DNA of 64,000 bases from a virus, in IMG/VR virus record IMGVR_UViG_3300046804_002762, positions 31,681 through 95,680 of that record. The stretch is one strand, 5' to 3'. The position numbers and the translations under genes were made by a program. Positions 1-64,000 of this stretch are shown here, piece after piece. The notes beneath the pieces were generated by a model. That model did not search any database, was not told the origin of the DNA, and saw nothing but the letters and a program-made list of their open reading frames with translations. Every line of letters starts with the position of its first letter. Positions within the stretch are counted from its first letter, which is position 1.

Positions 1-57
1 TAAAAAAGAAGAATAAATAATTACACCTATTGAGACTGCAATTTCATAGGTAAGATT

Positions 58-80
58 AGGTGCTCTTATGAGCACCTTTT
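58..80 (+). terminator. Rho-independent terminator
   Basis: An 8-bp perfect stem, AGGTGCTC / GAGCACCT, with a TTAT loop, followed by TTT. It should end transcription arriving from upstream of the window, just before the late promoter of the HNH gene. Confidence 0.8.
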
Positions 81-84
81 CTAT

Positions 85-92
85 TATAAATA
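85..92 (+). promoter_or_regulatory. T4-type late promoter TATAAATA
   Basis: Exact match to the T4 late promoter consensus (gp55/gp33-dependent in T4), lying between a terminator and the HNH gene. The predicted RNA start, about 5-7 bases downstream, falls at the edge of the 3' arm of the outer inverted repeat. Confidence 0.75.
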
Positions 93-117
93 TTAGTGCA
101 GTCTCAATAGAATAGAA

Positions 118-753
118 ATGAATTATCTAAAGGTTTATTGTAATCTAATCAGGAAAGCAGAGAACAGAATTCCTCCTGAAGATTATACGGAAAAGCACCA
201 TATATTTCCAGTAAGCATTTACGGAAAAAATGATAAAATTGCAATTCTTACTGGAAGAGAGCACTATATCGCACACGAATTGCTGGAAAGAATTTTTATA
301 AAACGATATGGATTAAAGGACAAAAGAACTATTAAAATGATAAACGCTGTTATTGCTATGAAAGGTAATGGTAATTATATTAATTCATATCTTTATGAGA
401 AAAGTAGAAAAAGATTTTCAAATTCTTTAAAAAGTATTCCAAAATCGGAAGAGCATAGGAAGAAAATGTCAGAGGCTTCAAAAAGAAGATATGAGAATAT
501 GGAGGAAAGAAAAAAGACATCAGAGCAGATGAAAAAATATCATAAAAATATTGATACAACTGGAAAAAATAATTCGAATTATAATAATGGATGTTATTAT
601 GAATTAACAAGTCCACTTGGAGAAATAGGTTATACGAATAAATTGGATGTTTTTTGTAAAAGAAATGATTTATCCAGGTCTGGTTTTTGGAAAGTCATAA
701 CATATAAACAAAAGAAAGACCACAAAGGATGGTCGGTTAGAAAACTGGACTAA
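118..753 (+). CDS. HNH homing endonuclease with NUMOD3-type DNA-binding segment
   Basis: A 211-aa free-standing homing endonuclease that probably cuts phage DNA lacking this gene so the gene spreads by repair. The N-terminal HNH domain shows EKHHIFP (His27-His28), Asn38 and REHYIAHELL (His49, His53), the usual ββα-metal layout of phage HNH enzymes. Around residues 109-124 a SEEHRKKMSEA segment matches NUMOD3-like DNA-binding repeats, and the C-terminus (about 160-211) resembles the HTH-like tail ending in HKGW seen in this class. The start is the first ATG after the late-promoter cassette; there is no clear Shine-Dalgarno. The target site cannot be told from the window. Confidence 0.85.
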   Translation: MNYLKVYCNLIRKAENRIPPEDYTEKHHIFPVSIYGKNDKIAILTGREHYIAHELLERIFIKRYGLKDKRTIKMINAVIAMKGNGNYINSYLYEKSRKRFSNSLKSIPKSEEHRKKMSEASKRRYENMEERKKTSEQMKKYHKNIDTTGKNNSNYNNGCYYELTSPLGEIGYTNKLDVFCKRNDLSRSGFWKVITYKQKKDHKGWSVRKLD

Positions 754-756
754 TAA

Positions 757-785
757 TAGACAATCTGTAAAACCTGTGCTATGAT
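757..785 (+). promoter_or_regulatory. Sigma70-type promoter
   Basis: TAGACA (757-762), a 17-base spacer, then TATGAT (780-785), 24 bases before the ATG at 809. A good match to a host sigma70/SigA promoter, so the following gene is probably early. Confidence 0.65.
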
Positions 786-808
786 ATAGATACAAATTAA
801 TTAAACGG

Positions 809-1456
809 ATGGATTACAAAAAGTATTCTCTTGAAAATCTTGAGAAGTGGATTGAAGACGCAATCAATAGTAGTGAAGCATCGCCACAAGAAATTTATGA
901 TGTTATCAAAAATGTAGTGAGTGATAACTATTATTGCTACAAAAATCACACTGAAAGGTGTTATGAACTTCTTGCTCTTCTGAATGGTAATGGGAGGGGA
1001 CATATTCCAGCATACGATGAATATGTTGAGAAAAAAGAAAATCTTGTATGTGATAAAGATGATAAGTCTCCCAAGTGTCAAAAAGCATGGAGTGATTTTT
1101 GGGAAGAGAATTATTATCCTGAAGAGCATAATCAATACACTGAAGAAGAACTGAACGCAATGTGCGACAAGGCAGCATCAGACCAAGAAAAACAAAAGTG
1201 TCGTGAATATAACCTGCGTGAGGCAGAGTATTATGACAAGAGAGCAGAACTTGATGCTAAAAAAGATAAAGTAGTCAAATGGAAACTTCCTGTTGAGATT
1301 GATGGTATGAGCGGTGAGTATTATGTTAACTTCCCTGATGACTTGATGGAAGCAGCAAATATTGGAGAGAATGATATGGTAGAATGGATAGATCAAGGCA
1401 ATGGGTCATATTTTTTGCGTAAAGTAACTAAACCTATTGGAATTGATGAGTGCTGA
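809..1456 (+). CDS. Hypothetical acidic protein with AbrB-like C-terminal segment
   Basis: 215 aa. Residues 1-150 are rich in Glu, Asp and Lys with several Cys. The C-terminal ~50 residues (LPVEIDG, FPDDLMEAANIGENDMVEWID) resemble the small SpoVT/AbrB-like swapped-hairpin segments common in phage proteins, with the LPDDLL...G-D-EW pattern. The function of the long N-terminal part is unknown. It is preceded by a sigma70-like promoter and overlaps the next reading frame by one base (TGATG). Confidence 0.7.
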   Translation: MDYKKYSLENLEKWIEDAINSSEASPQEIYDVIKNVVSDNYYCYKNHTERCYELLALLNGNGRGHIPAYDEYVEKKENLVCDKDDKSPKCQKAWSDFWEENYYPEEHNQYTEEELNAMCDKAASDQEKQKCREYNLREAEYYDKRAELDAKKDKVVKWKLPVEIDGMSGEYYVNFPDDLMEAANIGENDMVEWIDQGNGSYFLRKVTKPIGIDEC

Positions 1457-1683
1457 TGGTTAAATTCATCAATGCTTGTTTAAATGGATTGATATACAGC
1501 ACGGGAAATATCTGTGTTGTTGACTATCCAAATCCATCTGTGGTAAAATATTATGAATCTGGTAAGTCCTGTTATGTCAACGGGATTTTTTATACTAAAT
1601 GTGAGGATAGATTAAATGGCTCTTTCGCAACAAACCCTGGAACATCTTCTGGAAGCAGAATCACACCTTCGTACTGCAATTAA
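1456..1683 (+). CDS. Doubtful small hypothetical protein
   Basis: A 75-aa frame starting in a TGATG junction with the preceding gene, which favours translational coupling. The last 22 codons lie over the better supported gene at 1616 in another frame, and that tail (Ser/Gly/Thr-rich) looks like a shadow. No family recognised. The real product, if any, may be poorly constrained at its C-terminus. Confidence 0.35.
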   Translation: MVKFINACLNGLIYSTGNICVVDYPNPSVVKYYESGKSCYVNGIFYTKCEDRLNGSFATNPGTSSGSRITPSYCN

Positions 1684-1840
1684 ATCCGCGGCTTCTAATG
1701 AAAAACCTTTGGTAGTTAAACAACTCTCACAACTTCTTTTTGATATAGAGCAATGTAAGAAGTTTGAGGAATTGATGGATATGATTGATAATAGAAACCC
1801 TGGAAGTAGGGGATCTTTTGGTTCTTTATTTGATGACTAA
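1616..1840 (+). CDS. Conserved small cyanophage protein of unknown function
   Basis: 74 aa, mostly helical. The N-terminus (MALSQQTLEHLLEAESHLR) is one I recognise as a conserved small T4-like cyanophage family, which is why this frame is preferred over the overlapping 1456 frame. Two predicted helices are followed by a Gly/Ser/Phe tail. No function is known. Confidence 0.7.
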   Translation: MALSQQTLEHLLEAESHLRTAIKSAASNEKPLVVKQLSQLLFDIEQCKKFEELMDMIDNRNPGSRGSFGSLFDD

Positions 1841-1928
1841 GAAGTGTTAAGTAATTCCAAAGACATTCTTAAGAATTCTTTATTTTGATAGATAAGATGT
1901 TATGATAGCAACACAATATTCGCGAATT

Positions 1929-2093
1929 ATGACCCTTCCATCAAAAAACAATAATAAACTCACCGATTCAGAATTTAATGAAATGGTTGCTCTTAAGAAT
2001 GCAATCAACTATGATATTGCTCAAGTTGTTCCTGAAAAAATGGAAACATTTACGGAATATTTTGTAAGGAGTTTAAAAGAACGTGGCGGTTGA
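1929..2093 (+). CDS. Conserved small cyanophage protein of unknown function
   Basis: 54 aa from the ATG of MTLPSKNNNKLT. An in-frame ATG lies 27 bases earlier, but the shorter start is preferred because conserved relatives begin with MTLP and because a TATGAT box at 1901-1906 would put the RNA start after the earlier ATG. The pattern LTDSEFNEMVALKNAINYDI is typical of a conserved cyanophage family. Function unknown. Confidence 0.65.
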   Translation: MTLPSKNNNKLTDSEFNEMVALKNAINYDIAQVVPEKMETFTEYFVRSLKERGG

Positions 2094-2104
2094 ATAAGTG
2101 TCAC

Positions 2105-2134
2105 AAGGGGGGATTTACAAGTCCCTTTTTTTAC
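2105..2134 (+). terminator. Probable terminator
   Basis: A G-run and C-run pair (GGGA / TCCC, extendable by G-U pairs) followed by seven T. It lies 12 bases after the stop of the gene ending at 2093. The stem is weak, so confidence is moderate. Confidence 0.5.
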
Positions 2135-2142
2135 TCTATAGT
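2114..2142 (+). promoter_or_regulatory. Sigma70-type promoter with TATAGT -10
   Basis: TTTACA (2114-2119), a 17-base spacer and TATAGT (2137-2142), 21 bases before the ATG at 2164. The same TATAGT -10 occurs in the 37-base repeats of the 6-23 kb region. It overlaps the preceding terminator. Confidence 0.55.
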
Positions 2143-2163
2143 CTTTTTAAGATAAACTCAAAA

Positions 2164-2571
2164 ATGAATTTCAAAACAGTTTTGCTTGCGTCAGTGTTTG
2201 TTGCACCAGTTCCTGTATTTGCACAACAAACAAACATTTATCAAGTCTGTACTAACTATCAAGAGAATTATTCACCTGGATATTATGATAGTTATGGAAA
2301 TTATGTTCAGGGAAGAGTAAATACTGAAAGTTATAATGTTCAATGTGGAACTGGTACATATTATCGTCCCAACGGAGGTAATGTTTATCAATCACCAGTA
2401 GTTGCTCCTGTGGCACAACCTAGAGGATATTGTTCTCCTGCAAGAACTACTCTTGGTGGACTTTTAGGAGGAGGAATTGCTGCTGCAGTTTCTAAAAAAA
2501 ATGCTTGGAGTTGGGCAATTCCTCTGGGTGTAGTACTGGGAACTGGTGCAGCAAACGTAAATTGTTACTGA
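2164..2571 (+). CDS. Secreted or periplasmic protein with signal peptide
   Basis: 135 aa. Residues 1-20 form a Sec signal peptide (basic start, hydrophobic LLASVFVAPVP core, VFA before QQ as a likely cleavage site). The mature part is Tyr/Asn/Gly-rich with Cys at about 29, 59, 92 and 134, and residues 98-128 hold a Gly-zipper-like hydrophobic stretch (GGLLGGGIAAAV, LGVVLGTGAA) able to sit in a membrane. The 2098 GTG upstream is rejected as a start because that stretch contains the terminator and promoter. The role is unknown; envelope modification or superinfection exclusion are guesses. Confidence 0.7.
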   Translation: MNFKTVLLASVFVAPVPVFAQQTNIYQVCTNYQENYSPGYYDSYGNYVQGRVNTESYNVQCGTGTYYRPNGGNVYQSPVVAPVAQPRGYCSPARTTLGGLLGGGIAAAVSKKNAWSWAIPLGVVLGTGAANVNCY

Positions 2572-2679
2572 ATATGGAAGCGGTACAGAGACCTTGTGAC
2601 AATTGAAGAAGTGGCACACAAATCTCCACAAGAGGCACAAAAGACCCTATAGTACATTTGTTGATTTGAGGAACCTACC

Positions 2680-3090
2680 ATCGCCACTCGCTCTCGCATC
2701 GGTCTTGAACTTAAGAACGGCAGTATTCTGTCTGTCTATCATCACTGGGATGGTTATCCTGAGTGGTTGGGTCGTATTCTTACTACTCACTACAATACTC
2801 GTGCTAAAGCAGCAGAACTGATTGATGGTGGTGATATGAGTTCTGCTTGGACTAATGCTGGTTGGAATAACGAAACCCGCGCACAAGGTCCGCTGTATTA
2901 TACCGAGCGTGGTGATGAGTTTATTGCCCCTCGCCTTGATGCTGATCTGTGTGAGTATCTGAATAACACTAGTGAAGTGTATGCTTATGTCTTCCGTAAT
3001 GGTCAGTGGGTATGCTATAATATGAATCTGTTTGATGATACTAAACTCCCTGAAATCGTTGAAATTCCCTCTGGTGCTCTTGCTGTCTGA
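2680..3090 (+). CDS. Conserved cyanophage protein, apparent AUC start
   Basis: 136 aa, beginning (I)ATRSRIGLEL. I recognise the family as starting MATRSRIGLEL and continuing SVYHHWDGYPEWLG, DGGDMSSAW and GPLYYTERG, so the full protein begins at the ATC at 2680. A Shine-Dalgarno GAGGAA lies six bases before that ATC and no ATG, GTG or TTG lies between the upstream in-frame stop (2662) and it. Either AUC is used as a rare start, or a point mutation destroyed ATG and translation restarts at the TTG at 2767. Function unknown. Confidence 0.7.
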   Translation: MATRSRIGLELKNGSILSVYHHWDGYPEWLGRILTTHYNTRAKAAELIDGGDMSSAWTNAGWNNETRAQGPLYYTERGDEFIAPRLDADLCEYLNNTSEVYAYVFRNGQWVCYNMNLFDDTKLPEIVEIPSGALAV

Positions 3091-3093
3091 CCT

Positions 3094-3285
3094 ATGAAAA
3101 CTTCTACTGCTATTGGTGTTATTGCTGGTGCTATTGTTATTGTAACTGTTAGCATCTTATTTGAAGCGTGGTTGCTTGGACTGATTCTATCTTGGTTTAA
3201 TGTATTCTTGACCTTCGGGCAGAACCTTGCTATTGTGGTTCTTGCTAATATGATTTTCAAAAACTCTGGGAGTTCTTCTAAATGA
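3094..3285 (+). CDS. Small integral membrane protein
   Basis: 63 aa with two strongly hydrophobic segments (about residues 6-28 and 30-56) and a short polar Ser-rich tail. First of a run of overlapping tiny genes; its TGA overlaps the next ATG (ATGA). No family recognised. Confidence 0.65.
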   Translation: MKTSTAIGVIAGAIVIVTVSILFEAWLLGLILSWFNVFLTFGQNLAIVVLANMIFKNSGSSSK

Positions 3286-3440
3286 ATCGTAAGTACATCA
3301 CCGTATTTGCATTAGGTTTCCTTGCTATGATTGGTTGGAATGTCTTTCTAGTACAACGCGATGAGCGAATGTATGATGCTTATTATCGCACAAAAGCGAT
3401 AGAGAACCTCAAAACTCCTCCAAGTAATCAAATTAGGTGA
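3282..3440 (+). CDS. Small single-pass membrane protein
   Basis: 52 aa, MNRKYITVFALGFLAMIGW start: a basic N-terminus and one transmembrane segment (about 5-24), then a charged helical tail. Overlaps the previous gene by 4 bases and the next by 4. Size and topology resemble spanin or regulatory micropeptides, but there is no specific evidence. Confidence 0.6.
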   Translation: MNRKYITVFALGFLAMIGWNVFLVQRDERMYDAYYRTKAIENLKTPPSNQIR

Positions 3441-3535
3441 TTTACTTTCTTCTCATTTCTGCGGCATTTGGATGGTTCTTTTTTGTACTATTCTCTAAAC
3501 ATTTTGATTACCTAGACGAACACAAACGCAAATGA
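3437..3535 (+). CDS. Tiny membrane protein, GTG start
   Basis: 32 aa starting with GTG in a GTGA overlap with the previous stop. One transmembrane helix (IYFLLISAAFGWFFFVLF) followed by a charged tail (DEHKRK). Supported mainly by position in a tightly overlapping chain and a sensible membrane topology. Confidence 0.5.
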   Translation: MIYFLLISAAFGWFFFVLFSKHFDYLDEHKRK

Positions 3536-3669
3536 TTCCACAACGTATTCGAGAACTGATTATGAACGCAGAACGTGAAAAGATTGCCCGTGAGTTTTGG
3601 GAGGAAATTGAACAGGAAGCAGCAAAACTTGAAGTAACTGTGGACTATTATCTTGCTGAGTTTTACTGA
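3532..3669 (+). CDS. Conserved small protein with VDYYLAEF C-terminus
   Basis: 45 aa, charged and helical, ending KLEVTVDYYLAEFY. The same C-terminal pattern (KIGVTIDYFLDEF) occurs in the gene at 18356, so the two belong to one family. ATGA overlap with the previous gene. Function unknown. Confidence 0.6.
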   Translation: MIPQRIRELIMNAEREKIAREFWEEIEQEAAKLEVTVDYYLAEFY

Positions 3670-3767
3670 TGACTTTTATTCTTGGTATGCTTACTGGTAT
3701 TCTTTTGACAGTCGGAACATCCCTTATTGTTGCTTCCAACATTGACAAAGAAGACAATCAATTCTAA
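3669..3767 (+). CDS. Tiny membrane protein
   Basis: 32 aa, one transmembrane segment (FILGMLTGILLTVGTSLIVA) and an acidic tail. Its ATG overlaps the previous TGA (TGATG). Last of the chain of overlapping micro-genes that begins at 3094. Confidence 0.55.
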   Translation: MTFILGMLTGILLTVGTSLIVASNIDKEDNQF

Positions 3768-3793
3768 ACTTAAGAGGTAAATTACACAAAAAA

Positions 3794-4033
3794 ATGGCAC
3801 AAAAGTTTCTCTATATCTTGGACTATTTCGTTCCACAGTTTCAATCGGAATATGGTGGATTGCTTAACGTAATCGCAGAAAATGATGAAGAATGTTTTGA
3901 TGTTGTTGTTGAATGGGATAATGAAACCTGGACAGAATACTACAGCAAACTACGAGAAAACATTGTAAAAGCACAACGCTTTCCTCTTCTTGAAAACGAA
4001 GAATCTTGTGTAGTTGAATCCTTTACGACCTGA
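3794..4033 (+). CDS. Conserved cyanophage protein of unknown function
   Basis: 79 aa, acidic. The N-terminal pattern LDYFVPQFQSEYGGLLNVIAENDEECFD is one I recognise from a conserved T4-like cyanophage family. Preceded by a purine-rich AAGAGGT about 14 bases upstream of the ATG. The stop overlaps the next start (TGATGA). Function unknown. Confidence 0.65.
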   Translation: MAQKFLYILDYFVPQFQSEYGGLLNVIAENDEECFDVVVEWDNETWTEYYSKLRENIVKAQRFPLLENEESCVVESFTT

Positions 4034-4194
4034 TGATTGACACATCTTTGAATCGTCTTGAGTTTAATCTGAAGCAACAGTATCAAGAACGCATTACATT
4101 TTTACAACAAAAGATCACAGAACAACAGCACGAAATACTGAGACTTCAGGAGCAAATCAAATATATGTCAAAAGATAAGTTCTATGACTGTTGA
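4033..4194 (+). CDS. Small coiled-coil protein
   Basis: 53 aa. Residues 5-45 are a Gln/Glu/Lys-rich heptad-like helix (LKQQYQERITFLQQKITEQQ). It overlaps the start of the next gene by 11 bases. Function unknown. Confidence 0.55.
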   Translation: MIDTSLNRLEFNLKQQYQERITFLQQKITEQQHEILRLQEQIKYMSKDKFYDC

Positions 4195-4477
4195 ACTTCC
4201 ATCTTCTTTCTTTCATTCTCCCCCAAAAGGATATTATTATGAAGCAACTGAGTTCAAACGAAATGTTATCAGTATTTGGTTATGTAATACTCGCAAGTTT
4301 GACTATAATAATGGTGCTGAAACCAGAACTATACACTCCTTCTACAACACCAAAACCAGAGAATATTTTGCCCCGATCAATAGTAGAACCATCGGTGCTT
4401 GTGTAAATATCAAGAACACGCGGAACTATACCGCGATGCCGATAAACCAATCAATTCTGGAGTCTTGTTTCGTATGA
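4184..4477 (+). CDS. Conserved cyanophage protein of unknown function
   Basis: 97 aa. SFFHSPPKGYYYEATEFKRNVISIW, then FYNTKTREYFAPINS and YTAMPIN match a family I know from cyanophages. The alternative frame starting at 4191 encodes a hydrophobic peptide but is judged a shadow. Overlaps the next gene by 4 bases (ATGA). Confidence 0.7.
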   Translation: MTVELPSSFFHSPPKGYYYEATEFKRNVISIWLCNTRKFDYNNGAETRTIHSFYNTKTREYFAPINSRTIGACVNIKNTRNYTAMPINQSILESCFV

Positions 4478-4650
4478 TCATCGAAGAGGGAACCGAAGTC
4501 ATTTACAAAAGCATTTCTGGAGTGATTGCATTTGCCTCTGATCAATATGTCTCAATTCTTTTCAGAAAAGGAAAACACAAATCTCAAGATGTGAAGATCG
4601 TAGTTTATCAAGAAGATTTTAAGAATGTTGTGCTAGCAGATGGAAAATGA
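4474..4650 (+). CDS. Conserved small β-rich cyanophage protein
   Basis: 58 aa from the ATG in an ATGA overlap (MIIEEGTEVIYKSISGVIAF); the upstream in-frame extension from 4399 lies over the preceding gene and is rejected. The pattern EGTEV-KSI-G-AF and KIVVYQEDFK is a recognised conserved cyanophage family, possibly with an SH3-like barrel. Function unknown. Confidence 0.65.
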   Translation: MIIEEGTEVIYKSISGVIAFASDQYVSILFRKGKHKSQDVKIVVYQEDFKNVVLADGK

Positions 4651-4928
4651 AGAAGAGTAATAACTGGTGGCGATGGTGGGCAAAATCCATCGGAGAGAAA
4701 GCATCCAAATGTGATAAAGAAAGCGACACGGTTGCGGTTATTCGCACCGTGATTTTTGCTACTTATTTGATTACAAACTGCTTTATAGTGGCAGGCGTAA
4801 TTAGGCACTGGAATGATAAACCTCAAATTGAAATCTTTATTGAAAATCCTTATGAAGTACCTGGTACAGTATCTCCAACCCAAAAAGAAGGGTTACTCCA
4901 AGCAAACCGCAACTTTGCTTACGATTGA
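4647..4928 (+). CDS. Conserved small membrane protein
   Basis: 93 aa. The N-terminus MKKSNNWWRWWAKSIGEKAS is basic and Trp-rich, followed by a transmembrane helix (about 34-55, VIFATYLITNCFIVAGVI) and a soluble tail. I recognise the N-terminal pattern from other cyanophages. Overlaps the previous gene (ATGA). Function unknown. Confidence 0.65.
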   Translation: MKKSNNWWRWWAKSIGEKASKCDKESDTVAVIRTVIFATYLITNCFIVAGVIRHWNDKPQIEIFIENPYEVPGTVSPTQKEGLLQANRNFAYD

Positions 4929-4998
4929 TGATGCAGAATTCTGGTGTAAAGTGATAGAAAAGAAAGGTGCAAAGGATATAAAGATATTGGTTCAATAA
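4915..4998 (+). CDS. Possible micro-gene, TTG start
   Basis: 27 codons in a third frame after the previous gene: (L)LTIDDAEFWCKVIEKKGAKD. The DAEFWC...KGA-DI pattern looks protein-like and fills the space to 4998, but the only start is TTG and the overlap is 14 bases. Kept at low confidence. Confidence 0.3.
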   Translation: MLTIDDAEFWCKVIEKKGAKDIKILVQ

Positions 4999-5017
4999 AT
5001 AACTAAAAAGTATTAAA

Positions 5018-5185
5018 ATGAAACCAACACCCAGACAACTTCAAGAAACTTATAAAATTCACGATCAACTCGTAGAGCATCTTATCTCTGAAGGATATGC
5101 TGATGATGAAAAATCTGCAGATAACATTATCAACGGAATGAGCGAAACTTGGTTTAATTTGATTATTAACGATAATAATTCTTGA
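5018..5185 (+). CDS. Conserved small cyanophage protein
   Basis: 55 aa, too short to be obvious, but MKPTPRQLQETYKIHDQLVE and EGYADDEKSADNIINGMSE match a family I recognise from cyanophages. An AATAAATA box (4995-5002), the late-promoter-like core seen before virion genes, lies 16 bases upstream. Function unknown. Confidence 0.6.
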   Translation: MKPTPRQLQETYKIHDQLVEHLISEGYADDEKSADNIINGMSETWFNLIINDNNS

Positions 5186-5216
5186 TTATTTCAAATATAT
5201 CAAAACAAGAAGAAAG

Positions 5217-5807
5217 ATGCTAACATTCAAAGAGTTTTATAGTATTTGTGAAGGGAAAAAAACAAAAGATCTTCCATATGTAGTTCCTGGTACTTATCAA
5301 GAAAAAGATGGTGTAAAGATATACACTCTCAAGAGAGATGATGGACAAAAGAGAGAACCAATCAAGTCTGCAAAGAAAATATCCAAAATGCTTGATAAGC
5401 AAGGTGGAATTGGTGGTAAAGCAATAAAAAAAGCAATAAAAAAAGCAGGAAAGAAAGTTAAATCAGTCTCTGAAGATCTGGAAGCAAGAAGACAGCAACT
5501 TGCAAAAAGACAAAGAGATAATGTTTCTGCATTTAGGGAAAGATCCATTGCATCAGTAAATGCACAGAGAGAAAGAGTTGCAAATCAAAAAGAACGCGAA
5601 GAGTTAAAGAGGGAAATTAAGAAAGAACTGCAGACAGAGCAGCATCCCACAATGCAACCCAATGAATATAACAAACAGGTAGCAAGACAATCTGCACGTT
5701 GGAAAGGTATGCAAATCCGTCAGGCACATGGTGAAATGGAGCACGAAGCAGGAGCACAACTAGCAGCAAAGAAAGCAAGAATGAAAGCAATTATGTCAAG
5801 AAAATAG
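5217..5807 (+). CDS. Basic Lys/Arg-rich protein with capsid-targeting-like N-terminus
   Basis: 196 aa, very basic after residue 45 (repeated KKAIKKAGKK, a long RQQLAKRQRD-type helix, AKKARMKAIMSRK tail). The N-terminus MLTFKEFYSICEG resembles the T4 capsid-targeting sequence of internal proteins (pattern M-K/L-T-F/Y-x-E-F-x-x-x-x-E), which the gp21 protease trims. It may therefore be packaged in the head and could bind DNA or be injected. A DNA-binding role is inferred only from charge. The gene at 6656 has the same plan. Confidence 0.65.
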   Translation: MLTFKEFYSICEGKKTKDLPYVVPGTYQEKDGVKIYTLKRDDGQKREPIKSAKKISKMLDKQGGIGGKAIKKAIKKAGKKVKSVSEDLEARRQQLAKRQRDNVSAFRERSIASVNAQRERVANQKEREELKREIKKELQTEQHPTMQPNEYNKQVARQSARWKGMQIRQAHGEMEHEAGAQLAAKKARMKAIMSRK

Positions 5808-5850
5808 TACATAAATAATGATGCCTTAATTGACTCGCATCTTTAAGGTT

Positions 5851-5874
5851 GGAGAGGAGAAATCCTCTCCTTTT
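5851..5874 (+). terminator. Rho-independent terminator
   Basis: An 8-bp perfect stem GGAGAGGA / TCCTCTCC, GAAA tetraloop, TTTT tail. Ends transcription of the basic protein gene at 5217. Confidence 0.85.
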
Positions 5875-5876
5875 AA

Positions 5877-5884
5877 TATAAATA
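5877..5884 (+). promoter_or_regulatory. T4-type late promoter TATAAATA
   Basis: Exact late consensus, 6 bases after the terminator stem and 4 bases before the 3' arm of the outer inverted repeat, as in the two sister cassettes. Confidence 0.7.
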
Positions 5885-5913
5885 ATACTGCGAGTCAATT
5901 TAAGAGCAGAACT

Positions 5914-5999
5914 ATGGAAATCCAAAAGAGTATTACTATACCTATTATTCTTATGAAGAATGGGGTAGAGGATATATTGGCAGTATGGGAAAGAATTGA
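5914..5999 (+). pseudogene. Fossil of a GIY-YIG-type homing endonuclease
   Basis: From the ATG the open frame gives a meaningless 38-aa peptide, but after four codons the +2 frame reads EYYYTYYSYEEWGRGYIGS and stops at 5997. This looks like the N-terminus of a GIY-YIG family homing enzyme (RGYIG as the YIG motif). Adding one A to the A4 run at 5924-5927 would join ATG to that frame (MEIQKEYYYTYY). The gene therefore carries a one-base deletion and is truncated right after the YIG motif, where the 37-base module repeat follows. The family call rests on the motif pattern only. Confidence 0.6.
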
Positions 6000-6005
6000 T
6001 AAAAA

Positions 6006-6042
6006 CTTTGGGGCCTTGAAAGTGTTCTAATAATGTAAGCAC
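6006..6042 (+). promoter_or_regulatory. 37-base module repeat, copy 1
   Basis: Most diverged upstream-most copy: CTTTGGGGCC, TTGAAAGTGTTC, -10 AATAAT (6029-6034), then GTAAGCAC. The -10 offset (23 bases from the repeat start) equals that of all other copies, and here no ATG is embedded, which supports a promoter role. The gene start follows at 6053. Confidence 0.65.
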
Positions 6043-6052
6043 TCAAACTCAA

Positions 6053-6190
6053 ATGGAAGACTTTGATGACCTTTTAGTAGAAGAGTTTTCTTCTTTTGAC
6101 TTTCTTGAAGAGATGAATGAAGGTCTCTTTGAAGAGCAAGATAATTTGAAATCCTTCAACAACTATTTGAACTCCAATTACGATTGCTGA
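6053..6190 (+). CDS. Small acidic protein
   Basis: 45 aa, very acidic (MEDFDDLLVEEFSSFDFLEE...), first gene after module repeat 1. Start context CAAATGG. Small acidic early proteins of phages sometimes bind host enzymes, but nothing identifies a target here. Confidence 0.55.
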   Translation: MEDFDDLLVEEFSSFDFLEEMNEGLFEEQDNLKSFNNYLNSNYDC

Positions 6191-6192
6191 TT

Positions 6193-6372
6193 ATGACTCC
6201 TGACACTTACACTTTTTCTGGCGATGCTGTTACCTTCCTTGGTTTGGTTGGTGTTGCTTCAACGCTTCTTATTGTTGTTACTTCTTTCCGCAGGTTTTTC
6301 AACAGTCCTTACAATGTTCGTGTGACACCTAAAGTTACTCAAGAGACCACCACTGAAATTACTGAATCCTGA
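6193..6372 (+). CDS. Small membrane protein
   Basis: 59 aa from ATG (MTPDTYTFSGDAV); the TTG at 6184 is rejected. One transmembrane segment (about 13-31, VTFLGLVGVASTLLIVVTSF) and a Thr/Glu-rich cytoplasmic tail. Two bases after the previous stop. Confidence 0.6.
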   Translation: MTPDTYTFSGDAVTFLGLVGVASTLLIVVTSFRRFFNSPYNVRVTPKVTQETTTEITES

Positions 6373-6376
6373 ACTA

Positions 6377-6583
6377 ATGACTCAAACTGTAAACGTCCTG
6401 CCTCATCTTGAAGAACTGAAAAATGCTTGGCGTAAGCAAGATTTTAAGTTCAGTTCAACACAAAATGAAGAGTATCAAATGCTTCTTCAAGCACGACGAG
6501 AAAGGGTTAGGTGGTTCTACGAAACTGGTCAAGTATGTAAAGTCAGTAAATCTGCACAAGATAAACTGAAGGAAGACAACTAA
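6377..6583 (+). CDS. Hypothetical small protein
   Basis: 68 aa, helical and charged (LPHLEELKNAWRKQDFKF, ARRERVRWFYETGQV). No family recognised. Follows the previous stop by 4 bases. Confidence 0.55.
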   Translation: MTQTVNVLPHLEELKNAWRKQDFKFSSTQNEEYQMLLQARRERVRWFYETGQVCKVSKSAQDKLKEDN

Positions 6584-6620
6584 ACAATGGTGCTGCAGTT
6601 GAGAAACTGAACACTGACTC

Positions 6621-6649
6621 TTGACTAAATACCTAAAAAGACTTATTCT
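6621..6649 (+). promoter_or_regulatory. Sigma70-type promoter
   Basis: TTGACT (6621-6626), 17-base spacer, TATTCT (6644-6649). The expected RNA start, about 7 bases downstream, coincides with the ATG at 6656, so the message may be leaderless. A CTAAATAC stretch in the spacer also resembles a weak late box. Confidence 0.5.
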
Positions 6650-6655
6650 GTAGAG

Positions 6656-7258
6656 ATGAAAACATTTTCTCAATTTTGTGCAGAAGCATATGATGCTTCC
6701 TTTATGTCTGGAGCACAAATTCGCAGAACAGGCGAAGGTGGGCGTATTGGATCTTTGAGAAAAAAGACTGCCCCCGAAAAGCGTAGAATGGCACAGGCAA
6801 AACCAGGAGAAGAAAGAAAACCAACAGAATATAAACCAAGAAAGGATATTGGTACTCAAAGACAAGCATCTACAAGAGTTCAACAACCAACACAAGAACG
6901 TGGATCTGCTGATGTAAAAGCAAAAGCAGCAGCGGCAGCAAAAGAAGAAAGAAAGAAAGCAGCACTTGCTAGAATTGCTGCAAAGAAAGGTGGAGCAGCA
7001 CCAGCAGCAGAAAAACCAAAAGCAAAAGAAGCAGAAAAGACAGCAACTAAACTACTTGCAAAGAAGAAAACTGAAGTAGATTTAAGACCTGCTGATCAAC
7101 CAAAACGTCCTGTTGTTGGTATGTCAAGAGAGAAAAGAAAGGACATTACAAGAAGAGGTCATAGAAAACTTGAAACTCTTGTAAGACAATCTGAGGCAGA
7201 AAAGCAAGGTAAGAAACCAGAGCAAGTTCAACTTAAGCACGACTATAGACCTAAGTAA
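6656..7258 (+). CDS. Ala/Lys-rich basic protein with capsid-targeting-like N-terminus
   Basis: 200 aa, low complexity, rich in Lys, Ala, Arg and Pro (KAKAAAAAKEERKKAALARI). The N-terminus MKTFSQFCAEAYD closely follows the T4 capsid-targeting pattern (MKTYQEFIAEA in T4 internal proteins), suggesting delivery into the prohead and trimming after the Glu. The rest looks unstructured and DNA-binding by charge. Same plan as the gene at 5217; these may be internal head proteins ejected with the DNA. Function inferred. Confidence 0.65.
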   Translation: MKTFSQFCAEAYDASFMSGAQIRRTGEGGRIGSLRKKTAPEKRRMAQAKPGEERKPTEYKPRKDIGTQRQASTRVQQPTQERGSADVKAKAAAAAKEERKKAALARIAAKKGGAAPAAEKPKAKEAEKTATKLLAKKKTEVDLRPADQPKRPVVGMSREKRKDITRRGHRKLETLVRQSEAEKQGKKPEQVQLKHDYRPK

Positions 7259-7263
7259 TCTAA

Positions 7264-7300
7264 CTCTGGGGCCTTGAAAGTGTCCCTGTAGTATAAGCAC
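7264..7300 (+). promoter_or_regulatory. 37-base module repeat, copy 2
   Basis: CTCTGGGGCC, TTGAAAGTGTCC, -10 TGTAGT (7287-7292), ATAAGCAC. No embedded ATG; the gene starts at 7311. Confidence 0.75.
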
Positions 7301-7310
7301 TTCCTTCATA

Positions 7311-7514
7311 ATGGACCGAATCGAAATCCAACGCGCACTCTATGATGCTCGCAATGAGTATGCGAAGGCAAAGAAATCTGTAGAGTTTTGGACTCGTGAG
7401 ATTTCTTTCTTGAAAGAGTGTGAAGACAACCTCAATAAAGGTCGCACTGGTGATTGGTTGTTTAATGAAATGTTTGGCGATACTCCACTCGCTGAAGAAG
7501 TTTATGGGGGTTGA
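7311..7514 (+). CDS. Hypothetical small protein
   Basis: 67 aa; the N-terminal half is a charged helix (RIEIQRALYDARNEYAKAKK), the C-terminal half acidic. Single-gene module between repeat 2 and a terminator. No family recognised. Confidence 0.6.
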   Translation: MDRIEIQRALYDARNEYAKAKKSVEFWTREISFLKECEDNLNKGRTGDWLFNEMFGDTPLAEEVYGG

Positions 7515-7526
7515 TTAAACCTCATC

Positions 7527-7561
7527 AGCACGCTCAGATTAACCTCTAAGCGTGCTATTTT
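7527..7561 (+). terminator. Rho-independent terminator
   Basis: 8-bp stem AGCACGCT (7527-7534) / AGCGTGCT (7549-7556), 14-base loop, then ATTTTTG. Closes the single-gene module before it. Confidence 0.75.
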
Positions 7562-7590
7562 TGTCTTTAGATACCAAACCACTGAGAACA

Positions 7591-7788
7591 ATGAATTACA
7601 TTCAGATCCCTGATTATGTCTATGAGCGTATGCTCAAGACTCTTCAAAATGGCGTCGATGTGTGCTATAATGTAGATCATTCCTCGGATATTACTGAACA
7701 GTCTCCGAGTTATGCAAATGGTTACAGTCGCGCTACAATGCAGAGTGTGATCTCTGATTTGAAATACTGCAAAGAGCAACAGAACTAA
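7591..7788 (+). CDS. Hypothetical small protein
   Basis: 65 aa from ATG in the A-rich start context ACAATG; the extension to 7552 is rejected because it runs into the terminator. MNYIQIPDYVYERMLKTLQN suggests a helical fold. No family recognised. Confidence 0.6.
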   Translation: MNYIQIPDYVYERMLKTLQNGVDVCYNVDHSSDITEQSPSYANGYSRATMQSVISDLKYCKEQQN

Positions 7789-7789
7789 A

Positions 7790-7826
7790 CTCTGGGGCCT
7801 TCAAAGTGTCCTTATATTAGATAATG
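7790..7826 (+). promoter_or_regulatory. 37-base module repeat, copy 3
   Basis: CTCTGGGGCC, TTCAAAGTGTCC, -10 TATATT (7813-7818), then AGATAATG. It overlaps the first ATG of the helicase gene (7824). Confidence 0.7.
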
Positions 7827-9065
7827 ATTCCAATGCAAATCCAACTTCGCCCTCATCAAGAACGCGGTGTTGCTGCTATGCAAAAGCACCCTAAAGGTCA
7901 ACTGATCGTTCCAACGGGAGGAGGAAAAACTCTCAAGATGATCTATGATGCTCTGCGCGAGTTGCAGTCTGAAACTCCCCAGACCATTGTTGTTGTTGCT
8001 CCTCGCATTTTGCTTGCTGAGCAACTTTCTGCTGAGTTCCTTGAGTTTATCACCAACGCCAAGGTTTTTCACGTTCACAGTGGCGAAACTCATCACGAGT
8101 CTTCCACTCGCCCTCGTGAGATTCGTAACTGGGTTGATGCTAATGCTGGCAATCATCGCCTGATTGTAACCACCTACAATTCTCTGTCGCGTCTCCAAGT
8201 AGCAGAGATTGATGTGGATACGATCTACTTTGATGAGGCACATAACAGCGTTCAGCGTCATTTTTTCCCTGCAACTGAGCACTTTGCTGCTAATGCACGT
8301 CGCTGCTACTTTCTGACGGCAACCCCAAAACATTCTCTTGCTGTCGGCAAACCAGGGATGAATGATGCTGCTGTTTATGGTCAGGTGATCTGCAAAGTTC
8401 CTGCTCCTGAGTTGGTTGAAGGTGGATACATTGTTCCCCCTAAAGTGATCGTCAAGCAACTGCCTATGGTAACTGGTAAGCAGACCAACTTCGACCGTGA
8501 TTCGGAGAATCTGCTAGAAACCATTGATGACAATCAAGTCGGCAAGATTTTGATCTGCGCTAAGGCAACCAAGCAGATTGTTTCTCTGGTTTCTGAGACT
8601 GACTTCTGTTCTGAGTTGGAGTCTCGCGGTTATTCTTGGATGTATATCACGGCAAAGACGGGTGCTGTCATCGACGGTAAGAAAGTGAACCGTGAGGTAT
8701 TCTTCGACACGCTATCTGCCTGGGGTAAGGATAACGATAAGAAGTTCGTTGTTCTCCACCACTCCATCCTGGCAGAAGGTATCAACGTGTCGGGTTTGGA
8801 AGCAGTTCTCTTCCTGCGTAATATGGACTTTATTGGTATCTCCCAAACTATCGGACGCTGTATCAGGTTGCATCACGATGATGCCAAAGGTCTGCGCGAT
8901 GGACGTATCGAACCTGGCAACCTTGCTCAGTATAGCAAATCGTTCGGTCTTGTTTGTATTCCCATTTACTCAAAAGTAGGAATCGCTACTGCCCGCGCAG
9001 TTCAGTCTGTCGTTGATACGATCTTTGAGAAGGGCGAACCTGCCATCAGCACTGTGAGGCGGTGA
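7824..9065 (+). CDS. Superfamily 2 DNA/RNA helicase
   Basis: 413 aa. Helicase motifs in order: Walker A PTGGGKT (30-36), motif Ia APRILLAEQ (59-67), DEAH box (137-140), motif III TATP (165-168), a second RecA domain with AEGINVSG (317-324) and motif VI QTIGRCIR (341-348). It should use ATP to unwind or remodel nucleic acid; the layout matches the compact UvsW/type III restriction-like SF2 helicases of phages, possibly in recombination or replication restart. Shorter than T4 UvsW (587 aa), so I do not assign that name. The ATG at 7833 (MQIQLRP) may be the true start, since 7824 sits at the expected RNA start of repeat 3. Confidence 0.85.
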   Translation: MIPMQIQLRPHQERGVAAMQKHPKGQLIVPTGGGKTLKMIYDALRELQSETPQTIVVVAPRILLAEQLSAEFLEFITNAKVFHVHSGETHHESSTRPREIRNWVDANAGNHRLIVTTYNSLSRLQVAEIDVDTIYFDEAHNSVQRHFFPATEHFAANARRCYFLTATPKHSLAVGKPGMNDAAVYGQVICKVPAPELVEGGYIVPPKVIVKQLPMVTGKQTNFDRDSENLLETIDDNQVGKILICAKATKQIVSLVSETDFCSELESRGYSWMYITAKTGAVIDGKKVNREVFFDTLSAWGKDNDKKFVVLHHSILAEGINVSGLEAVLFLRNMDFIGISQTIGRCIRLHHDDAKGLRDGRIEPGNLAQYSKSFGLVCIPIYSKVGIATARAVQSVVDTIFEKGEPAISTVRR

Positions 9066-9074
9066 GTCTCACAG
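9052..9074 (+). other. Hairpin over the helicase stop codon
   Basis: Perfect 7-bp inverted repeat CTGTGAG / CTCACAG with a 9-base loop, spanning the TGA. There is no T-run, so it is not a standard terminator. The 187 bases from 9066 to 9252 hold no credible gene, only this hairpin and a possible promoter. Confidence 0.35.
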
Positions 9075-9192
9075 TAGACTCAAGGCCCTGACTGGACTGA
9101 AAACCTGATTTTTCTGCAATTCTACCTGAAGGGTGTCATAGGTCATCCTCCGCAACCAAATCAACGATTTTTTGGAAAGTGTAGAATAGGGC

Positions 9193-9221
9193 TTGAAATC
9201 CCTACCCAAAGTTGTTAAACT
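9193..9221 (+). promoter_or_regulatory. Possible sigma70-type promoter
   Basis: TTGAAA (9193-9198), 17-base spacer, TAAACT (9216-9221), about 30 bases before the ATG at 9253. The -10 is only a partial match. A CTCCTGTAGT stretch nearby recalls the -10 part of module repeat 2. Confidence 0.4.
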
Positions 9222-9252
9222 ATCTCCTGTAGTTGCTTTTAGCACAAACACA

Positions 9253-10239
9253 ATGACTATTATTTCTATTCCCCTGAAAGGCGTTTCGCCTCAACTTCGC
9301 GCTGAAATTGAATCTAAACTTCCCGAACCTCTTAAAGTTCCTGGTTGGAAGTTTAATGGTTATCAATGGCGTTTGCTGTCACAGATTAACACCAAAGATT
9401 CTGAAGGAAACACTGACAATAGTGTTAGAATCTCTGGAACTGGTGACAATGAGACCTTGCAGATTTCTCTCCGTAAGGGTATTGATGTAAATAAACTTAC
9501 CCCATCAATTTATCCCAACGATAACTTGATGAATGGATTCAATAGGATTAAAAATCTTCTTGAAATTGGATACAAAGAGTGGATCTTTGCAGAATATGTT
9601 GAAGATGAATCTACTCGCAGTGAGTTTCAAGAATCTTTTGAAGAATGTTTGGATGACTTTCGCGCCGCTGCAAATGCGGGAGATGGTCAGAAAGTAATCA
9701 GCGACAAAGAAGTAGAAGAACTTGCCAGAAAGAGATTTGGGCATCGTAAGGATCAGAGTAAGCAATCTATTGCTAAATGGATTCGCACTCTTGATCTTAA
9801 TTGGAGTGGTCAAAAGATTGATGGTGTAGCTAACAAAGTCTCTAAAGATTTTACGCGCAAAGGTGTAATTGAATCATACAATCGTGATGAAGCACAACAG
9901 TTTCTAAACGATAATGGTATTGGTGCTGATCTTCTTAACACTAAAGATTCTACTCGTGTTGCACGTCTTTATCCTCAAATTATGAGGAACTTTGTTAAAA
10001 ATGGTGTAACTATGGATCTTGCATTGTTTGATAGTGACGCTTGCTCTCACGAAGAACTTGATAATCGCCAAAAAGAAACCCTTGATGAACTTAAAGAGTA
10101 TGATGAGTTGGTTATGCAATATGCCGCAAAGCGTATGCTTATGATTGGTATTCATCCTTGGAACATTATTGGTTCAATCTCTCAAAAGATTGGTGTTGAA
10201 GAACAGAAACTGGAAAATGGTTTGGTTCCTGTAGAATGA
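9253..10239 (+). CDS. Hypothetical protein, 328 aa
   Basis: Soluble, no membrane segments. Residues 1-90 form a β-rich start (TIISIPLKGVSPQLRAEIES, KVPGWKFNGYQWRLLSQI); the rest is helical and charged, with a basic stretch (ARKRFGHRKDQSKQSIAKWIR) that could bind nucleic acid. The start is the ATG in context CACAATGACT; the longer frame from 9193 begins inside the putative promoter. Not recognised. It lies directly after the helicase, but the 187-base gap and own promoter argue against one operon. Confidence 0.7.
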   Translation: MTIISIPLKGVSPQLRAEIESKLPEPLKVPGWKFNGYQWRLLSQINTKDSEGNTDNSVRISGTGDNETLQISLRKGIDVNKLTPSIYPNDNLMNGFNRIKNLLEIGYKEWIFAEYVEDESTRSEFQESFEECLDDFRAAANAGDGQKVISDKEVEELARKRFGHRKDQSKQSIAKWIRTLDLNWSGQKIDGVANKVSKDFTRKGVIESYNRDEAQQFLNDNGIGADLLNTKDSTRVARLYPQIMRNFVKNGVTMDLALFDSDACSHEELDNRQKETLDELKEYDELVMQYAAKRMLMIGIHPWNIIGSISQKIGVEEQKLENGLVPVE

Positions 10240-10412
10240 AAGAAGGATTTACAATGTTCAAAGACACCTATGCTGCTGTTCCTTACGGGAATCAGTATCT
10301 TATCATTCACAATGGTCAGCAACTTGAGAAACTGTGTAGGACTGAAAGTTCTGCACGGAAATATATCACTGACCATAGGAAAAGTGTGTCATTAGGCAAA
10401 CTTCCAATGTGA
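10236..10412 (+). CDS. Hypothetical small protein
   Basis: 58 aa in an ATGA overlap with the previous gene; an internal ATG at 10254 (MFKDTYAAVPYGNQYLI) is an alternative start. β-strand-like first half, basic helical end (SSARKYITDHRK). No family recognised. Confidence 0.55.
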   Translation: MKEGFTMFKDTYAAVPYGNQYLIIHNGQQLEKLCRTESSARKYITDHRKSVSLGKLPM

Positions 10413-10418
10413 TTCTAA

Positions 10419-10455
10419 CTTTGGGGCCTTGAAAGTGTTCCTATAGTGTAGTCAC
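10419..10455 (+). promoter_or_regulatory. 37-base module repeat, copy 4
   Basis: CTTTGGGGCC, TTGAAAGTGTTC, -10 TATAGT (10442-10447), GTAGTCAC. No embedded ATG; the gene starts at 10466. Confidence 0.75.
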
Positions 10456-10465
10456 CTATTCCCAA

Positions 10466-10735
10466 ATGACTTTTTACTGGACGTTCGTTGACACTCTTGT
10501 TAAGAACGTCGCTACCATCAGTGCCATTGTTGTTGGAGTCAGTCAGTTTCTGATTCGTTCATTTAATGAGAACAATGGTCGTGAAAAAGTTCGTGCTGCA
10601 ACGCTTCAATTCCTGAAGTTTGTTGATACGCTGATTGAATTTGGTAAAGCACAACTTTCTCCTGCTGAAGTAGTAGAGCAACCTCAAGTTGTACCTGCTA
10701 CTGTTACCAAAACCCGCAAGCGTCGTTCCGCTTGA
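10466..10735 (+). CDS. Conserved small membrane-anchored protein
   Basis: 89 aa: a transmembrane segment (about 13-32, VKNVATISAIVVGVSQFLI), then FNENNGREKVRAATLQFLKF and a basic Pro-rich tail. The NENNG-EKV pattern after the membrane helix recalls a cyanophage family. Start context CCAAATGACT. Followed by a terminator, so repeat 4 and this gene form a unit. Confidence 0.65.
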   Translation: MTFYWTFVDTLVKNVATISAIVVGVSQFLIRSFNENNGREKVRAATLQFLKFVDTLIEFGKAQLSPAEVVEQPQVVPATVTKTRKRRSA

Positions 10736-10748
10736 TAAACTGTCACAA

Positions 10749-10779
10749 GAGCACTTGCAATTCAGCAGGTGCTCCTTTA
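10749..10779 (+). terminator. Rho-independent terminator
   Basis: 10-bp stem GAGCACTTGC / GCAGGTGCTC (one G-U pair), AATTCA-type loop, CTTTATT tail. Confidence 0.75.
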
Positions 10780-10804
10780 TTGTACATTTGTTCTTGAAAC
10801 TCCA

Positions 10805-11008
10805 ATGATTTTCCTTACTGTTCCCGACCACGGTTGTGTTTATACTCTCTCGCAAGAAGATGGGGATGAGTTGTATTATGCTCCCATCTATGCAAATGGT
10901 AATGTAAATCTTGAGGAGTTTGCTCCTGTAGATTTAGATTCTGCAGATATGGATGAGATGGAACTCTTTGATATTCGCAATCGTCTTGCCAAACTGATGG
11001 AGGTTTAA
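10805..11008 (+). CDS. Hypothetical acidic protein
   Basis: 67 aa from ATG (MIFLTVPDHGCVYTLSQEDG); the longer frame from 10769 starts within the terminator tail and is rejected. The second half is strongly acidic (DLDSADMDEMELFDI). Function unknown. Confidence 0.6.
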   Translation: MIFLTVPDHGCVYTLSQEDGDELYYAPIYANGNVNLEEFAPVDLDSADMDEMELFDIRNRLAKLMEV

Positions 11009-11013
11009 TGTAA

Positions 11014-11050
11014 CTCTGGGGCCTTGAAACTGTACCTATAGCATAACCAT
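11014..11050 (+). promoter_or_regulatory. 37-base module repeat, copy 5 (ACTGTACC sub-variant)
   Basis: CTCTGGGGCC, TTGAAACTGTAC, -10 TATAGC (11037-11042), ATAACCAT. The AACTGTACC core is shared only with copy 6; the two flank the nuclease-methylase pair. Confidence 0.75.
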
Positions 11051-11058
11051 TAGACAAA

Positions 11059-11556
11059 ATGACTCCCGAACAGAGATTCCAACAACTATTTGAGGAAATG
11101 TATCAACTTTGTGAAGAGCAAGGTTGGGGAGATCCTTTCAGTTATGCTCGCTCCCGTGAGATTCATCTTGCTGGTATTCTTGGGCATAAAGTAGCAGAAA
11201 CCTATTCTGGTGCTGATGCTGTGGATGAAGATGGTGAATGTGAGTATAAATCTACCATTGCCAATTCTATCAATGGGACGTATAATGGTATCAGTGTTCA
11301 AGATACCTGGGAAGAGCAAGAGCGTTATTTAATTGAGGAGAAACTTGGTAAGTATTCCAATCACTATATTGCTCGCTATGAGGGTGGCAAAGTTGTAGAA
11401 GTTTGGAAACTGACTGGTGATAATGTGCTGATGGTTCTGCTTCCTAAACTAAAGAAAGATTGGGAGCGTAAGATTCACGGTAAGCACAAAGATCCCCGTC
11501 TCTCTGGTAATCTAACTAAGAAAGAAATCCAACAGTTTGGGACTCGCATTGTATGA
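11059..11556 (+). CDS. PD-(D/E)XK restriction-endonuclease-like protein
   Basis: 165 aa. After an N-terminal helical part, LGHKVAETYSGADAVDEDGECEYKST gives a plausible catalytic set (Asp53 or Asp56, Glu62, Lys64; E-Y-K), followed by NGTYNGISVQDTWEEQERYL, a pattern I know from small type II-like restriction nucleases in phages and bacteria, and a C-terminal KDPRLSGN motif. It would cut DNA. Its stop overlaps the start of an adenine methylase by 4 bases, so the two read like a restriction-modification pair. Specificity cannot be predicted. It could instead degrade host DNA. Confidence 0.6.
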   Translation: MTPEQRFQQLFEEMYQLCEEQGWGDPFSYARSREIHLAGILGHKVAETYSGADAVDEDGECEYKSTIANSINGTYNGISVQDTWEEQERYLIEEKLGKYSNHYIARYEGGKVVEVWKLTGDNVLMVLLPKLKKDWERKIHGKHKDPRLSGNLTKKEIQQFGTRIV

Positions 11557-12104
11557 CGATTGATAGTGGAAAACTAATGTATTCGGAGGGTAACAATGAC
11601 GAATGTTACACTCCGTTTTATGCTGTAACTCCCATTCTGAAGTATATTCCCAAAGATGCAAAAGTCTGGTGTCCTTTTGACACTGCTGAGAGCGAGTTTG
11701 TTAAGCAAATCTCCCAAACTCATAGTGTAGAATACTCTCACATAAGTGAAGGAAAAGATTTCTTTACCTATGAACCTTTTCACTGGGATGTGATTGTATC
11801 CAATCCACCATTCACAAACAAACGTAAGTTCTTTGAGCGAGCATTATCATTTGACAAACCATTTGCTCTGATTATGACTAACACTTGGTTGAATGATAGT
11901 GCTCCGAAGCAGTTGTTTAAGGACAAGGATTTGCAACTGTTGATGTTTGACAAGCGTATGAAGTTTAACAGTCCTGATGGTCGTCCAAACGACAAGATTA
12001 CGTTCAGTTCTAGTTACTACTGCTGGAACTTTCTTCCCAAGCAAATCATTATGGAAGAACTTAACATACCAAAGAGCACATCAGAAGCAAAACTTCCTCT
12101 ATAA
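11553..12104 (+). CDS. N6-adenine DNA methyltransferase-like protein
   Basis: 183 aa. NPPF (84-87, in DVIVSNPPFTNK) is the catalytic motif IV of N6-adenine methylases. VWCPFDTAESEF (38-49) stands where the SAM-binding motif I normally is but lacks FxGxG, as in the EcoRI-methylase-like family common in phages. KPFALIMTNTWL follows as motif VI-VIII region. It overlaps the upstream nuclease-like gene by 4 bases, implying co-translation. It may protect phage DNA against that nuclease, or act alone; activity is not assured because of the atypical motif I. Confidence 0.65.
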   Translation: MTIDSGKLMYSEGNNDECYTPFYAVTPILKYIPKDAKVWCPFDTAESEFVKQISQTHSVEYSHISEGKDFFTYEPFHWDVIVSNPPFTNKRKFFERALSFDKPFALIMTNTWLNDSAPKQLFKDKDLQLLMFDKRMKFNSPDGRPNDKITFSSSYYCWNFLPKQIIMEELNIPKSTSEAKLPL

Positions 12105-12110
12105 CACTAA

Positions 12111-12147
12111 CTCTGGGGCCTTGAAACTGTACCTATAGTATGAAGAA
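12111..12147 (+). promoter_or_regulatory. 37-base module repeat, copy 6 (ACTGTACC sub-variant)
   Basis: CTCTGGGGCC, TTGAAACTGTAC, -10 TATAGT (12134-12139), directly followed by ATGAAGAAC, whose ATG starts the next gene. Same sub-variant as copy 5. Confidence 0.75.
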
Positions 12148-13036
12148 CACTCACCTAGAACATCCTGAAGATAGCATCCTTACGGGTGATCTATCTGTGC
12201 TTGATTGGTTCTCTGAACCTGATAGTTCGATCAGTGTCAAGATAGATGGTGCTCCTGCCATAGTTTTTGGTACTGATCCTGAAACTGGTAAGTTTTTTGT
12301 GGGCACCAAGTCGGTATTCAACAAGAAAAAGATTAAGGTTAATTATAGTATTGAAGACATTCTGCGGAATCACGGTAACACTGTTCGCGTTGCAGAGATT
12401 CTTATTGCCTGCTTCGACAATCTGCCCCGAATTGATGGTATCATTCAAGGTGATTTCATTGGATACGGTGGAGACGACACTTATCGTCCCAACACTATCA
12501 CTTACAAGTTTCCGAATTGTGTAGAGGAAGCAATTATCTTTGCTCCTCACACTACCTATTCTGGTCCTAATTTGCGTGAGTGTGTTGCATCTTTCGGTGC
12601 AGATGTCCCTGACTGTGAGAATGTGAAATGGGTGCAACCTGAGGCATCTATTTGCCCTCATCGTGAGGATATTGAAGATGTGTGCAAGTTTGCTAAACAA
12701 ATGAGCACTCTATGTGAGTTCGTAAGTAACAAACAAGTAGCAGAACTCAAAAAAGTCATCAATTCCTACATTCGTGAGGGTAAGGAGGTGGATGAGCATG
12801 AAATTGCAGAAAATTTCGATGTTGATGTGAACCTGCTGCGACTGTGGAAGTTGGTGTATTCAATCAAGGTCGATTTGTTCTTCTTCATTGATGCTGACGA
12901 CAGTATTTCGTGTGAGATTGGTGGAAGGGAGTCTGTTCACGAAGGTTTCGTAATGACCAACAAGTTTGGTACTTACAAAGTAGTTGACCGCGCAGAGTTT
13001 AGCAGACTCAATTTTACACTTGAAAAGAGTTGGTAA
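12140..13036 (+). CDS. Nucleotidyltransferase (DNA/RNA ligase-like) protein
   Basis: 298 aa. KIDG (34-37, in SVKIDGAPAIV) fits ligase motif I with the nucleotidyl-lysine; GIIQGDFIGYG resembles the motif III region; EGFV (268-271) and YKVVD (279-283) fit motifs IV and V in the right order. It probably joins or caps nucleic acid ends via an AMP-lysine intermediate, though ligases of T4 type are longer and the substrate is unknown. HLEHPEDSILTG at residues 5-16 looks like the conserved N-terminus of this family, so the repeat-embedded ATG must be the start. Central residues 170-240 are helical. Confidence 0.6.
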   Translation: MKNTHLEHPEDSILTGDLSVLDWFSEPDSSISVKIDGAPAIVFGTDPETGKFFVGTKSVFNKKKIKVNYSIEDILRNHGNTVRVAEILIACFDNLPRIDGIIQGDFIGYGGDDTYRPNTITYKFPNCVEEAIIFAPHTTYSGPNLRECVASFGADVPDCENVKWVQPEASICPHREDIEDVCKFAKQMSTLCEFVSNKQVAELKKVINSYIREGKEVDEHEIAENFDVDVNLLRLWKLVYSIKVDLFFFIDADDSISCEIGGRESVHEGFVMTNKFGTYKVVDRAEFSRLNFTLEKSW

Positions 13037-13073
13037 CTCTGGGGCCTTGAAAGTGTCCTTATAGTATGAGCAC
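13037..13073 (+). promoter_or_regulatory. 37-base module repeat, copy 7
   Basis: CTCTGGGGCC, TTGAAAGTGTCC, -10 TATAGT (13060-13065), ATGAGCAC. The embedded ATG (13066) is in frame with the next gene, but the ATG at 13087 is the likelier start. Confidence 0.75.
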
Positions 13074-13086
13074 TGCACAAAGTCAA

Positions 13087-13263
13087 ATGATTAACCAAAT
13101 CGCTGAAATGATTGTGGATGCTGCTAATGATCCACGCACCGCCGATAACATCCGCGAAATGCACAAACACCCACAAGGTGCAGAAACTTTGCGTCTGATT
13201 GTGCGTGATAATGTAGCAGGTGCTGCTGATGTAGTTGCTAATGCTCTCTGGAACAATCTCTGA
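13087..13263 (+). CDS. Hypothetical small helical protein
   Basis: 58 aa from the ATG in context GTCAAATGA (65 aa if the repeat's ATG at 13066 is used). Ala-rich and helical (INQIAEMIVDAANDPR, VAGAADVVANALW). No family recognised. Confidence 0.55.
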   Translation: MINQIAEMIVDAANDPRTADNIREMHKHPQGAETLRLIVRDNVAGAADVVANALWNNL

Positions 13264-13270
13264 AACTAAA

Positions 13271-13624
13271 ATGACTACCACGTTCGCAGAATACGCTGCA
13301 CAGAAAGATGCACAAAACACAATCTATCTTAACATTGTTAAGTATGGTCTGATGCTATGTGATGCTCTGACCGCTGATGCGCCTGATAATTACTTCTATG
13401 AACTGGATAGTTCTGGTCGTAAGTATCATCGAATCTGGATGTACATTGGCGATCGTCGTGATAGCATCCACGCCTTTATTGATAAGAAAACAGGTTCAGT
13501 ATTGAAACCTGCAAGTGTAAAGGCACCTGCAAAGGGTGAGCGTTACAATCTCCTCTCTATTCCTTCCCGCGAGAAGTGTCTTGAGAGTGCAGATTGGTCG
13601 GGTGGTTATCTTTACGCAAAATGA
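13271..13624 (+). CDS. Conserved small cyanophage protein
   Basis: 117 aa from ATG in context CTAAAATGACT; the extension to 13235 overlaps the previous gene. KYHRIWMYIGDRRDSIHAFIDKKTG followed by KPAKGERYN-like and ECLESADWSGGYLY forms a compact α/β domain that I recall from cyanophages. Function unknown. Confidence 0.6.
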   Translation: MTTTFAEYAAQKDAQNTIYLNIVKYGLMLCDALTADAPDNYFYELDSSGRKYHRIWMYIGDRRDSIHAFIDKKTGSVLKPASVKAPAKGERYNLLSIPSREKCLESADWSGGYLYAK

Positions 13625-13833
13625 ACTACAAAGATCAACTGCTTCTTGAAATCAATCAAATCTGGCAGCAACTTACTGATGCTGGATGTAAAAATGCTGC
13701 TGATGGTGTAGATGCTGCGATTGCTTCTGCAGGTAATGACCTGACTAAGATTATGGCAGCGCACGATTATGCTTGCTGGCATTTACAAGAACTGGAAAAA
13801 ATGAGTTTGATTGATTCAACAATTATTGAGTGA
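13621..13833 (+). CDS. Hypothetical small helical protein
   Basis: 70 aa from the ATG in an ATGA overlap with the previous stop. Helical throughout (DQLLLEINQIWQQLTDAG, DYACWHLQELEKM). No family recognised. Confidence 0.55.
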   Translation: MNYKDQLLLEINQIWQQLTDAGCKNAADGVDAAIASAGNDLTKIMAAHDYACWHLQELEKMSLIDSTIIE

Positions 13834-13839
13834 AATGAA

Positions 13840-14337
13840 TTACTCTAACATCATAACCTTTACATAACCTTTATGTGACTTTCTATTACCTTTTGCTACA
13901 TTACATAGATGTGACTTTGAGAGATTATTCTCACGACAATACTTCGCAAGATTAGTAACTTCAATAACTTCTCCAGTTTCTTTAGTTAAAATCCAACTTT
14001 TTTCTGCTATTGTTCTACCTTCATTCTCAAACTTTTCTCTTTGAGATTTATTACCTTTCACTCCATTCTCTTTAACCTTATCTGGATTTTGTTCTCTCCA
14101 CTTTTTACCACCTTCTAAAATAACATCCATAAATGCTTTATTTCTTGCTCTTCTAAACTCTGGATTTTTTACATCACCTAAAATCATTTTGTAAGCACAA
14201 AAATCTTTATAATCTCCCAACAACTTCCACTCACAAAAGTGAAACATAGCGTGTTGAGTTGGTGTTACTTCCACAAGATTTGTTGGGTCGTCGGTCCCAC
14301 CTCTGTGTTTAGGAATGATGTGATGTTTGTGCTTCAT
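13840..14337 (-). CDS. HNH homing endonuclease (minus strand)
   Basis: 165 aa. HNH motif near the N-terminus: HKHHIIPKHRGG (His5, His6), Asn20 in DPTNLVEV, then TPTQHAMFHF (His29, His33), typical of phage homing enzymes. The middle is basic and repeat-like; the C-terminus (about 125-165, TNLAKYCRENNLSKSHLCNVAKG...HKGY) is a helix-turn-helix NUMOD1-type DNA-binding module. It opposes all its neighbours. A start-less C-terminal gene fragment follows immediately to the right (14342-14464), so it seems to have inserted into a small gene. Confidence 0.85.
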   Translation of the reverse strand: MKHKHHIIPKHRGGTDDPTNLVEVTPTQHAMFHFCEWKLLGDYKDFCAYKMILGDVKNPEFRRARNKAFMDVILEGGKKWREQNPDKVKENGVKGNKSQREKFENEGRTIAEKSWILTKETGEVIEVTNLAKYCRENNLSKSHLCNVAKGNRKSHKGYVKVMMLE

Positions 14338-14341
14338 TTTT

Positions 14342-14464
14342 AACCAAAGTTGCCATTATTATTTAGCACAATATTATGCTTTTGATAACACTACCGATCC
14401 TAAACTTCAACGCTTCATTTATACGGAGATCAAAAAGATTCTCATTCAGCAAGGTAAATGGTGA
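14342..14464 (+). pseudogene. C-terminal fragment of a gene split by the HNH insertion
   Basis: An open + frame with no start codon reads ...YYLAQYYAFDNTTDPKLQR and ends KKILIQQGKW before TGA (14462-14464). It runs back antisense into the HNH gene. A matching N-terminal stub may be ATGAATTAC at 13836-13844, left of the HNH gene, in the usual start context. The original product would be a small helical protein of the kind found in this region. Confidence 0.55.
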
Positions 14465-14474
14465 GCAACAGTAA

Positions 14475-14511
14475 CTCTGGGGCCTTGAAAGTGTCCCTAT
14501 AGTATGAGAAC
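14475..14511 (+). promoter_or_regulatory. 37-base module repeat, copy 8
   Basis: CTCTGGGGCC, TTGAAAGTGTCC, -10 TATAGT (14498-14503), ATGAGAAC. The embedded ATG (14504) is in frame; the ATG at 14528 has the better start context. Confidence 0.75.
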
Positions 14512-14527
14512 AACCACTGAAACCAAG

Positions 14528-14752
14528 ATGAACACCAACATCGTCTCCGAAATCTACTCCTATCACACGAATTGGAAGGAGGGTAAAGTCAACCAGATGT
14601 GGATTCAGCAAGTGAATGACAAGTTCATCGCTATTGCATACAATCCCGAAAAGAATGTTTCGATGCCTATGTCGAAACCCCGCACTTCCTACCAAGAGAC
14701 TCTCAAATGGGTTCGCGGTTGGTGTGGTACTTTCTGCACACTTCCTGCCTGA
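14528..14752 (+). CDS. Hypothetical small protein
   Basis: 74 aa from the second ATG (MNTNIVSEIYSYHTNWKEG), 82 aa from the repeat's ATG. Aromatic-rich β/α fold with a Trp/Gly/Cys end (WVRGWCGTFC). First of a run of six closely spaced genes. Function unknown. Confidence 0.55.
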   Translation: MNTNIVSEIYSYHTNWKEGKVNQMWIQQVNDKFIAIAYNPEKNVSMPMSKPRTSYQETLKWVRGWCGTFCTLPA

Positions 14753-14758
14753 TTGATT

Positions 14759-14845
14759 ATGCTAACCTCTGGAATCTTAGTCCTGGTTGCTTACTCTTTA
14801 GGAGCAGCACAAGTCCTTCTCGTCCAACACTTTCTTCGCAAATGA
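14759..14845 (+). CDS. Tiny membrane peptide
   Basis: 28 aa, MLTSGILVLVAYSLGAAQVL: one hydrophobic helix and a short basic end. Starts 6 bases after one gene and overlaps the next by 4 (ATGA), which supports it despite its size. Confidence 0.45.
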   Translation: MLTSGILVLVAYSLGAAQVLLVQHFLRK

Positions 14846-15027
14846 ATAAACTCACTAAAGCACAAAAAGAGATTCTTCTCACTCTTGAGAATGGAGATGA
14901 AGTTCTCAACTGGTCTCAACGGATGCGAGCACTTCAACCGCTGATTGATGCTGGTATTGTTTATATCAAAGAAACCAAAGATCCAAATGGTCATACAAAC
15001 AGTGTAAGAGTCGCACTGGTTGATTGA
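14842..15027 (+). CDS. Hypothetical small protein, possibly winged-helix-like
   Basis: 61 aa from the ATG of the ATGA overlap (MNKLTKAQKEILLTLENGDEV). Two helices, then IVYIKETKDPNG and HTNSVRVALVD as a β-hairpin, a layout like a small winged helix. The longer frame from 14707 overlaps two genes and is rejected. DNA binding is a guess. Confidence 0.55.
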   Translation: MNKLTKAQKEILLTLENGDEVLNWSQRMRALQPLIDAGIVYIKETKDPNGHTNSVRVALVD

Positions 15028-15191
15028 TGATGAAAAACTATCGCGTTCGTGTTGAAACTAACGATGGATGTGTGACGATTTGGTATGAGAAATCCAATGC
15101 AAAGACTGCGGACAAACTGATACTCAATCGGGTATACAATCAACTCTGTGGTCTAAACATTAAAGAAATCTCTGTTAATCCCTCTGTCTGA
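15027..15191 (+). CDS. Hypothetical small protein
   Basis: 54 aa (MMKNYRVRVETNDGCVTIWY); the adjacent second ATG is an equal candidate. β-strands, a central helix and a β-end. TGATGATG junction with the previous gene. Confidence 0.5.
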   Translation: MMKNYRVRVETNDGCVTIWYEKSNAKTADKLILNRVYNQLCGLNIKEISVNPSV

Positions 15192-15193
15192 TC

Positions 15194-15367
15194 ATGACTG
15201 ACCTTCGTTATTCTACTGGTGAGGAACTTGAGCAGTTCTTGTATGAGAAATGTCGTGAAGATGCTGACCTTCTGGCAACTATCATCAGCGAATATGTGTC
15301 CTCTCTGAGTGATAGCAAACTCTTTGAACTTGAGGACTTTCTTTCTAACAACTTTGGAGACGATTGA
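15194..15367 (+). CDS. Hypothetical small acidic protein
   Basis: 57 aa, acidic and helical (TGEELEQFLYEKCREDADLL, SDSKLFELEDFLSNNFGDD). Two bases after the previous stop. No family recognised. Confidence 0.5.
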   Translation: MTDLRYSTGEELEQFLYEKCREDADLLATIISEYVSSLSDSKLFELEDFLSNNFGDD

Positions 15368-15370
15368 ATT

Positions 15371-15514
15371 GTGAAATACGAAGTTAAAATGTATCAAGGT
15401 GGAAGAACTTTCGTTGAAGAAGTTTATGCTCCTGACCCCAAATCTGCAAGAGAGACTGCACAAGTTCGCAATCCTTCGTGTAAAGTTATTGGAGTAAATG
15501 TTTCTTTCAAGTAA
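15371..15514 (+). CDS. Conserved small cyanophage protein, GTG start
   Basis: 47 aa, KYEVKMYQGGRTFVEEVYA, then ARETAQVRNPSCKVIGV. The Y-V-MYQGGR-F-E pattern is one I recognise as a conserved cyanophage β-α-β protein. The start is GTG, 3 bases after the previous stop. Confidence 0.55.
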   Translation: MKYEVKMYQGGRTFVEEVYAPDPKSARETAQVRNPSCKVIGVNVSFK

Positions 15515-15553
15515 TAAATAATGATGCCTTAACTGACTCGCATCTTTAAGGTT

Positions 15554-15577
15554 GGAGAGGAGAAATCCTCTCCTTTT
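15554..15577 (+). terminator. Rho-independent terminator
   Basis: Stem GGAGAGGA / TCCTCTCC, GAAA loop, TTTT tail, identical to the hairpin at 5851-5874. Ends the small-gene run that starts at repeat 8. Confidence 0.85.
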
Positions 15578-15579
15578 AG

Positions 15580-15587
15580 TATAAATA
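15580..15587 (+). promoter_or_regulatory. T4-type late promoter TATAAATA
   Basis: Exact consensus, 6 bases after the terminator stem and 4 bases before the 3' arm, as at 5877. Drives the gene at 15615 late in infection if functional. Confidence 0.7.
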
Positions 15588-15614
15588 ATACTGCGAGTCA
15601 TTTCAAGAGCAGTT

Positions 15615-16148
15615 ATGCAAAAAGTAAGCGTTCAAGCATTGAACGAATGTTTCAATGTATCTGGCCCCGATTATGTTGAAATGCCTGAAGATTGGAAAGA
15701 TGTTGGTAATGAGTATCTATCAATTTTAGCAAGTAAAGCAGGTAAAATAAGTGCAGAAGTACAGAGAGAAAATCAAATAGGTATTTTTTCATTAACAAAA
15801 GAAGATAGGGTGAAAAATGGAAGAAAGGGAGGTTTAATTTCTGGAAATAATAATAAGAAAAACAAAACGGGTTTCTGTGGAAGAAGTAAAGAAAAGATGA
15901 GTATAGATGGTAGAAAAGCGGGAAAAATAGGAGGAAAAGTTAATGGCAAATTAACTTACGAAAATAAAACTGGTATTCACGGATTATCTAAAGAAGAAAC
16001 AAAAAGAAATGCAAGTATGGGAGGAAAAGTAATAAGTTCTCAAAGATGGAAATGTTTAGTTACGGGATTTATTTCAACCGCTGGTGCATTAGGAAATTAT
16101 CAAAAAGCAAGAGGAATTGATACTTCGCAGAGAGTAAGAGTTGAATAA
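15615..16148 (+). CDS. NUMOD-repeat protein, homing-endonuclease relative without visible nuclease motif
   Basis: 177 aa. Residues 60-150 hold repeated basic Gly-rich blocks (NGRKGGLISGNN, DGRKAGKIGGKVNG, TGIHGLSKEE, NASMGGKV) like NUMOD3-type DNA-binding segments of phage homing enzymes. The C-terminus (WKCLVTGFISTAGALGNYQK) is the closing segment seen in HNH homing proteins. I see neither an HNH (no HH...N...H) nor a GIY-YIG motif, so it may be a nuclease-less remnant or a DNA-binding regulator. Expressed from the cassette at 15534. Confidence 0.6.
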   Translation: MQKVSVQALNECFNVSGPDYVEMPEDWKDVGNEYLSILASKAGKISAEVQRENQIGIFSLTKEDRVKNGRKGGLISGNNNKKNKTGFCGRSKEKMSIDGRKAGKIGGKVNGKLTYENKTGIHGLSKEETKRNASMGGKVISSQRWKCLVTGFISTAGALGNYQKARGIDTSQRVRVE

Positions 16149-16177
16149 TACTCAATGCAACTTTCAAATAACAGTAA

Positions 16178-16214
16178 CTCTGGGGCCTTCAAAGTGTCCC
16201 TATAGTATGAGCAC
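16178..16214 (+). promoter_or_regulatory. 37-base module repeat, copy 9
   Basis: CTCTGGGGCC, TTCAAAGTGTCC, -10 TATAGT (16201-16206), ATGAGCAC. Its embedded ATG is the only reasonable start of the next gene. Confidence 0.75.
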
Positions 16215-16377
16215 AACCTTTTCCGTCCGATTCGATTCCAATGCACTCAATTCGCCTGAGTATATTGGACCTTTCTACACTGAAGATGAGGCACAAGATT
16301 ATGCTGATGATCGCAACAGTTCGTTAGCATTATCAGGTGTTCCTTCAAGTGTAGCATTTTACTCTGTTGTTTCCTGA
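16207..16377 (+). CDS. Hypothetical small protein
   Basis: 56 aa starting at the ATG inside the repeat (MSTTFSVRFDSNALNSPEYI); no other Met follows. An upstream extension to 16141 would translate the repeat itself and is rejected. Acidic, with a β-helix-β pattern (YTEDEAQDYADDRN). Function unknown. Confidence 0.55.
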   Translation: MSTTFSVRFDSNALNSPEYIGPFYTEDEAQDYADDRNSSLALSGVPSSVAFYSVVS

Positions 16378-16379
16378 TT

Positions 16380-16565
16380 ATGAAGTTCATTGGTAACTGC
16401 ATTAACTCTTTTGATGAGAATGGTGATTGTATCATTCCTTCACTTCCATTCGCAAATGTTACAGAGTTCGCTCAACTTGTGGAAGAAAGTGATAATGTAG
16501 AGATTGGTGATTTCATTATTCAATACAACGAAGAAACCGACGTTCATTCATTCTACTTTAACTGA
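16380..16565 (+). CDS. Hypothetical small acidic protein
   Basis: 61 aa (MKFIGNCINSFDENGDC, then VTEFAQLVEESDNVEIGDFI). Acidic with alternating strands. Two bases after the previous stop, two before the next gene. No family recognised. Confidence 0.55.
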   Translation: MKFIGNCINSFDENGDCIIPSLPFANVTEFAQLVEESDNVEIGDFIIQYNEETDVHSFYFN

Positions 16566-16567
16566 TT

Positions 16568-16765
16568 ATGTTGTTCCAAGTTACTGCAATCGAGTTTGAT
16601 TACGATGAAGATGATGACTTTCCCGAGCATCAATTCTCAAACATTACCGATGAAACAATCGGTATGATTTGGGAAGCAGATGATGAAGATGATCTAGTTG
16701 AAGAGATTACTGCTGCAACAGGTTGGTGTATCAAATCTCTTGATTATCGCCACATTCTGAAATGA
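16568..16765 (+). CDS. Hypothetical very acidic protein
   Basis: 65 aa with clustered acidic residues (FDYDEDDDFPEHQ, EADDEDDLVEEIT). The charge could allow DNA mimicry or binding of a basic host factor, but this is only a suggestion. Its stop overlaps an upstream ATG candidate of the next gene. Confidence 0.55.
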   Translation: MLFQVTAIEFDYDEDDDFPEHQFSNITDETIGMIWEADDEDDLVEEITAATGWCIKSLDYRHILK

Positions 16766-16791
16766 TTTCCCTTCCTAATTTCACAAACAAA

Positions 16792-17001
16792 ATGACATTC
16801 ACTGATTCACTGATTTCACAAGGTTATGTCTTCGATGATGAGAATTATGATGGTTGTTATGTAAAGCAAGATGCTGATGGTTTCATTCACCTTTATCAGG
16901 AAAATGTGGATGATGAAACTGACACTCTCTGGAATTATGTAAAGATGACTGAGGATTATGATGTCATCGAAGAAAAGACTTTTGCTCCTAACTGCAACTA
17001 A
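16792..17001 (+). CDS. Hypothetical small acidic protein
   Basis: 69 aa from the ATG after the leader CTAATTTCACAAACAAAATG; the in-frame ATG at 16762 (ATGA overlap) would give 79 aa. The same 20-base leader precedes the broken gene at 17015, which favours the later start. Acidic, aromatic-rich (YVFDDENYDGCYVKQD). Confidence 0.55.
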   Translation: MTFTDSLISQGYVFDDENYDGCYVKQDADGFIHLYQENVDDETDTLWNYVKMTEDYDVIEEKTFAPNCN

Positions 17002-17014
17002 TTTCACAAACAAA

Positions 17015-17162
17015 ATGGACCTTACTCAAGAACAATACGATTCGTCGAACTGTAGCAGTTGCAGGTCTTAAAAAGACTTTCCCACTTAACATTCACGGTC
17101 GTATTTACAACACTCAAAAGGAATATGATGATGCACTTGCTGACTTTATCAATGGTCTCTAA
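17015..17162 (+). pseudogene. Frameshifted small gene, relative of the gene at 17415
   Basis: ATG opens MDLTQEQYDSS and stops after 18 codons. In the +1 frame from about 17037 the sequence reads RRTVAVAGLKKTFPLNIHGR and ends YDDALADFINGL. The intact gene at 17415 ends NIHGRIFETEADYKEALADFINGL, so the two are related and this copy has a one-base shift between codons 9 and 12. A programmed frameshift is possible but there is no slippery heptamer at the junction. Confidence 0.6.
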
Positions 17163-17168
17163 TTCTAA

Positions 17169-17205
17169 CTCTGGGGCCTTGAAAGTGTCCCTATAGTATG
17201 AACAA
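17169..17205 (+). promoter_or_regulatory. 37-base module repeat, copy 10
   Basis: CTCTGGGGCC, TTGAAAGTGTCC, -10 TATAGT (17192-17197), ATGAACAAC. The embedded ATG is the start of the next gene. Confidence 0.75.
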
Positions 17206-17380
17206 CACTCCAATCGACTTCCAAACCGACATCACTCCTACACTTCTGGAGTTTATGTGCAACAATCACACTGATCTGAATGACTGTGTAGACTTTGTTT
17301 GCTGTCAATTTGATCTCGATGCAACTGATGAGTTGATTGATCAGATTGCAGATGAGTTTGATGCTTTCTTCGGTAACTGA
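17198..17380 (+). CDS. Hypothetical small acidic protein
   Basis: 60 aa starting at the repeat ATG (MNNTPIDFQTDITPTLLEFM); the next Met is residue 20. Two acidic helices with a CCQF turn (VDFVCCQFDLDATDELIDQI). Function unknown. Confidence 0.55.
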   Translation: MNNTPIDFQTDITPTLLEFMCNNHTDLNDCVDFVCCQFDLDATDELIDQIADEFDAFFGN

Positions 17381-17414
17381 TTCACACAAACACTTTTCCC
17401 ACTAATTGAAACAA

Positions 17415-17597
17415 ATGACAAACTACAATCCTTACGTTCAAAACCTGATTGAGATGGGTTACGATGAGCAAGACTGCCGTATGGTTTCTGATGCTGGTCG
17501 CCAGAATGTAACCTACCCTCGTAACATTCACGGTCGCATCTTTGAGACTGAAGCAGACTATAAAGAAGCACTTGCTGACTTCATCAATGGTCTGTAG
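17415..17597 (+). CDS. Small protein, intact relative of the frameshifted gene
   Basis: 60 aa from ATG in context AACAAATGACA. The C-terminal half NIHGRIFETEADYKEALADF is shared with the broken copy at 17015. Function unknown. Confidence 0.6.
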   Translation: MTNYNPYVQNLIEMGYDEQDCRMVSDAGRQNVTYPRNIHGRIFETEADYKEALADFINGL

Positions 17598-17604
17598 AGT
17601 TAAA

Positions 17605-17641
17605 GTTACTCACCTCCAAAGTGTCCTAGTAGTATGAGCAC
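17605..17641 (+). promoter_or_regulatory. 37-base module repeat, copy 11 (divergent)
   Basis: GTTACTCACCTCC replaces the GGGGCC half, then AAAGTGTCC, -10 AGTAGT (17628-17633), ATGAGCAC. Its first 36 bases match copy 14's counterpart at 19328 almost exactly, so these two arose by duplication or gene conversion. Confidence 0.6.
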
Positions 17642-17840
17642 TGACATCACCCCGATTATAAATCTATTTCAGGAGTTTGCATCTAATCTGCCTGATGGAT
17701 TCTGGAAGTTTATTGTACTTCTCTTCCTTGTTTATGGATTAGGTGCTTTGATTGCATTTAATTCTTCTTCCAAAGACAACACAAGTCCTCTCTTCTGGGT
17801 TGACTTCTCTGATGATTCTGACATCAACGGCGATTCCTGA
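17634..17840 (+). CDS. Small membrane protein
   Basis: 68 aa starting at the repeat ATG (MSTDITPIINLFQEFASNLP), no other Met. One transmembrane helix (about 23-42, FWKFIVLLFLVYGLGALIAF) and an acidic C-terminal tail. Confidence 0.55.
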   Translation: MSTDITPIINLFQEFASNLPDGFWKFIVLLFLVYGLGALIAFNSSSKDNTSPLFWVDFSDDSDINGDS

Positions 17841-17849
17841 TTTCAAACT

Positions 17850-18077
17850 ATGATCTACACTTCTCCTCTCACCTCTAAAGTCTATCAAATCGTTGAGACT
17901 TCACACACACGCAATGCCTGGGATGAGCAAGGCAATCTAACACCTTATCAGCAATCTGTCTTTGAGATCTATTATGAAGGACAGAAAGTGCAGTTTGCAT
18001 TAACTGCTGAAGGTGTTGCTGCGAGTGTAGCACATCTTGAGAATCCTGGTCCTGATGTATCTTCCCGCTATGATTGA
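17850..18077 (+). CDS. Conserved small cyanophage protein
   Basis: 75 aa (MIYTSPLTSKVYQIVETSHT, NLTPYQQSVFEIYYEG, VAHLENPG). The TSPLT...TPYQ...LENPG pattern is a family I know from cyanophages. Function unknown. Its stop overlaps the next start (TGATG). Confidence 0.6.
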   Translation: MIYTSPLTSKVYQIVETSHTRNAWDEQGNLTPYQQSVFEIYYEGQKVQFALTAEGVAASVAHLENPGPDVSSRYD

Positions 18078-18226
18078 TGGCAAGGAGACTAACACTTAAG
18101 AGTCCATCCCAAGTGAAAACTATTGCCCTCATTTTTGCTGTTGCGTTTATACTCTCACCTGGAGTTCGCAACATCACCTCTAGCACATTACACACTGTAG
18201 CAAACATTATCTCACAACAACAATGA
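18077..18226 (+). CDS. Small membrane protein
   Basis: 49 aa, basic N-terminus (MARRLTLKSPSQVK) then a transmembrane helix (TIALIFAVAFILSPG) and a polar end. The N-in basic charge fits a single-pass inner-membrane protein. Overlaps both neighbours. Confidence 0.5.
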   Translation: MARRLTLKSPSQVKTIALIFAVAFILSPGVRNITSSTLHTVANIISQQQ

Positions 18227-18363
18227 GTTTCTCAACTGCTGAAATTACTGCTCTTAAATCATTGATAGAGTTTCATGATGATTGGGATGAAGTAAGTGAA
18301 CTTATGGGCACTGATATAGAAGCATTGTACGAAAAAGTTTGTGAACTTGACACCAATGATTGA
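18223..18363 (+). CDS. Hypothetical small acidic protein
   Basis: 46 aa, helical and acidic (STAEITALKSLIEFHDDWDE, TDIEALYEKVCEL). ATGA overlap with the previous gene and 8-base overlap with the next. Confidence 0.5.
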   Translation: MSFSTAEITALKSLIEFHDDWDEVSELMGTDIEALYEKVCELDTND

Positions 18364-18496
18364 GACTGATTTTTACATTTTAAGTGGCGAACAATATCAA
18401 GAGTTTTATACCGAAGCACAGAAGATTGGTGTGACTATTGATTACTTTCTTGATGAGTTTTGTTATGTTGAAGGACCATACATTGTGAGTGATTAA
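18356..18496 (+). CDS. Conserved small protein with VTIDYFLDEF motif
   Basis: 46 aa; KIGVTIDYFLDEFCYVEG matches the C-terminal pattern of the gene at 3532 (VTVDYYLAEF). A short α-β protein of unknown function, end of the module that starts at repeat 11. Confidence 0.55.
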   Translation: MIETDFYILSGEQYQEFYTEAQKIGVTIDYFLDEFCYVEGPYIVSD

Positions 18497-18717
18497 GCAG
18501 CACATCTTTCTCACTAATTAACACTTTCACTTTTTTCGACAATTTCACTGCGGGGGATGACCTAGACTGCCTGACAAGTGAAATCGCAAGTTTTTTCGGT
18601 TTTTGCTTGAGTGCTGGACTGGGATCTCAGCGAGACGCACCTGAGACTGAGACCTGATACCAGCAGCAGCGAGCAAATCCTACAAAGTAACACAAACTCT
18701 TCAGTGAATAACAGTAA
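18497..18717 (+). other. Non-coding stretch of 221 bases with hairpins
   Basis: No credible gene on either strand. It is more GC-rich than its neighbours and contains a T-run (AGTTTTTTCGGTTTTT, around 18590) and an inverted repeat TCTCAG / CTGAGA (about 18626-18648). It could be a regulatory RNA, an operator, or the remains of a lost gene; the sequence alone does not decide. Confidence 0.35.
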
Positions 18718-18754
18718 CTCTGGGGCCTTGAAAGTGTCCCTATAGTATGAGCAC
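18718..18754 (+). promoter_or_regulatory. 37-base module repeat, copy 12
   Basis: CTCTGGGGCC, TTGAAAGTGTCC, -10 TATAGT (18741-18746), ATGAGCAC. Embedded ATG in frame; the ATG at 18762 has the better context. Confidence 0.75.
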
Positions 18755-18761
18755 TTCCCAA

Positions 18762-19088
18762 ATGATCCAAGATAACATCGATCGCATTCAAGATAGCATC
18801 AATCTGGCATCCAAACTTGCCCGAGACAATTATGATGCTCGCAATGGCATTATTGACCGCATGAGAATTGATTGGTCTGAACATGCACATCGTTTGACTT
18901 ATATTGCAGGTGAGTGTTCGTATTACTTTCCTCTGCACAATCAGAACGGCGATAAGATTAACGAGGTGAAACTCTATTGTCGTTGCTCTCCTACTGTAAA
19001 AGGAGGAGTTCGCTTCTCTTACACTCTGAACGGTAAGACTATTGCTCGCACCAAGATTGTGAATCGTTTGATTGAACTGGGAGTTTGA
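18762..19088 (+). CDS. Small protein, paralogue of the gene at 19846
   Basis: 108 aa from ATG in context CCCAAATGATC (113 aa from the repeat ATG at 18747). SINLASKLARDNYDARNGII aligns with SIKLSEQLALENYQQRNGVV of the 19846 gene, and SPTVKGGVRFSYTLNGKTIA with SKTVKGSLRYTFQIDGKRIA, so they are tandem paralogues. N-terminal helix plus a β-sheet. Function unknown. Confidence 0.65.
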   Translation: MIQDNIDRIQDSINLASKLARDNYDARNGIIDRMRIDWSEHAHRLTYIAGECSYYFPLHNQNGDKINEVKLYCRCSPTVKGGVRFSYTLNGKTIARTKIVNRLIELGV

Positions 19089-19091
19089 ATT

Positions 19092-19304
19092 ATGAATCTC
19101 TATATCATCAACGAAGTCCTGTCTGATTATACCTCTGGAATGGCAGTAATTGCTGCTGAGTCTAAGGAACACTGCCGCGAGTTGTTTATCGAAGAGTTTG
19201 GCGAATACTATGCTGATTGTTTCGATAAGGATGCAAAGTTCACTGTTATCGAAGGTGTAAATCATGTTGCTGGTGTGGTAGATTATGTGTACGGTGGAGG
19301 TTGA
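19092..19304 (+). CDS. Hypothetical small protein
   Basis: 70 aa (MNLYIINEVLSDYTSGMAVI, ELFIEEFGEYYADCFDKD). β-α-β-like pattern ending in Gly. Follows the previous gene by 3 bases. No family recognised. Confidence 0.55.
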   Translation: MNLYIINEVLSDYTSGMAVIAAESKEHCRELFIEEFGEYYADCFDKDAKFTVIEGVNHVAGVVDYVYGGG

Positions 19305-19327
19305 TTCCTACCTCACTGCCAATTAAA

Positions 19328-19364
19328 GTTACTCACCTCCAAAGTGTCCTAGTAGTATGACAAC
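19328..19364 (+). promoter_or_regulatory. 37-base module repeat, copy 13 (divergent)
   Basis: GTTACTCACCTCC, AAAGTGTCC, -10 AGTAGT (19351-19356), ATGACAAC. Same divergent version as copy 11. Confidence 0.6.
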
Positions 19365-19380
19365 CACTGAAATGACCAAA

Positions 19381-19620
19381 ATGACTCAAACTCCCTCCGA
19401 ACTTCTCTACAACGAAGCACTCAACTTTCTGGTTAATTACTTCAATCATTTTGATAAAGAGGAACTTCAATTTTATGGCAAACTGTATGTGAGCGATATT
19501 GTCAACATTCTTGGATATGCGACCTTTGAAGATAATCTTAACACTGAGGTTGGTTATATTTCCAATGTGACGACTCTGAATCGTCTCCGCAATGAAATTG
19601 TCGATCGTTTCTATAACTAA
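19381..19620 (+). CDS. Hypothetical small protein
   Basis: 79 aa from the ATG in context CCAAAATGACT; ATGs at 19357 (in the repeat) and 19372 are in frame. Helical, aromatic-rich (ELLYNEALNFLVNYFNHFDK). Function unknown. Confidence 0.55.
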   Translation: MTQTPSELLYNEALNFLVNYFNHFDKEELQFYGKLYVSDIVNILGYATFEDNLNTEVGYISNVTTLNRLRNEIVDRFYN

Positions 19621-19622
19621 CT

Positions 19623-19811
19623 ATGACTGCATTTGTAACTCCCAAAAGCAAAAAAGCACAGAATCGTTTCTGTAACTTAATGAATCAAAATAATGAATGT
19701 ATTGTTGAGCAACATCGAGGTGATAAGGTGTTTCTCACTTCTGCTAACGGTAAGTATCACTTTTGGGCGAATCTTAACCACGACAAAGACTGGAACATTG
19801 AGTTGAATTAA
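19623..19811 (+). CDS. Conserved small cyanophage protein
   Basis: 62 aa: VTPKSKKAQNRFCNLMNQNN, ECIVEQHRGDKVFLTSANGK and YHFW. I recognise this KSKKA-NR...EC-VEQH-G...SANGK pattern from cyanophages. Small α+β fold, function unknown. Confidence 0.6.
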   Translation: MTAFVTPKSKKAQNRFCNLMNQNNECIVEQHRGDKVFLTSANGKYHFWANLNHDKDWNIELN

Positions 19812-19816
19812 AGTAA

Positions 19817-19853
19817 CTCTGGGGCCTTCAAAGTGTCCTAGTAGTATGAACAT
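19817..19853 (+). promoter_or_regulatory. 37-base module repeat, copy 14 (hybrid)
   Basis: Starts like the main type (CTCTGGGGCC, TTCAAAGTGTCC) but ends like the divergent type (-10 AGTAGT, 19840-19845), so it looks like a recombinant of the two. The embedded ATG (19846) starts the next gene. Confidence 0.65.
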
Positions 19854-20133
19854 CACTGACCTCTTCGATTCCATCAAACTCTCTGAGCAACTTGCGCTCG
19901 AAAACTATCAGCAACGCAACGGTGTTGTTGATTATCGTCTCGATGGAGTTTGTCATCACTACTTCGCAAAGTATGATCTGAATGGCACTCGCACTGGTGA
20001 GATTTGCCTCACCTGTAAAGTTTCCAAAACTGTAAAAGGTTCACTTCGTTATACTTTCCAGATCGACGGTAAGCGTATCGCAGAGAAGCAAATCCCTGCA
20101 GAGTTTAACCTTCTGGGTGCCTTCCGTAATTGA
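19846..20133 (+). CDS. Small protein, paralogue of the gene at 18762
   Basis: 95 aa starting at the repeat ATG (MNITDLFDSIKLSEQLALEN); no alternative Met. Shares the N-terminal helix and the C-terminal TVKG...GKRIA sheet with its paralogue 1.1 kb upstream. Function unknown. Confidence 0.65.
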   Translation: MNITDLFDSIKLSEQLALENYQQRNGVVDYRLDGVCHHYFAKYDLNGTRTGEICLTCKVSKTVKGSLRYTFQIDGKRIAEKQIPAEFNLLGAFRN

Positions 20134-20135
20134 AA

Positions 20136-20172
20136 CTCTGGGGACTTGAAAGTGTCCCTATAGTATAACCAC
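20136..20172 (+). promoter_or_regulatory. 37-base module repeat, copy 15
   Basis: CTCTGGGGAC, TTGAAAGTGTCC, -10 TATAGT (20159-20164), ATAACCAC. No embedded ATG; the next gene starts at 20186. Lies two bases after a stop codon. Confidence 0.75.
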
Positions 20173-20185
20173 AACGCTTCTCACA

Positions 20186-20497
20186 ATGCGAGTCATCGAA
20201 CGTCAAATGAATCAAGCAATCTCCCAAGAGATTGATTGGAAAAAGGATAACACTGAAGTTATCAACATTGAAGGTGTAAGTTTCGTCTATCTGTATAGCA
20301 ATCTGATTGCAATGGTAGGTGATACTTGGTTGGAATTGTTTGATGGTGGGCATAAGTCAGCAACCACCAAGTCTCGTCTTAATGCTATTCTGAAAGAGCA
20401 TGGAAATAGCGAATACATCTACCAGAAAAACTTCAACTGGTTTGTGTCTACCAAGTACGGTGATGTTCCTTTCAATGATGGCATCAAACTGAACTGA
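20186..20497 (+). CDS. Widely conserved small phage protein
   Basis: 103 aa, MRVIERQMNQAISQEIDWKK, then ATTKSRLNAILKEHG and FVSTKYGDVPFNDG. This MRVIE-MN-AI...TKSRLNA...VPF-DG family is common in diverse phages; function unknown. First gene of a six-gene overlapping run under repeat 15. Confidence 0.65.
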   Translation: MRVIERQMNQAISQEIDWKKDNTEVINIEGVSFVYLYSNLIAMVGDTWLELFDGGHKSATTKSRLNAILKEHGNSEYIYQKNFNWFVSTKYGDVPFNDGIKLN

Positions 20498-20500
20498 ACT

Positions 20501-20674
20501 ATGATGACTGATACCGACAAAGTGTTCGCACTAACTGAACTTCTCAATGACGTAATTCACACTCTTGAAATGAAACAGTATGACATCGAAGATGCTACTC
20601 TGTCTTATGAATGTGTGACTGATGCTGATAAGTTTCGCCAAAAGATGATCGACATTCTTTATCCCAACAAATGA
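20501..20674 (+). CDS. Hypothetical small protein
   Basis: 57 aa (MMTDTDKVFALTELLNDVIH), acidic and helical, with a second adjacent ATG. Three bases after the previous stop; 4-base overlap with the next. Confidence 0.5.
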   Translation: MMTDTDKVFALTELLNDVIHTLEMKQYDIEDATLSYECVTDADKFRQKMIDILYPNK

Positions 20675-20820
20675 CAAAATCCTTCAAAAAGTTCATCTGG
20701 AAAGACTCTAACTCCGACCAAACAAAGGTTATTCTTGCCAGGTCAGAATACCAAGCAAGGAAACAAAACTTCGGCAATCTTGCTGGTTATCTTTACTCTC
20801 ACTCTGTTCCTCTTAACTGA
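20671..20820 (+). CDS. Hypothetical small basic protein
   Basis: 49 aa (MTKSFKKFIWKDSNSDQTKV, RSEYQARKQNFGNL), basic. ATGA overlap upstream and TGATG downstream. No family recognised. Confidence 0.5.
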   Translation: MTKSFKKFIWKDSNSDQTKVILARSEYQARKQNFGNLAGYLYSHSVPLN

Positions 20821-20954
20821 TGTTCACGATTCGTTATTTCACTCCTTATCAACAAGTCTGGAGAACGCAAAGTTTCTCTACATTAGAGGAAGCAAATCGT
20901 ATGGTTGACTTCTATCGCTCTTGTGGATCTCCTGCTGAATTACTAACCAAATGA
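20820..20954 (+). CDS. Conserved small cyanophage protein
   Basis: 44 aa: MFTIRYFTPYQQVWRTQSF, then TLEEANRMVDFYRSCG. A β-hairpin followed by a helix, a pattern I recall from short cyanophage proteins beginning MFTVRYFT. Coupled to both neighbours by overlaps. Confidence 0.5.
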   Translation: MFTIRYFTPYQQVWRTQSFSTLEEANRMVDFYRSCGSPAELLTK

Positions 20955-21142
20955 CTGAACTTCAAAAAGATTCAATTCTTGCAAACATCGTTGAACAAGT
21001 ACAATCTCGAATCACATATCTTGTCGAGCAAAATCTAATTGAAGAGTCTTATGCTCTGTATAAGGAATGGGAAGAACATCTAGACGATAATATCAGAGAA
21101 CTTGAAATTATCACTGTTATTGACCTCACTACAATTAACTGA
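20951..21142 (+). CDS. Hypothetical small helical protein
   Basis: 63 aa, acidic (QSRITYLVEQNLIEESYALY, EEHLDDNIRELEII). ATGA overlap with the previous gene. No family recognised. Confidence 0.5.
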   Translation: MTELQKDSILANIVEQVQSRITYLVEQNLIEESYALYKEWEEHLDDNIRELEIITVIDLTTIN

Positions 21143-21144
21143 TT

Positions 21145-21372
21145 ATGATTACTCTCACCACTGTTAATCTGCCTTTCATCATTAACAAGGAAAAGACCAA
21201 AGATGAGAAGCAAGAAGGTATGTTTGCTCTCTACTTTTACAGTCGAAAGATTATACACAAGAACAGAGTAAGGTATAAGTTTGAACCTCTAAGATTCGAT
21301 GGTAAGCAAGCACGTTTCAAGTCAAGAAAGGATGCCAAACGTTATGCTCAGTACCGATTAGGGATTGATTGA
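21145..21372 (+). CDS. Hypothetical small basic protein
   Basis: 75 aa, basic second half (FDGKQARFKSRKDAKRYAQY). Last gene of the repeat-15 run, closed by a terminator 12 bases later. Confidence 0.55.
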   Translation: MITLTTVNLPFIINKEKTKDEKQEGMFALYFYSRKIIHKNRVRYKFEPLRFDGKQARFKSRKDAKRYAQYRLGID

Positions 21373-21383
21373 TTATACTGTAG

Positions 21384-21409
21384 AGAGGGTACTTATACCC
21401 TCTTTTTTT
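21384..21409 (+). terminator. Rho-independent terminator
   Basis: 8-bp stem AGAGGGTA / TACCCTCT, CTTA loop, then a run of T. It separates the + strand run from the minus-strand GIY-YIG gene that ends at 21415. Confidence 0.85.
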
Positions 21410-21414
21410 ATTGC

Positions 21415-22191
21415 TTACTGATAGAACCAATAACAACCTTTCCAGGTATATTTGTGCGGATGTTTGAGTGATTTAGTACAACCACTATCTCCACCAGTGC
21501 CCAGTTCTCTCCCTGCTGCTCTTACACTTGGGAAGGCATATTTGATTTTATTTGTTACTTTATCTACGCCATAAATCGCATAACTTTTCTTTTTATCTTC
21601 CAACTTGATTATTCTGTGCCCCTTAACTTTCCATCCGTGTTTAATGTAACGATGAAGATTTGAAACTGCTATATCTAAACTCTCAGCACATTCTGTTATA
21701 CTATCATAGTAAGTTTCTTCCAAGGTATCAACATTTATTGTTTTTACCTTAACTCTACTATGTTTACCATCACCTCTAATAGTAAAATTAGCACCACTTC
21801 TTTTCATTCCTTTTCTTATATTTTCTATGTGCTCTGGTGTTTTCTCAACTCCAGTCATTGTGTCGCTTATTCTATCTTTTAGTTCGTCGCTTATTCTATA
21901 CTGTCCTCCAGCACCTGATGTCTGATTGTAACCATTATTGTAGGAATTGTATTCACTAATCCAGTAAGTTTCTCTTTCATCAAGTATATCTGATGAACAC
22001 TCTTCTATCACTCTTATGTTAAACTTATCTGCCCCATATTTGCGAAGAGATTTGTATAGTGGAGAGGGATTCATTCTCCTCGCTTCATATAGATGTTCTT
22101 TCCATCTTTTGTTCAGTTCATTTATAGTTTGACCCACATAATACTTACCAGTTTCTTTATTGTAGATTGCGTAGATTATTCCTTGGTTCAT
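21415..22191 (-). CDS. GIY-YIG homing endonuclease (minus strand)
   Basis: 258 aa. GIY-YIG domain at the N-terminus (GIIY 4-7, YYVG 17-20, Arg29 in NKRW, ERETYWI region), as in I-TevI-type enzymes. A NUMOD3-like segment (TPEHIENIRKGMKRSG) and two NUMOD1-like helix-turn-helix modules follow (SITECAESLDIAVSNLHRYI; ...FPSVRAAGRELGTG), ending KGCYWFY. Free-standing and opposed to the neighbouring genes. It should nick or cut an intergenic or genic site of related phages; the site is unknown. Confidence 0.9.
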   Translation of the reverse strand: MNQGIIYAIYNKETGKYYVGQTINELNKRWKEHLYEARRMNPSPLYKSLRKYGADKFNIRVIEECSSDILDERETYWISEYNSYNNGYNQTSGAGGQYRISDELKDRISDTMTGVEKTPEHIENIRKGMKRSGANFTIRGDGKHSRVKVKTINVDTLEETYYDSITECAESLDIAVSNLHRYIKHGWKVKGHRIIKLEDKKKSYAIYGVDKVTNKIKYAFPSVRAAGRELGTGGDSGCTKSLKHPHKYTWKGCYWFYQ

Positions 22192-22454
22192 TACTGATAA
22201 GACGCTCTAATAATATGTATAAATAGCAGGTTTTTTACTGATAGATTGCTATACTAAACTGTGGAAAACTAAATGTAAAATAAAAGGTATAGTAGTTTGT
22301 TATACCGTTTGTATTATATTTGATAAATGTGAGTTCTTGTAGTGATCTTACCCGACGTTAGCACAGGACCGCACTTTTGTCAACCCCAGCGTCACAAAAT
22401 CCCCACAATCCCCCCGCATAAAATCACCATCCCCTCATAAATACCCTCAAGACC
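22192..22454. other. Intergenic region before the strong promoter
   Basis: No credible gene. Left part AT-rich, with a small hairpin GGTATA / TATACC near 22.29 kb; right part (about 22.35-22.44 kb) is C-rich and unlike its surroundings (CCCCACAATCCCCCCGC). It may hold operators or replication signals; nothing specific is recognised. Confidence 0.35.
22218..22225 (+). promoter_or_regulatory. Possible late promoter TATAAATA
   Basis: Exact late consensus on the + strand, but 290 bases from the next + gene and just upstream of the minus-strand GIY-YIG gene's start. No hairpin cassette around it. Could be chance or could make antisense-free leader RNA. Confidence 0.3.
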
Positions 22455-22483
22455 TTGACACAAACTCCCAGGCATCTTACAAT
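22455..22483 (+). promoter_or_regulatory. Strong sigma70-type promoter
   Basis: Perfect -35 TTGACA (22455-22460), 17-base spacer, -10 TACAAT (22478-22483). About 29 bases before the ATG at 22512, which has an AGGAG Shine-Dalgarno. One of the best host-type promoters in the window; the gene is probably expressed immediately after infection. Confidence 0.75.
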
Positions 22484-22511
22484 ACACTCATAACACACCA
22501 GGAGCGTACTT

Positions 22512-22685
22512 ATGTCAGTTGCTTATAGTCAGGCACAGAAGCAGCGTTATAGAATCACTCTGGATTTATCAGTGTTCGGTGACTTCGACCCCCACCAGAT
22601 TGATTGGGAGAAGTTATTCAAGTTGGAACCTGCAGAGAAGTGTGAGGCGTATGTAGAGGACTTAAGTACACCTGACCGTTGGTGA
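22512..22685 (+). CDS. Conserved small cyanophage protein, immediate-early candidate
   Basis: 57 aa: YRITLDLSVFGDFDPHQIDW, then KCEAYVEDLSTPDRW. I recall this YRITLDL-VF-DF-P-QIDW...VPDRW pattern from cyanophage genomes. Unlike most genes here it has a clear Shine-Dalgarno (AGGAG) and a strong sigma70 promoter. Function unknown. Confidence 0.65.
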   Translation: MSVAYSQAQKQRYRITLDLSVFGDFDPHQIDWEKLFKLEPAEKCEAYVEDLSTPDRW

Positions 22686-22695
22686 GTGTTAGTAA

Positions 22696-22732
22696 CTCTG
22701 GGGCCTTGAAAGTGTCCCTATAGTATAGACAC
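22696..22732 (+). promoter_or_regulatory. 37-base module repeat, copy 16
   Basis: CTCTGGGGCC, TTGAAAGTGTCC, -10 TATAGT (22719-22724), ATAGACAC. Last copy; no embedded ATG, the gene starts at 22757. Confidence 0.75.
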
Positions 22733-22756
22733 CAATCAACCGCAAATCTCCGACAA

Positions 22757-22984
22757 ATGACTATTCTCAAAGACATGTACACTGGTAAAGTTCGTCTCTC
22801 TCTTGTGGAATATGATGCCTTCCTGAGTGCAATCGAAGGTCTGCAATCGTTCGTTTTGAGCACCAACGCAGATTGTGAAATGGCATACGATTGGGTATGC
22901 GATCAGTGCAACATTCATTCCTTTGTTGCTGATCACTACGCTTGGGATTTGTTCTTCAAAACCTACGAATCTGCAATCGACTGA
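22757..22984 (+). CDS. Hypothetical small protein
   Basis: 75 aa (MTILKDMYTGKVRLSLVEYD, FVADHYAWDLFFKTYESAID), helical with three Cys. Start context GACAAATGACT. Function unknown. Confidence 0.55.
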   Translation: MTILKDMYTGKVRLSLVEYDAFLSAIEGLQSFVLSTNADCEMAYDWVCDQCNIHSFVADHYAWDLFFKTYESAID

Positions 22985-23016
22985 GTTACACTTTTCCCAC
23001 TTCAATTCTTCACCAA

Positions 23017-23181
23017 ATGACTAACACTTTCCGAGTTGTAATTCCTACCGCTGATGGTATACAAGTCGCTGGAGAGTTTCCTACTCGCTTGTTCGCAAGT
23101 ATGTTCCAGCAAGTTATCCTTACTGATCGCGGTCTTAAGTGTATGATTGAAGAGTTCATTAACGGTCAATGGTTGGACTGA
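23017..23181 (+). CDS. Hypothetical small protein
   Basis: 54 aa from ATG in context ACCAAATGACT; the longer frame from 22942 overlaps the previous gene. β-rich start (FRVVIPTADGIQVAGEF) then a helix. No family recognised. Confidence 0.5.
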   Translation: MTNTFRVVIPTADGIQVAGEFPTRLFASMFQQVILTDRGLKCMIEEFINGQWLD

Positions 23182-23227
23182 ATCCTTCCATTCTCACTTA
23201 CACTTTTTCCCCTAAACTTTTCCTGAA

Positions 23228-23476
23228 ATGACTGTTACTTACCAACGCAATGCTCTCGACATTTCCTATAACGGTTGGGAGAATTATGAGACCTGGAATG
23301 TTGCTCTCTGGATCAACAATGATGAGGGTTTGTATGACATCGCTCGTCGTTGTGATGATTATCAAGACTTCGTAGATGCGGTCGAAGGACTTATCTCTAA
23401 GACGCCTGACGGAGTATCATTCACTGACCCGAAAGTGAACGTGATTCAGATTAACTCAGACTTGTTCGATTTCTAG
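23228..23476 (+). CDS. Conserved small protein with NGWENYETWNVALW motif
   Basis: 82 aa. NGWENYETWNVALWINNDEG is the hallmark of a small family found in many phages and some bacteria, followed by a helical segment. Function unknown to me. Start context TGAAATGACT. Confidence 0.65.
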   Translation: MTVTYQRNALDISYNGWENYETWNVALWINNDEGLYDIARRCDDYQDFVDAVEGLISKTPDGVSFTDPKVNVIQINSDLFDF

Positions 23477-23518
23477 TCTTAAGTATCACTCACCGATCAC
23501 ACAGTTACTAACACTCAA

Positions 23519-23680
23519 ATGACTCAATCACGCACCGTCACCTTCACTAACGTTCAGGACAATGTGGAGCGTACTGTAGAGTTTCCTGATTATAGCAGTG
23601 CCTACCGATTCGTCACCACTTTGCATATCGCTGGTGTCCAAGCAGTGGTTAATCTTCTCCCTGAAGATATCGCTGCCTGA
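23519..23680 (+). CDS. Hypothetical small protein
   Basis: 53 aa (MTQSRTVTFTNVQDNVERTV, then YRFVTTLHIAGVQAVVN). β-hairpin then helix. Start context CTCAAATGACT. The gene and the next two share ACACAGTTACT-like leaders. Confidence 0.5.
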   Translation: MTQSRTVTFTNVQDNVERTVEFPDYSSAYRFVTTLHIAGVQAVVNLLPEDIAA

Positions 23681-23714
23681 TAACACTTAAGACTCACACA
23701 GTTACTCATACACA

Positions 23715-23876
23715 ATGCGTTACATTTCCTCCAGTCGTTATACGCTTGATGAGATCGCTGAGCAATGTCGTCTGGCAGTATTAGCAGCAAGTCCTAACAC
23801 TCAAGAGCGTACAGATCTTTATACTGAGGTCCGTAAGTTCTATCACTACAGCAACCCTCTCCTGGTTGCACAGTAA
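23715..23876 (+). CDS. Hypothetical small helical protein
   Basis: 53 aa (YTLDEIAEQCRLAVLAASPN, LYTEVRKFYHYS). Start context CACAATG. No family recognised. Confidence 0.5.
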   Translation: MRYISSSRYTLDEIAEQCRLAVLAASPNTQERTDLYTEVRKFYHYSNPLLVAQ

Positions 23877-23953
23877 GGTATCACAAGAGGAATGAGATGC
23901 GCCTCTATAAAGACACTCACCAAACACACAGTTTCTAACAACAAACAACACAA

Positions 23954-24094
23954 ATGTCTAAGCAAGTTCTCATCTCTCTGCTGGCACAAGGTAATACTGG
24001 TGCTGAGATTCTTCAGATCCTGGATACTCTGGGCAGTGAGCAATCTTCGGAGGGTGCTTATAATGAACCCACTGCAGATGTGATCGAGTTCTGA
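23954..24094 (+). CDS. Conserved small cyanophage protein
   Basis: 46 aa: MSKQVLISLLAQGNTGAEIL, QILDTLGS and a C-terminal DVIEF. This LLAQGNTG-EIL-ILD pattern is common in T4-like cyanophages. An in-frame or overlapping frame from 23892 is rejected. Last gene of the small-gene region. Confidence 0.6.
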   Translation: MSKQVLISLLAQGNTGAEILQILDTLGSEQSSEGAYNEPTADVIEF

Positions 24095-24104
24095 TACTAA
24101 CTGT

Positions 24105-24156
24105 GTGCCCCTTGGTTGTTATACAGAGCGTGAGTGATGTTGACACTGAGGGGCAC
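24105..24156 (+). other. Inverted repeat overlapping a promoter
   Basis: GTGCCCCT (24105-24112) and AGGGGCAC (24149-24156), 8 bp perfect, 36 bases apart. The right arm lies inside the spacer of the promoter at 24140-24168, so it could be a repressor site or an attenuating fold. Confidence 0.45.
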
Positions 24157-24168
24157 TTATGTTATGAT
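24140..24168 (+). promoter_or_regulatory. Strong sigma70-type promoter
   Basis: TTGACA (24140-24145), 17-base spacer, TATGAT (24163-24168). The first gene downstream starts 180 bases later (24349), so the RNA would have a long leader containing a GC-rich hairpin, or encode a small RNA. Confidence 0.75.
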
Positions 24169-24197
24169 TGGTGATGATAGTGATTTGGCAGTGTTTT

Positions 24198-24220
24198 GCG
24201 CCGATTGTTTATATCGGCGC
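24198..24220 (+). other. GC-rich hairpin in a long leader
   Basis: 8-bp perfect stem GCGCCGAT / ATCGGCGC with a TGTTTAT loop, followed by more GCGGCGGCG. There is no T-run, so not a standard terminator. It lies about 23 bases after the predicted RNA start of the 24140 promoter. The 24095-24348 stretch holds no gene. Confidence 0.5.
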
Positions 24221-24348
24221 GGCGGCGTTGTGTTATAAACCCGCCCTGATGCCCCCCCTTATTAAAAAAAGCCAACTACCCTAACCTACAGAGGTGACAA
24301 ATCGACCTCTAAATATAAATCTCATAAAAATTTTCCGGAGTATAAAAA

Positions 24349-24459
24349 ATGTTTACGAGGTGGATTCATAAGAAAGGAAAGTCTTGCCCGGATAAACGTT
24401 GTAGGAGTTATAAGACACAAGCAAAGGCAAATGGTGCGCGTAAGAGAAAAAAGAAGTAA
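24349..24459 (+). CDS. Small basic protein with Cys pair
   Basis: 36 aa, MFTRWIHKKGKSCPDKRCRS then a Lys/Arg-rich tail. Good Shine-Dalgarno CCGGAG before the ATG and a TATAAATC late-like box (about 24313-24320) upstream. May bind nucleic acid by charge. Overlaps the next gene by 29 bases. Confidence 0.5.
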   Translation: MFTRWIHKKGKSCPDKRCRSYKTQAKANGARKRKKK

Positions 24460-24577
24460 ACCTTACTGGGGATTTTGGAAGGTTGTGTTAGCGGGCTGGA
24501 TGATTCGTTATCCACGTCCTTTTTTTGTGACACTTGGATTTTGCATGTTTGTGATATATAATGCAGTAACAAAATGA
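24431..24577 (+). CDS. Small membrane protein
   Basis: 48 aa in another frame over the end of the previous gene: MVRVREKRSKPYWGFWKVV, then RPFFVTLGFCMFVIYNAV. Basic start and one or two membrane segments. The 29-base overlap lowers confidence. Confidence 0.45.
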   Translation: MVRVREKRSKPYWGFWKVVLAGWMIRYPRPFFVTLGFCMFVIYNAVTK

Positions 24578-24609
24578 AATAGAAAAAAAAAATTCCGGAG
24601 AAATTTTTT

Positions 24610-24804
24610 ATGACTAGCAAGATATATCACATATATGCAAAGGATAGGTGCATATTTCATTCAATCAAAGAAGAAGAATTCAAGACAACTTGGAATACTC
24701 TGAAAAATATGGTTGGATTAATGAAAACTGACTATACTGTAGATGATTTGTCCTATGAGGAGTTGATTGTAAATAAAGAGACAATTCTAAATTCTTCTCA
24801 TTGA
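24610..24804 (+). CDS. Conserved small protein
   Basis: 64 aa (MTSKIYHIYAKDRCIFHSIK, EEEFKTTWNTLKNMVGLM, YEELIVNKE). Shine-Dalgarno CCGGAG as for 24349. The IYHIYAKD-C-FHS-KEEEF-TW pattern recalls a cyanophage family found near virion genes. Function unknown. Confidence 0.6.
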   Translation: MTSKIYHIYAKDRCIFHSIKEEEFKTTWNTLKNMVGLMKTDYTVDDLSYEELIVNKETILNSSH

Positions 24805-24854
24805 CAAGACATATATAGACTGTTAAAATTGATATTGAAGGTTATTTTTAACTT

Positions 24855-25622
24855 ATGGCAAAAGGATTTACTATTAAAGCTACTGCACCAAAGCCCAAAG
24901 AACAAGAATGGGACATTGATGCAATTAAAGAAAGAATGCGAGGAAAATCTATTGTATTTTGTCTTCCTGGAAGGGGATGTTCATTTATTTTTCTAAAAGC
25001 ATTTGTACAACTTTGTTTTGACATGGTTCAAAACGGAATGAGTATTCAAATTTCACAAGATTACTCATCGATGGTTAATTTTGCTCGCTGCAAATGTTTA
25101 GGAGCAAATGTTCTTCGTGGTCCGAAACAAATTCCTTGGGACGGTAAACTCGAATATGATTACCAACTTTGGATTGATTCGGATATTGTCTTTGATTCTA
25201 CCAAATTCTGGCAACTTTGTGATCTATCTTTTCCTGCTGATGGAGAAGAAAAGGAAATTGTAGCAGGATGGTATGCGACTGAAGATGGACACACAACTTC
25301 AGTCGCACATTGGTTAGAAGAAGATGATTTCCGCAAAAATGGCGGAGTTATGAATCACGAAACTGTAGAAAGTATCTCAAAGCGTCGTAATCCATTTACA
25401 GTTGATTACACTGGATTTGGTTGGGTTCTGATTAAGAAAGGTGTCTTTGAGAATCTTGAATATCCATGGTTTGCTCCAAAAATGCAACAATTTGAATCTG
25501 GAAATGTACAGGATATGTGTGGAGAAGATGTTTCATTCTGCCTTGATGCAAAAGAAGCAGGATTTGAGATTTGGTGTGATCCTCGTATCCGTGTTGGGCA
25601 TGAGAAAACTCGTATTATTTGA
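24855..25622 (+). CDS. GT-A type glycosyltransferase
   Basis: 255 aa. IVFCLPGRGCSFIFLKAFVQ opens a Rossmann-like nucleotide-sugar fold, WIDSDIVF holds the DxD motif (Asp108, Asp110) for metal and sugar-nucleotide binding, and FTVDYTGFGWVLIKKGVFEN plus GEDVSFCLDAKEAGFEIWCD supply the acceptor region, with GEDVSF as the usual ED catalytic motif. Similar genes stand upstream of the virion operon in cyanophages and may glycosylate DNA or virion proteins; the target is inferred only. Translationally coupled to the next gene by TGATG. Confidence 0.75.
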   Translation: MAKGFTIKATAPKPKEQEWDIDAIKERMRGKSIVFCLPGRGCSFIFLKAFVQLCFDMVQNGMSIQISQDYSSMVNFARCKCLGANVLRGPKQIPWDGKLEYDYQLWIDSDIVFDSTKFWQLCDLSFPADGEEKEIVAGWYATEDGHTTSVAHWLEEDDFRKNGGVMNHETVESISKRRNPFTVDYTGFGWVLIKKGVFENLEYPWFAPKMQQFESGNVQDMCGEDVSFCLDAKEAGFEIWCDPRIRVGHEKTRII

Positions 25623-25783
25623 TGACTAAACACTACGACATTTTATACAAAGGTTGTAAAATATATCAGAACCTCACCATCGAAGAGTGTAGTGAGGTTC
25701 TACAAGACCTCTCAGAGCGTTTTTTCTCGGAAGAGGATATTGATCCAAATTTAATTGAACTGGAGGAAATTAAACATGGCTAA
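25622..25783 (+). CDS. Hypothetical small acidic protein
   Basis: 53 aa: MTKHYDILYKGCKIYQNLTI, ECSEVLQDLSERFF, then acidic. The D-LYKG-KIY-NLT-EEC pattern recalls a cyanophage family. Overlaps the glycosyltransferase stop and the next gene's start (8 bases). Confidence 0.6.
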   Translation: MTKHYDILYKGCKIYQNLTIEECSEVLQDLSERFFSEEDIDPNLIELEEIKHG

Positions 25784-25916
25784 AGGTGGAAACAATAAGA
25801 CAGTATTTGAACCCGGAGCACCGAAAAAGACTCGTCAAGGACGCTCAGCAAGAACTCTTTTGAGTGCAACCTCTCGTAATGGACGAAAGAAAAAATACCG
25901 TGGGCAAGGAAAATAA
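25776..25916 (+). CDS. Conserved small basic protein
   Basis: 46 aa: MAKGGNNKTVFEPGAPKKTR, QGRSART, ATSRNGRKKKYRGQGK. This KTRQG...ATSRN-RKK-YRGQGK family is conserved in cyanophages upstream of the baseplate genes. Strongly basic and probably unstructured. Function unknown. Confidence 0.7.
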   Translation: MAKGGNNKTVFEPGAPKKTRQGRSARTLLSATSRNGRKKKYRGQGK

Positions 25917-25917
25917 A

Positions 25918-26145
25918 ATGCTCCAATTAAATCCACAAATCCCAGTCATTACTCCTAAAGGTAATGGTTGGGCTTTTTTTTGTATTGATCGTTCTCAAGA
26001 GCACGATTTAGAATGGGTTGTCTTCCTAGATAATAATGGAGAGTGTTGGACATTTAAAAATTCTGACCTTCGTATTCAAAAAAATTACACTCTTCATAGA
26101 AATAATCCATCCGGATTTAACTCATGTACTACACTGATCCAATAG
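25918..26145 (+). CDS. Conserved cyanophage protein of unknown function
   Basis: 75 aa from ATG (MLQLNPQIPVITPKGNGWAF); the longer frame from 25864 overlaps the previous gene. FCIDRSQEHDLEWVVFLDNN, GECWTFKN and DLRIQKN match a conserved family in this position of T4-like cyanophages. Overlaps the next gene by 22 bases. Confidence 0.7.
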   Translation: MLQLNPQIPVITPKGNGWAFFCIDRSQEHDLEWVVFLDNNGECWTFKNSDLRIQKNYTLHRNNPSGFNSCTTLIQ

Positions 26146-26741
26146 ATGAATGGAATTCTATTCATAAAGATGATCTATGGGTATATAATAAACTCTTTTT
26201 AGCACACTCTCTAGGGTATCTGTGCGGTCCTGTAGGAACTCCCGTTCTATCTCCAGACTACTATATCGTCAGACCAAGTATTAATTTACTAGGGATGGGG
26301 AGATTTTCTCGTGTAGAATGGATTCATAAACATACGGATCATTTTCATCCATCAGAATTTTGGTGTCAAAGATTCTATGGGCAACATATTAGTGTTGATT
26401 TTAATAACAAAAATTCAAAACTTGTGGTTTTAGGAGATAGATATGACAATGAATCTTTGTATAAATGGAAAAAGTGGACCAAAATTGATGTAAAAATTGA
26501 ATTTCCGTCAATTTTAAATAGTTTAAGGGGCAATTATGAGTGGATCAATTGCGAATTTATAGGGAGTAATCTTATTGAAGTACACTTTCGCCAAAATCCA
26601 GACTTCCGTTATGGAAATACTGTTGCAATTCCGGTTTGGAAAGGTGAGGAAGTTCAAAAAAGAAAAAATTTGAAATTTGTTAAAGATGAAGACTATCTAA
26701 GAGAAGGATTTTACATCGATACTCGGGATAGAACCCCGTAA
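26124..26741 (+). CDS. Conserved cyanophage protein of unknown function
   Basis: 205 aa, soluble. PIDEWNSIHKDDLWVYNKLF, LGYLCGPVGTPVLSPDYYIV, RFSRVEWIHKHTDHFHPSEF and FEG-like HFRQNPDFRYG segments. I recall this as a conserved protein before gp25 in cyanophages, possibly related to ATP-grasp-like folds, but no catalytic motif is clear. Confidence 0.6.
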   Translation: MYYTDPIDEWNSIHKDDLWVYNKLFLAHSLGYLCGPVGTPVLSPDYYIVRPSINLLGMGRFSRVEWIHKHTDHFHPSEFWCQRFYGQHISVDFNNKNSKLVVLGDRYDNESLYKWKKWTKIDVKIEFPSILNSLRGNYEWINCEFIGSNLIEVHFRQNPDFRYGNTVAIPVWKGEEVQKRKNLKFVKDEDYLREGFYIDTRDRTP

Positions 26742-26773
26742 AAAGTTCTGATTTTAACAAATCAGGAGCAAAA

Positions 26774-27031
26774 ATGACCAAAAAAGTCGATAAAGACCAA
26801 AATTTTATGAAAAATGAGTGGGGAACTCAATATTTGTCAAGTGAATACGGGTGGGAGTCTAAAATTGAACAACAGAAGATGCTTCGCGAGATTGCAAACG
26901 ATGAATTGACTCCTAAAAAACATGATTTTTTTCATCAAAATGAAATTCATGCCAAAATACGCAATGATAATGATTATGATGATTGGGAATATGGCACAGA
27001 ACCTCTTTATGAATTAAAAAATTGTGAATAA
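26774..27031 (+). CDS. Conserved small cyanophage protein
   Basis: 85 aa with a clear Shine-Dalgarno (AGGAGC, 6 bases before ATG). FMKNEWGTQYLSSEYGWESK and KIRNDNDYDDWEYG; charged, helical. Sits directly before the baseplate genes. Function unknown. Confidence 0.6.
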   Translation: MTKKVDKDQNFMKNEWGTQYLSSEYGWESKIEQQKMLREIANDELTPKKHDFFHQNEIHAKIRNDNDYDDWEYGTEPLYELKNCE

Positions 27032-27034
27032 ATA
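27027..27034 (+). promoter_or_regulatory. Late-promoter-like box AATAAATA
   Basis: ATAAATA core 22 bases before gp25. One mismatch from the T4 late consensus. Confidence 0.4.
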
Positions 27035-27055
27035 AATTTAGTTCTAACATAATTC

Positions 27056-27457
27056 ATGCCTTTAGAGCGGGTAAGTCAGGGTTTTAAAGATATTAGTATG
27101 ACTTTTCAGTCTAATCCCCTGAACAGTGATCTTATTGCACTAAAAAATGAGACTGCTATTGCTCGCTCTATTAAAAACATCGTATTTACTCTTCCCGGAG
27201 AAAAGTTTTTTAACGAAAACTTTGGATCCAGTATTTCAAGGGTTCTTTTTGAAAATGTTGATGAAATTTCTGCATCTATTATTTCCGATGAAATTAGACA
27301 ATCAATAATAAACTATGAACCGAGGGTTAGACTAATTGATGTTCAAATTTATCCGGATTATGATAATGGTTCTTTTGACGTAATAATCATATATGAAATC
27401 ATAGGAGTGGACGTTGTTCCACAACAATTACAATTTGTATTGCAACCTACTAGGTAA
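27056..27457 (+). CDS. gp25: gp25-like baseplate wedge protein
   Basis: 133 aa, the normal length for T4 gp25. NIVFTLPGEKFFNENFGSSI and SRVLFENVD are the GPW/gp25 family core. In T4, gp25 sits in the inner baseplate wedge and starts sheath polymerisation with gp6 and gp53. Immediately followed by gp6 (stop TAA abuts ATG), as in other cyanophages. Confidence 0.9.
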   Translation: MPLERVSQGFKDISMTFQSNPLNSDLIALKNETAIARSIKNIVFTLPGEKFFNENFGSSISRVLFENVDEISASIISDEIRQSIINYEPRVRLIDVQIYPDYDNGSFDVIIIYEIIGVDVVPQQLQFVLQPTR

Positions 27458-29383
27458 ATGCCATTAGTAAATTTTTCAAATCTGGATTTCGACCAGATTA
27501 AAACAACACTCAAAGATTATTTAAAAGCGAATTCCAATTTTACTGATTATGATTTTGAAGGGTCAAACCTTTCATCAATTCTTGATGTTTTGGCATATAA
27601 TACTTACATAACCTCATATAATGCAAATATGGTTGCAAATGAGGTTTTTATAGATAGTGCAACCCTTAGAGAAAATGTAGTTGCTCTTGCTAGAAATATT
27701 GGTTATATGCCAAGATCTAAAAAATCTGCAACAGCAACAATAAGTTTTTTTGTTGACACATCAAACATTTTCCCAAAATTGACATCCCTTACTTTAAAGA
27801 AAGGTATTGTAGCAACATCATCAGGATCTTCTGGTAATCAATCTTTTGTTTTTTCAATATTGGATGATATTACAGTTCCAGTTTTTGATGGAATTGCAAC
27901 ATTTGATAATATAAAAGTTTATGAGGGGATTCTTTTAACGAATAACTTTACATATTCTTCTAGAAATCCAAATCAAAGATATATTTTGCCAAATTCAGGC
28001 ATAGACACAGATTTAATATCAATAAGTGTTAAAAATAATGCACAATCATCAATAGTTCAGAAATATACCTTTCAAGATAGTCTTTTTGATCTTGATAAAG
28101 AGTCTAGAGTATATTTTTTACAAGAAATAGAAGATGAGAGATATGAAATTATTTTTGGCGATGGGATATTTGGGAAAAAACTTGATGAGGGAAACTATGT
28201 AATCATTAATTACATTACTTCTAATGGTAGTAGTGCAAATGGAGTTTCTCAGTTTACTTTTTCCGGAAAATTAACATATACTAGAAATTCTATAGAATAT
28301 ACTGTATCGACAGGAATTTCCTTAATAACCACTATTTTATCGGCATCTGGTGGAGAAAACATAGAATCAGTAGAATCCATAAAAAAGTATGCACCCAGAG
28401 TATATGCCTCTCAAAATAGAGCTGTCACTGCAAATGATTTTGAAACTCTAATTCCATCTAAAATTTATAAAGAAACTGAATCTATATCAGTTTTTGGTGG
28501 TGAAGATTTAGTGCCACCACAATATGGAAAAGTTTTTATAAGTATTAAACCTAGATTTGGTGATGTTATTCCAAATCTAATAAAAGATAATATTAAGTTA
28601 AAATTAAAAAAATACATAGTAGCAGGTATAGTTCCAGAAATACTAGATCTTAAGTACCTTTATCTTGAGATAAACTCTAAAGTTTATTATAATACGAACT
28701 TATCACCATCTTCAGAATATGTGTCGAGTATTGTTCAACAAAATGCATTAAAATATTCTGAGTCTACAGAGTTAAATCAATATGGAGCAAGATTTAAATA
28801 TAGTAAATTTTTAAAGATAATAGATGATAGCCACGAATCGGTTACTTCAAACATAACAACACTCCAAATGAGAAGAGATTTGAGAGTATCTTTAAATACT
28901 TATGCAGAGTATCAAATTGGATTTGGAAATGAATTCTATATAAAAAATATAAATGGTTATAATATCAAAACAACCGGATTTAAAATCGATGGATTGTCTC
29001 AAACTGTTTATGTTGGAGATATTCCTAATGCAGACAAACTTACAGGTTCTTTATTTTTATTCACTATAGATTCCATAAATTCATCTTCTCCTACAATTTT
29101 GAGAAGAAGTGTTGGAAAAATTGATTATGTGAACGGTATATTGACACTCAATCCCATTAATATTTTATCAGGAAAGATAAAAGATGGTCAAACCATCATT
29201 GAAATATCTGCTATTCCAAAATCAAATGATGTTATTGGAAAACAAGACCTTTATTTGCAACTAGATATTAATAACAGTACTTTTGATATGGTTGTTGATG
29301 ACATTTCATCAGGTCTAGATCCTTCAGCATCAAACTACATTGTATCATCAAGTTATAACAACGGAAATTTAGTAAGATCATAA
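27458..29383 (+). CDS. gp6: gp6-like baseplate wedge protein
   Basis: 641 aa (T4 gp6 is 660). N-terminus MPLVNFSNLDFDQIKTTLKD, then YDFEGSNLSSILDVLAYNTY and VFIDSATLRENVVALARNIG, the gp6/baseplate-J family signature. In the central part APRVYASQNRAVTANDFETL is the baseplate J motif. It forms the inner wedge ring, bound to gp25 and gp7/gp53 in T4. Adjacent to gp25 without spacer. Confidence 0.9.
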   Translation: MPLVNFSNLDFDQIKTTLKDYLKANSNFTDYDFEGSNLSSILDVLAYNTYITSYNANMVANEVFIDSATLRENVVALARNIGYMPRSKKSATATISFFVDTSNIFPKLTSLTLKKGIVATSSGSSGNQSFVFSILDDITVPVFDGIATFDNIKVYEGILLTNNFTYSSRNPNQRYILPNSGIDTDLISISVKNNAQSSIVQKYTFQDSLFDLDKESRVYFLQEIEDERYEIIFGDGIFGKKLDEGNYVIINYITSNGSSANGVSQFTFSGKLTYTRNSIEYTVSTGISLITTILSASGGENIESVESIKKYAPRVYASQNRAVTANDFETLIPSKIYKETESISVFGGEDLVPPQYGKVFISIKPRFGDVIPNLIKDNIKLKLKKYIVAGIVPEILDLKYLYLEINSKVYYNTNLSPSSEYVSSIVQQNALKYSESTELNQYGARFKYSKFLKIIDDSHESVTSNITTLQMRRDLRVSLNTYAEYQIGFGNEFYIKNINGYNIKTTGFKIDGLSQTVYVGDIPNADKLTGSLFLFTIDSINSSSPTILRRSVGKIDYVNGILTLNPINILSGKIKDGQTIIEISAIPKSNDVIGKQDLYLQLDINNSTFDMVVDDISSGLDPSASNYIVSSSYNNGNLVRS

Positions 29384-29387
29384 CAAA

Positions 29388-32300
29388 ATGACAGAAAAAA
29401 GAATTCAAATTAAGGACATTGTAAATAATCAACTTCCACAATATGTGAAAGAAGATTATCCTCTTGTTGCAGAATTTCTTAAACAGTATTATTTGTCTCA
29501 GGAATTTCCGGGTGGACCTGTAGATTTAATACAGAACATTGATAGGTATATAAAGGTAGATAATACCACAGAACTAGTAGATTATGTTCTTCTACAATCC
29601 GATATTTCTATCATAGAAGAAAATATATCAGTAGACTTTTTAAATTTTGAGCAAAATCAAATCGATTTTCCAGATAATTATGGATTAATATCAATAGATG
29701 ATGAATTAATTTTATATGAAACTAAAACTTTAACTGGGTTTGAAAAATGCTATAGGGGATTTAGTGGCATAATATCCCATAAGAATGTAAATGTTGGAAT
29801 AGCCTCTACTTATAGTCTTCGCCCTTCCGATGAATTAATTTTCAAAAAATCGGAGGCATCTTCTCACAAATCCGGCACAAAAATTTATAATTTAAGTTCT
29901 TTATTTTTAAAAGAATTTTTACTCAAATTAAAATACCAATTAACACCTGGGTTTGAGAATAGAAGTTTTGTCGAAAAGGCTAATGAAGCGACTATTATTA
30001 AACAAATAAAAGATTTTTATAGAAGTAAAGGTACGGATCAATCGTTTAAAATTTTGTTTAGATCTCTATATGGTGAAGATGTAGAAGTAATACGTACAAA
30101 AGATTTTCTATTCAGACCATCGGATGCTCAGTATAAAATAACAAATGATTTTATTGTAGAAAAAATATCTGGTCCTATAGAAAAGATCACTAATTTAACA
30201 TTATTTCAAGATGAATATTTAAATATTCCAAAATCTTATGGTACTATAACTGAGCCTCTTGAGGAGATAGTTTCTGAAGATGGAAAAATATTTTATAAAT
30301 TAAAGATTGATGGTGGGTATAATAGAGACCTCATATATGATGGGTCTACCTATGGAAATTTTTCAGTGCATCCCAAAACTAGGGTTATTGGGAATTACAA
30401 TATACAATCTACTTCAATAGATGTAGATTCTACTGTAGGTTTTCCAAATAATGGAGAATTTTTAGTAACTTATGAGGATGGCACGCAGGGTGTAATTTTA
30501 TACAATTCCAAAAGTTTAACCCAGTTTATTGATTGTACTAATATTACAAAAAATATTTTAGATAATTCTATAATCTCGGTTAACACATATGCATATGCCA
30601 ATACCGACGATGGCGAAGAAATTAGAGTAAGAATTGTTTCCACTTTGAATAATCTAGATATTCCAGATGATAATACTTTGTTTAGTGAAGGAGACACTAT
30701 AAAAATAAAAACACTCGGGTTTGAAGATGGAGATTCGAGATTAAATTCATGGTTATTTAATTTGCCTATTACTTATGATGTAGAGTCTTATAGTATATTT
30801 GATAATTTTGATAACACTTATTCATTAACTTTAAAGGATAATCACACTTTAAAGGTTGGAGATACATTACAAATCATTGATAACTTAGGTAATACCAAAC
30901 AATCCACTATAATTGATGTAACTTCGGATAAAACTATTCTTATTGTGGGGCAAGGATTTTTGCCAGAAAGTTTGTATAAAATAAAGAGGAATATTTTAAA
31001 AGGAAAATCATCAAAATATTCATATATTGGAGAAATATCAACCAATATTCAAAACATTTACACAAATAAAAACAATGATATATTAATTGCTTCTCCTTCT
31101 ATTCCATATTATCCAAACTGTGATTTGAATTTAAACAATAGATCTGTTTCTTTTTCCGGATCTTACAAATCTGGATCTACGATCTTTAAATTAACTTCTT
31201 CCACTGATCATGGATTTTATACGGGAGACAGTGTTTATTACACTCCAGAAAAGGAAACAATACAAACTAATGATATTGATGGAAATACAAATTCTTTTGA
31301 GATAATAGCATCCTCTTTGTTTGATGAAGGAATTTATTTTGTTAAAAGAATAGATAAAAATAATATTAAACTGGCAAAAAGTAAGTCTGATATCTTATAT
31401 GAGAAATATGTATCACCTGAGGATGATGTCGTAATCAATGATAATAAAATAGAGTTTATAGAATTTAGTGGGAAAGAGATTAGATCTCAAAAATTATTAA
31501 GAGAAATTTCTAACCCAATTATATCAGAAAAAAAAGAAACAACCATTCCCGGATTTACAGGAATTTTAATTAATGGTACAGAAATTTTAAATTATAAATC
31601 AAAAGATAAAATTATTTTTGGACCTATAGAAAAAATTGATGTAGTTTCTGGAGGATCTGATTATGATGTAATAAATCCACCAAAATTAATAATCTCAGAC
31701 TCTGTAGGAAGCGGAGCTACTGGACATTGCTCAGTTTCGGGATCTTTAAAAGAAATTCGCATATTGGATCCAGGTTTTGATTATTTGGAAGACCCTATTG
31801 TGCAAATTACAGGAGGAAATGGAATTGGTGCGGTAGCCAAATGTAATACTAAATTAATTACACATAAATCAACATTTAATGCAGAAAAAGGATCTGGTTT
31901 GGTTGGAATTGGTAGTTCTATTTCTACTGTAGGATTTTCTACTTACCATAAATTTAGAAATGGGGAAGAAGTAATATACAAAACTAACTCCCATAAGGCA
32001 GTTGGAGGATTATCAACAGATTCTAAGTATTATATTTCCACAGTTTCGACAACAAAAATAAAATTACATAGGACATTAGGAGATGCTATTTCTGGAATAA
32101 ACACGATAACACTGAGTGATTATGGTATAGGAAATCATGATTTTGAATGTGTAAATAAAAAAAGAATTTTATCTTCTATAAGTGTAGAAAATTCTGGAAG
32201 TGGATATCAAAATAAAAAAAGAACTACTTCATATTCGGGCATTGACATTTCTTCAGATACAATAACAATAGAAAATCACGGGTTTCTTTCTGGAGAAATA

Positions 32301-35300
32301 ATAAAATATACTACCACAGGAACGGTTATTGGGGGATTAGTAAAAGATAGAAATTATTATGTATTAAGAATAGACGATAATCAATTTAGACTTTGTGAGA
32401 TAGGAACTGGTAATTATGTACCAGATTATTTCTATAAGACTAGTCAATTTATAAATTTGACCTCAAGAAATTCAGGTGTCCACGTATTCAACTATCCAAA
32501 CATCGAAGTTAACATAATTGGATCTGTCGGAATATCTTCAAACTACAAAGCAAGAATTGATCCTATTTTCAGAGGAGAAATTACATCATTCCATTTAGAA
32601 TTAAAAGGTTCTTCATATGGAATTGAAGAAGTCTTTAATATAGAAAGACAACCATCAGTTAATATTTTATCAGGATCTGGTTCCGAATTTGATTTGATAG
32701 TCTCAAATGGACGTATACAAAAAGTTCTTATTAATTCTGTAGGGCAAAACTATACATGTTCTCCAGATTTAATTGTAGTTGGAGATGGAGTTGGTGCAGT
32801 ATTATCTCCAGTAGTTTTAAATAATCAAATTATTGATGTTGAAGTTATTGAACCTGGTGCTGGATATTCTGCAGATAACACAAGAATAATTGCTTCTCAT
32901 CCAGGAAGTGGTGCTAAGTTTAATTGCAAAATTAAAACTTGGACTGTAAATTTATTTACAAAATATCTAAACATATTTGCGGAAGATGATGGTTGTTTAA
33001 GTCCGGGTCTAAATTCAGAGTATGAACTTGAATATTGTCATTTATACGCTCCAAGAAAATTAAGACAAATTTTATATTCCAAGGATCAATCTGGAAAAAT
33101 TTTATTTTCAAATCCAGATTTAAAATTTTCTAGAAACAGAGAAATAAAATCAAAAGATCATTCCCCAATTATTGGATGGTCTTACGATGGACATCCAATT
33201 TATGGACCATATGGTTATTCTAAAAAATCTGGTGGAATTGTTTCTCAAATGAAGAGTGGATATAAATTAAGTTTAAATCAAAATAGACCATCTAGAAATT
33301 ATTTTCCACCTGGGTTTTTCATTGAAGATTTTGTATATCAAAAATCAAATGATGAATCAGTATTAGATGAAAACAACGGAAGATTTTGCATAACTCCCGA
33401 GTTTCCAAATGGCACTTATGCTTATTTTTCAACATTCGAGGAATTGTCTGTAGATTCGTCAGGTCCATTTAAGGGTTATTATAGACCAAAATTTCCATAT
33501 TTAATAGGCAATTCATATAATTCCAAACCAAACGATTTTAATTTCAAGAAAAAATCCAATCAAGATTCTATAGATCTGAATCGGACTGATTGGGTTAGAA
33601 ATACTTACGCTTATAACATAACAAAAACTAATTCAAGATACGAATATATAACTTTACCCAATAATTTAAATCAATCCATAGATGTTATTGGAGTCTCTCC
33701 TGGTTCAATTGATAGCATCGGAATATCCACTGGTGGGGATGGTTATAAAGTAAATGATAATCTAGTATTTAATAATATCGATTCTGAAGGAAAATCAAGA
33801 ACTTTTGGAAGTTTAGTGTCTGCAGTTGTTTCGGAATTGGCAGGTAAATCCATTTCTACTATAAGTGTCGCTAGCACTTCTTTATACAATGTTTCTATAT
33901 ACCCATCAAATAAAAAGGGAGAATATATTTTATACAATAACTCTCCCCATACTATTTCAAATAACGATCTATTTACAATATCTGGATTAAATACAACTTC
34001 AAATATAATTGGAGGTAATTATATAGCGGGAGTTACAACAAATAGATTAGTTTTAGTTGGTCTCGGAACTACCACAGTAGGAATTGCTTCTGCAAATATA
34101 ACAGGAATAGTTACTTATATATCGGTTAGAGGGAATTTGGATTTTCCAAATATTAGAGAAAATGATATTTTTAGTATTGACGAAGAAAAAATAAAAGTTT
34201 TAAATGTTGATAAAAAATCATCAAGACTGCGAATCCTAAGACAAATAGACAATACTCCAGGATTGTCTCATAGTGTTACTACAATCATATATGAAAATTC
34301 AAGAAAGTTGTTTGTGAAGGTCCCTAAAGAAAATGATATAACAAATTATAATTCATATTTAAAAAATAAACAGATTTATTTTAATCCCCAAGAATCTTTG
34401 GGCATAGGAACTGTTGGAATAGGAACAACAATTTATTTTTCTAATCCAGGTGTTGGTGCAACGCAAGTATTCATACCTCTTAGGACAATATATTTGCCAG
34501 ATCATGGATTAAATACTGGAGATTTACTCACTTATAATGTTAATAGTGGAAATTCTATTATTATTTCTTCTACTGGGATAGGAACTGCAACTTTATCTGA
34601 TAACTCATCGGTGTATGTTGCAAGAATAAATGAGAATTTGATTGGTATTTCTACAGTACAAGTTGGACTGGGAAGTACGGGATTTTTCTCGGGTATAACG
34701 ACTTCTACAAAAAATATTGGATTGTTATTTTTTGCAGGAATAGGTACGGGAACTTATCATAGTTTTAAAACAAACTATCCAGAAGTTAACTGCGATATAT
34801 CACAATATGTTGCTACAGTTTCTACTGCACAGACCCATGGATTGACAACTGATGATGTGGTTGATGTAGTAGTAAGTTCGTCCGCTACAACTATTACTAT
34901 AAAATATAATGACTTTAATAGAAGAATTATAGTAAATCCAAGAGATTTTGTTGGATCGGATATAAGCACATCAAATAATACAATCACTATTCAAAATCAT
35001 GGGTATATTAATGGGCAAAGAGTAATTCATACTTCAAGTTCTCCATCAGGGGGATTAGTTGACAATAAAATGTATTATATTGTTTCGATTAATAAAGATA
35101 TTATTAAACTTTCTAATTCATATTATGATTCTACTATTGAAAGACCAAACACTATTAATATTACAAGTGCTTCGAATGGTACTATATCACCAATAAATCC
35201 ACCAATAGATCTCTATAGAAATTCTATAGTAACATTTGATTTATCCGATTCTTCACTTTCATATACCAACAATTCTAAAACATATTCGGCTTTTAAGTTT

Positions 35301-38300
35301 GAATTATATTCTGACAATCAATTCGAAAAAGTTTTTGATTCTGACCAACAAGATAATAATTTTAATGTCCAAAGAGCAGGAGCAGTTGGAACTTCTGGTG
35401 CTACATTAACTCTAAAAATTGACGAATCTTTAGCAAGTACTTTGTACTATAATTTACTTCCATTAGATTATACTGGTCTTTTCTTACCAGACCAAAAGAA
35501 AGAAATTATAAAGGATGATACTGTTAATTCGCGTAATCAACTTAGAATAAAAAATAGCATTTATAATGGCACATATAAAATAAGAGTTTCCGAACCAAAT
35601 TCTTTCCAATATTTTCTATCAAGTGATCCAGAAGTTAAATCATATACCTCAGGAATTTCAACTACATCCACTTTATCATCATATTTAAAATATACTACAA
35701 AATCTTTAACAGCAACAGGTCCAATTTCTGATATAAAAATTACAAATAAAGGGACAAATTATTATTCTTTACCTGCAATAACTTCAGTAAGTTCTTTAAA
35801 TGGTAACGGATGTATATTGGATGCAAGAAGCAATACGATAGGTAAAATCAAAAAGATAAAAATAGTAAACGGCGGATTTGATTTTACATCAGACAAAACT
35901 TTAAAACCTTACGCATCATTCCCCAAAAATATAAAAATTGACAATTTATTTTCTATTAGTAATATCGGAATATCTTCTCAGGGAAGAGGATACACAACTG
36001 CACCAAAACTTGTAGTTTTAGATGGAAAAACCAAAAAAGTAGTACCGTCAGATTTAAGTTATAACCTTGGGGATAATCAAGTAACGATTAAAATAAATGC
36101 TAATGGTTTGACAGATTCTATTCCAACAATAATCCCAACACAAAACTCAAATGGAATAGGAATAACTGACATCATATATAACCCATCTACTAAAGAAGCA
36201 AAAGTTTACTTACCATTTTCTTTTAGTGATATTGGTGACTTTGATGCCAACACATATCCAATTAGAGTTAATGATAGGGTTTTAATAGAAAACATTAGTG
36301 TAGGTGTTAATTCCACTTATAGAGGATTTAATTCTTCAAATTATGATTATTCTCTGTTTACAATAACAAGTATAGATTTGAATATAGGTGGAGTTAGTGC
36401 AGTAACTTATAGTTTAGATGGTTATCTTTCAGAATCAGAGTTTCCTGGAAAATATGATCCAGTAAATTCATCCGGAAGAATAATTGCTGAAAGAAATTTT
36501 CCAATATTTAATCCATCAATTAAACAAAATCAATATAAAAAAGGCGAAACTGTAAAGTCCAATAACTCTTTTGGAATTGTTGAAAACTGGGATCCAATCA
36601 CCAGATATTTAAAAATATCATCGAAGGATAATTTTAAAAATAATAGTATTGTAGAAGGTTTGTCTTCAAAGACAATAGGAACGGCATCATCAATAACCGA
36701 TTTAAATTCTCATGCCAAAACTGATTTTTCAATTAAAGTTGAGGGTGGATGGCAATCTAATGCAGGATTTTTGAATGATAATATACAGAGAATTCAAGAT
36801 AGTCTATATTATCAAAATTTTTCATATTCATTAAAATCAAAAATCGATTATGATACTTGGAGTGATGCAGTTAGTGCTTTAAATCACTCTGTTGGATTTA
36901 GAAAATACTCGGATTTCCAAATGGAATCTAAACTAGATAATGATTTTAGTAATTTGTTTGTAGGTCTTTCTACAGATACAACTGCCACTAATGTAAAAGT
37001 AGAACTGACAAGTTATGGTGATTTAAATTGCGTAACTGATTTTGATTTAGGAAAAGAAAATTATTTGAATATAAACTCAAAAGTTGTGAGCGATAAAATA
37101 TATTTTGATAATAAACCACTTACTGATTATTATGAGGCAAGAGGAAATAGAGTCTTACTAATAGATGATGTTAGCTCACAATTTAATAGTGGAGAAAGAC
37201 CTGAAAAATATTCAGACATTTATAAATTTAATATTAATACAAGTAGATCTTTAAAGTTTCTTTCTTACATTAGAGATAAAAAATTTACCGGTCAAAGACA
37301 GGTAATGTTGACATCTCTCATTCATAATGGATCATATGGAAGCATTAATCAATATGGAAGAATTGAAACTGCATATGATTTGGGTTCTTTTGATTTTATA
37401 ATCGACCAACCATATGGGGTTGTTCGTTTTTATCCAACAAGATATTCTATTAATAATTATGACGTTGCTTTATTATCATATAATTTAGATGATGCTTTTA
37501 TTGGAGTTGGTACAACATCTATTGGATCTATTGCCAGCGTATATACAAATAATATAGTCTCATCTGCCTCCACAATAAATGTTGTTAGTTTGGCAACTAC
37601 ATATACTTCATCTAAAATTTTGGTACAAATATTCAGAGATAATTTAAATTATCAATTTAATGAACTAAATGTAGTTCATGATGGAACAAATATTGATTTT
37701 ATAGAATATGGAGAGTTATCAACAAAAACAAGATCCACTTATTCATCTACTGGATATGGTACATATTATCCTTATATTTCTGGGGGAACTTTAAAAATAG
37801 ACTTTATACCAAATGTTTCTATTGGCAATTCTTTCTATATAAATACCGCGAATGTTGCTCTTGGTGATACTAATTCTTCAGGAATAGGAACAATTGAATT
37901 GGAATATGGTGAGATAAGGGTAAATAGTGTTTCAATACCAAGCTCACCAACACCATCTTCATCAACAATCTTAAGTTTTACTGGAGAGCACGATTGTGCA
38001 TATTGCTTGGTTCAAGTCTCAGATATAACAAACAACCGTCATACATTTTCGGAAGTTATTCTGATAGTTGATGATTTAACTTCTGAACCTTTAATAACAG
38101 AATATGGAAATGTTCAAACTTTTGCCGGTCTCGGTACTATTGGAGCATCAGTAACTGGAATTGGATCAACAACACAACTTTTATTTACCCCCCTACCAAA
38201 TATTGAAACGCAAGTAAAAGTATATGCAAATTTACTTGGACTTGAAGGTAATAATACGTCTTCATATAGTTTAAGTAACTTGGATATAAATTCTCAATAT

Positions 38301-41300
38301 GGTTCTTATGCGGGGACTGAAGTTGACCAAGTAAGAACATTTAATTTAACTCATAAAGGTTATCCCATTTTTGAGAGATATTTTTCAGCGAACGATTCTT
38401 CGATTGTAGATTTGTCTAGAAATACTATAAAAATTCCATCCCATTTTTATTCGACAGGAGAAAAAGTAGTATATGAAACTAATTTTGGAGAACCTATTGG
38501 AATAGCAACAACAACTATTGCTGGAATAGGTTCTACCGACAAACTCCCAAATACTCTGTATATTGTAAATTTAAATAATAATAAAGTTAGAGTTGCCGCA
38601 TCTGCCTCTGAAGCATTGAGACCTATTCCAAAAGTATTGGATTTTACTTCTTTTGGTATTGGAACTCAGCATAAATTCCTATCTCAGAACAAAAATTCTA
38701 GAGTAGTAGTTGCCATTGATAATATTGTTCAGTCCCCGATAGTATCAACTGGATTAACTGCATCACTGACATCTCCAATATTTTTAACTGATGAGAGCAT
38801 CATATTAAACGATTCAACATCTTTTTATGGTGGAGATTTGATAAAAATTAATGAAGAAGTTATGCGGATTACATCTATTCAAAAAGGTAATGTAGTTACT
38901 GTTAGAAGATCTTGGATGGGAACAGATATTGATACTCATCCCATATCTTCTTTAGTTAACAAAGTAGTAGGATCTTACAATATTGTTGACAATAATATTA
39001 GTTTTGCTGCGGCACCATATGGCAATGTTCCACAAACATATTCAACAAGTCCTCCAGATGAACAAGACTGGGTTGGAATATCAACAGGTTCCAGTTTTTC
39101 TGGTAGATGTTTTATGAGATCTGGAATACAGGGTTCCTCAGATGACACTTATTCTAAGAATTATATTTTTGATGACATAGCGACTGGATTTAATGGAACG
39201 AATTCCACATTTACACTAAAATCTTCCCTATCAAATATCACAGGAATTTCTGAAGAGGGAGCCTTAATATTGATTAATGATATAGTTCAGTCAAGAGGTT
39301 TATCTGGAGATTTAGAAAATGCAAGAAAAGGTATAAATTTCACTCTTTCAGAGTCTAGTGGAATAACGTCTGTTACTTTTATAGGATCAACATCTTCTGT
39401 TTCTTATGATATAAATTCGTCAGGGTTACCAAAGGGTGGTATTATAGTTTCTGTAGGATCTACGGAAGGTCTTGGATATCAACCTTTAGTTTCTGCTGGT
39501 GGAACTGCAATTGTTTCTTTGGCAGGGACAGTCCAATCAATTTCAATAGGAAATACTGGTTCTGGATATAGAGCAAGTTCTTATTATGACATTCCTACAA
39601 GTATTTCGTCAATAGTTGGAGTAGGTTCAACCACAATCTTCATCAAGAATGAAAATAGTGTTTTTGGATTGCTAAACTTACTTAATACTGGTTCAAATTG
39701 TTCTATTGGAGTTGGTACATTTATTTTATCAACAAATATAGTTTCTGTCGGATCATCTTTTGTGAGGATTGGTATTGGAAGTATAAGTTCCAAACAAATA
39801 CCGATTGGAACTCCAGTAAATATTAAAGTCTTAAATCCCCAAGTCGGAATAGTAAACGTTGGCATTTCTAGCACTTCTTCAGAAAATTCTACAATAACTA
39901 ATGTTGGATTTACTACTATCATAAAAGGAAAAATTTCAGAATCTGTTACAATAACAAAAGTTGTCACTGGATATACATCAACAAACCCACCACAAGTTAT
40001 AATTTATGATCCTCTATCATACTCAGATATTCCACTAGTTTACAGTTCCTCTTCTATTTCTGGAGTCGGAACAGCATCTTCAATTGATATAGTAGTTGGG
40101 CAAGGATCCAGTGTTATTGATTTTGAAATAAAAAATACTGGATACAATTATAGATCAGGTCAAATATTAACTATACCTACAGGAGGACTAACTGGTATTC
40201 CAACAACATCCTCATTCAAAGAGTTTCAGATATCAATACAAGAAGTTTTTGATGACACCTTTACAGGATGGGCTTTTGGAGAACTACAAATATTAGATGA
40301 CATTTCAGATTTGTTTGATGGAGAAAGAGTTGCATTTCCACTCAAATATTTTGGAGAATTGATTTCAATTAGATCTGCAAGAGGTTCTAATATTAATCCC
40401 CAGGAATTGTTATTAGTCTTTGTAAATGATGTTCTACAGGAACCTGGAAAAGGTTACATTTTTAATGGTGGCAGTAACATCTTCTTTACGGAACCACCAA
40501 AACCACCTGTTTTAGAAATTCCAAATACAGGAGATTCTTGCAAAATACTATTTTATAAAGGAACCGCTTCTGTTGATGTTGTTTATAAAAACATAACAGA
40601 AACCGTCAAACCTGGAGATGGATTAACATTGGGATTTGATTCCTCACTAAATCAATCTTATGGTCTTCAAGAAGACGAAAGAGTAGTTGATGCAATTTTA
40701 GCATCAGATTTAGTATCAACAAATCCATATTATGGGCCAGGAAATACCAAAGATGAAACATTGACTAGACCAATTACTTGGTGCAGGCAAACTGAAGATA
40801 AGATTATTAACGAGCAAGAAGTTTCAAAAGATAGAATGTTATACGAACCAGTTATTAATCCATCAGCATATCTTATAAAATCTGTTGGAATAGGTTCTAC
40901 TACAGTTTTCGTCGATAATTTAAGACCTATTTTTAATCAGGTTAACGAGAATAAATCCCCAATTCCCGCATTCCAAGATGAATTTTTAAGTTTCCAAAAA
41001 CAAATAACATTTATTCCCCAAGAAACCAAGACAAATGCATTTGCGACTGCAGTTGTTTCTGTAGCAGGTACAATAAGTTCTATAGCAATTTCTACAGGGG
41101 GATTTGGATATGTTTCAGTTCCAGATGTTGTCATCCAAAATCCAATTGGATTTGGAGATACGTGTAGAGCAGAAGCAATTGCAACAGTTTCTTCGGGAAT
41201 TGTCACCTCAATAACAGTAACAAGTCCTGGAATAGAATATTCCCAGGATAATCCACCTATTGTTTTAATTTCTCCACCATCATTTGAATCTGAAACCAAT

Positions 41301-41864
41301 ACTGTTACTCAGTATGAAGGAGATTTTGGAATTATTTCTGGAATTTCAACAACTTCAGTTGGAGTTGCTTCTACTGGTATTGTTTTCGATTTTGCTATAC
41401 CAAAAGATTCTATTCTTAGAGTTGTTGGTATTGCATCAACTTCAATAACTGGAGTTACTACAATTAGTGGCATACAAACTGGATATTATTTTGCAGTATT
41501 TAATTCTAGAGTTGGTAGTGGAGTAACTTCTTTGGATGAAAATCGGCAGATTATTGGTATAGGGACTACTGGATTGGATAACATTTATAAAGTTGCAAGT
41601 GTTTCATTAGCACAAACTTCAGTGCCGGGGTTGGGAGTAACTTATGTAGCCAGAGTTACTGTTAGTGTGTCTGGATATAATGGTTTAAGTGGCATAGGAA
41701 ATAGTTCCTTATTTGCAGAATATAGTTGGGGTAAAATTACATTAAAAACCAGAACAAAGGATAATGAATATAATTCATATACAAGATCTGGATTTTCGGG
41801 AATATCAACAGGAACTATGATAATGAGAACCAATCCTCTTAAATATTATAATTATGGTATATGA
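29388..41864 (+). CDS. Giant baseplate/tail structural protein with YHYH domain (gp7 position)
   Basis: 4158 aa in one open frame, starting 4 bases after gp6. The N-terminus (IQIKDIVNNQLPQYVKEDYP, FLKQYYLSQEFPGGPVDLI) and an early segment (IDDELILYETKTLTGFEKCY) are those of the cyanophage protein in the gp7 position; T4 gp7 is only 1032 aa. Around residues 1255-1375 a YHYH domain is visible (IIGWSYDGHPIYGPYGY, then FIEDFVYQ and GTYAYF). Much of the rest consists of short β-rich repeats with SGxGY...P-V-I (over ten copies), Ser/Thr-rich. Probably builds wedge and extended fibre-like decoration that touches the host. Naming it gp7 is inference from position. Confidence 0.8.
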   Translation: MTEKRIQIKDIVNNQLPQYVKEDYPLVAEFLKQYYLSQEFPGGPVDLIQNIDRYIKVDNTTELVDYVLLQSDISIIEENISVDFLNFEQNQIDFPDNYGLISIDDELILYETKTLTGFEKCYRGFSGIISHKNVNVGIASTYSLRPSDELIFKKSEASSHKSGTKIYNLSSLFLKEFLLKLKYQLTPGFENRSFVEKANEATIIKQIKDFYRSKGTDQSFKILFRSLYGEDVEVIRTKDFLFRPSDAQYKITNDFIVEKISGPIEKITNLTLFQDEYLNIPKSYGTITEPLEEIVSEDGKIFYKLKIDGGYNRDLIYDGSTYGNFSVHPKTRVIGNYNIQSTSIDVDSTVGFPNNGEFLVTYEDGTQGVILYNSKSLTQFIDCTNITKNILDNSIISVNTYAYANTDDGEEIRVRIVSTLNNLDIPDDNTLFSEGDTIKIKTLGFEDGDSRLNSWLFNLPITYDVESYSIFDNFDNTYSLTLKDNHTLKVGDTLQIIDNLGNTKQSTIIDVTSDKTILIVGQGFLPESLYKIKRNILKGKSSKYSYIGEISTNIQNIYTNKNNDILIASPSIPYYPNCDLNLNNRSVSFSGSYKSGSTIFKLTSSTDHGFYTGDSVYYTPEKETIQTNDIDGNTNSFEIIASSLFDEGIYFVKRIDKNNIKLAKSKSDILYEKYVSPEDDVVINDNKIEFIEFSGKEIRSQKLLREISNPIISEKKETTIPGFTGILINGTEILNYKSKDKIIFGPIEKIDVVSGGSDYDVINPPKLIISDSVGSGATGHCSVSGSLKEIRILDPGFDYLEDPIVQITGGNGIGAVAKCNTKLITHKSTFNAEKGSGLVGIGSSISTVGFSTYHKFRNGEEVIYKTNSHKAVGGLSTDSKYYISTVSTTKIKLHRTLGDAISGINTITLSDYGIGNHDFECVNKKRILSSISVENSGSGYQNKKRTTSYSGIDISSDTITIENHGFLSGEIIKYTTTGTVIGGLVKDRNYYVLRIDDNQFRLCEIGTGNYVPDYFYKTSQFINLTSRNSGVHVFNYPNIEVNIIGSVGISSNYKARIDPIFRGEITSFHLELKGSSYGIEEVFNIERQPSVNILSGSGSEFDLIVSNGRIQKVLINSVGQNYTCSPDLIVVGDGVGAVLSPVVLNNQIIDVEVIEPGAGYSADNTRIIASHPGSGAKFNCKIKTWTVNLFTKYLNIFAEDDGCLSPGLNSEYELEYCHLYAPRKLRQILYSKDQSGKILFSNPDLKFSRNREIKSKDHSPIIGWSYDGHPIYGPYGYSKKSGGIVSQMKSGYKLSLNQNRPSRNYFPPGFFIEDFVYQKSNDESVLDENNGRFCITPEFPNGTYAYFSTFEELSVDSSGPFKGYYRPKFPYLIGNSYNSKPNDFNFKKKSNQDSIDLNRTDWVRNTYAYNITKTNSRYEYITLPNNLNQSIDVIGVSPGSIDSIGISTGGDGYKVNDNLVFNNIDSEGKSRTFGSLVSAVVSELAGKSISTISVASTSLYNVSIYPSNKKGEYILYNNSPHTISNNDLFTISGLNTTSNIIGGNYIAGVTTNRLVLVGLGTTTVGIASANITGIVTYISVRGNLDFPNIRENDIFSIDEEKIKVLNVDKKSSRLRILRQIDNTPGLSHSVTTIIYENSRKLFVKVPKENDITNYNSYLKNKQIYFNPQESLGIGTVGIGTTIYFSNPGVGATQVFIPLRTIYLPDHGLNTGDLLTYNVNSGNSIIISSTGIGTATLSDNSSVYVARINENLIGISTVQVGLGSTGFFSGITTSTKNIGLLFFAGIGTGTYHSFKTNYPEVNCDISQYVATVSTAQTHGLTTDDVVDVVVSSSATTITIKYNDFNRRIIVNPRDFVGSDISTSNNTITIQNHGYINGQRVIHTSSSPSGGLVDNKMYYIVSINKDIIKLSNSYYDSTIERPNTINITSASNGTISPINPPIDLYRNSIVTFDLSDSSLSYTNNSKTYSAFKFELYSDNQFEKVFDSDQQDNNFNVQRAGAVGTSGATLTLKIDESLASTLYYNLLPLDYTGLFLPDQKKEIIKDDTVNSRNQLRIKNSIYNGTYKIRVSEPNSFQYFLSSDPEVKSYTSGISTTSTLSSYLKYTTKSLTATGPISDIKITNKGTNYYSLPAITSVSSLNGNGCILDARSNTIGKIKKIKIVNGGFDFTSDKTLKPYASFPKNIKIDNLFSISNIGISSQGRGYTTAPKLVVLDGKTKKVVPSDLSYNLGDNQVTIKINANGLTDSIPTIIPTQNSNGIGITDIIYNPSTKEAKVYLPFSFSDIGDFDANTYPIRVNDRVLIENISVGVNSTYRGFNSSNYDYSLFTITSIDLNIGGVSAVTYSLDGYLSESEFPGKYDPVNSSGRIIAERNFPIFNPSIKQNQYKKGETVKSNNSFGIVENWDPITRYLKISSKDNFKNNSIVEGLSSKTIGTASSITDLNSHAKTDFSIKVEGGWQSNAGFLNDNIQRIQDSLYYQNFSYSLKSKIDYDTWSDAVSALNHSVGFRKYSDFQMESKLDNDFSNLFVGLSTDTTATNVKVELTSYGDLNCVTDFDLGKENYLNINSKVVSDKIYFDNKPLTDYYEARGNRVLLIDDVSSQFNSGERPEKYSDIYKFNINTSRSLKFLSYIRDKKFTGQRQVMLTSLIHNGSYGSINQYGRIETAYDLGSFDFIIDQPYGVVRFYPTRYSINNYDVALLSYNLDDAFIGVGTTSIGSIASVYTNNIVSSASTINVVSLATTYTSSKILVQIFRDNLNYQFNELNVVHDGTNIDFIEYGELSTKTRSTYSSTGYGTYYPYISGGTLKIDFIPNVSIGNSFYINTANVALGDTNSSGIGTIELEYGEIRVNSVSIPSSPTPSSSTILSFTGEHDCAYCLVQVSDITNNRHTFSEVILIVDDLTSEPLITEYGNVQTFAGLGTIGASVTGIGSTTQLLFTPLPNIETQVKVYANLLGLEGNNTSSYSLSNLDINSQYGSYAGTEVDQVRTFNLTHKGYPIFERYFSANDSSIVDLSRNTIKIPSHFYSTGEKVVYETNFGEPIGIATTTIAGIGSTDKLPNTLYIVNLNNNKVRVAASASEALRPIPKVLDFTSFGIGTQHKFLSQNKNSRVVVAIDNIVQSPIVSTGLTASLTSPIFLTDESIILNDSTSFYGGDLIKINEEVMRITSIQKGNVVTVRRSWMGTDIDTHPISSLVNKVVGSYNIVDNNISFAAAPYGNVPQTYSTSPPDEQDWVGISTGSSFSGRCFMRSGIQGSSDDTYSKNYIFDDIATGFNGTNSTFTLKSSLSNITGISEEGALILINDIVQSRGLSGDLENARKGINFTLSESSGITSVTFIGSTSSVSYDINSSGLPKGGIIVSVGSTEGLGYQPLVSAGGTAIVSLAGTVQSISIGNTGSGYRASSYYDIPTSISSIVGVGSTTIFIKNENSVFGLLNLLNTGSNCSIGVGTFILSTNIVSVGSSFVRIGIGSISSKQIPIGTPVNIKVLNPQVGIVNVGISSTSSENSTITNVGFTTIIKGKISESVTITKVVTGYTSTNPPQVIIYDPLSYSDIPLVYSSSSISGVGTASSIDIVVGQGSSVIDFEIKNTGYNYRSGQILTIPTGGLTGIPTTSSFKEFQISIQEVFDDTFTGWAFGELQILDDISDLFDGERVAFPLKYFGELISIRSARGSNINPQELLLVFVNDVLQEPGKGYIFNGGSNIFFTEPPKPPVLEIPNTGDSCKILFYKGTASVDVVYKNITETVKPGDGLTLGFDSSLNQSYGLQEDERVVDAILASDLVSTNPYYGPGNTKDETLTRPITWCRQTEDKIINEQEVSKDRMLYEPVINPSAYLIKSVGIGSTTVFVDNLRPIFNQVNENKSPIPAFQDEFLSFQKQITFIPQETKTNAFATAVVSVAGTISSIAISTGGFGYVSVPDVVIQNPIGFGDTCRAEAIATVSSGIVTSITVTSPGIEYSQDNPPIVLISPPSFESETNTVTQYEGDFGIISGISTTSVGVASTGIVFDFAIPKDSILRVVGIASTSITGVTTISGIQTGYYFAVFNSRVGSGVTSLDENRQIIGIGTTGLDNIYKVASVSLAQTSVPGLGVTYVARVTVSVSGYNGLSGIGNSSLFAEYSWGKITLKTRTKDNEYNSYTRSGFSGISTGTMIMRTNPLKYYNYGI

Positions 41865-41866
41865 GT

Positions 41867-41878
41867 AATAAATAAATA
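41867..41878 (+). promoter_or_regulatory. Late-promoter-like box (AATAAATA twice, overlapping)
   Basis: Two overlapping ATAAATA cores, 13-17 bases before the ATG of gp8 at 41891. Confidence 0.45.
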
Positions 41879-41890
41879 AAAAACAAAAAA

Positions 41891-43438
41891 ATGTCTGCAA
41901 TTGTAACTGATCAGCTTAGAATATTAAATGCTAAGAATTTCGTAGAGAAAGTTTCTTCAGAACAAAATTCATATTATACATTTATTGGATTACCAAATCC
42001 ATATGATTATCAAACAAACTGGGATGAATCTCCTCCCGTTCCTAAGGACAATTTTACTGAAGAGGACGATTATTGGGATACGATGATCGCTCTAAAGAAG
42101 ATAAATTCTGAGGATATTCGTCAAGTTGTTCCAAAGAGAGTTTGGTCTTCTGGAACAATTTATGATATGTACAGACATGATTATAGTAGAACAAATATAT
42201 CTAAAGTTTCGGGGGCAACAAATCTATATTCATCATTTTATTTTGTTATTAATAGTGAATATAGAGTTTATATTTGTTTGAACAATAATTCTAATCCAGA
42301 CACCCCAGGTGGAGGACCGTCATTAGATGAACCTCTTTTTACAGATTTGGAACCGAGAGCAGCTGGGGATAGCGGAGACGGATATATTTGGAAATATCTC
42401 TACACCATAAAACCAGCAGATGTTATAAAATTTGAAACCTCTGATTTTATTCCTGTTCCAAAAAATTGGGAAACATCTGTAGATTCTGCATTAATAAGAA
42501 ACAATGCAGTTGATGGTTCCATAAAGACTATAATAATTACAAATAGAGGAAGTGGTCTTGGGGAGGCAAATACTTATTTTAATGTTCCCATTAAAGGAAA
42601 TGGAACGGGAGCTACATGTACGATTGTGGTTAATGAAAATGGAGAGATAGATACGATAACTGTTTCGAATCAAGGTTTTGGATATACATTTGGTAGTGTT
42701 GATTTATCTGGAGGAAATTTTCCAACAGGCGATACACTTCCGTCCTTTGATGTAATCATTTCCCCAAAAGGTGGTCATGGTTATAACATTTATAGGGAAC
42801 TTGGTGCATTTAATGTCTTAACATACTCTAGAATTGAAAATGATAATGAAAATCCAGATTTTATTACAGGAAATCAAATTGCTAGAATTGGAATAGTTGA
42901 AAATCCAGAAGTAACTACAGGGACTATTTTAACTTCGGATAAAGCTAGTTCTGTTTATGCTATAAGATTGACTGGAACAGGATACAGTAGTTCAAATTTT
43001 GTATATGATTCTTATATAACACAGACGATATCTACTGGAACAACTGCCGTTGGTAGAGTTATTAGTTATAATTCAACAACTGGTGTTTTAAAATATTGGC
43101 AAGATAGAAATTTATCTGGTTTTAATACTGTAGGAACTGCACAAACTAATCCAACTTATGGATTTAATCTTAATAGATTTACAAGTTCCCCGTCTACTGG
43201 TGGAAATTTGGTTATAAATGGAAACTCTGGTGGAACTTTGTCAATAGATACATCCTTTACTGGCATATCTACTACAATAAATAATAGAACATATTATCTA
43301 GGTCAAACTTTTACAAATGGAATTTCATCTCCAGAAGTAAAAAAATATTCCGGAAATATCATTTATGTTGATAATAGACCGGCAATAACTAGATCATCAA
43401 ACCAAAAAGAAGATATTAAAGTCATTTTGCAGTTTTAA
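41891..43438 (+). CDS. gp8: gp8-like baseplate wedge protein with added β-repeat region
   Basis: 515 aa (T4 gp8 is 334). N-terminal half is gp8-like: FVEKVSSEQNSYYTFIGLPN, WDTMIALKKINSEDIRQVVP, YRHDYSRTNIS, GDGYIWKYLYTIKPADVIKF. From about residue 210, GSGLGEANTYFNVPIKG and SNQGFGYTFGSV are GxGY-type repeats like those of the giant protein, accounting for the extra length. Part of the baseplate wedge. Confidence 0.8.
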   Translation: MSAIVTDQLRILNAKNFVEKVSSEQNSYYTFIGLPNPYDYQTNWDESPPVPKDNFTEEDDYWDTMIALKKINSEDIRQVVPKRVWSSGTIYDMYRHDYSRTNISKVSGATNLYSSFYFVINSEYRVYICLNNNSNPDTPGGGPSLDEPLFTDLEPRAAGDSGDGYIWKYLYTIKPADVIKFETSDFIPVPKNWETSVDSALIRNNAVDGSIKTIIITNRGSGLGEANTYFNVPIKGNGTGATCTIVVNENGEIDTITVSNQGFGYTFGSVDLSGGNFPTGDTLPSFDVIISPKGGHGYNIYRELGAFNVLTYSRIENDNENPDFITGNQIARIGIVENPEVTTGTILTSDKASSVYAIRLTGTGYSSSNFVYDSYITQTISTGTTAVGRVISYNSTTGVLKYWQDRNLSGFNTVGTAQTNPTYGFNLNRFTSSPSTGGNLVINGNSGGTLSIDTSFTGISTTINNRTYYLGQTFTNGISSPEVKKYSGNIIYVDNRPAITRSSNQKEDIKVILQF

Positions 43439-43444
43439 CGAATT

Positions 43445-46400
43445 ATGTCTCAGAAAACTAATTTAAACGTATCACCATATTTTGACGACTTTAATCCCAA
43501 TAATGATTACCATAGGGTTCTTTTTAAACCAGGATATCCAGTTCAAGCTAGAGAATTAACCACTCTCCAATCAATATTACAAAATCAAATTGAAAAATTT
43601 GGTCAGCATTTTTTTAAAGAAGGGGCAAAGGTAATATCAGGTAACACTGGATATTCACAATTATATTATTGTGTTCAGTTGGAAAATAATTATCTTGGAG
43701 TTCCGGTTGCAGCATATATTGATCAACTTGTTGGTGCAAAAATAACAGGTCAAACATCCGGTGTTACCGCTGTGGTTGATAAAGTATTATTACCACAGGA
43801 CTCGGAAAGAGGAAATCTTACTCTATACATAAATTATTTGGGTTCTAGTACTCAAAATAATTCCACTCAAGAATTTTCTGATGGAGAGTTGTTAACTTCT
43901 AATATTATAATTACATCCGGTCTTCTTGGAAATACCTCTATTGCAGTAGGAGAACCTTTTGCTTCAACAATTTCTACTAACAATTCTGCCGTTGGATCAT
44001 GTTTTAATATATCAGAAGGTGTTTATTTTATAAGAGGGCAGTTTGTCAATGTAAAAAAAGAAACTTTAGTACTAGATCAATATACAAATAAACCAAACTA
44101 TAGAGTTGGACTTTATATTGATGAAAAAATAGTAAATTCAAATACAGATGAGACCCTGAATGATAACTCCCAGGGATTTAACAATTACGCTTCTCCAGGA
44201 GCAGATAGATTAAAAATATCAGCATATTTATTCAAAAAATCATTAACAGATTTTGATGATGGAAATTTTGTGGAGCTTGCCACTATTGTAGATGGCACAA
44301 TTCGCTCAAAAACAGAAGATGATAAATATTCGTTCATAAAAGATGAGTTGGCAAGAAGGACCTATGCTGAATCTGGAGACTACTTAGTTTCTCCATTTGA
44401 CGTTTCAGTAAGAGAATCTCTAAATGATCAAAAAGGGAATGATGGTATATTTAATAAGAACCAAATTACCTATGGTGGAGACACCCCAAGTGAAAGTAAG
44501 GTAGTTTATAAAATATCTCCAGGAAAAGCATTTATCAGAGGGTATGAAGTAGAAACAATTTCTACTTCATTTTTAGATGTAAATAAACCGAGAACCACAC
44601 AAACTTTAGAAAATCAGTCAATTGTTTATAATACTGGTTCATCTTTAAAGCTTAATAGAGTTTATGGTTCTGCTCCTGTCGGATTAGGAAATACTTTTGT
44701 CTTAAGTTTAAGAGATGAAAGAGTAAATTCTTCTAGCACATCAAGTTCTGGAAAAGAAATAGGTCTTGCTAGAGTTTATGATTTTTGGTTGAACTCCGGT
44801 TCATATAGTATTTCAAATACAAATTTAAACGAATGGAATATTTCATTATATGATATTCAAACTTTTACAAATATTACATTAAATAATCCAATTACTCTTT
44901 CTACTCCAACTTTTATTAAAGGAAATAATAGTGGAGCAACAGCATTTTTAAGAGATAATGTTACTGTTGGAACGGCTTTAACTTTATATGATGTAAAAGG
45001 TACATTCATTCCATTCGAATCACTTTCCTTTGATGGAATTAATTCCGGATTAATAGGTATTGCAGTTACGACATATGGAATTTCCGATGTAAAATCAGTT
45101 TATGGTAATGTAAGTTCTGCATCAACCTTTTCCGCAGATACTATACAATCAACTGCTTTTAATATAGGAATTGCAACAATAAGTGCAACGTCTGGTGGTG
45201 TAAGTACTGTAAGAAGTTCTAATACTCTCTTTCCAGGAAAAATTGTTAAAGTTGGAAATTTAGTTAAATATACGGATACAACAAAACCAGATCCAGTAGT
45301 AGCAAAAGTAATTGGTGTTGGTGCATCAACTATTTCTATAGTTGGAGTGACTACCGTAAATGGAATAGTGAATGGTTCTTTACCATCATCATCTCTGAAT
45401 GTAACGGATTTTAGGGTAATTAAAACAGATTTGGAAAGATCAACAGATAATACATTATATACAAAACTTCCAAAAAATAATATATCTAATGTAGATATTT
45501 CAAATTCTATTCTCATTGTAAGAAAAACATTTACTGTCAATATTTCTGACAATAAACTTTCTGCAGTAGTTACTTCAAGTGCAAATGAGACTTTTTTACC
45601 TTTTACAGAAAAAAGATATTCTTTAGTAAGATCTAATGGAACTGTCGAGATTTTAACTTCAGATAAATTCGAATTTACTTCCGGTGGAACAGAACTGCAA
45701 ATTTATAATCTTGGTTCTAATGATACAAATGCTACTTTGGTGGCAACTTTACAGAAAATAAAACCAAAAGAAAAAGTTAAAAGGAAGACTAGAGTAAATT
45801 CTATAGTTGTTTCAAATTCAAAATATGAAGGATCTGGAATCGGGGGCACTACTTTAAATGATGGTTTAGTATATGGAAAATATCCATATGGAACTAGAGT
45901 TCAAGATGAGAATATATGTCTAAATGTTGCTGATATTATAGAAATTCATGGCATTTATGAATCCGAAGATACTTCAAATCCCTCATCTCCCAAAGCGGTT
46001 TTAGCATCTATTACAAGTCCGTCCTCTACAACTTCAGAATTAATAATAGGGGAAGAAATTTTAGGATCAACTAGTGGTGCTACAGCTATTGTTGCAGAAA
46101 AATTAACTTCATCGCAAATATCTTTATTATATAAAAATGCAAATAGATTTAGTGAGGGAGAAACAATTACTTTCTCAGAGTCAAACATCCAAGCACAAAT
46201 ATTAACTTTAGATACTCCAAGTTTTGACGTTTCTTTTAATTATACCTTTAATAGAGGTCAAAATGGAAGTTTTTATGATTATGGTTATATAACAAGAAAA
46301 TCTAGTGCAACTGAACCAACTAAAAAATTAAAAATATATTTTTCAAATGGATATTATGAATCAACTGATGATGGAGATATTACAACAGTAAATTCATATA

Positions 46401-49400
46401 ATTCTTTTAATTATACTTCCGATATTGGTTCTATAAACGGCACTAGAAATACTGATATTATTGACATCAGACCTGTAGTAAATAATTATTCCGTTTCAAC
46501 AGGATCTCGTTCTCCTTTGGAATTTTATGGAAGAACTTTTGATTCTACTTCAAATTCCGCAAGCAGTATTTTGTCCTCGGATGAGACTTTAATCACATCA
46601 TTCTCATTTTACTTGGGAAGAATTGATGCAATTTATTTGTCAAAAGAGGGTAAGTTTCAAGTAAAATATGGAACACCTTCAGAAAAACCACAAAATCCAG
46701 TTTCATTGGATGACTCTTTACAAATAGCAACAATCTCTTTACCTCCATATCTATATTCTGTAGAGCAAGCATCAATAAGATTTTTGGAATATAAAAGATA
46801 TAGAATGAGTGATATAAAAAATCTTGAAAATAGAATTAAAAATCTTGAATATTACACTTCTCTTTCTCTATTGGAAACAAATACTTCAAATTTGTTTATT
46901 TCTGATTCTGACGGTTTTAATAGATTTAAATCTGGATTTTTTGTAGATAATTTTACATCATATTTGCCCCAGGAAACTGGTTCGGATATTAATAATTCTA
47001 TTGATATTCAATTCAAAGAATTAAGACCAAAAGCTTATCCAACTTCAATAGATTTAACACCGGGATATTCTTCCACAAATACAACTACCGCCGATTTGGC
47101 ATTTGAAAATCCAGATGGCATAAACATTAGACGATCTAATAATATTATAACTTTAGATTATGCAGAAGTTGAATGGTTAAAACAATCTTTTGCGACAAGA
47201 TCCGAAAGCGTAACTCCATTCCTCATTAGTTTCTGGCAAGGAACTGTTGAACTCACCCCAGCATCAGATACTTGGATGGATACTGTTAGGATTGAGGCAA
47301 AAATTATTAGTGCTGAAGGCAATTATGCAGAAACACTAGCAAATGCTTCTAGAACACTAAATGTTAATCCTCAAACAGGATTTGCTCCTACCGTTTGGAA
47401 TGCTTGGGTTACTAACTGGACTGGCCAAGATACTATAACAACAACCGCACGAAGAACTGTTTTGGGACAAGCTACAGCAGGTTGGGGAAGAGTGGCGCTG
47501 TGGGGCACTTTAACTGATACTACTTTTGAAGACACAATCAGAGAAGTTAGAGATACTGGTGTTATGTCAAGAACCGGTACTCAAACAATAGTCACCGAAC
47601 AATTTGATAGAACTTCTGTTGGGGATAGAGTTGTTAGTAGAGATATTATCCCATTTATGAGATCCAGAAACGTTCAGTTTGTTTCTAAAAAAGTCAAACC
47701 CCTAACACAATTATATGCTTTCTTTGATGGGGTTGATGTAACAAAATATTGTGTTCCAAAATTACTTGAAATCACAATGCGATCTGGCGTTTTTCAAGTC
47801 GGAGAAACTGTAACGGGATATATTCAATCAACTACTGGACAACAATCATCTCACATAACCTTTAGAGTGGCACAAACAAACCATAAAGAAGGTCCATATA
47901 ACTTAGCTTCAGTAACATATCCAAGAAATCCATACAATTCTCAAATTCTTCCCCCAACATATTCATCAACATCAACTATTTTAAATGTTGATACATTTTC
48001 CCTATCAAACAATTCTCAAGGAGAATATAGTGGATGGGTAAAATCTGGAATGGTTTTAATTGGTCGAACTAGTGGAGCACAAGCCACTATTACTAATGTA
48101 AGACTGTTCTCTGATCTTTCTGCTACTTTAATTGGCAGCTTTTATATTCCCAATCCAAATACTAACGTTCATCCAAGATTTGAAGCTGGCACAAAAACAT
48201 TCACTCTCTTAAATAACAATACAAATGACCAAAATGCAGCTTCTACTATAGCAGAAGAAGCATTTACGTCGAGTGGTACTATAGAAACAGTCCAAGAAAA
48301 CATTATTTCTATAAGAAATGCAAGAATTGAAAATAAACAATTATTTGAGGAGCAGGCAGTTTCAAGAACGACTGGATCTCAAGTAGTTAACAGTAGAGTT
48401 ATCGCACAAACTCAAAGACTCGGTATTATTGGATGGTATGATCCTCTTGCACAATCATTTCTAGTTGATAATGAAGACGGTGTTTTCCTGACTAGTTGTG
48501 ATGTATTCTTCAAAACAAAGGATGATATAGATATTCCGGTTACTTTCCAATTAAGAACTATGAAGGGAGGATTCCCTACTCAATATGTTCTACCATTATC
48601 CGAAATTATACTTAATCCGGATCAAGTTAATGTATCGGGAGATGGATCTGTAGCAACTAGAGTAACATTTAAAGCACCAGTTTATTTGGAAGGGGGAGGC
48701 GAATATTGCATTTGTCTTGCATCAAATTCCACAAAATATAGTGTTTATATATCTAGAATAGGTGAAAATGATTTGCTCACACAAACGTTCATATCAAATC
48801 AACCATATCTAGGTTCTTTATTTAAATCACAAAATGCTTCTACATGGGAAGCTAGTCAGTGGGAAGACCTCAAATTTACTTTATATAGAGCAGATTTTAT
48901 TGAAAACGGTTCTATAGATTTTTATAATCCAGAGTTAACTGAAGGTAATGCACAAATTGCAAAGTTAGCGCCAAATTCTCTACAATTTAATTCTAAAAAA
49001 ATTAGAGTAAGTCTCTCATCTACTATTTCAGACTCTGGCATAAAACTTGGAAATACTATAATTCAACAAAATTCTAGTGGAAGAGGAAATTATGTAGGAA
49101 GTGCAGGAAGTGCAACGGGGACTCTTTCTATAAGTAATCCAGGTATTGGATATACACCAACTCCAGGTTCTGGTGGATATACATTCAATAACGTAAGTTT
49201 AACTACAATTACTGGTAAAGGTACCGGAGCTACAGCAAATATAACTATTTCAAACGGTGTAGCTGCAGCAGCAACAATTGTTAGTGGTGGAAGTGGATAT
49301 CAGGCAGGGGATGTTCTTGGAATCAGTAGTATTGGAAATTCCCCTGCGGGAAGAAATGCAAGGCTAACTATAGTTTCAATAGGAAACACAAATCAAATTG

Positions 49401-50896
49401 TCATAGACAATGTTCAAGGCGAATTTGAAACTGGTGTGGGAAAAACTATCAGATATATTAATAGTTCTGGAATTACTACTAATTTAAATGCATCTTTGGG
49501 CGGAAATATACTTGCAAATCAAATTATTGCAGAAAGTGATGGTTTGCATATAAAAGTAAATCATACAAATCATGGAATGTATTTTAACAATAATTTTGTT
49601 AAAATATTTGGTGTAGAATCTGACGTAAGACCAACCAAATTAACCGCCGAATATGCATCAGATTCTACGGGAGTAATAACTGTTGAAGATTCTTCACAAT
49701 TCACAAGTTTTGAAGGTGTTGGAGTTGGAACAACAAATCCAGGATATCTCCTAATAGGAGAAGAATTGATAGAATATACTTCAGTTGTTGGTAACACTAT
49801 TGGAGGAGACATAGTTAGAGGTTTATCCTATGGTCCCAATGCCACTGCAGTGACTCACCCAATAAATTCTACTGTTTATAAATATGAAATTAATAATGTT
49901 TCTCTTCGAAGAATTAATAAAATTCATGATTTAAATGACGTAACATTAGAAAATCCAATAGGATTTGACTACTACAATATTAAGTTGGACATGTCTTCTG
50001 ATGGCATAGATAGAACTACTGGCATAGGATTTAGCAATCTATATCAAAGTATAACTAAATCATCTGGTGGTTTTAATATAAAAGCATCTCAAAACATTCC
50101 ATATGAAATTATTTTACCAAACGTTCATAATGTTACTGTAAAAGGAACTTCACTAAGTTCCGAATTGCGAACTGTTACTGGAAAAAGTATAAGTGGAAAT
50201 GAAATACCATTCATTGATAATGGATTTGAACCTGTCACAATAAGACAAAACAATTATCTTTCTTCCCCAAGAATTATTTGTTCCAAAGTTAATGAAGATA
50301 ATTTATTATCAGATTTACCGGAAAACAAATCTTTAACACTAAAACTTAATTTAGGAACAACAACACCTTATCTTTCTCCAGTTTTGGATAGTCAAAGAAT
50401 AAGTGTTCAACTTATTTCAAATAGGGTCAATAATGTTATTAGCAATTATGCAACTGACAATAGGGTTAATTCAATTTCAGAAGATCCAACTGCTTTCCAA
50501 TATATTTCAAAAGAGATAAACTTGGAAAATTCATCAACTTCGCTTAAAATAATTTTAGAGGCACATATTAATTCATATTCTGATATAAGAGCTTTCTATT
50601 CTATTGGCGAAAATCCTGGATTTTCTCCAATATTCACTCCATTCCCCGGATATGATAATCTAGATGAAAAATCTCAAATTATTTCTTTAGAAAATAGTAA
50701 CGGAAAATCAGATTTATTTGTAACACCAACAAATTCTTTAGAGCATATTTTAAATGATAGCGACTTTAAAGAATATGTATTTACAGTTGATAATTTGCCA
50801 GCATTTAGAAACTTTAGAATTAAATTATTAGGAACATCAACAAATCAAGTTTATGTTCCAAGAATAAGAAATTTAAGAGTAATTTCTCTTGCATGA
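43445..50896 (+). CDS. Very large virion structural protein with DUF4815 N-terminus
   Basis: 2483 aa. Residues 10-60 (DFNPNNDYHRVLFKPGYPVQ, ARELTTLQSILQNQIEKFGQ) are the DUF4815 signature found in tail proteins of large phages. The following ~700 aa are β-rich; a middle part (about 1120-1420) holds VTPFLISFWQGTVELTPASD and FDGVDVTKYCVPKLLEI, also typical of this cyanophage protein; around 1880-1960 are SNPGIGYTPTPGSGGY and SGGSGYQAGDVL repeats. It occupies the place of T4 gp9-gp12 genes, so it is probably a distal baseplate or fibre protein; adhesion is inferred. Confidence 0.8.
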   Translation: MSQKTNLNVSPYFDDFNPNNDYHRVLFKPGYPVQARELTTLQSILQNQIEKFGQHFFKEGAKVISGNTGYSQLYYCVQLENNYLGVPVAAYIDQLVGAKITGQTSGVTAVVDKVLLPQDSERGNLTLYINYLGSSTQNNSTQEFSDGELLTSNIIITSGLLGNTSIAVGEPFASTISTNNSAVGSCFNISEGVYFIRGQFVNVKKETLVLDQYTNKPNYRVGLYIDEKIVNSNTDETLNDNSQGFNNYASPGADRLKISAYLFKKSLTDFDDGNFVELATIVDGTIRSKTEDDKYSFIKDELARRTYAESGDYLVSPFDVSVRESLNDQKGNDGIFNKNQITYGGDTPSESKVVYKISPGKAFIRGYEVETISTSFLDVNKPRTTQTLENQSIVYNTGSSLKLNRVYGSAPVGLGNTFVLSLRDERVNSSSTSSSGKEIGLARVYDFWLNSGSYSISNTNLNEWNISLYDIQTFTNITLNNPITLSTPTFIKGNNSGATAFLRDNVTVGTALTLYDVKGTFIPFESLSFDGINSGLIGIAVTTYGISDVKSVYGNVSSASTFSADTIQSTAFNIGIATISATSGGVSTVRSSNTLFPGKIVKVGNLVKYTDTTKPDPVVAKVIGVGASTISIVGVTTVNGIVNGSLPSSSLNVTDFRVIKTDLERSTDNTLYTKLPKNNISNVDISNSILIVRKTFTVNISDNKLSAVVTSSANETFLPFTEKRYSLVRSNGTVEILTSDKFEFTSGGTELQIYNLGSNDTNATLVATLQKIKPKEKVKRKTRVNSIVVSNSKYEGSGIGGTTLNDGLVYGKYPYGTRVQDENICLNVADIIEIHGIYESEDTSNPSSPKAVLASITSPSSTTSELIIGEEILGSTSGATAIVAEKLTSSQISLLYKNANRFSEGETITFSESNIQAQILTLDTPSFDVSFNYTFNRGQNGSFYDYGYITRKSSATEPTKKLKIYFSNGYYESTDDGDITTVNSYNSFNYTSDIGSINGTRNTDIIDIRPVVNNYSVSTGSRSPLEFYGRTFDSTSNSASSILSSDETLITSFSFYLGRIDAIYLSKEGKFQVKYGTPSEKPQNPVSLDDSLQIATISLPPYLYSVEQASIRFLEYKRYRMSDIKNLENRIKNLEYYTSLSLLETNTSNLFISDSDGFNRFKSGFFVDNFTSYLPQETGSDINNSIDIQFKELRPKAYPTSIDLTPGYSSTNTTTADLAFENPDGINIRRSNNIITLDYAEVEWLKQSFATRSESVTPFLISFWQGTVELTPASDTWMDTVRIEAKIISAEGNYAETLANASRTLNVNPQTGFAPTVWNAWVTNWTGQDTITTTARRTVLGQATAGWGRVALWGTLTDTTFEDTIREVRDTGVMSRTGTQTIVTEQFDRTSVGDRVVSRDIIPFMRSRNVQFVSKKVKPLTQLYAFFDGVDVTKYCVPKLLEITMRSGVFQVGETVTGYIQSTTGQQSSHITFRVAQTNHKEGPYNLASVTYPRNPYNSQILPPTYSSTSTILNVDTFSLSNNSQGEYSGWVKSGMVLIGRTSGAQATITNVRLFSDLSATLIGSFYIPNPNTNVHPRFEAGTKTFTLLNNNTNDQNAASTIAEEAFTSSGTIETVQENIISIRNARIENKQLFEEQAVSRTTGSQVVNSRVIAQTQRLGIIGWYDPLAQSFLVDNEDGVFLTSCDVFFKTKDDIDIPVTFQLRTMKGGFPTQYVLPLSEIILNPDQVNVSGDGSVATRVTFKAPVYLEGGGEYCICLASNSTKYSVYISRIGENDLLTQTFISNQPYLGSLFKSQNASTWEASQWEDLKFTLYRADFIENGSIDFYNPELTEGNAQIAKLAPNSLQFNSKKIRVSLSSTISDSGIKLGNTIIQQNSSGRGNYVGSAGSATGTLSISNPGIGYTPTPGSGGYTFNNVSLTTITGKGTGATANITISNGVAAAATIVSGGSGYQAGDVLGISSIGNSPAGRNARLTIVSIGNTNQIVIDNVQGEFETGVGKTIRYINSSGITTNLNASLGGNILANQIIAESDGLHIKVNHTNHGMYFNNNFVKIFGVESDVRPTKLTAEYASDSTGVITVEDSSQFTSFEGVGVGTTNPGYLLIGEELIEYTSVVGNTIGGDIVRGLSYGPNATAVTHPINSTVYKYEINNVSLRRINKIHDLNDVTLENPIGFDYYNIKLDMSSDGIDRTTGIGFSNLYQSITKSSGGFNIKASQNIPYEIILPNVHNVTVKGTSLSSELRTVTGKSISGNEIPFIDNGFEPVTIRQNNYLSSPRIICSKVNEDNLLSDLPENKSLTLKLNLGTTTPYLSPVLDSQRISVQLISNRVNNVISNYATDNRVNSISEDPTAFQYISKEINLENSSTSLKIILEAHINSYSDIRAFYSIGENPGFSPIFTPFPGYDNLDEKSQIISLENSNGKSDLFVTPTNSLEHILNDSDFKEYVFTVDNLPAFRNFRIKLLGTSTNQVYVPRIRNLRVISLA

Positions 50897-50897
50897 T

Positions 50898-51125
50898 ATG
50901 AATCATATAAAAGTGAAGGGTCATGAAGGTTTATTTCGTGATCCAGATACAAACTCAATTATTAATAAAAATATGGCAGAATATCAGGAGTATATTTCTA
51001 GAAAAAAGTCAAAAAATGAAGAAAATGAAAAAATGAAAATATTGGAATCCGAAGTTTCCAATATAAAAAATGATCTTGATGAGATTAAATCCATGTTAAG
51101 GAGTTTTATAAATGAATCCAAATGA
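50898..51125 (+). CDS. Conserved small coiled-coil protein of the virion operon
   Basis: 75 aa from ATG (MNHIKVKGHEGLFRDPDTNS); a TTG at 50889 is an unlikely start. VKGHEGLFRD...I-N followed by an EYISRKKSKN-type coiled coil (residues 30-72) is a conserved gene between the DUF4815 protein and gp13 in cyanophages. Function unknown. Confidence 0.7.
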   Translation: MNHIKVKGHEGLFRDPDTNSIINKNMAEYQEYISRKKSKNEENEKMKILESEVSNIKNDLDEIKSMLRSFINESK

Positions 51126-51294
51126 TATAGAATTAGAAAATCTATCAAAAAACTTTGAGTATGCAAAAGCATGTTTAGAAATAGATTCAATAGAAGATAT
51201 TGAATCTCTGAGACAGATTTCAAAAGCATATATGAAATTGTATATGAAGCAACAGGAGGTTATAATTCAGATGGGTACATCTGGTATTCTATAA
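51112..51294 (+). CDS. Conserved small helical protein of the virion operon
   Basis: 60 aa, MNPNDIELENLSKNFEYAKA, SIEDIESLRQISKAYMKLYM. Conserved partner of the previous gene, overlapping it by 14 bases; helical. Function unknown. Confidence 0.7.
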   Translation: MNPNDIELENLSKNFEYAKACLEIDSIEDIESLRQISKAYMKLYMKQQEVIIQMGTSGIL

Positions 51295-51297
51295 ATA
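51290..51297 (+). promoter_or_regulatory. T4-type late promoter TATAAATA
   Basis: Exact late consensus spanning the stop of the previous gene, 21 bases before gp13. Followed by TTTTT. Confidence 0.65.
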
Positions 51298-51318
51298 TTT
51301 TTAAGAACAAAACTAGAT

Positions 51319-52164
51319 ATGGCGCAACCTACCACTAGACAAGAATTAATAGATTATTGTAAAAGGAAACTGGGAGCGCCAGTTTTAGAAATTAATGTTG
51401 CAGATGAGCAAATAGATGATTTAGTTGATGATGCAATTCAATTTTTCCAAGAAAGACATTTTGATGGGGTATATCCAACATTTTATAAGTACAAAATAAC
51501 TCAGAATGATATTGATAGGGGAAGATCTAGGGGCAATAACGTAGCAGTAGGAATAGCAACAACAACCGCAACTACAAATATTGTAGGAGATACCACCACC
51601 TTTACATATGAAGAAAATAGTAATTACTTGCAAGTACCACCTTCAGTAATTGGTGTAACCAAAATATTTCATTTTGATGGTTCAAATGCCATTACTCATA
51701 ATATGTTTAGTGTTAAATATCAACTATTTTTAAACGACATTTACTACTGGGGAACTACAGAATTGTTGAGTTATGCTATGGTTAAAACTTATTTGGAAGA
51801 TATCAATTTCTTATTGACAACACAGAAGCAAATAAGATTTAATAAAAGGCAAGATAGATTGTATTTGGATATTGACTGGAGTTCTATTTCAGTTAATGAT
51901 TATATAATCATAGATTGTTATTCTACTTTAGACCCAAATGACTATTCTAGAGTTTGGAATGATTCATTTTTAAAACTATATCTAACCTCTTTAATCAAGC
52001 GTCAATGGGGACAAAATCTCATAAAATTTCAGGGGGTTAAACTTCCAGGAGGAATTGAGTTAAATGGAAGACAACTATATGATGATGCACAAAGAGAGAT
52101 AGATATTTTAATGGAAAAAATGTCAAGTAATTATGAACTACCACCTTATGACATGATAGGTTAA
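51319..52164 (+). CDS. gp13: gp13-like neck protein
   Basis: 281 aa (T4 gp13 is 309). MAQPTTRQELIDYCKRKLGA, PVLEINVADEQIDDLVDDAI and FFQERHFDGVYPTF form the conserved N-terminus of cyanophage gp13; IDCYSTLDPNDYSRVWND near the C-terminal third is also typical. Joins the filled head to the tail with gp14, acting at the portal. Confidence 0.9.
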   Translation: MAQPTTRQELIDYCKRKLGAPVLEINVADEQIDDLVDDAIQFFQERHFDGVYPTFYKYKITQNDIDRGRSRGNNVAVGIATTTATTNIVGDTTTFTYEENSNYLQVPPSVIGVTKIFHFDGSNAITHNMFSVKYQLFLNDIYYWGTTELLSYAMVKTYLEDINFLLTTQKQIRFNKRQDRLYLDIDWSSISVNDYIIIDCYSTLDPNDYSRVWNDSFLKLYLTSLIKRQWGQNLIKFQGVKLPGGIELNGRQLYDDAQREIDILMEKMSSNYELPPYDMIG

Positions 52165-52169
52165 ATCAC

Positions 52170-53585
52170 ATGCTAAATCCTTTTTTTCAACAAGGAACTC
52201 CACTGGAGCAAGGATTAATACAAGATTTAATTAATGAACAATTGAGAATGTATGGTGTAGAAGTGCATTACTTACCAAGAAGATTTATAACTGAAAGGAA
52301 AATTATAAAGGAAGTAATAGAATCTGCTTTTGATTCTGCATATCCAATAGAAGCATATGTAAATAGCTATGAAGGTTATGCAGACAATTCTACTATTTTG
52401 TCAAAATTTGGAATACAAGCATTAAATGAAATAGTTTTAACTATTTCGAGAGAAAGATTTTCGAATTATATTTCTCCACTAATAAAGAATAAAAATAATA
52501 TAAAATTATCATCAAGACCAAAAGAGGGAGATTTAATTTATTTTCCTCTTGGAGATAGATTATTTGAAATAAAGTATGTAGAGCATGAAAAACCTTTTTA
52601 CCAACTTCAAAAAAACTATACCTATGAATTAACATGCGAACTATTCAGATATGAAGACGAAGTTATTGACACTAGTATTGATGAAATAGATGATGTTCTT
52701 TCTGGAATAGGAACAGATTTGGATTCTGGATTTACTGCTATTGGACCAATACAGACACTTACTATGATTGGTATTGGTATAACTGCAACAGCCAGCACTA
52801 CTTTAGTAAATGGTGGAATAAGGTTTATTACTATAACAAATAGAGGAGGTGGTTATACTAGCACTCCTAGAGTTGCTATATCATCTGCACCAGATGGGGG
52901 ATTTACTGGGATTGCAACAGCAATTATGATTGGGGGAGTTGTTGCATGTAATGATAATGTAAATCCATCAGCAAAATCAGTTCAAGCAGTTAATTTAATA
53001 AATCCTGGATATGGTTATACAATAGTACCAGGAATTAGATTTATTGGAGGAGGTGGTGCTGGTGCGGCTGCAACGGCATCCATAGGAAATGGCATTATAA
53101 GCAATATTACAATTTCAAATGCAGGTTCTGGGTATACTTCTTCTCCAACAATAACTTTTACAGGAGAATCTTCTGTCTCTGCCGCCGCGACTGCAATTAT
53201 AAGTGAGGTAGGGTCAATTACATCTATACAGATAACAAATTCTGGACTAGGCTATACTCAGACACCATCAATAACTATTTCTCCACCTTCCATGTCTGGA
53301 ATTGGAACGTATCAATTTAATGAAATAATAACTGGATCTATTAGTGGAACTACGGGAAGAGTTCGTTCTTGGAATTCGGTGACTAAAAAGTTAGAAGTTG
53401 CCACAGTAAGTGGGGAATTTATTGTTGGTGAAAGTATAGTTGGAACTGCATCATCATCTTCTTACAAATTGAGAATTGTTAATACTGATGTTGTCGATGA
53501 CGGTTATTCGGACAACACTGATATTGAAATAGAATCCAGCAAAATTATTGATTTTTCAGAAATTAATCCATTTGGTATGCCATAA
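52170..53585 (+). CDS. gp14: gp14-like neck protein with β-repeat extension
   Basis: 471 aa, against 256 in T4. N-terminal ~170 aa are gp14 (QLRMYGVEVHYLPRRFITER, IVLTISRERFSNYISPL, GDLIYFPLGDRLFEIKYVEH). Residues ~190-400 are an inserted run of Gly-rich repeats (ITNRGGGYTSTPRVAIS, INPGYGYTIVPGIRF, ISNAGSGYTSSPTITFTG, ITNSGLGYTQTPSITIS). The gp14-like end resumes with IESSKIIDFSEINPFGMP. Neck assembly is inherited from gp14; the repeats may project outward. Confidence 0.85.
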   Translation: MLNPFFQQGTPLEQGLIQDLINEQLRMYGVEVHYLPRRFITERKIIKEVIESAFDSAYPIEAYVNSYEGYADNSTILSKFGIQALNEIVLTISRERFSNYISPLIKNKNNIKLSSRPKEGDLIYFPLGDRLFEIKYVEHEKPFYQLQKNYTYELTCELFRYEDEVIDTSIDEIDDVLSGIGTDLDSGFTAIGPIQTLTMIGIGITATASTTLVNGGIRFITITNRGGGYTSTPRVAISSAPDGGFTGIATAIMIGGVVACNDNVNPSAKSVQAVNLINPGYGYTIVPGIRFIGGGGAGAAATASIGNGIISNITISNAGSGYTSSPTITFTGESSVSAAATAIISEVGSITSIQITNSGLGYTQTPSITISPPSMSGIGTYQFNEIITGSISGTTGRVRSWNSVTKKLEVATVSGEFIVGESIVGTASSSSYKLRIVNTDVVDDGYSDNTDIEIESSKIIDFSEINPFGMP

Positions 53586-53588
53586 ATA
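53581..53588 (+). promoter_or_regulatory. Late-promoter-like box CATAAATA
   Basis: One mismatch from TATAAATA, overlapping the gp14 stop codon, 41 bases before gp15. Confidence 0.45.
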
Positions 53589-53629
53589 GATTTTATTATA
53601 CATAAACACTAGCACTAGATATTAGAAAG

Positions 53630-54631
53630 ATGTTTGAGTATTTTTATCACGAAATATTAAGAAAAACCGTTATAGCTTTTGGTTCTTTATTTAACAACAT
53701 TACAATCAAGCATTTTGATTCTAGTGGAAATGTATCTAGTGTTATTAAAGTTCCCCTTGCTTATGGACCAACTCAAAAGTTTTTAGCAAGATTAGAACAA
53801 TCTCCAGATTTAAGTAAACCAGTTCAAATGACATTGCCAAGAATGTCATTTGAACTTACGGGACTAACTTATGACACTTCCAGAAAAGTTTCAACAACTC
53901 AGTCATTTACTGTAAAAGATTCTACTGATGGTTCTATCATAAGAAAATCATACATGCCAGTTCCATATAATTTGCAGTTTGAACTTTCAATTATGGCAAA
54001 ATTGAACGACGATGCACTACAAATAACAGAACAGATATTACCATATTTTCAACCATCTTACAATATAACTGTCGAATTGGTAGATTCCATTAATGAAAAA
54101 AAAGATATACCAATAGTTTTAGAAAACATTACAATGCAGGATGATTATGAAGGTAATTTCACAACCAGACGAGTTTTAGTTTATACGTTAAGATTTACTG
54201 CAAAAACATATCTATTTGGTCCAGTGTCTACGGCAACCAAAGATATTATCAAAAAAACCACAATCAATTATATTACTGGAGAATCTACGGATACTCCAAC
54301 AAGAAATGTTGTTTATTCTTCCACTCCAAGAGCTATCAAAAATTACACAGGAACAGTTCTTACAAACTTGTCAAAAGATATTACATCAGAAGATATTTTG
54401 GTAACTGTAAATGATGCAAGTGGAATTTCAATTAATACTTATCTAGATCTTGAGGGAGAAGAATTATATGTTAGATTGAAAAATGGAAACACACTAACTG
54501 TCGATAGAGGAAGAGACGATACAAGAATAACTTCTCACTTATCTGGTGCTGAAATAAAATCAATAACTGCATCGGATAATCTTTTAGTTGAAGAAGGTGA
54601 TGATTTTGGATTTAGTGGTACAACGTTATAG
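53630..54631 (+). CDS. gp15: gp15-like proximal tail sheath stabiliser
   Basis: 333 aa (T4 gp15 is 272). MFEYFYHEILRKTVIAFGSL, FNNITIKH, PLAYGPTQKFLARLEQ, LPRMSFELTGLTYDTSRKV and PYNLQFELSIMAKLNDDALQ are conserved gp15 segments. The protein caps the tail tube and sheath and docks to the neck. The extra C-terminal ~70 aa (SGISINTYLDLEGEELYVRL) look like a small β-domain also seen in virion proteins nearby. Confidence 0.9.
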   Translation: MFEYFYHEILRKTVIAFGSLFNNITIKHFDSSGNVSSVIKVPLAYGPTQKFLARLEQSPDLSKPVQMTLPRMSFELTGLTYDTSRKVSTTQSFTVKDSTDGSIIRKSYMPVPYNLQFELSIMAKLNDDALQITEQILPYFQPSYNITVELVDSINEKKDIPIVLENITMQDDYEGNFTTRRVLVYTLRFTAKTYLFGPVSTATKDIIKKTTINYITGESTDTPTRNVVYSSTPRAIKNYTGTVLTNLSKDITSEDILVTVNDASGISINTYLDLEGEELYVRLKNGNTLTVDRGRDDTRITSHLSGAEIKSITASDNLLVEEGDDFGFSGTTL

Positions 54632-54633
54632 TT

Positions 54634-55068
54634 ATGAAAATGACAAAAAAATTCGATAAGTTGAATGAGACCTTTAATACTGGTGGAGACATTGTTCCAG
54701 TCGAGACAGAGGCAGTTATAGAAAAAATTGAAAAAGTTGCATCTGTAGTTGATGATATAAAAAAAGATTATGATTACACTAGAGGAAATTTATATTCTCT
54801 TATAGAAAAAGGTCAGGAAGCAATTAATGGTATTTTAGAACTTGCTCAAGAAAGTGAAATGCCTCGTGCTTATGAAGTTGTGGGACAGTTAATTAAAAAC
54901 GTTGCAGATGCAACCGATAAATTAATGGACTTACAAAAGAAACTTAAAGATATAGAAGAGGAAAGAGTTAGTAAAGGTCCAACCACTGTCAATAATGCAT
55001 TATTTGTAGGATCTACTGCAGAGTTGGCAAAACTTTTAAAACAACAGTCTCAAGATAATCCAGATTAA
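54634..55068 (+). CDS. gp16: gp16-like terminase small subunit
   Basis: 144 aa (T4 gp16 is 164). Central coiled coil DDIKKDYDYTRGNLYSLIEK, GQEAINGILELAQ, PRAYEVVGQLIKNVADATDK match the gp16 core helices that form the ring recognising packaging substrate. Two bases after gp15. Confidence 0.85.
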   Translation: MKMTKKFDKLNETFNTGGDIVPVETEAVIEKIEKVASVVDDIKKDYDYTRGNLYSLIEKGQEAINGILELAQESEMPRAYEVVGQLIKNVADATDKLMDLQKKLKDIEEERVSKGPTTVNNALFVGSTAELAKLLKQQSQDNPD

Positions 55069-55074
55069 TAAATA
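55067..55074 (+). promoter_or_regulatory. Late-promoter-like box AATAAATA
   Basis: One mismatch from consensus, overlapping the gp16 stop, 23 bases before the 700-aa gene. Confidence 0.4.
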
Positions 55075-55096
55075 TAAAGAGATTTAGTACAATTCA

Positions 55097-57199
55097 ATGC
55101 CAAAGTTGAAATCTCATAAAACAGTTGAGCAGATTGCAAAGAAGCATCGTCTTGACGTTTCTTTCATTCAAAAACAATTGGATATGGGAGAACCAATTGA
55201 GCATGAGCATACAAAAGATCATGAACTTGCTATGGATATTGCACTTCAACATTTAGATGAAATTCCAGATTATTATACTCGTTTGAAAAAAATGGAAGCA
55301 GATGCTAAAAAGCATCATAAAAAATTCAAAGATGTAAAAGAGGAAGATGAATTTGATATGGATGTTCCGATGCATTCAGTGCATTTAGAATATGATAAAA
55401 GATACTGTCCAAAGTGTAAAAAGGTAGAACTGAGAAGTGAATGTAAATATGGACCGATTTGTTGGGATATTTACTCAATTCCATCAAAGTTAAAAGAAGA
55501 AACTAAATCTGGAGATGAAGGTCTTCACGATTGGTTTAATAAATCTAAATCTAGTAATGGTAAGAAAGGATGGGTTCAACTAGGCGGTAAATGGGCAGGA
55601 AAACCCTGTGCTCGTCAACCTGGACAAACTTCTACACCAAAATGCGGAAGTTCTAAAATGTCAGCAAATCTTTCCCCAGAAGAAGAAGAGAGAGCAAGAG
55701 CAAGAAAAAATAGACAAGATCCCAATCAACCCCAAAAAACTGGCGGGGCAAAACCAACTAACGTAAGAACTGAAGAGATGGATTTACAAGAAGTCAAAGA
55801 CAAACCAAGTAAAGGTAGTGGTAAAAAAGACGCTTGCTATAATAAAGTTAAATCGAGATATGACGTTTGGCCAAGTGCATATGCATCTGGAGCACTAGTC
55901 AAATGCCGTAAAGTTGGTGCTGCAAACTGGGGAACTAAATCGGAGTCTACAATGCACAATCACGAAGAAGAACGTTATTGCCCTTTGTGCGATAAAAGAG
56001 AAACAAGATCTGAGTGTTCTTATGGTGGAAAAGCGTGGGATAAGGTATCAGTAAAAGATGAAGAGTATTCAATGGTAAGATCTGAACTTGAAACTTTAAT
56101 GAATGCAGCTGAAAGGCTTAAAGCAAAAGTTGGAAAAGGTGAAGGTAACCTTGAAGCTTGGGTTCAATCTAAAATAACTAAAGCTGCTGATTATCTTGAT
56201 ACTGCAGCAGATTATGTTGTGAGTGGAGAAATGGAAGAATCTTGCTGGTCTGGCTATAAACAAATTGGTATGAAAAAGAAAGGTAAGAAAGCAGTCCCAA
56301 ACTGTGTGCCAGAAGAAACAATTGAAGATTTAAATGGAGAAACCTTTGCTGAAGTAGTGGACATTATTAAACCAGAACCAATCAAAGGATTTAAATCACA
56401 AATGAGCGAATCTACCAGAATTCAAGCACAGACTGGTAATGTCGTGGCAGTAACGTTATCTTGGAGAGGAAAATACTATTCCTTAAAAATATTCTTTCCT
56501 CAAGCTAAGATTCCAACACGTAAAGAGATTAATGATGAACTTCAAAAGGTTTATCCTGGTTGCAATTTAGTTTATCATTATGTATCTGAACTGCAATCCG
56601 GACAACCCCTTATTCAAAGCGGAAGTTTTGCAAAGCCTGGTCCAAATAAAAATTATGTAAAGCCTATGGGCGAAGAAGTTGAAATTAATGAGGGAATGAC
56701 CCTTAAAGATTATAAGAGAAAGCGTAGTGCTTTGAAGCAAAAGGAAAAGAGAGCAGCAGATAAGACTGCCCCTGGTCGCAGAGCAGGTATTCACGCAGAC
56801 AAAGCATCACCAGAAAGAGCAGCAAGACATCGTGCGAATGTAGACCCCGATTTTGATGGTAATGATGAAAGAAATTATCCAGGTGGTAAATTGAATCCCA
56901 AAAAGGTTCGTAAAGCAAAAGCACTAGGAGAACTTGGTGAAGATTGGCAAAAAGTAAATCGACAAGATAAAACTGATGGATTAAGTCAAAAGGCAGTTAA
57001 TGCTTACCGTAGAGAAAATCCAGGTTCAAAATTGCAAACAGCGGTCACGGAAAAGAAGCCAACAGGGAAAAGAGCAGATAGAAGAAAATCTTTTTGTAGT
57101 CGTATGACCGGAATGAAAAAGAGATTAACTTCCACTGAAACCGCAAGAGATCCAGATTCAAGAATTAATAAAGCACTTCGTCGCTGGAATTGTAATTAA
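55097..57199 (+). CDS. 700-aa mosaic basic protein between terminase subunits
   Basis: A chain of small phage domains: residues 1-70 DUF5661-like (QKQLDMGEPIEHEHTKDHEL, DEIPDYYTRLKKME); a Cys cluster CPKCKK...C...C (104-122) and a near copy CPLCDK...C (295-307); a Gly/Lys/Cys segment KKGWVQLGGKWAGKPCARQP (156-175) with KTGGAKPTNV; KKDACYNKVKSRYDVWPSAY (243-262) with ASGALVKCRK; a helical NLEAWVQSKITKAADYLDTA (351-370); a β-domain (440-500, AVTLSWRGKYYSLKIFFPQA); and a C-terminal RRKSFCSRMTGMKKRL...DPDSRINKALRRWNC. Each piece is common in phage proteins of unknown role, usually as separate genes. Basic and Cys-containing, so a virion or DNA-binding role is likely but unproven. Confidence 0.7.
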   Translation: MPKLKSHKTVEQIAKKHRLDVSFIQKQLDMGEPIEHEHTKDHELAMDIALQHLDEIPDYYTRLKKMEADAKKHHKKFKDVKEEDEFDMDVPMHSVHLEYDKRYCPKCKKVELRSECKYGPICWDIYSIPSKLKEETKSGDEGLHDWFNKSKSSNGKKGWVQLGGKWAGKPCARQPGQTSTPKCGSSKMSANLSPEEEERARARKNRQDPNQPQKTGGAKPTNVRTEEMDLQEVKDKPSKGSGKKDACYNKVKSRYDVWPSAYASGALVKCRKVGAANWGTKSESTMHNHEEERYCPLCDKRETRSECSYGGKAWDKVSVKDEEYSMVRSELETLMNAAERLKAKVGKGEGNLEAWVQSKITKAADYLDTAADYVVSGEMEESCWSGYKQIGMKKKGKKAVPNCVPEETIEDLNGETFAEVVDIIKPEPIKGFKSQMSESTRIQAQTGNVVAVTLSWRGKYYSLKIFFPQAKIPTRKEINDELQKVYPGCNLVYHYVSELQSGQPLIQSGSFAKPGPNKNYVKPMGEEVEINEGMTLKDYKRKRSALKQKEKRAADKTAPGRRAGIHADKASPERAARHRANVDPDFDGNDERNYPGGKLNPKKVRKAKALGELGEDWQKVNRQDKTDGLSQKAVNAYRRENPGSKLQTAVTEKKPTGKRADRRKSFCSRMTGMKKRLTSTETARDPDSRINKALRRWNCN

Positions 57200-57215
57200 T
57201 AGGTAGGTTTTCGTT

Positions 57216-58862
57216 ATGCCAAATGATGTCTATCTTGGTAATCCTTTATTAAAAAAAGCAAATACACCAATTGAGTTTACTCAAGAGCAAATTCTTGAGT
57301 TTGCCAAGTGTCAAAATGATCCAGTTTACTTTGCAAAAAACTATGTAAAAATTGTAACTCTTGACCACGGATTGCAATCATTTAAGATGTATCCGTTTCA
57401 AGAAAAATTGGTTAATAATTTTCATAAGCATAGATTCAATATTTGCAAGATGCCACGACAGACTGGTAAGTCTACAACTGTTGTGTCATTCCTGCTCCAT
57501 TATGCAGTCTTTAATGACAATGTTAACATAGGTATCCTAGCAAACAAAGCAGCAACAGCAAGGGAACTTCTAGATCGTCTCCAAACTGCATATGAGAATC
57601 TCCCAAAGTGGATGCAGCAAGGTATCATCTCTTGGAATAAAGGTTCTTTGGAACTTGAAAATGGATCAAAGATCTTAGCAGCATCAACCTCTGCATCTGC
57701 TGTCCGAGGAATGTCATTTAACATTCTATTCTTGGACGAATTTGCATTCGTTCCAAACCATATTGCAGACTCATTCTTCGCATCAGTATATCCCACTATT
57801 ACTTCTGGTAAGCAAACTAAGGTTATTATAGTTTCTACACCACACGGTATGAATCATTTCTACCGAATGTGGCACGATGCTGAAAAAGGTAAAAATGAAT
57901 ATGTCTTCACTGATGTTCATTGGAGCGAAGTTCCGGGCAGAGATGAAGTATGGAAGGCACAGACAATTGCTAACACTTCAGAACAACAATTCAAAGTTGA
58001 ATTTGAGTGTGAGTTCTTGGGATCTGTTGATACTCTTATTGCACCATCCAAACTCAGAACCCTCGTGTATGACCATCCTAAGACCCGTAGTGCAGGTTTA
58101 GATGTTTATGTGGATCCTATCGAGGAACACGACTACTTGATTACTGTAGACGTTGCTAGGGGGGTGGGAAACGATTATTCAGCATTCGCTGTGATTGATA
58201 TAACTCAGTTTCCTCATCGGGTGGTTGCGAAGTATAGGAATAATGAAATCAAACCAATGTTATTTCCAAGTGTTATTCATGAGATGGCAAAAAGTTATAA
58301 TAATGCATATATTCTATGTGAAGTTAATGATGTTGGCGACCAGGTAGCAAGTATTCTTCAATATGATTTGGAATATAATAATCTATTAATGTGTTCTATG
58401 AGAGGTAGGGCAGGGCAAATAGTTGGACAAGGATTTTCTGGAAAAAAGACCCAACTTGGCGTTAAAATGTCAAAGACCGTCAAAAAAGTTGGATGTCTGA
58501 ATCTGAAGACAATGATCGAAGAGGATAAGTTATATTTAAATGATTATGAGATTATCGCTGAACTTACTACATTTATTCAAAAACATAATTCTTTTGAGGC
58601 AGAAGAGGGGTGTAATGATGATCTTGCAATGTGTCTAGTGATTTATGCTTGGTTAGTAGCTCAAGACTATTTTAAAGAACTTACCGACCAAGATGTTAGA
58701 AAAAGATTATATGAAGAACAAAAAAATCAAATTGAACAGGATATGTCTCCATTTGGATTTATAAGTGATGGATCGGACGAAATAAGTTTTACTGACCAAG
58801 ATGGAGATAGATGGTATGTGGATGAGTATGGAGATCGTGCTTATATGTGGGAGTATATGTAA
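57216..58862 (+). CDS. gp17: gp17-like terminase large subunit
   Basis: 548 aa (T4 gp17 is 610). ATPase: Walker A PRQTGKST (80-87), Walker B LFLDE (171-175), coupling motif VSTPHG (206-211). Nuclease: VDVARGVGNDYSAF (311-324, catalytic Asp312), CEVND downstream and the GCNDDLAM motif near 460 carry the other acidic residues. The motor packages DNA into the prohead through gp20 and cuts concatemers. The stop overlaps the next gene's start (TAATG). Confidence 0.95.
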   Translation: MPNDVYLGNPLLKKANTPIEFTQEQILEFAKCQNDPVYFAKNYVKIVTLDHGLQSFKMYPFQEKLVNNFHKHRFNICKMPRQTGKSTTVVSFLLHYAVFNDNVNIGILANKAATARELLDRLQTAYENLPKWMQQGIISWNKGSLELENGSKILAASTSASAVRGMSFNILFLDEFAFVPNHIADSFFASVYPTITSGKQTKVIIVSTPHGMNHFYRMWHDAEKGKNEYVFTDVHWSEVPGRDEVWKAQTIANTSEQQFKVEFECEFLGSVDTLIAPSKLRTLVYDHPKTRSAGLDVYVDPIEEHDYLITVDVARGVGNDYSAFAVIDITQFPHRVVAKYRNNEIKPMLFPSVIHEMAKSYNNAYILCEVNDVGDQVASILQYDLEYNNLLMCSMRGRAGQIVGQGFSGKKTQLGVKMSKTVKKVGCLNLKTMIEEDKLYLNDYEIIAELTTFIQKHNSFEAEEGCNDDLAMCLVIYAWLVAQDYFKELTDQDVRKRLYEEQKNQIEQDMSPFGFISDGSDEISFTDQDGDRWYVDEYGDRAYMWEYM

Positions 58863-59092
58863 TGGAATTGGATAAGCAGATAAATTTGGGACATTTATTA
58901 CTAACAGATAGAAAATGTAGAAGTTGCAGTGAAATTAAAAATTTAATAGATGGATTCTATAGGACAAGAAAGAATAGAGGTCCTGTTGCATCTTCTTATT
59001 CTTATGAATGCAAAGAATGTACAATAAAAAGAATAATTAACTCTAGAAAAAAACAAGAATCATCATTTGAAAACACATATCCAGATTGGTAG
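58862..59092 (+). CDS. Small zinc-ribbon-like protein
   Basis: 76 aa from ATG in a TAATG overlap with gp17; the GTG at 58847 is less likely. Two Cys pairs (CRSC, CKEC) with FYRTRKNR between and after them resemble the Cys4 zinc module at the N-terminus of phage HNH/endonuclease VII-type proteins, but no catalytic part follows. Could be an accessory of packaging or a free zinc module. Confidence 0.6.
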   Translation: MELDKQINLGHLLLTDRKCRSCSEIKNLIDGFYRTRKNRGPVASSYSYECKECTIKRIINSRKKQESSFENTYPDW

Positions 59093-59131
59093 TCGTTCAC
59101 CACAGATTTCCCCTACGTAAATTACCTTTTT

Positions 59132-59139
59132 GATAAATA
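59132..59139 (+). promoter_or_regulatory. Late-promoter-like box GATAAATA
   Basis: ATAAATA core followed by TTTTTTA, 34 bases before the sheath gene, the most heavily expressed tail gene in T4-like phages. Confidence 0.5.
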
Positions 59140-59173
59140 TTTTTTAGATAAACTGAGATTTACGGAGAAAAAC

Positions 59174-61363
59174 ATGGCGACTCCTCAATTATCTCCAGGC
59201 GTACTCGTCAGAGAGGTTGATTTAACAGTAGGAAGAGCTGATAATGTTTTAGATAACATTGGAGCAATTGCAGGTCCCTTTCCTATCGGTCCTGTTGATT
59301 ATCCAATTGATATTGCAACTGAACAAGATTTAATTAATACTTTCGGAAAACCAATTTCAACCGATTCTCAATATGAGTATTGGATGAGTGCTTCATCTTA
59401 TCTCTCATATGGTGGAGTTCTTAAAGTTGTTAGAACTGGTGGAACAACCCTTAACAACGCAAACGCTGGTATTAATTCTGCATCAACATCTTTAGATATT
59501 TACAATTACGATGATTATGTAAATAATCATTCGACAGATAATAACTTTACATTTGCTGCGAAGAATCCAGGTTCTTGGGCAAATGGTCTTAAAGTATGTG
59601 TTATTGATGACCTAGCAGATCAAACTATTGGACTTTCAACATCTCCCGGTTCTCTTGGAGATCTAATCGGAGCAGGTGTTACCTCAAATTTAACTTCAAT
59701 AGTCTTATCGGGTCTAGGGACTACCAGCACATTTACTGGGTATCTAAAGGGTATTGTTACTATCGTTGATAATGACAATAGCAAAATTGCTGTAAAAATT
59801 ACATCGAGAGTTTCTACAGCAGGAACAGAAACTCAAATTAATTATGCAGAAGGAAATGTAGGTTTTGCCTTTACTGATGGATCATCATTAACATTCATTA
59901 ATTCTAGTGGTACTTCTATTGGAACTGCTAACGCAACATCAATATCTGATTGGTATAATGAACAGAAACTTAATGGTTTGTCAAACTCTACCATTTACTG
60001 GAAGTCTATTGCACCAAAACCAACTACAAATAGATACTCTCTAGACAGAAATGGTAAAAACGATGCAATTCACGTCGTAGTTGTTGATGACCTAGGAACC
60101 ATTAGTGGCAATCAAGGAACTCTTCTTGAGAAGCACGTTGGTCTATCCAAAGCACTAGATTCAGTTTCAGCGGTCAATTCTCCACAAAAGATTTGGTATG
60201 AGCAATATCTTGCAGATTTCTCATCTCAAATTTATGCTGGTGGAAATCCTTCAAGTGCAGCGGATTCTTACTGGGGAACAGCACCAAGAGCAACTGGATT
60301 TACAACTTATTCAGGGGTTAATTCTTCATCATTTGTTGCTATTTCTACATCAAGCGGTCTCTGGGGATCATCTGCACAAAATGTAACTTTCAGTGCTATT
60401 GGCAATAAAACTTATACGCTGAGTGGTGGTATTGATTACTCCGCGTCTAATGGTATGAAAGCATCATTAGGAGACTTGATGACTTCCTATAATAAGTTCT
60501 CCAATAAAGATGAAGTTGCGGTTGATTATCTGATTATGGGTCCTGGAATGGATTCTGTAGAAGATTCTAAAGCAAAGGCAAGTTATTTAATGTCACTTGC
60601 AGAGCAAAGAAAAGATTGTATTGCAGTGATTGGACCACATAGATCTGATTTAGTTGGGCAAACTAATACAACAACTCAAACAACTAATCTTGTTAAGTAC
60701 TTCAGTTCACTACCTTCATCTTCATATGCAGTATTTGATAGTGGATATAAGTACACCTATGATAGATTCAATAACAAATTTGTCTATGTTCCTTGCAATG
60801 CAGATATTGCTGGTTTAATGTGCAGAACTAATATAGTTGCATATCCATGGTTCTCTCCTGCAGGTCAGCAGCGTGGTATTCTGAATAATGCAATCAAACT
60901 TGCGTATAACCCATCCAAGGACCAAAGAGACCAACTCTATCCACAAAGAATTAACTCTATTGTGACCCAACCCGGAGTTGGAATACTCCTATTTGGAGAT
61001 AAAACTGCTCTTGGATATGCTTCGGCATTTGATAGAATTAATGTTCGTCGTTTGTTCCTTACTATTGAACAAGCACTTCAAAGAGCTGCTCAAGCACAAC
61101 TTTTTGAACTTAATGATGAACTAACAAGAGCAAACTTTAGAAACATCGTTGAACCATATCTTCGTGATGTTCAGGCAAAGAGAGGTCTTTATGGATTCCT
61201 AGTTGTTTGCGATACCACAAACAATACTCCCGATGTTATTGATAACAATGAGTTTAGAGCAGATATTTTCCTGAAGCCTGCGAAGTCTATTAACTATGTA
61301 ACTCTTACCTTCGTTGCAACCAGAACTGGTGTAAGCTTTGAAGAAGTCGTCGGTAGAGTTTAA
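59174..61363 (+). CDS. gp18: gp18-like tail sheath protein
   Basis: 729 aa (T4 gp18 is 659). MATPQLSPGVLVREVDLTVG and GPFPIGPVDYPIDIATEQDL are the N-terminal sheath signature; the C-terminal domain carries YPWFSPAGQQRGILNNAIKL, NPSKDQRDQLYPQRINSIV, VGILLFGDKTALGYASAFDR and INVRRLFLTIEQALQRAAQA, the conserved gp18 core. Forms the contractile sheath. Shine-Dalgarno ACGGAG before the ATG. Confidence 0.95.
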   Translation: MATPQLSPGVLVREVDLTVGRADNVLDNIGAIAGPFPIGPVDYPIDIATEQDLINTFGKPISTDSQYEYWMSASSYLSYGGVLKVVRTGGTTLNNANAGINSASTSLDIYNYDDYVNNHSTDNNFTFAAKNPGSWANGLKVCVIDDLADQTIGLSTSPGSLGDLIGAGVTSNLTSIVLSGLGTTSTFTGYLKGIVTIVDNDNSKIAVKITSRVSTAGTETQINYAEGNVGFAFTDGSSLTFINSSGTSIGTANATSISDWYNEQKLNGLSNSTIYWKSIAPKPTTNRYSLDRNGKNDAIHVVVVDDLGTISGNQGTLLEKHVGLSKALDSVSAVNSPQKIWYEQYLADFSSQIYAGGNPSSAADSYWGTAPRATGFTTYSGVNSSSFVAISTSSGLWGSSAQNVTFSAIGNKTYTLSGGIDYSASNGMKASLGDLMTSYNKFSNKDEVAVDYLIMGPGMDSVEDSKAKASYLMSLAEQRKDCIAVIGPHRSDLVGQTNTTTQTTNLVKYFSSLPSSSYAVFDSGYKYTYDRFNNKFVYVPCNADIAGLMCRTNIVAYPWFSPAGQQRGILNNAIKLAYNPSKDQRDQLYPQRINSIVTQPGVGILLFGDKTALGYASAFDRINVRRLFLTIEQALQRAAQAQLFELNDELTRANFRNIVEPYLRDVQAKRGLYGFLVVCDTTNNTPDVIDNNEFRADIFLKPAKSINYVTLTFVATRTGVSFEEVVGRV

Positions 61364-61401
61364 TTAACTTCTTATAAAAACAACAAAGGAGAGAACTAAT
61401 C

Positions 61402-61995
61402 ATGGCACAATCCAGAGAAAATAAAACAATCTCACAGTTTAAGTCTGCACTTTCTGGGGGCGGTGCCCGCCCCAATCTTTTTGAGGTTGAACTTGCAAAA
61501 TTGCCTGATGGAATTTCAGGATGGGATGCTGATAATTTTAGATATATGTGCAAAGCAGCTGCACTTCCAGCTTCTAATATTGCATCAATTGATGTACCTT
61601 TTAGAGGAAGAATCTTTAAGGTTGCTGGTGATAGAACATTTGATACTTGGACAGTGACAATTATCAATGATGAAGGATTTAGATTGAGAAATGCATTTGA
61701 AGATTGGATGGAAAAGATCTCTAAGTTAAGCAATAACTTGGGTGCAACCAATCCAGAGGCATACATGGTTGATGCTACAGTATATCAACTTGGAAGAGGA
61801 TCTATTGCATCCAGTAAAGATAATACTGGAAGTGCAAATTCAGTTCTATCTACTTACACATTTGAAAGTATTTTTCCAACCAATATTTCTGCAATTGATC
61901 TTTCATATGATTCATCTGACACTATTGAAGAATTCACTGTAGAATTCCAAGTACAATCCTTTAGAAAGGAATCAAATACAACTCCCAACGGTTAA
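61402..61995 (+). CDS. gp19: gp19-like tail tube protein
   Basis: 197 aa (T4 gp19 is 163). MAQSRENKTISQFKSALSGG, GARPNLFEVELAKLP, CKAAALPASNIASIDVPFRG and DRTFDTWTVTIINDEGFRLR are the tail-tube family signature. Polymerises into the inner tube through which DNA passes. Strong Shine-Dalgarno AAGGAG. Directly after gp18, as in T4. Confidence 0.95.
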   Translation: MAQSRENKTISQFKSALSGGGARPNLFEVELAKLPDGISGWDADNFRYMCKAAALPASNIASIDVPFRGRIFKVAGDRTFDTWTVTIINDEGFRLRNAFEDWMEKISKLSNNLGATNPEAYMVDATVYQLGRGSIASSKDNTGSANSVLSTYTFESIFPTNISAIDLSYDSSDTIEEFTVEFQVQSFRKESNTTPNG

Positions 61996-62001
61996 TAAAT
62001 A
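61994..62001 (+). promoter_or_regulatory. Late-promoter-like box AATAAATA
   Basis: One mismatch from consensus, overlapping the gp19 stop and 21 bases before gp20. Confidence 0.4.
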
Positions 62002-62021
62002 GATAAAATAAACAATAAATT

Positions 62022-63728
62022 ATGGCAAAATTATTTGGATTCTCTATAGAGAATCCTGAACCACTTTCTCCAAGTGTAGTCTCCCCCGTTCCCCCTAATA
62101 ATGAGGACGGGGTAGATCACTATATGAGTAGTGGTTTTTTTGGATCATATGTAGATATTGAGGGTGTTTACAGAACTGAATATGAATTAATTAAAAGATA
62201 TAGAGAGATGGCACTTCATCCCGAGTGTGATAGTGCCATTGAAGATATTGTTAATGAGGCAATTGTTTCTGATAGTAACGATAGTCCTCTTCAAATTGAT
62301 CTAGACAATCTTAATGCCAGCGATAGCATTAAGAAGAAAATAAGACAAGAATTTAAGTATATTCTAAATTTATTGGATTTTGATAAAAAATGCCACGAAA
62401 TCTACAGAAATTGGTACATTGACGGCAGAATTTATTACCATAAAGTCATTGATCTGAAAAATCCTCATGAAGGGATTAAGGAGTTGAGATATATTGATGC
62501 AATGAAAATGAGGTACGTTAGGAAAGAAAAAAAGAAAGATAATAACACATATAGAAGACCACCTTCGATGGGTGGTATTGAAAATCCAATGGATTTTGAT
62601 TTTCCCGAAATAGAAGAGTATTTTATCTACAATTCTAAGGTAGGTTATCCCACAGGAACTTCAACTTCAACTGGAGCAAGTCAAGGTATTAAAATTGCAA
62701 AAGATGCAGTTACTTACTGTACCTCCGGATTGGTAGACAGAAATAAAGGATCAACATTGTCATATCTCCATAAGGCAATTAAGTCTCTCAATCAACTTCG
62801 TATGATTGAAGATAGTCTTGTTATCTATAGACTATCTCGGGCACCAGAAAGAAGAATCTTCTATATTGATGTTGGCAACCTACCAAAGGTTAAAGCGGAG
62901 CAATATCTTCGTGATGTGATGATGCGTTATCGTAACAAACAAGTTTATGATGCAAGCACCGGAGAAATACGTGATGACAAAAAGTTTATGGCAATGTTAG
63001 AAGATTTTTGGTTACCGAGAAGAGAGGGTGGTAGAGGAACAGAAATATCTACACTTCCCGGTGGACAAAATCTTGGAGAAATTACAGATATTGAGTATTT
63101 TAAAAAGAAATTATATCGGTCTTTAAATGTTCCTCCATCAAGAATGGATGGTGAGGGTGGTTTTAATTTGGGAAGATCTTCAGAAATTTTAAGAGATGAA
63201 TTAAAGTTCACAAAATTTGTTGGAAGATTGAGAAAAAGATTTTCTAACATGTTTTTGGATATGCTAAAAACTCAGTTGATTTTGAAAAATATTGTTACTT
63301 TAGAAGACTGGGAATCTATGAGTGAGCACATTCAATTTGATTATCTTTATGACAATCATTTTTCAGAATTAAAAGACGCTGAACTACTCAATGAAAGACT
63401 TGGTATGGTTCAGATTGCAGAGCCATATGTTGGCAAATATTTTTCTCAAGACTACGTAAGACGTAAGATTCTTCGCCAAACTGATGAAGAAATTCTTGAA
63501 CAGGATAAGTTGATTGAAGAAGAAATTAAAGACGGCGTTATTCCTGACCCAAGTATTCAAATTGATCCAAATACAGGATTGCCACTTCAATCTGGAATGG
63601 ATTTGGGTCAACCGGTCATGGAACCGACTCTAGATGGTACATCCAATGGCGGAATGACGCAGGTTGATGGTGGTGCAGCACAAATGGATACTGGTGTTAT
63701 GAAAATGCCAAAGGGTGGCGAAATTTGA
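62022..63728 (+). CDS. gp20: gp20-like portal protein
   Basis: 568 aa (T4 gp20 is 524). YRTEYELIKRYREMALHPEC, DSAIEDIVNEAIVSDSNDSP, FRNWYIDGRIYYH-like and LRYIDAMKMRYVRKEKK in the first third; SYLHKAIKSLNQLRMIEDSL, YRLSRAPERRIFYIDVGNLP and GEITDIEYFKKKLYRSLNVP in the middle. This dodecameric portal is the gene used as a cyanophage diversity marker (g20). The C-terminal tail is Asp/Gly/Met-rich. Confidence 0.95.
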   Translation: MAKLFGFSIENPEPLSPSVVSPVPPNNEDGVDHYMSSGFFGSYVDIEGVYRTEYELIKRYREMALHPECDSAIEDIVNEAIVSDSNDSPLQIDLDNLNASDSIKKKIRQEFKYILNLLDFDKKCHEIYRNWYIDGRIYYHKVIDLKNPHEGIKELRYIDAMKMRYVRKEKKKDNNTYRRPPSMGGIENPMDFDFPEIEEYFIYNSKVGYPTGTSTSTGASQGIKIAKDAVTYCTSGLVDRNKGSTLSYLHKAIKSLNQLRMIEDSLVIYRLSRAPERRIFYIDVGNLPKVKAEQYLRDVMMRYRNKQVYDASTGEIRDDKKFMAMLEDFWLPRREGGRGTEISTLPGGQNLGEITDIEYFKKKLYRSLNVPPSRMDGEGGFNLGRSSEILRDELKFTKFVGRLRKRFSNMFLDMLKTQLILKNIVTLEDWESMSEHIQFDYLYDNHFSELKDAELLNERLGMVQIAEPYVGKYFSQDYVRRKILRQTDEEILEQDKLIEEEIKDGVIPDPSIQIDPNTGLPLQSGMDLGQPVMEPTLDGTSNGGMTQVDGGAAQMDTGVMKMPKGGEI

Positions 63729-63734
63729 TAAATA
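63727..63734 (+). promoter_or_regulatory. Late-promoter-like box GATAAATA
   Basis: Overlaps the gp20 stop, 25 bases before the small prohead-core gene. Confidence 0.45.
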
Positions 63735-63758
63735 ACAACGATTGCTTAATTTAAAACT

Positions 63759-63911
63759 ATGGATGATTTACTAGATATGATTGCTGCTGATGAGTCCCCC
63801 TCTCAGATTAGCGATAAAATTAAAGATTTACTCTTTGCCAAATCTGCAGAGAAGATTGATTCTTTTCGTCCTGCAGTAGCATCTAACATGTTTGCACAAG
63901 AAGAGGAATGA
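63759..63911 (+). CDS. Small prohead core-type protein (gp67 position)
   Basis: 50 aa: MDDLLDMIAADESPSQISDK, IKDLLFAKSAEKIDSFRPAV, ending in acidic Glu. Position directly after the portal, short length and the SAEKID-FRP pattern match the small prohead core protein gene of cyanophages (T4 gp67, PIP, in the same place). Likely part of the scaffold and degraded by gp21. Confidence 0.6.
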   Translation: MDDLLDMIAADESPSQISDKIKDLLFAKSAEKIDSFRPAVASNMFAQEEE

Positions 63912-63912
63912 T

Positions 63913-64000
63913 ATGAAATCTTTCAAGCAATTTATCTCAGAATCAGTTAATATTGCTGGCGATTTCACAGGAAATCTTTATATTGGTGCTCAACCGGAAC
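63913..64000 (+). CDS. Partial gene with capsid-targeting-like N-terminus
   Basis: Cut by the window end after 29 codons. MKSFKQFISES fits the T4 capsid-targeting pattern, then VNIAGDFTGNLYIGAQPE. In this position T4-like phages have gp68 and then gp21; the N-terminus favours a small head protein rather than the protease. One base after the previous stop. Confidence 0.5.
   Translation, partial: MKSFKQFISESVNIAGDFTGNLYIGAQPE

Follow-up and report, generated by a model that had tools for sequence, protein, structure and literature searches.

Small phage RNAs that control a neighbouring mRNA are exemplified by the antisense RNAs c4 of P1/P7 and sar of P22; in P1/P7 both RNAs are encoded on one strand and c4 is processed from the transcript of its own target. 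Portable terminator-plus-promoter units between genes are represented by the PeSL cassettes of T4-type phages, which contain early promoters and are not known to carry antisense arms. In cyanophage S-PM2, the antisense RNA CfrI adjoins the homing endonuclease gene F-CphI, is encoded on the opposite strand and overlaps psbA. According to the accounts of IS10, the loop of the hairpin RNA-OUT pairs with the 5' end of RNA-IN, the mRNA of a mobile-element enzyme, and blocks ribosome binding (PMC4737173, PMC5006887). Control by a cis-acting attenuator is established for the T4 genes e, soc and I-TevI and for mobE of Aeh1, as reported in PMC3014915 and PMC2988022, and hairpins of this type (I-TevI, I-TevII, I-TevIII, segB, Aeh1 mobE, e and soc) contain a late promoter within the paired region, several of the controlled genes being homing endonuclease genes.

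The DNA analyzed here, referred to as the window, is a stretch of 64,000 nucleotides from a viral genome in IMG/VR. A preliminary description had noted three sites at which a terminator and a late promoter (P2) are nested between paired arms in front of homing-type genes, and the three cassettes are confirmed to be real, with the described layout present at all of them (Table 1). The 3' arm begins 4 nt past TATAAATA at each site, and the late RNA, whose start is predicted, would lack the 5' arm, as had been proposed, the promoter being located between the arms. The perfect outer arms comprise 14, 12 and 9 bp at sites 1, 2 and 3, respectively, that of site 2 being longer if a bulged base is allowed. 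As in the T4-type hairpins, the ribosome site is predicted to be concealed in read-through transcripts and exposed in late RNA. No inter-arm terminator, second late promoter or separate small RNA has been described for those hairpins, and that of I-TevII carries the promoter, according to its sequence, within the loop of a single short hairpin. The unit described here includes two elements that were absent from the earlier description. A second late-promoter motif (P1) is located upstream, and a small hairpin follows it after 5-6 nt, with the 5' arm in its loop and the terminator next. The first bases of the predicted P2 mRNA match this loop, and the antisense arm and the mRNA leader lie on the same strand as an inverted copy at all three sites. 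Each cassette reads as a putative gene for a late RNA of about 50-60 nt immediately before the late mRNA initiated at P2, with promoter motif and terminator recognized as sequence features, the latter being part of the search pattern used below. Folding of positions 20-84 of site 1 yielded the 5' hairpin and the terminator (-25.9 kcal/mol, z -6.5). Sites 2 and 3 are nearly identical to each other (95% over 103 nt), so that the window provides about two independent cases; a fourth unit of the same genome is located beyond the window (G000:C1:18151). The motif TATAAATA by itself is not enriched (7 found, 7.5 expected), and it is the combination of the parts, not TATAAATA alone, that is non-random.

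Table 1. Features of the three cassettes in window coordinates (each gene begins with ATG at its first position)
Feature	Position	Strand	Basis and details
Site 1, P1 ATAAATA	13..19	+	late-promoter motif; predicted +1 at A25
Site 1, predicted small RNA, 56 nt	25..80	+	5' hairpin and terminator fold; hairpin 25-30 with 46-51; antisense arm 27-40; terminator 58-77 and U run
Site 1, P2 late promoter TATAAATA	85..92	+	predicted +1 at G98; TSS spacing according to PMC1524935
Site 1, 3' arm TGCAGTCTCAATAG	97..110	+	complement of 27-40, at mRNA 5' end
Site 1, HNH-type homing endonuclease gene	118..753	+	phrog_655 homing endonuclease, E 2.6e-31
Site 2, P1 ATAAATA	5811..5817	+	predicted +1 at 5823
Site 2, predicted small RNA, 52 nt	5823..5874	+	folding; stem CCTTAA 5824-5829 with TTAAGG 5843-5848; antisense arm 5828-5839; terminator 5851-5870
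Site 2, P2 late promoter	5877..5884	+	predicted +1 at G5890
Site 2, 3' arm TGCGAGTCAATT	5889..5900	+	arm match
Site 2, broken GIY-YIG endonuclease remnant	5914..6030	+	written frame of 38 aa
Site 3, P1 ATAAATA	15514..15520	+	predicted +1 at 15526; abuts stop of upstream gene
Site 3, predicted small RNA, 52 nt	15526..15577	+	folding; stem 15527-15532 with 15546-15551; antisense arm 15534-15542; terminator 15554-15573
Site 3, P2 late promoter	15580..15587	+	predicted +1 at G15593
Site 3, 3' arm TGCGAGTCA	15592..15600	+	arm match
Site 3, gene for homing-type protein without recognised catalytic domain	15615..16148	+	C-terminus comparison

The unit became searchable only after its layout had been recognized in B23 and in S-SRM01, an isolated phage with seven units, one of them (at 77663) a variant with a single hairpin, a form noted in S-B05 as well. 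The main pattern, which specified the terminator and P2 and left arms and P1 unspecified, resulted in at least 123 matches in IMG/VR; exclusion of 8 matches near contig ends and merging of repeats yielded at least 83 distinct sites with full context, in agreement with the earlier view of a repeated, portable unit. Among the matches listed, P1 (TAAATA 62-73 nt before P2) was present in 83 of 83 distinct sites, compared with 5.9% of random 65-nt windows, and the arms matched in 82 of 83. The 8 contig-end matches comprised five with P1 and arms, two cut before P1 and one with neither P1 nor matching arms (L086 minus 14352), and locus L199, a recombinant, has kept the promoters and the gene with mismatched arms. 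A strict arm-blind scan of S-SRM01, G000 and G002 (404 kb) detected 11 matches, all on the coding strand and none on the opposite one, with arms readable in all 11; it detected none in B23 (244 kb), though three units with variant parts exist there. Across all fetched loci, 135 of 140 distinct arm-blind matches exceeded the 99th percentile of shuffles; the later hairpin and arm tests left out one of the 140, a chance match (L097 2473). Other ATAAATA sites in four genomes matched at 8 or more of 9 positions in 5 of 181 cases, four of which are units overlooked by the strict scan. A relaxed scan of four genomes for P2 and long arms only gave 12 matches on the coding strand, none on the opposite strand and one in reversed sequence; of the 12, S-SRM01 126149 at least lacks the appearance of a unit. 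No cassette lacking an adjacent P2 was found in four genomes with a pattern that recovered only 8 known units. The Rfam search gave no match in the window at or above the gathering score and, in 13 loci searched at E values up to 1, none that coincided with the unit. Plain blastn of the cassette against phage records remained at E 0.4 apart from one match at 7e-4, nearly blank because the arms drift, and S-SRM01 was the sole match of two further blastn queries with other units. The leader of S-PM2 F-CphI was considered as an older member and rejected, as it contains a terminator and TATAAATA but neither P1 nor arms.

The T4 late promoter motif is given as -13 to -6 relative to the transcription start in PMC1524935. 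In 127 distinct units, the sixth nucleotide past the motif is a purine in 97% of cases at P1 and in 99% at P2, compared with 73% at 182 other ATAAATA sites of the same genomes, and this purine coincides with the T4 late start position, the start being predicted from spacing. Pairing between the arms was profiled along the mRNA in 96 distinct pairs (L199 excluded) in a fixed register, namely the one with the most pairs over +1 to +9, a choice that favours those positions and favours neither the pairing boundary nor the kind of mismatch. Watson-Crick pairing amounted to 26% at -2, 82% at -1, 100% at +1 to +3 and 91-98% at +4 to +8. Complementarity sets in at about the predicted mRNA +1, the pairing at -1 extending one base past the predicted start, and the terminated upstream RNA would be complementary to the 5' end of the late RNA, as had been suggested. 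The non-Watson-Crick pairs of the core comprised 27 G·U, no A·C and 16 others; the presence of G·U and absence of A·C fit pairing of sense-strand RNA. Helix selection had biased an earlier count within best-scoring helices (G·U/A·C 70 versus 54), which is superseded by the fixed-register count.

The arms matched their own leaders at 8.5 of 9 positions, compared with 5.7 for redealt leaders and a maximum of 5.9 in 200 deals (134 units). Since a single arm can be represented by several overlapping variants among the 72 arm strings, the 42 seven-base leader classes are the safer figure; they remain matched, with a class-level mean of 8.5 of 9 for own and 5.3 for other leaders. An extension score of at least 3 on the Shine-Dalgarno side was reached by 124 of 134 own pairs versus 16% of pairs swapped between stem types. 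L111/L175 and L174/L124 have the same HNH gene at the same site, behind arms that differ between the two pairs of loci but are matched in each. Arms shared between units of a single locus were counted in 3 of 43 pairs versus 12.8% at random, which is no convincing sign of avoidance, and a MAFFT alignment of 48 units, in which arms are shifted by one column in some rows, was excluded from the pair counts. The expectation that the arms are conserved and covary in relatives is therefore borne out by the matched sites, the 42 classes and the G·U bias, and pairing of the arms at the RNA level is strongly supported by these comparisons. Sequence statistics demonstrate P1 and the arms, the spacing to the TSS, the RNA-level covariation of the arms and the association with endonucleases; the small hairpin is supported less strongly. 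It scored above the median of swapped strands in 124 of 127 units and above 95% of them in 13 of 127; by type, the own type ranked top in 5 of 8 and a similar type slightly higher in 3 of 8. Little support came from a first shuffle test, in which 49 of 139 exceeded the 95% control, or from the 95% threshold of the swapped strands; the case rests on the median comparison and the ranking by type, and covariation of the small hairpin is moderate and not decisive.

The predicted duplex energy was -20.8 kcal/mol for cognate and -10.8 for non-cognate pairs, certain non-cognate duplexes of related arms reaching -23.3 kcal/mol. In 133 units, the Shine-Dalgarno window is predicted to be unpaired at 0.62 in the late mRNA and at 0.25 in the presence of the small RNA or in read-through RNA; the start codon is predicted to be no less accessible (0.45 to 0.53). 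Of the earlier proposal that pairing covers the start, the masking of the Shine-Dalgarno region is thus upheld by prediction, and that of the AUG is not. Openness of the interacting parts is predicted to be partial, with 0.77 for the late leader and 0.68 for the antisense core of the small RNA.

The genes behind the unit are of the homing endonuclease type in the majority of cases: among 132 downstream proteins, phrog_314 was matched in 91, phrog_655 in 54 (both are homing endonuclease families) and NUMOD3 in 68, with overlapping counts. Conversely, 12 of 27 endonuclease-like ORFs in four genomes are without the unit. The HNH-type protein of site 1 shares 53.9% identity with S-SRM01 gp297 over residues 1-136 and gave no Pfam match at E 0.01. 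The gene of site 2 was rightly called a GIY-YIG fossil, as the reading frame is shifted and the neighbouring frame gives KEYYYTYYSYEEWGRGYIGS and then stops. The site 3 protein, previously termed a NUMOD protein, has no Pfam NUMOD match and, unlike most downstream proteins, matches none of phrog_314, phrog_655 and NUMOD3; its homing-type character is retained for the C-terminal part only, which resembles the gene adjoining F-CphI in S-PM2. In L003, the same site holds a GIY-YIG-like gene instead.

These data suggest, with a probability of roughly 0.64, that the unit is a portable cassette in which a same-strand antisense RNA represses endonuclease translation in the manner of IS10 RNA-OUT/RNA-IN. 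P1 (NTAAATA) would direct synthesis of an RNA of about 50-60 nt consisting of a 5' hairpin and an intrinsic terminator, with a loop complementary to the first 9-12 nt or so of the following mRNA, and P2 would provide the endonuclease mRNA headed by the complementary sequence. The loop would contact the mRNA 5' end, the 5' strand of the hairpin would open, and pairing would extend towards the Shine-Dalgarno sequence and lower translation; RNA extending past the terminator would form the same helix in cis, as in T4, and so be shut as well. We infer that P1 fires, that the small RNA acts in trans and that its effect is repression. The RNA-OUT of IS10 is encoded on the opposite strand, and its match is automatic, whereas both RNAs of the phage unit lie on one strand and their match must be maintained by paired changes. 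The small RNA being a matched inverted copy, the arm pairs would drift together and give rise to many private specificities; orthogonal pairs, which were engineered for IS10, appear to be natural here. CfrI likewise adjoins a homing endonuclease gene but differs by its opposite-strand location, and c4 and sar differ from the unit described here, whose small RNA is equipped with a promoter motif and a terminator of its own and would be directed at a homing endonuclease.

A cis attenuator of the T4 type, by which leaked upstream RNA hides the ribosome site, P2 RNA is translated and P1 and the small hairpin are incidental, is considered rather unlikely as the whole explanation. This is the model of the preliminary description, which likened the sites to T4 e, soc and I-TevI, and masking of the leader (0.08 unpaired) is predicted for the read-through RNA no less than for pairing with the small RNA. 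The vacant sites are mixed: S-SRM01 19693 is without ATAAATA, and one group (S-SRM01 11751, G002 37434) has a resident copy, so that P1 may sometimes replace a resident promoter. Such an attenuator has no need of P1, yet P1 was present in all 83 sites among the matches listed and has extended sequence of its own; the loop hairpin would be superfluous and compete with the outer helix, and the onset of pairing at the late +1 is not predicted. Furthermore, T4 is devoid of the unit, none of its 65 ATAAATA sites showing a terminator, two late promoters and arms. That the T4 hairpin leaves P1, the loop hairpin and the pairing at the late +1 unexplained points to a dedicated small antisense RNA. An improbable variant is that the small RNA raises endonuclease output, by shielding the mRNA from 5'-end-dependent decay or by setting ribosome access. 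The onset of pairing at the 5' end of the mRNA and the undiminished predicted openness of the AUG would suit it; the helix, however, extends towards the Shine-Dalgarno region in 124 of 134 units, and IS10, the closest studied loop/5'-end system, represses according to PMC4737173 and PMC5006887.

The inverted repeat could also act as DNA, as a target for recombination or homing by which the cassette is moved, the RNA match being a by-product. The unit is portable, as the 113 upstream ORFs fall into 64 clusters, the same site can hold different endonucleases and L199 is a recombinant, but the G·U and A·C counts fit sense-strand RNA pairing and the pairing boundary lies at the predicted transcription start, which renders this explanation very improbable. 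The pattern might also be put down to chance, or to common descent of a few functionless sequences, in view of the near-copies at sites 2 and 3 and the relatedness of numerous units; this view is already refuted by the counts of P1, arms and mismatches, including the matching of 42 seven-base classes. A second terminator pattern resulted in 24 matches in 24 stretches, or 15 once repeats were removed; the 3 with a real hairpin, as judged by eye, all carry P1 and arms, whereas the 12 without hairpin have no P1 and arms under the shuffle threshold, and the three pattern matches in cellular genomes have neither P1 nor arms.

Many endonuclease genes of these cyanobacterial viruses sit behind a portable switch that seems to serve as a private off-lock. 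It seems somewhat probable that the unit represents a widespread family of phage regulatory RNAs, of which no description was found, with an orthogonal, co-evolving same-strand pair of small RNA and leader for each homing endonuclease, silencing several selfish genes independently and copies of the same element mutually. According to a 2010 review (PMC3014915), no trans-acting small RNA of T4 had been functionally characterised and T4-related genomes might suggest candidates; the unit is a concrete and abundant candidate of the kind sought there. If the proposed repression is true, it would show how selfish endonucleases outside introns stay quiet and would supply naturally occurring orthogonal RNA repressors of tens of specificities, and private RNA locks of this type may let several selfish elements cohabit one genome.

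The preliminary description of the window had claimed a terminator and a late promoter inside an inverted repeat in three cassettes ahead of homing-type genes. Rereading of the sequence found all three sites as described, and the arrangement is larger than first reported. Reading of the flanks added the motif ATAAATA, located 5-6 nt upstream of a small hairpin at all three sites, and the position of the 5' arm, which lies largely within the loop of that hairpin. The complete unit consists of this late-promoter motif (P1), the small hairpin, the terminator, a second late promoter (P2) and the 3' arm, with which the predicted late mRNA of the endonuclease begins. Folded alone, the upstream piece yields the small hairpin and the terminator (-20.7, -20.7 and -25.9 kcal/mol; z -3.7 to -6.5). 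Sites 2 and 3 duplicate each other almost exactly. The 64-kb window belongs to the 95.7-kb IMG/VR record G000, and a phage collection search with its first 12 kb gave matches in Synechococcus phages only (7 records).

Positions and properties of units, variants and neighbouring features (G and L numbers denote genomes and loci)
Feature	Location	Remark
Small hairpin stem, site 1		CCTAT/ATAGG
Small hairpin stem, sites 2 and 3		CCTTAA/TTAAGG
HNH-type endonuclease	window 13840-14337, minus strand	without unit
GGGGCCTTNAAAGTGT (at most 2 mismatches), 14 copies	window 6010 to 22715, all + strand	0.09 expected; two copies directly behind the genes of sites 2 and 3; presumably early-promoter-like (candidate function)
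Single-hairpin variant	S-SRM01 77540-77665	before gp152; match extends into start codon
Single-hairpin variant	S-B05, L009 1340-1425	without P1
Vacant site	S-SRM01 19693	own terminator GGAGGAGAGAAATCTCCTCC
Unit inserted at that site	G002 44255	
Late leader with local perfect hairpin from about +1	S-SRM01 162245	ahead of HNH-like gene without unit
Recombinant	L199 250-430	upstream half L088-like; HNH gene in downstream half; arms no longer matching
Contig-end match without P1 or arms	L086 minus 14352	
wcaG RNA motif (RF01761)	L005 1476-1573, in S-SRM01	upstream of glycosyltransferase gene preceding gp297

Weak similarity matches led to the Synechococcus phages S-SRM01 and B23, where unrelated sequences share the layout of the unit, and an exact search provided two IMG/VR contigs. 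A gapped pattern of two ATAAATA motifs 50-80 nt apart occurred at five places in S-SRM01 and two in G002, all with the hairpin-terminator layout (5/5 and 2/2), at one place in G001, at two in B23 (1/2 with the layout) and at none in the phages S-PM2 and S-B05. A strict scan blind to the arms (TAAATA, terminator, TATAAATA) of both strands of S-SRM01, G000 and G002 (404 kb) returned 11 matches, all on the coding strand and all with readable matching arms; it gave none in B23, despite three units there with a variant terminator or P2. Scanning IMG/VR for terminator and P2 only (pattern CACCTTTTCNNGTATAAATA) hit at least 120 stretches, and the 123 matches among those listed were condensed to 83 distinct sites by setting aside 8 near contig ends and merging repeats. 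Among these listed matches, P1 was present at all 83 distinct sites and the arms exceeded the 99% shuffle level at 82. In the sole exception, L199, the upstream half of one unit is fused to the downstream half of a second one, which suggests crossing-over within the terminator/P2 stretch. Five of the contig-end matches have P1 and arms, two end before P1 and one has neither. With all loci pooled, 135 of 140 distinct matches were above the 99% shuffle level. As negative controls, 12 pattern matches without a real terminator lacked P1 and had arms that did not reach the shuffle threshold, all three matches in cellular genomes lacked P1 and arms, and no unit was present among 65 ATAAATA sites of T4. 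Four genomes have a further 181 ATAAATA sites, of which 5 matched at 8 or more of 9 positions; 4 of these 5 were units missed by the scan. The 14.4-kb IMG/VR locus L086 contains five units in 14 kb, their arms all different.

According to PMC1524935, the T4 late promoter motif spans -13 to -6 and CTAAATA from -12 is the Aeh1 form, so that a purine at the sixth base after the motif corresponds to the T4 late start position. Such a purine follows 97% of P1 and 99% of P2 motifs in 127 distinct units, P1 being ATAAATA or CTAAATA in 126 of them. The proportion at other ATAAATA motifs of four genomes was 73% on the coding strand (n=182) and 50% on the opposite strand (n=36), and by this difference P1 resembles a late promoter whose extended sequence is its own. 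In 51 of 139 cases, an upstream open frame has the TAA of P1 as its stop codon.

Counted in a fixed register over 96 distinct pairs (L199 left out), complementarity of the arms was 26% at -2, 82% at -1, 100% from +1 to +3 and 91-98% from +4 to +8, dropping after +10. Non-Watson-Crick pairs in the core comprised 27 G·U, no A·C and 16 others; the presence of G·U and absence of A·C fits pairing of sense-strand RNA and not a DNA inverted repeat. Judged by these mismatches, the arms most probably pair as RNA with RNA. Pairing with the own leader reached 8.5 of 9 in 134 units, and 5.7 with leaders dealt anew (maximum of 200 deals 5.9). Kinship among units inflates these and the later unit-level counts, and class-level figures are safer. 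The own pair was the row maximum in 38 of 42 leader classes, and since it was the sole maximum in only 28, cross-matching persists between related classes. For five S-SRM01 units the lowest values of the energy matrix lie on the diagonal. There is a further match between the outer strand of the small hairpin and the leader beside the Shine-Dalgarno (SD) site (score at least 3 in 124/134 versus 16% of swaps). The two hairpin strands co-vary moderately by type, with the own type on top in 5 of 8; 124 of 127 units were above the swapped median and 13 above its 95% level.

The 132 downstream proteins scanned gave overlapping counts of 91 matches to phrog_314 and 54 to phrog_655 (both homing endonuclease), 68 NUMOD3 motifs, 6 GIY-YIG and 4 HNH, while some, including the site 3 protein, had no family match. 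Among downstream proteins of at least 45 aa (n=136), 121 form one similarity cluster and the remainder six small ones. Four genomes contain 27 endonuclease-like ORFs with a minimum length of 90 aa. P1, P2 and arms are present at 15, among them one single-hairpin variant; 7 have P2 alone and 5 have neither. Clustering of the 113 upstream ORFs gave 64 clusters. At one site (a cluster of 19, 14 shown) units differ in arms and in endonuclease, and an HNH gene at one site is associated with two alternative arm pairs, each of them matched. The terminator of the vacant S-SRM01 site resembles that within the unit which G002 carries inserted at this place, as though resident terminators were reused by the unit or served it as points of recombination. 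In the single-hairpin variant, the antisense loop forms part of the terminator hairpin, and the complement of this loop opens the late RNA that follows. The hairpin leader in S-SRM01 is possibly another control type.

In the proposed mechanism, the small RNA from P1 would pair with the leader of the P2 mRNA and repress the endonuclease. Predicted accessibility in 133 units falls from 0.77 to 0.08 for the leader and from 0.62 to 0.25 for the SD window, either with the small RNA bound or in read-through RNA, without such a drop at the AUG (0.45 to 0.53). Since both RNAs mask equally, the prediction does not tell trans from cis, and its values would also suit a cis attenuator only, acting through the read-through RNA. 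This attenuator is nevertheless unlikely, disfavoured by P1, the loop hairpin and the pairing boundary at +1, features that favour a dedicated small RNA. To a P1-made small RNA that represses the endonuclease we assign a probability of about 0.64.

Neither the open-licence PMC literature, a scope that may miss papers in subscription journals, nor Rfam yielded an earlier description of this layout or of such a diversity of natural pairs, and the words promoter and terminator are absent from the main text of the S-SRM01 genome paper (PMC8557907). In context, the unit comes closest to the endonuclease hairpins of T4 (PMC2988022, PMC3014915). The closest studied analogue is IS10, where the loop of RNA-OUT initiates pairing with RNA-IN at the latter's 5' tail and obstructs the ribosome site (PMC4737173, PMC5006887). 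In kind, the unit would belong to a known form of regulation, in which the enzyme of a mobile element is under antisense control.

Follow-up and report, generated by a model that had tools for sequence, protein, structure and literature searches.

The 700-residue protein encoded between gp16 and gp17 of a T4-like cyanophage is a string of beads, in which about nine kinds of block fill ten positions in the order A-B-C-D-B-E-F-G-H-I. The blocks are shuffled among relatives and exist elsewhere as stand-alone or adjacent genes near a capsid gene, relatives of the protein are detected in virions, and the joints between blocks carry a prohead-protease-like motif that is rare in the stand-alone genes. 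The best explanation, to which we give slightly better than an even chance, is an internal head (core) protein, of the same type as the T4 core proteins, which would be cut at its joints into micro-domains.

Gene, locus and family

The window analyzed, 64,000 nucleotides of a 95.7-kb virus record (IMG/VR IMGVR_UViG_3300046804_002762, positions 31,681 to 95,680), derives from a T4-like cyanophage. The T4-type genes gp25, gp6, gp8, gp14, gp15, gp16, gp17, gp18, gp19 and gp20 were identified, and Synechococcus phages, among them S-SCSM1, S-SM2 and S-SRM01, give the closest DNA matches. The window ends before gp21, the prohead protease gene. Profile matches to both neighbors confirmed that the open reading frame lies between gp16 and gp17, as originally predicted. 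The features of the locus are the following:

54634..55068, + strand: gp16, terminase small subunit, 5' neighbor of the fused gene (phrog_445, 3.5e-55)
55067..55074, + strand: late-promoter-like AATAAATA, fitting the consensus NATAAATA, 30 bp 5' of the start codon of the fused gene
55097..57199, + strand: fused micro-block protein, 700 aa, T4-GC119 / phrog_727 family
57216..58862, + strand: gp17, terminase large subunit, 3' neighbor of the fused gene (Terminase_6N/6C)

The protein matches PHROG family phrog_727 (E 5.3e-113), which is listed as of unknown function. A tblastn match to the protein was found in 513 phage records, among them records noted as T4-GC119. The family is thus the T4-GC119 of GenBank notes, whose placement between gp16 and gp17 the window shares, and the gene as such was already known. 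The cyanophage late-promoter consensus was taken from PMC2984593, and similar matches lie 24-49 bp 5' of gp25, gp8, gp13, gp15, gp18 and gp20; the total number of such matches is not above chance, and their placement before gene starts is only suggestive of late promoters.

Several other features of the window were observed. An endonuclease-VII-like open reading frame of 81 aa (phrog_4723, 58847-59092) overlaps the end of gp17, the position at which homing endonuclease remnants have been described in cyanophages (PMC3037559). The gp14-like neck protein (52170-53585) has a C-terminal extension at about residues 270-371 of the GxGYTxxPxIxF repeat type, which recurs in PHROG families of virion proteins, including baseplate wedge and tail-fiber families. 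The gp8 gene is flanked by giant open reading frames at 29388-41864 (4158 aa) and 43445-50896 (2483 aa).

Block architecture

The blocks of the 700-residue protein are:

55097..55333, + strand: block A, residues 1-79, DUF5661 (Pfam match at residues 11-67, 3.9e-13)
55391..55483, + strand: block B1, residues 99-129, first CPxC...C knuckle (pLDDT ~90)
55514..55753, + strand: block C, residues 140-219, HDWF/KKGW...C...C (the stand-alone form matches DUF5872)
55811..55936, + strand: block D, residues 239-280, KKDACYxKVKSRYxVWPSAYASGALVKCRKVGAANWG
55967..56056, + strand: block B2, residues 291-320, second CPxC...C knuckle (pLDDT ~80-86)
56060..56230, + strand: block E, residues 322-378, helical hairpin
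56234..56314, + strand: block F, residues 380-406, CWxGY...NCV
56384..56656, + strand: block G, residues 430-520, beta-beta-alpha-beta domain (pLDDT ~90)
56684..56929, + strand: block H, residues 530-611, very basic, a rare insertion (~4% of close relatives)
56945..57196, + strand: block I, residues 617-700, DUF6321, basic (+15), with C667 and C699 (Pfam match at residues 623-697, 7.7e-15)

The original prediction of a mosaic of at least six separable pieces holds, and the pieces it named are real; blocks E (322-378), F (380-406) and H (530-611) had been overlooked. The Pfam search placed DUF5661 at the N-terminal end (50 bits against a Pfam cut-off of 27) and DUF6321 at the C-terminal end (55.7 bits against 28.5), and gave no other Pfam match in the 700-residue protein. 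In an alignment of 74 close relatives, blocks are gained or lost whole with the joints intact, residues 81-130 occurring in ~30% and residues 531-610 in ~4%. Profile searches of 270 loci recovered the blocks in many orders as well as in stand-alone genes. The order A-C-D-B-E-F-G-I is also seen among the relatives, S-SCSM1 has C-D-F-B-G-I, S-B43 has C-D-F-G-B-I and S-SM2 has E-C-D-F-G-I; shorter strings occur in S-SM1 (B-C-D-F-I), P-HM1 (G-I) and S-WAM2 (B-I).

The AlphaFold model of the whole protein is a bead string with a pTM of 0.25, in which the B and G beads are confident. The protein has a net charge of +33 and a pI of 9.3, with basic blocks and acidic linkers. Sequence searches against NCBIfam and the PDB yielded nothing useful, and Foldseek found no significant match to the whole-protein model. 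With block G alone, the best Foldseek match was YkzG, the RNA polymerase epsilon subunit (probability 0.92, E 0.24), followed by phi29 p6 at a probability of 0.51; the modeled likeness to YkzG is not significant and is treated as a weak lead.

Relatives contain further small segments. Cysteine-paired micro-motifs outside the nine profiles (KCKxGYYYCYTDKKCKPIPxGY, DCxNPKGFSQxAHCQGRKK and MHNHxGEECPVHGKxxCP) occur in loci L007, L003, L118, L135 and L242. In L026, L035 and their relatives, the first CPxC block is replaced at about residues 115-145 by a cysteine-free helical block, IMKKHDMTAKxLHNAFVxKxxKTPDDWI.

CPxC blocks and cysteine pairs

The two CPxC clusters had been described as near-identical, at residues 104-123 and 295-310, and their duplication as a sign of internal growth. 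The cysteines are located at 104, 107 and 116 and at 295, 298 and 307, and the measured identity between B1 and B2 is 58%. B2 is ~86-91% alike within its own class, and B1 belongs to a separate, often absent class that is ~50% identical to the B2 class. B1 is therefore more probably an old paralogue or an import, which weakens the case for internal growth, and a recent tandem duplication of the CPxC block was rejected as the simple reading. Block B is modeled confidently as a hairpin-helix, and only three of its cysteines are conserved, against the four ligands of a zinc ribbon.

In each of blocks C, D, F and I a single cysteine pair is conserved; relatives have either both cysteines or neither. 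Where the alignment spans both positions, the two cysteines occur together in 135 (C), 88 (D), 90 (F) and 204 (I) distinct sequences; the pair is missing from six variants of block D, of the type KFDVYPSAYANAWAAKEYKKRGG. The pattern fits a disulfide or a metal-binding pair in each block, and falls short of proof.

Stand-alone blocks and their gene neighborhoods

The pieces had been predicted to be separate small genes elsewhere, and I, D, C, G and A were all found as stand-alone genes or domains. Block I is a gene of its own in many phages, mostly of ~83-114 aa. It lies immediately 3' of the capsid gene in P-SCSP1k and between the scaffold and capsid genes in HTVC201P, and it also stands alone in Lederberg EXVC029P. 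The structure of P-SCSP1u was set aside as direct evidence for block I, the passages searched in that paper being silent on the small gene 3' of the capsid gene. Block D alone can form a gene of 45 aa. All six matches to it in the genome collection come from metagenome-assembled genomes (MAGs); the one at L187 neighbors a capsid-like phage gene, and a cellular origin of the block was rejected. Block A occurs alone in Caulobacter phage Cr30 (73 aa) and, in Vibrio phage VPs20, inside a DUF2213 protein that adjoins a DUF2184 gene.

I, D and C are also found as three separate adjacent genes, in the order I-D-C on one strand at 55 of 55 loci, with the D and C genes mostly overlapping by 1 base. Where checked, these loci are downstream of a major head protein gene (phrog_371). 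Among 71 D/C loci, 34 contain a phrog_371 capsid homologue, 33 of them upstream; where at least 3.6 kb of upstream DNA is available, the figure is 21 of 28. The phages with separate I-D-C genes are, judged by their capsid protein, not T4-like. I, D and C are already neighbors in a head module, so the fused protein represents a gene-fusion link among the three.

Protease-like motif at the joints

The T4 prohead protease gp21 cuts after the Glu of L/I-x-E (PMC9026906), and in gp23 of cyanophage S-PM2 the sequence at the expected mature end is MLNE↓VAVNSLG (arrows mark actual or putative cuts). In the fused proteins such triplets precede nearly every block, as in IEE↓GKKDACYHK, LQE↓VKDKPGKGSGKKDACYHK, LDE↓KCWPGY, VSE↓GAAWTKK, IDE↓DWQSVN and VDE↓ATRLQAQTGN. 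A first, stricter test, of L/I at -2 over all linker Glu residues, gave no clear enrichment (0.110 at -2 against 0.113 at -3). In windows around the starts of blocks C, D, F, G and I of the fused proteins, [LIVM]xE was present at 215 of 241 joints against 94.5 expected when each window was shuffled (z 19), a comparison for which L/I/V/M and the windows were chosen after the aligned joints had been inspected, in which the shuffles leave shared ancestry in place, and in which V and M at -2 exceed the T4 rule. Among 18 diverse proteins the corresponding figures are 66 of 77 joints against 26.5 (z 9.9). The offset controls were weaker, with [LIVM]E at 102, [LIVM]xxE at 135 and Ex[LIVM] at 133 of the 241 joints. 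The stand-alone genes, mostly from non-T4 lineages, have the motif in 5 of 38 (D), 1 of 27 (C) and 4 of 39 (I) cases, and the motif thus belongs to the fused context rather than to the blocks.

Candidate sites in the 700-residue protein include:

55496..55498, + strand: B1/C joint, E134 of LKE↓E
55790..55792, + strand: C/D joint, E232 of LQE↓V
56237..56239, + strand: E/F joint, E381 of MEE↓S
56408..56410, + strand: before the fold of G, E438 of MSE↓S
56690..56692, + strand: G/H joint, E532 of INE↓G
56939..56941, + strand: H/I joint, E615 of LGE↓D, with LGE↓L also at 612

Altogether, candidate cuts fall after residues 82, 134, 232, 381, 406, 438, 532, 612 and 615. Five of these joint sites (LKE134, LQE232, INE532, LGE612 and LGE615) follow the strict L/I-x-E rule, and further triplets, inside blocks or elsewhere, start at residues 30, 53, 496, 524 and 650. 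Cutting would yield the predicted pieces A; B1; C; D-B2-E; F; G; H; and I.

Capsid-targeting starts and detection in virions

A T4 internal head protein starts with MKTYQEFIAE↓A, a capsid-targeting sequence (CTS) in which positions 4 and 7 matter for targeting and positions 8 and 10 for processing (PMC9026906). Sister genes of the fused gene keep these four positions in their starts: MKSFKQFLSE↓S in stand-alone G, MKNFKEFIEE↓A in an E-F-C-C-D-G protein, MKTFKAFISE↓E in a HicA-F-I protein and MKTYSQFIVE↓H in an I protein. A single homologous family, stand-alone G, supplies most of the 18 CTS-like starts counted among 291 block open reading frames; in the 3687 other open reading frames there are 6. 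Three of these six adjoin the fused gene, including that of the virion-detected S-CREM2 gp136. The 700-residue protein itself starts with MPKLKSHKTVEQ and has no N-terminal 10-residue CTS, and most fused forms likewise have none. Within the fused proteins as a whole there is no excess of the CTS motif (2 against 1.7), which is confined to the N-termini of sister genes. Given the DUF2213/DUF2184 context in VPs20, block A is a candidate for mediating prohead entry of the 700-residue protein.

In relatives, the separate G gene with its capsid-targeting-like start (MKSFKxFLSE, L083:6734-7066 and similar) is often directly 3' of the fused gene; the window has no such downstream gene, and gp17 starts 17 bp past the fused gene. 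The HicA-F-I protein (L164:2617-3240, 208 aa) has, besides its T4-like start, blocks F and I and a toxin domain of HicA type (PF07927, 1.1e-12), joined at VDE↓ and IDE↓, so that the toxin domain resembles prohead cargo. A literature search found no paper on cyanophage capsid-targeting sequences or head polyproteins.

In phage S-CREM2 two genes share the blocks: gp137, flanked by the terminase genes, has a G-like block and I, and gp160, close to the primase gene, has C-F-D. Matched by coordinates to Table 3 of PMC10665884, both were detected in virions by mass spectrometry, ORF160 (128342-129235) with 7 peptides and 13.1% coverage and ORF137 (108049-109521) with 4 peptides and a thin 4.1% coverage. 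S-SCSM1 ORF29 is named 'virion protein' in the record from a mass spectrometry study of CsCl-purified virions (PMC9602691), and this name suggests that it is among the 45 proteins detected. The link to the head proposed in the original prediction is supported by these detections and by the loose blocks near capsid genes. Of the two observations named as counting against that prediction, the blocks are indeed separate genes in other phages, but absence from virions is contradicted by the reported presence.

Proposed mechanism and alternatives

In the proposed mechanism, small micro-domains, most of them basic and many with a cysteine pair, are strung together by acidic linkers; the chain would be made late and enter the prohead core, where gp21 would cut it after the Glu of the L/I/V/M-x-E joint triplets. 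Single micro-domains would stay behind in the head alongside the DNA, and some might leave with the genome on ejection, as T4 internal proteins do. One cysteine pair, bonded as a disulfide or through a metal, would hold together each of blocks C, D, F and I. Prohead entry, cutting, location inside the head, ejection and disulfides are inferred. Association with the virion is, in our judgment, very probable, a location inside the head probable, and cutting at the joints moderately likely. The wider proposition of a dsDNA phage polyprotein, whose micro-proteins are fused in T4-like cyanophages and would be separated by the head protease into internal head proteins, we place a little short of even. 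Some of its beads would be the counterparts of the small genes that stand side by side close to the capsid gene of unrelated marine phages, and the scheme could also carry effectors, such as the HicA-type toxin. If the joints are protease sites, bead order and copy number would be free to change, which would explain how beads shuffle, split and fuse.

An internal head protein that is not cut, acting as a flexible chain that binds DNA or zinc multivalently and condenses or organizes the packaged DNA, or is ejected whole, would suit the charge distribution, the bead-string model and the virion detection of relatives; it gives no role to L/I/V/M-x-E at the joints of five unrelated blocks, rare in their stand-alone forms, and we regard it as unlikely. 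The blocks might instead be ejected anti-host effectors, for example binding RNA polymerase or nucleases, with the chain as their delivery vehicle. The sister protein joining a CTS start, a toxin domain, blocks F and I and LxE-type joints points in this direction, as does the resemblance of block G to YkzG, but the latter match is not significant, and blocks I, D and C, which are conserved and widespread, are not host-tuned. Though compatible with the best explanation, this reading is somewhat more doubtful than that of an uncut chain.

A link to packaging had been suggested from the position; in this reading the protein would be an accessory factor acting with the terminase or in DNA packaging. 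Synteny is strong: within the flanking DNA examined, gp16 is upstream of 88 and gp17 downstream of 96 of 114 distinct fused proteins, and the order is never reversed. However, the interval between gp16 and gp17 is known in cyanophages for its hypervariable insertions (PMC3037559, PMC4928673); elsewhere it also carries unrelated cargo (tail-fiber, petE, PTOX and zwf genes). The same blocks are at home close to the primase gene of S-H34 and S-CREM2 and, in non-T4 phages, beside the capsid gene and not the terminase. The position therefore says little about a terminase link, and presence in finished virions fits a structural protein better. The data lend no support to a direct role in terminase action, and an accessory one is very improbable. 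We give equally little credence to a tail-fiber, baseplate or outer decoration component. Tail-fiber genes adjoin the family gene in S-SCSM1 and S-SM2, and virion detection alone would fit any place in the particle; yet no fiber or receptor-binding fold was found in the protein, its loose blocks accompany scaffold and capsid genes elsewhere, and its sister genes have T4-type CTS starts.

Significance and comparison with known systems

T4-like cyanophages are among the most abundant marine viruses, and many of their virion proteins, GC119 included, are without an assigned role. If the internal, cut head protein is the correct reading, the L/I/V/M-x-E joints and MKxFxxFxxE starts would provide a sequence rule for finding the head cargo of marine phages, and the protein would be a polyprotein, a rarity in tailed phages. 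Once released, the beads might serve as DNA-binding proteins, shield or alter the genome after injection, or target the host.

The protein belongs to the same family (T4-GC119 / phrog_727), at the same gp16-gp17 place, as the genes of S-SM1, S-SM2, S-B43, P-HM1, S-SCSM1 and others, whose products are labeled hypothetical or structural. S-PM2 has no annotated GC119 gene between gp16 and gp17, so some cyanophages can do without it, and S-PM2 was rejected as a source of mass spectrometry evidence. T4-GC119 has been read as part of a mobile cassette (PMC3037559); in the literature it is known as a cluster only, and we found no description of its blocks, of their joints or of the stand-alone forms. 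DUF5661 (PF18905, block A), DUF5872 (PF19197, stand-alone C) and DUF6321 (PF19846, block I) are families without function that have been described singly, and no description of their joint occurrence or of the I-D-C gene cassette was found in the literature. Among T4 proteins, the head cargo IPI, IPII, IPIII and Alt share with the sister genes the 10-residue CTS start and the I/L-x-E cut motif. The T4 internal proteins shed a short N-terminal propeptide and stay one protein, whereas here the motif is at nearly every joint and the protein has no CTS of its own. T4 gp22, gp67 and gp68 are cut at several L/I-x-E sites, with some fragments staying in the head (PMC9026906). These three are scaffold or core parts, whereas here most of the predicted fragments are conserved modules, several of them genes of their own elsewhere. 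New here is the protease-like motif that is present at the fused joints and rare in the stand-alone genes.
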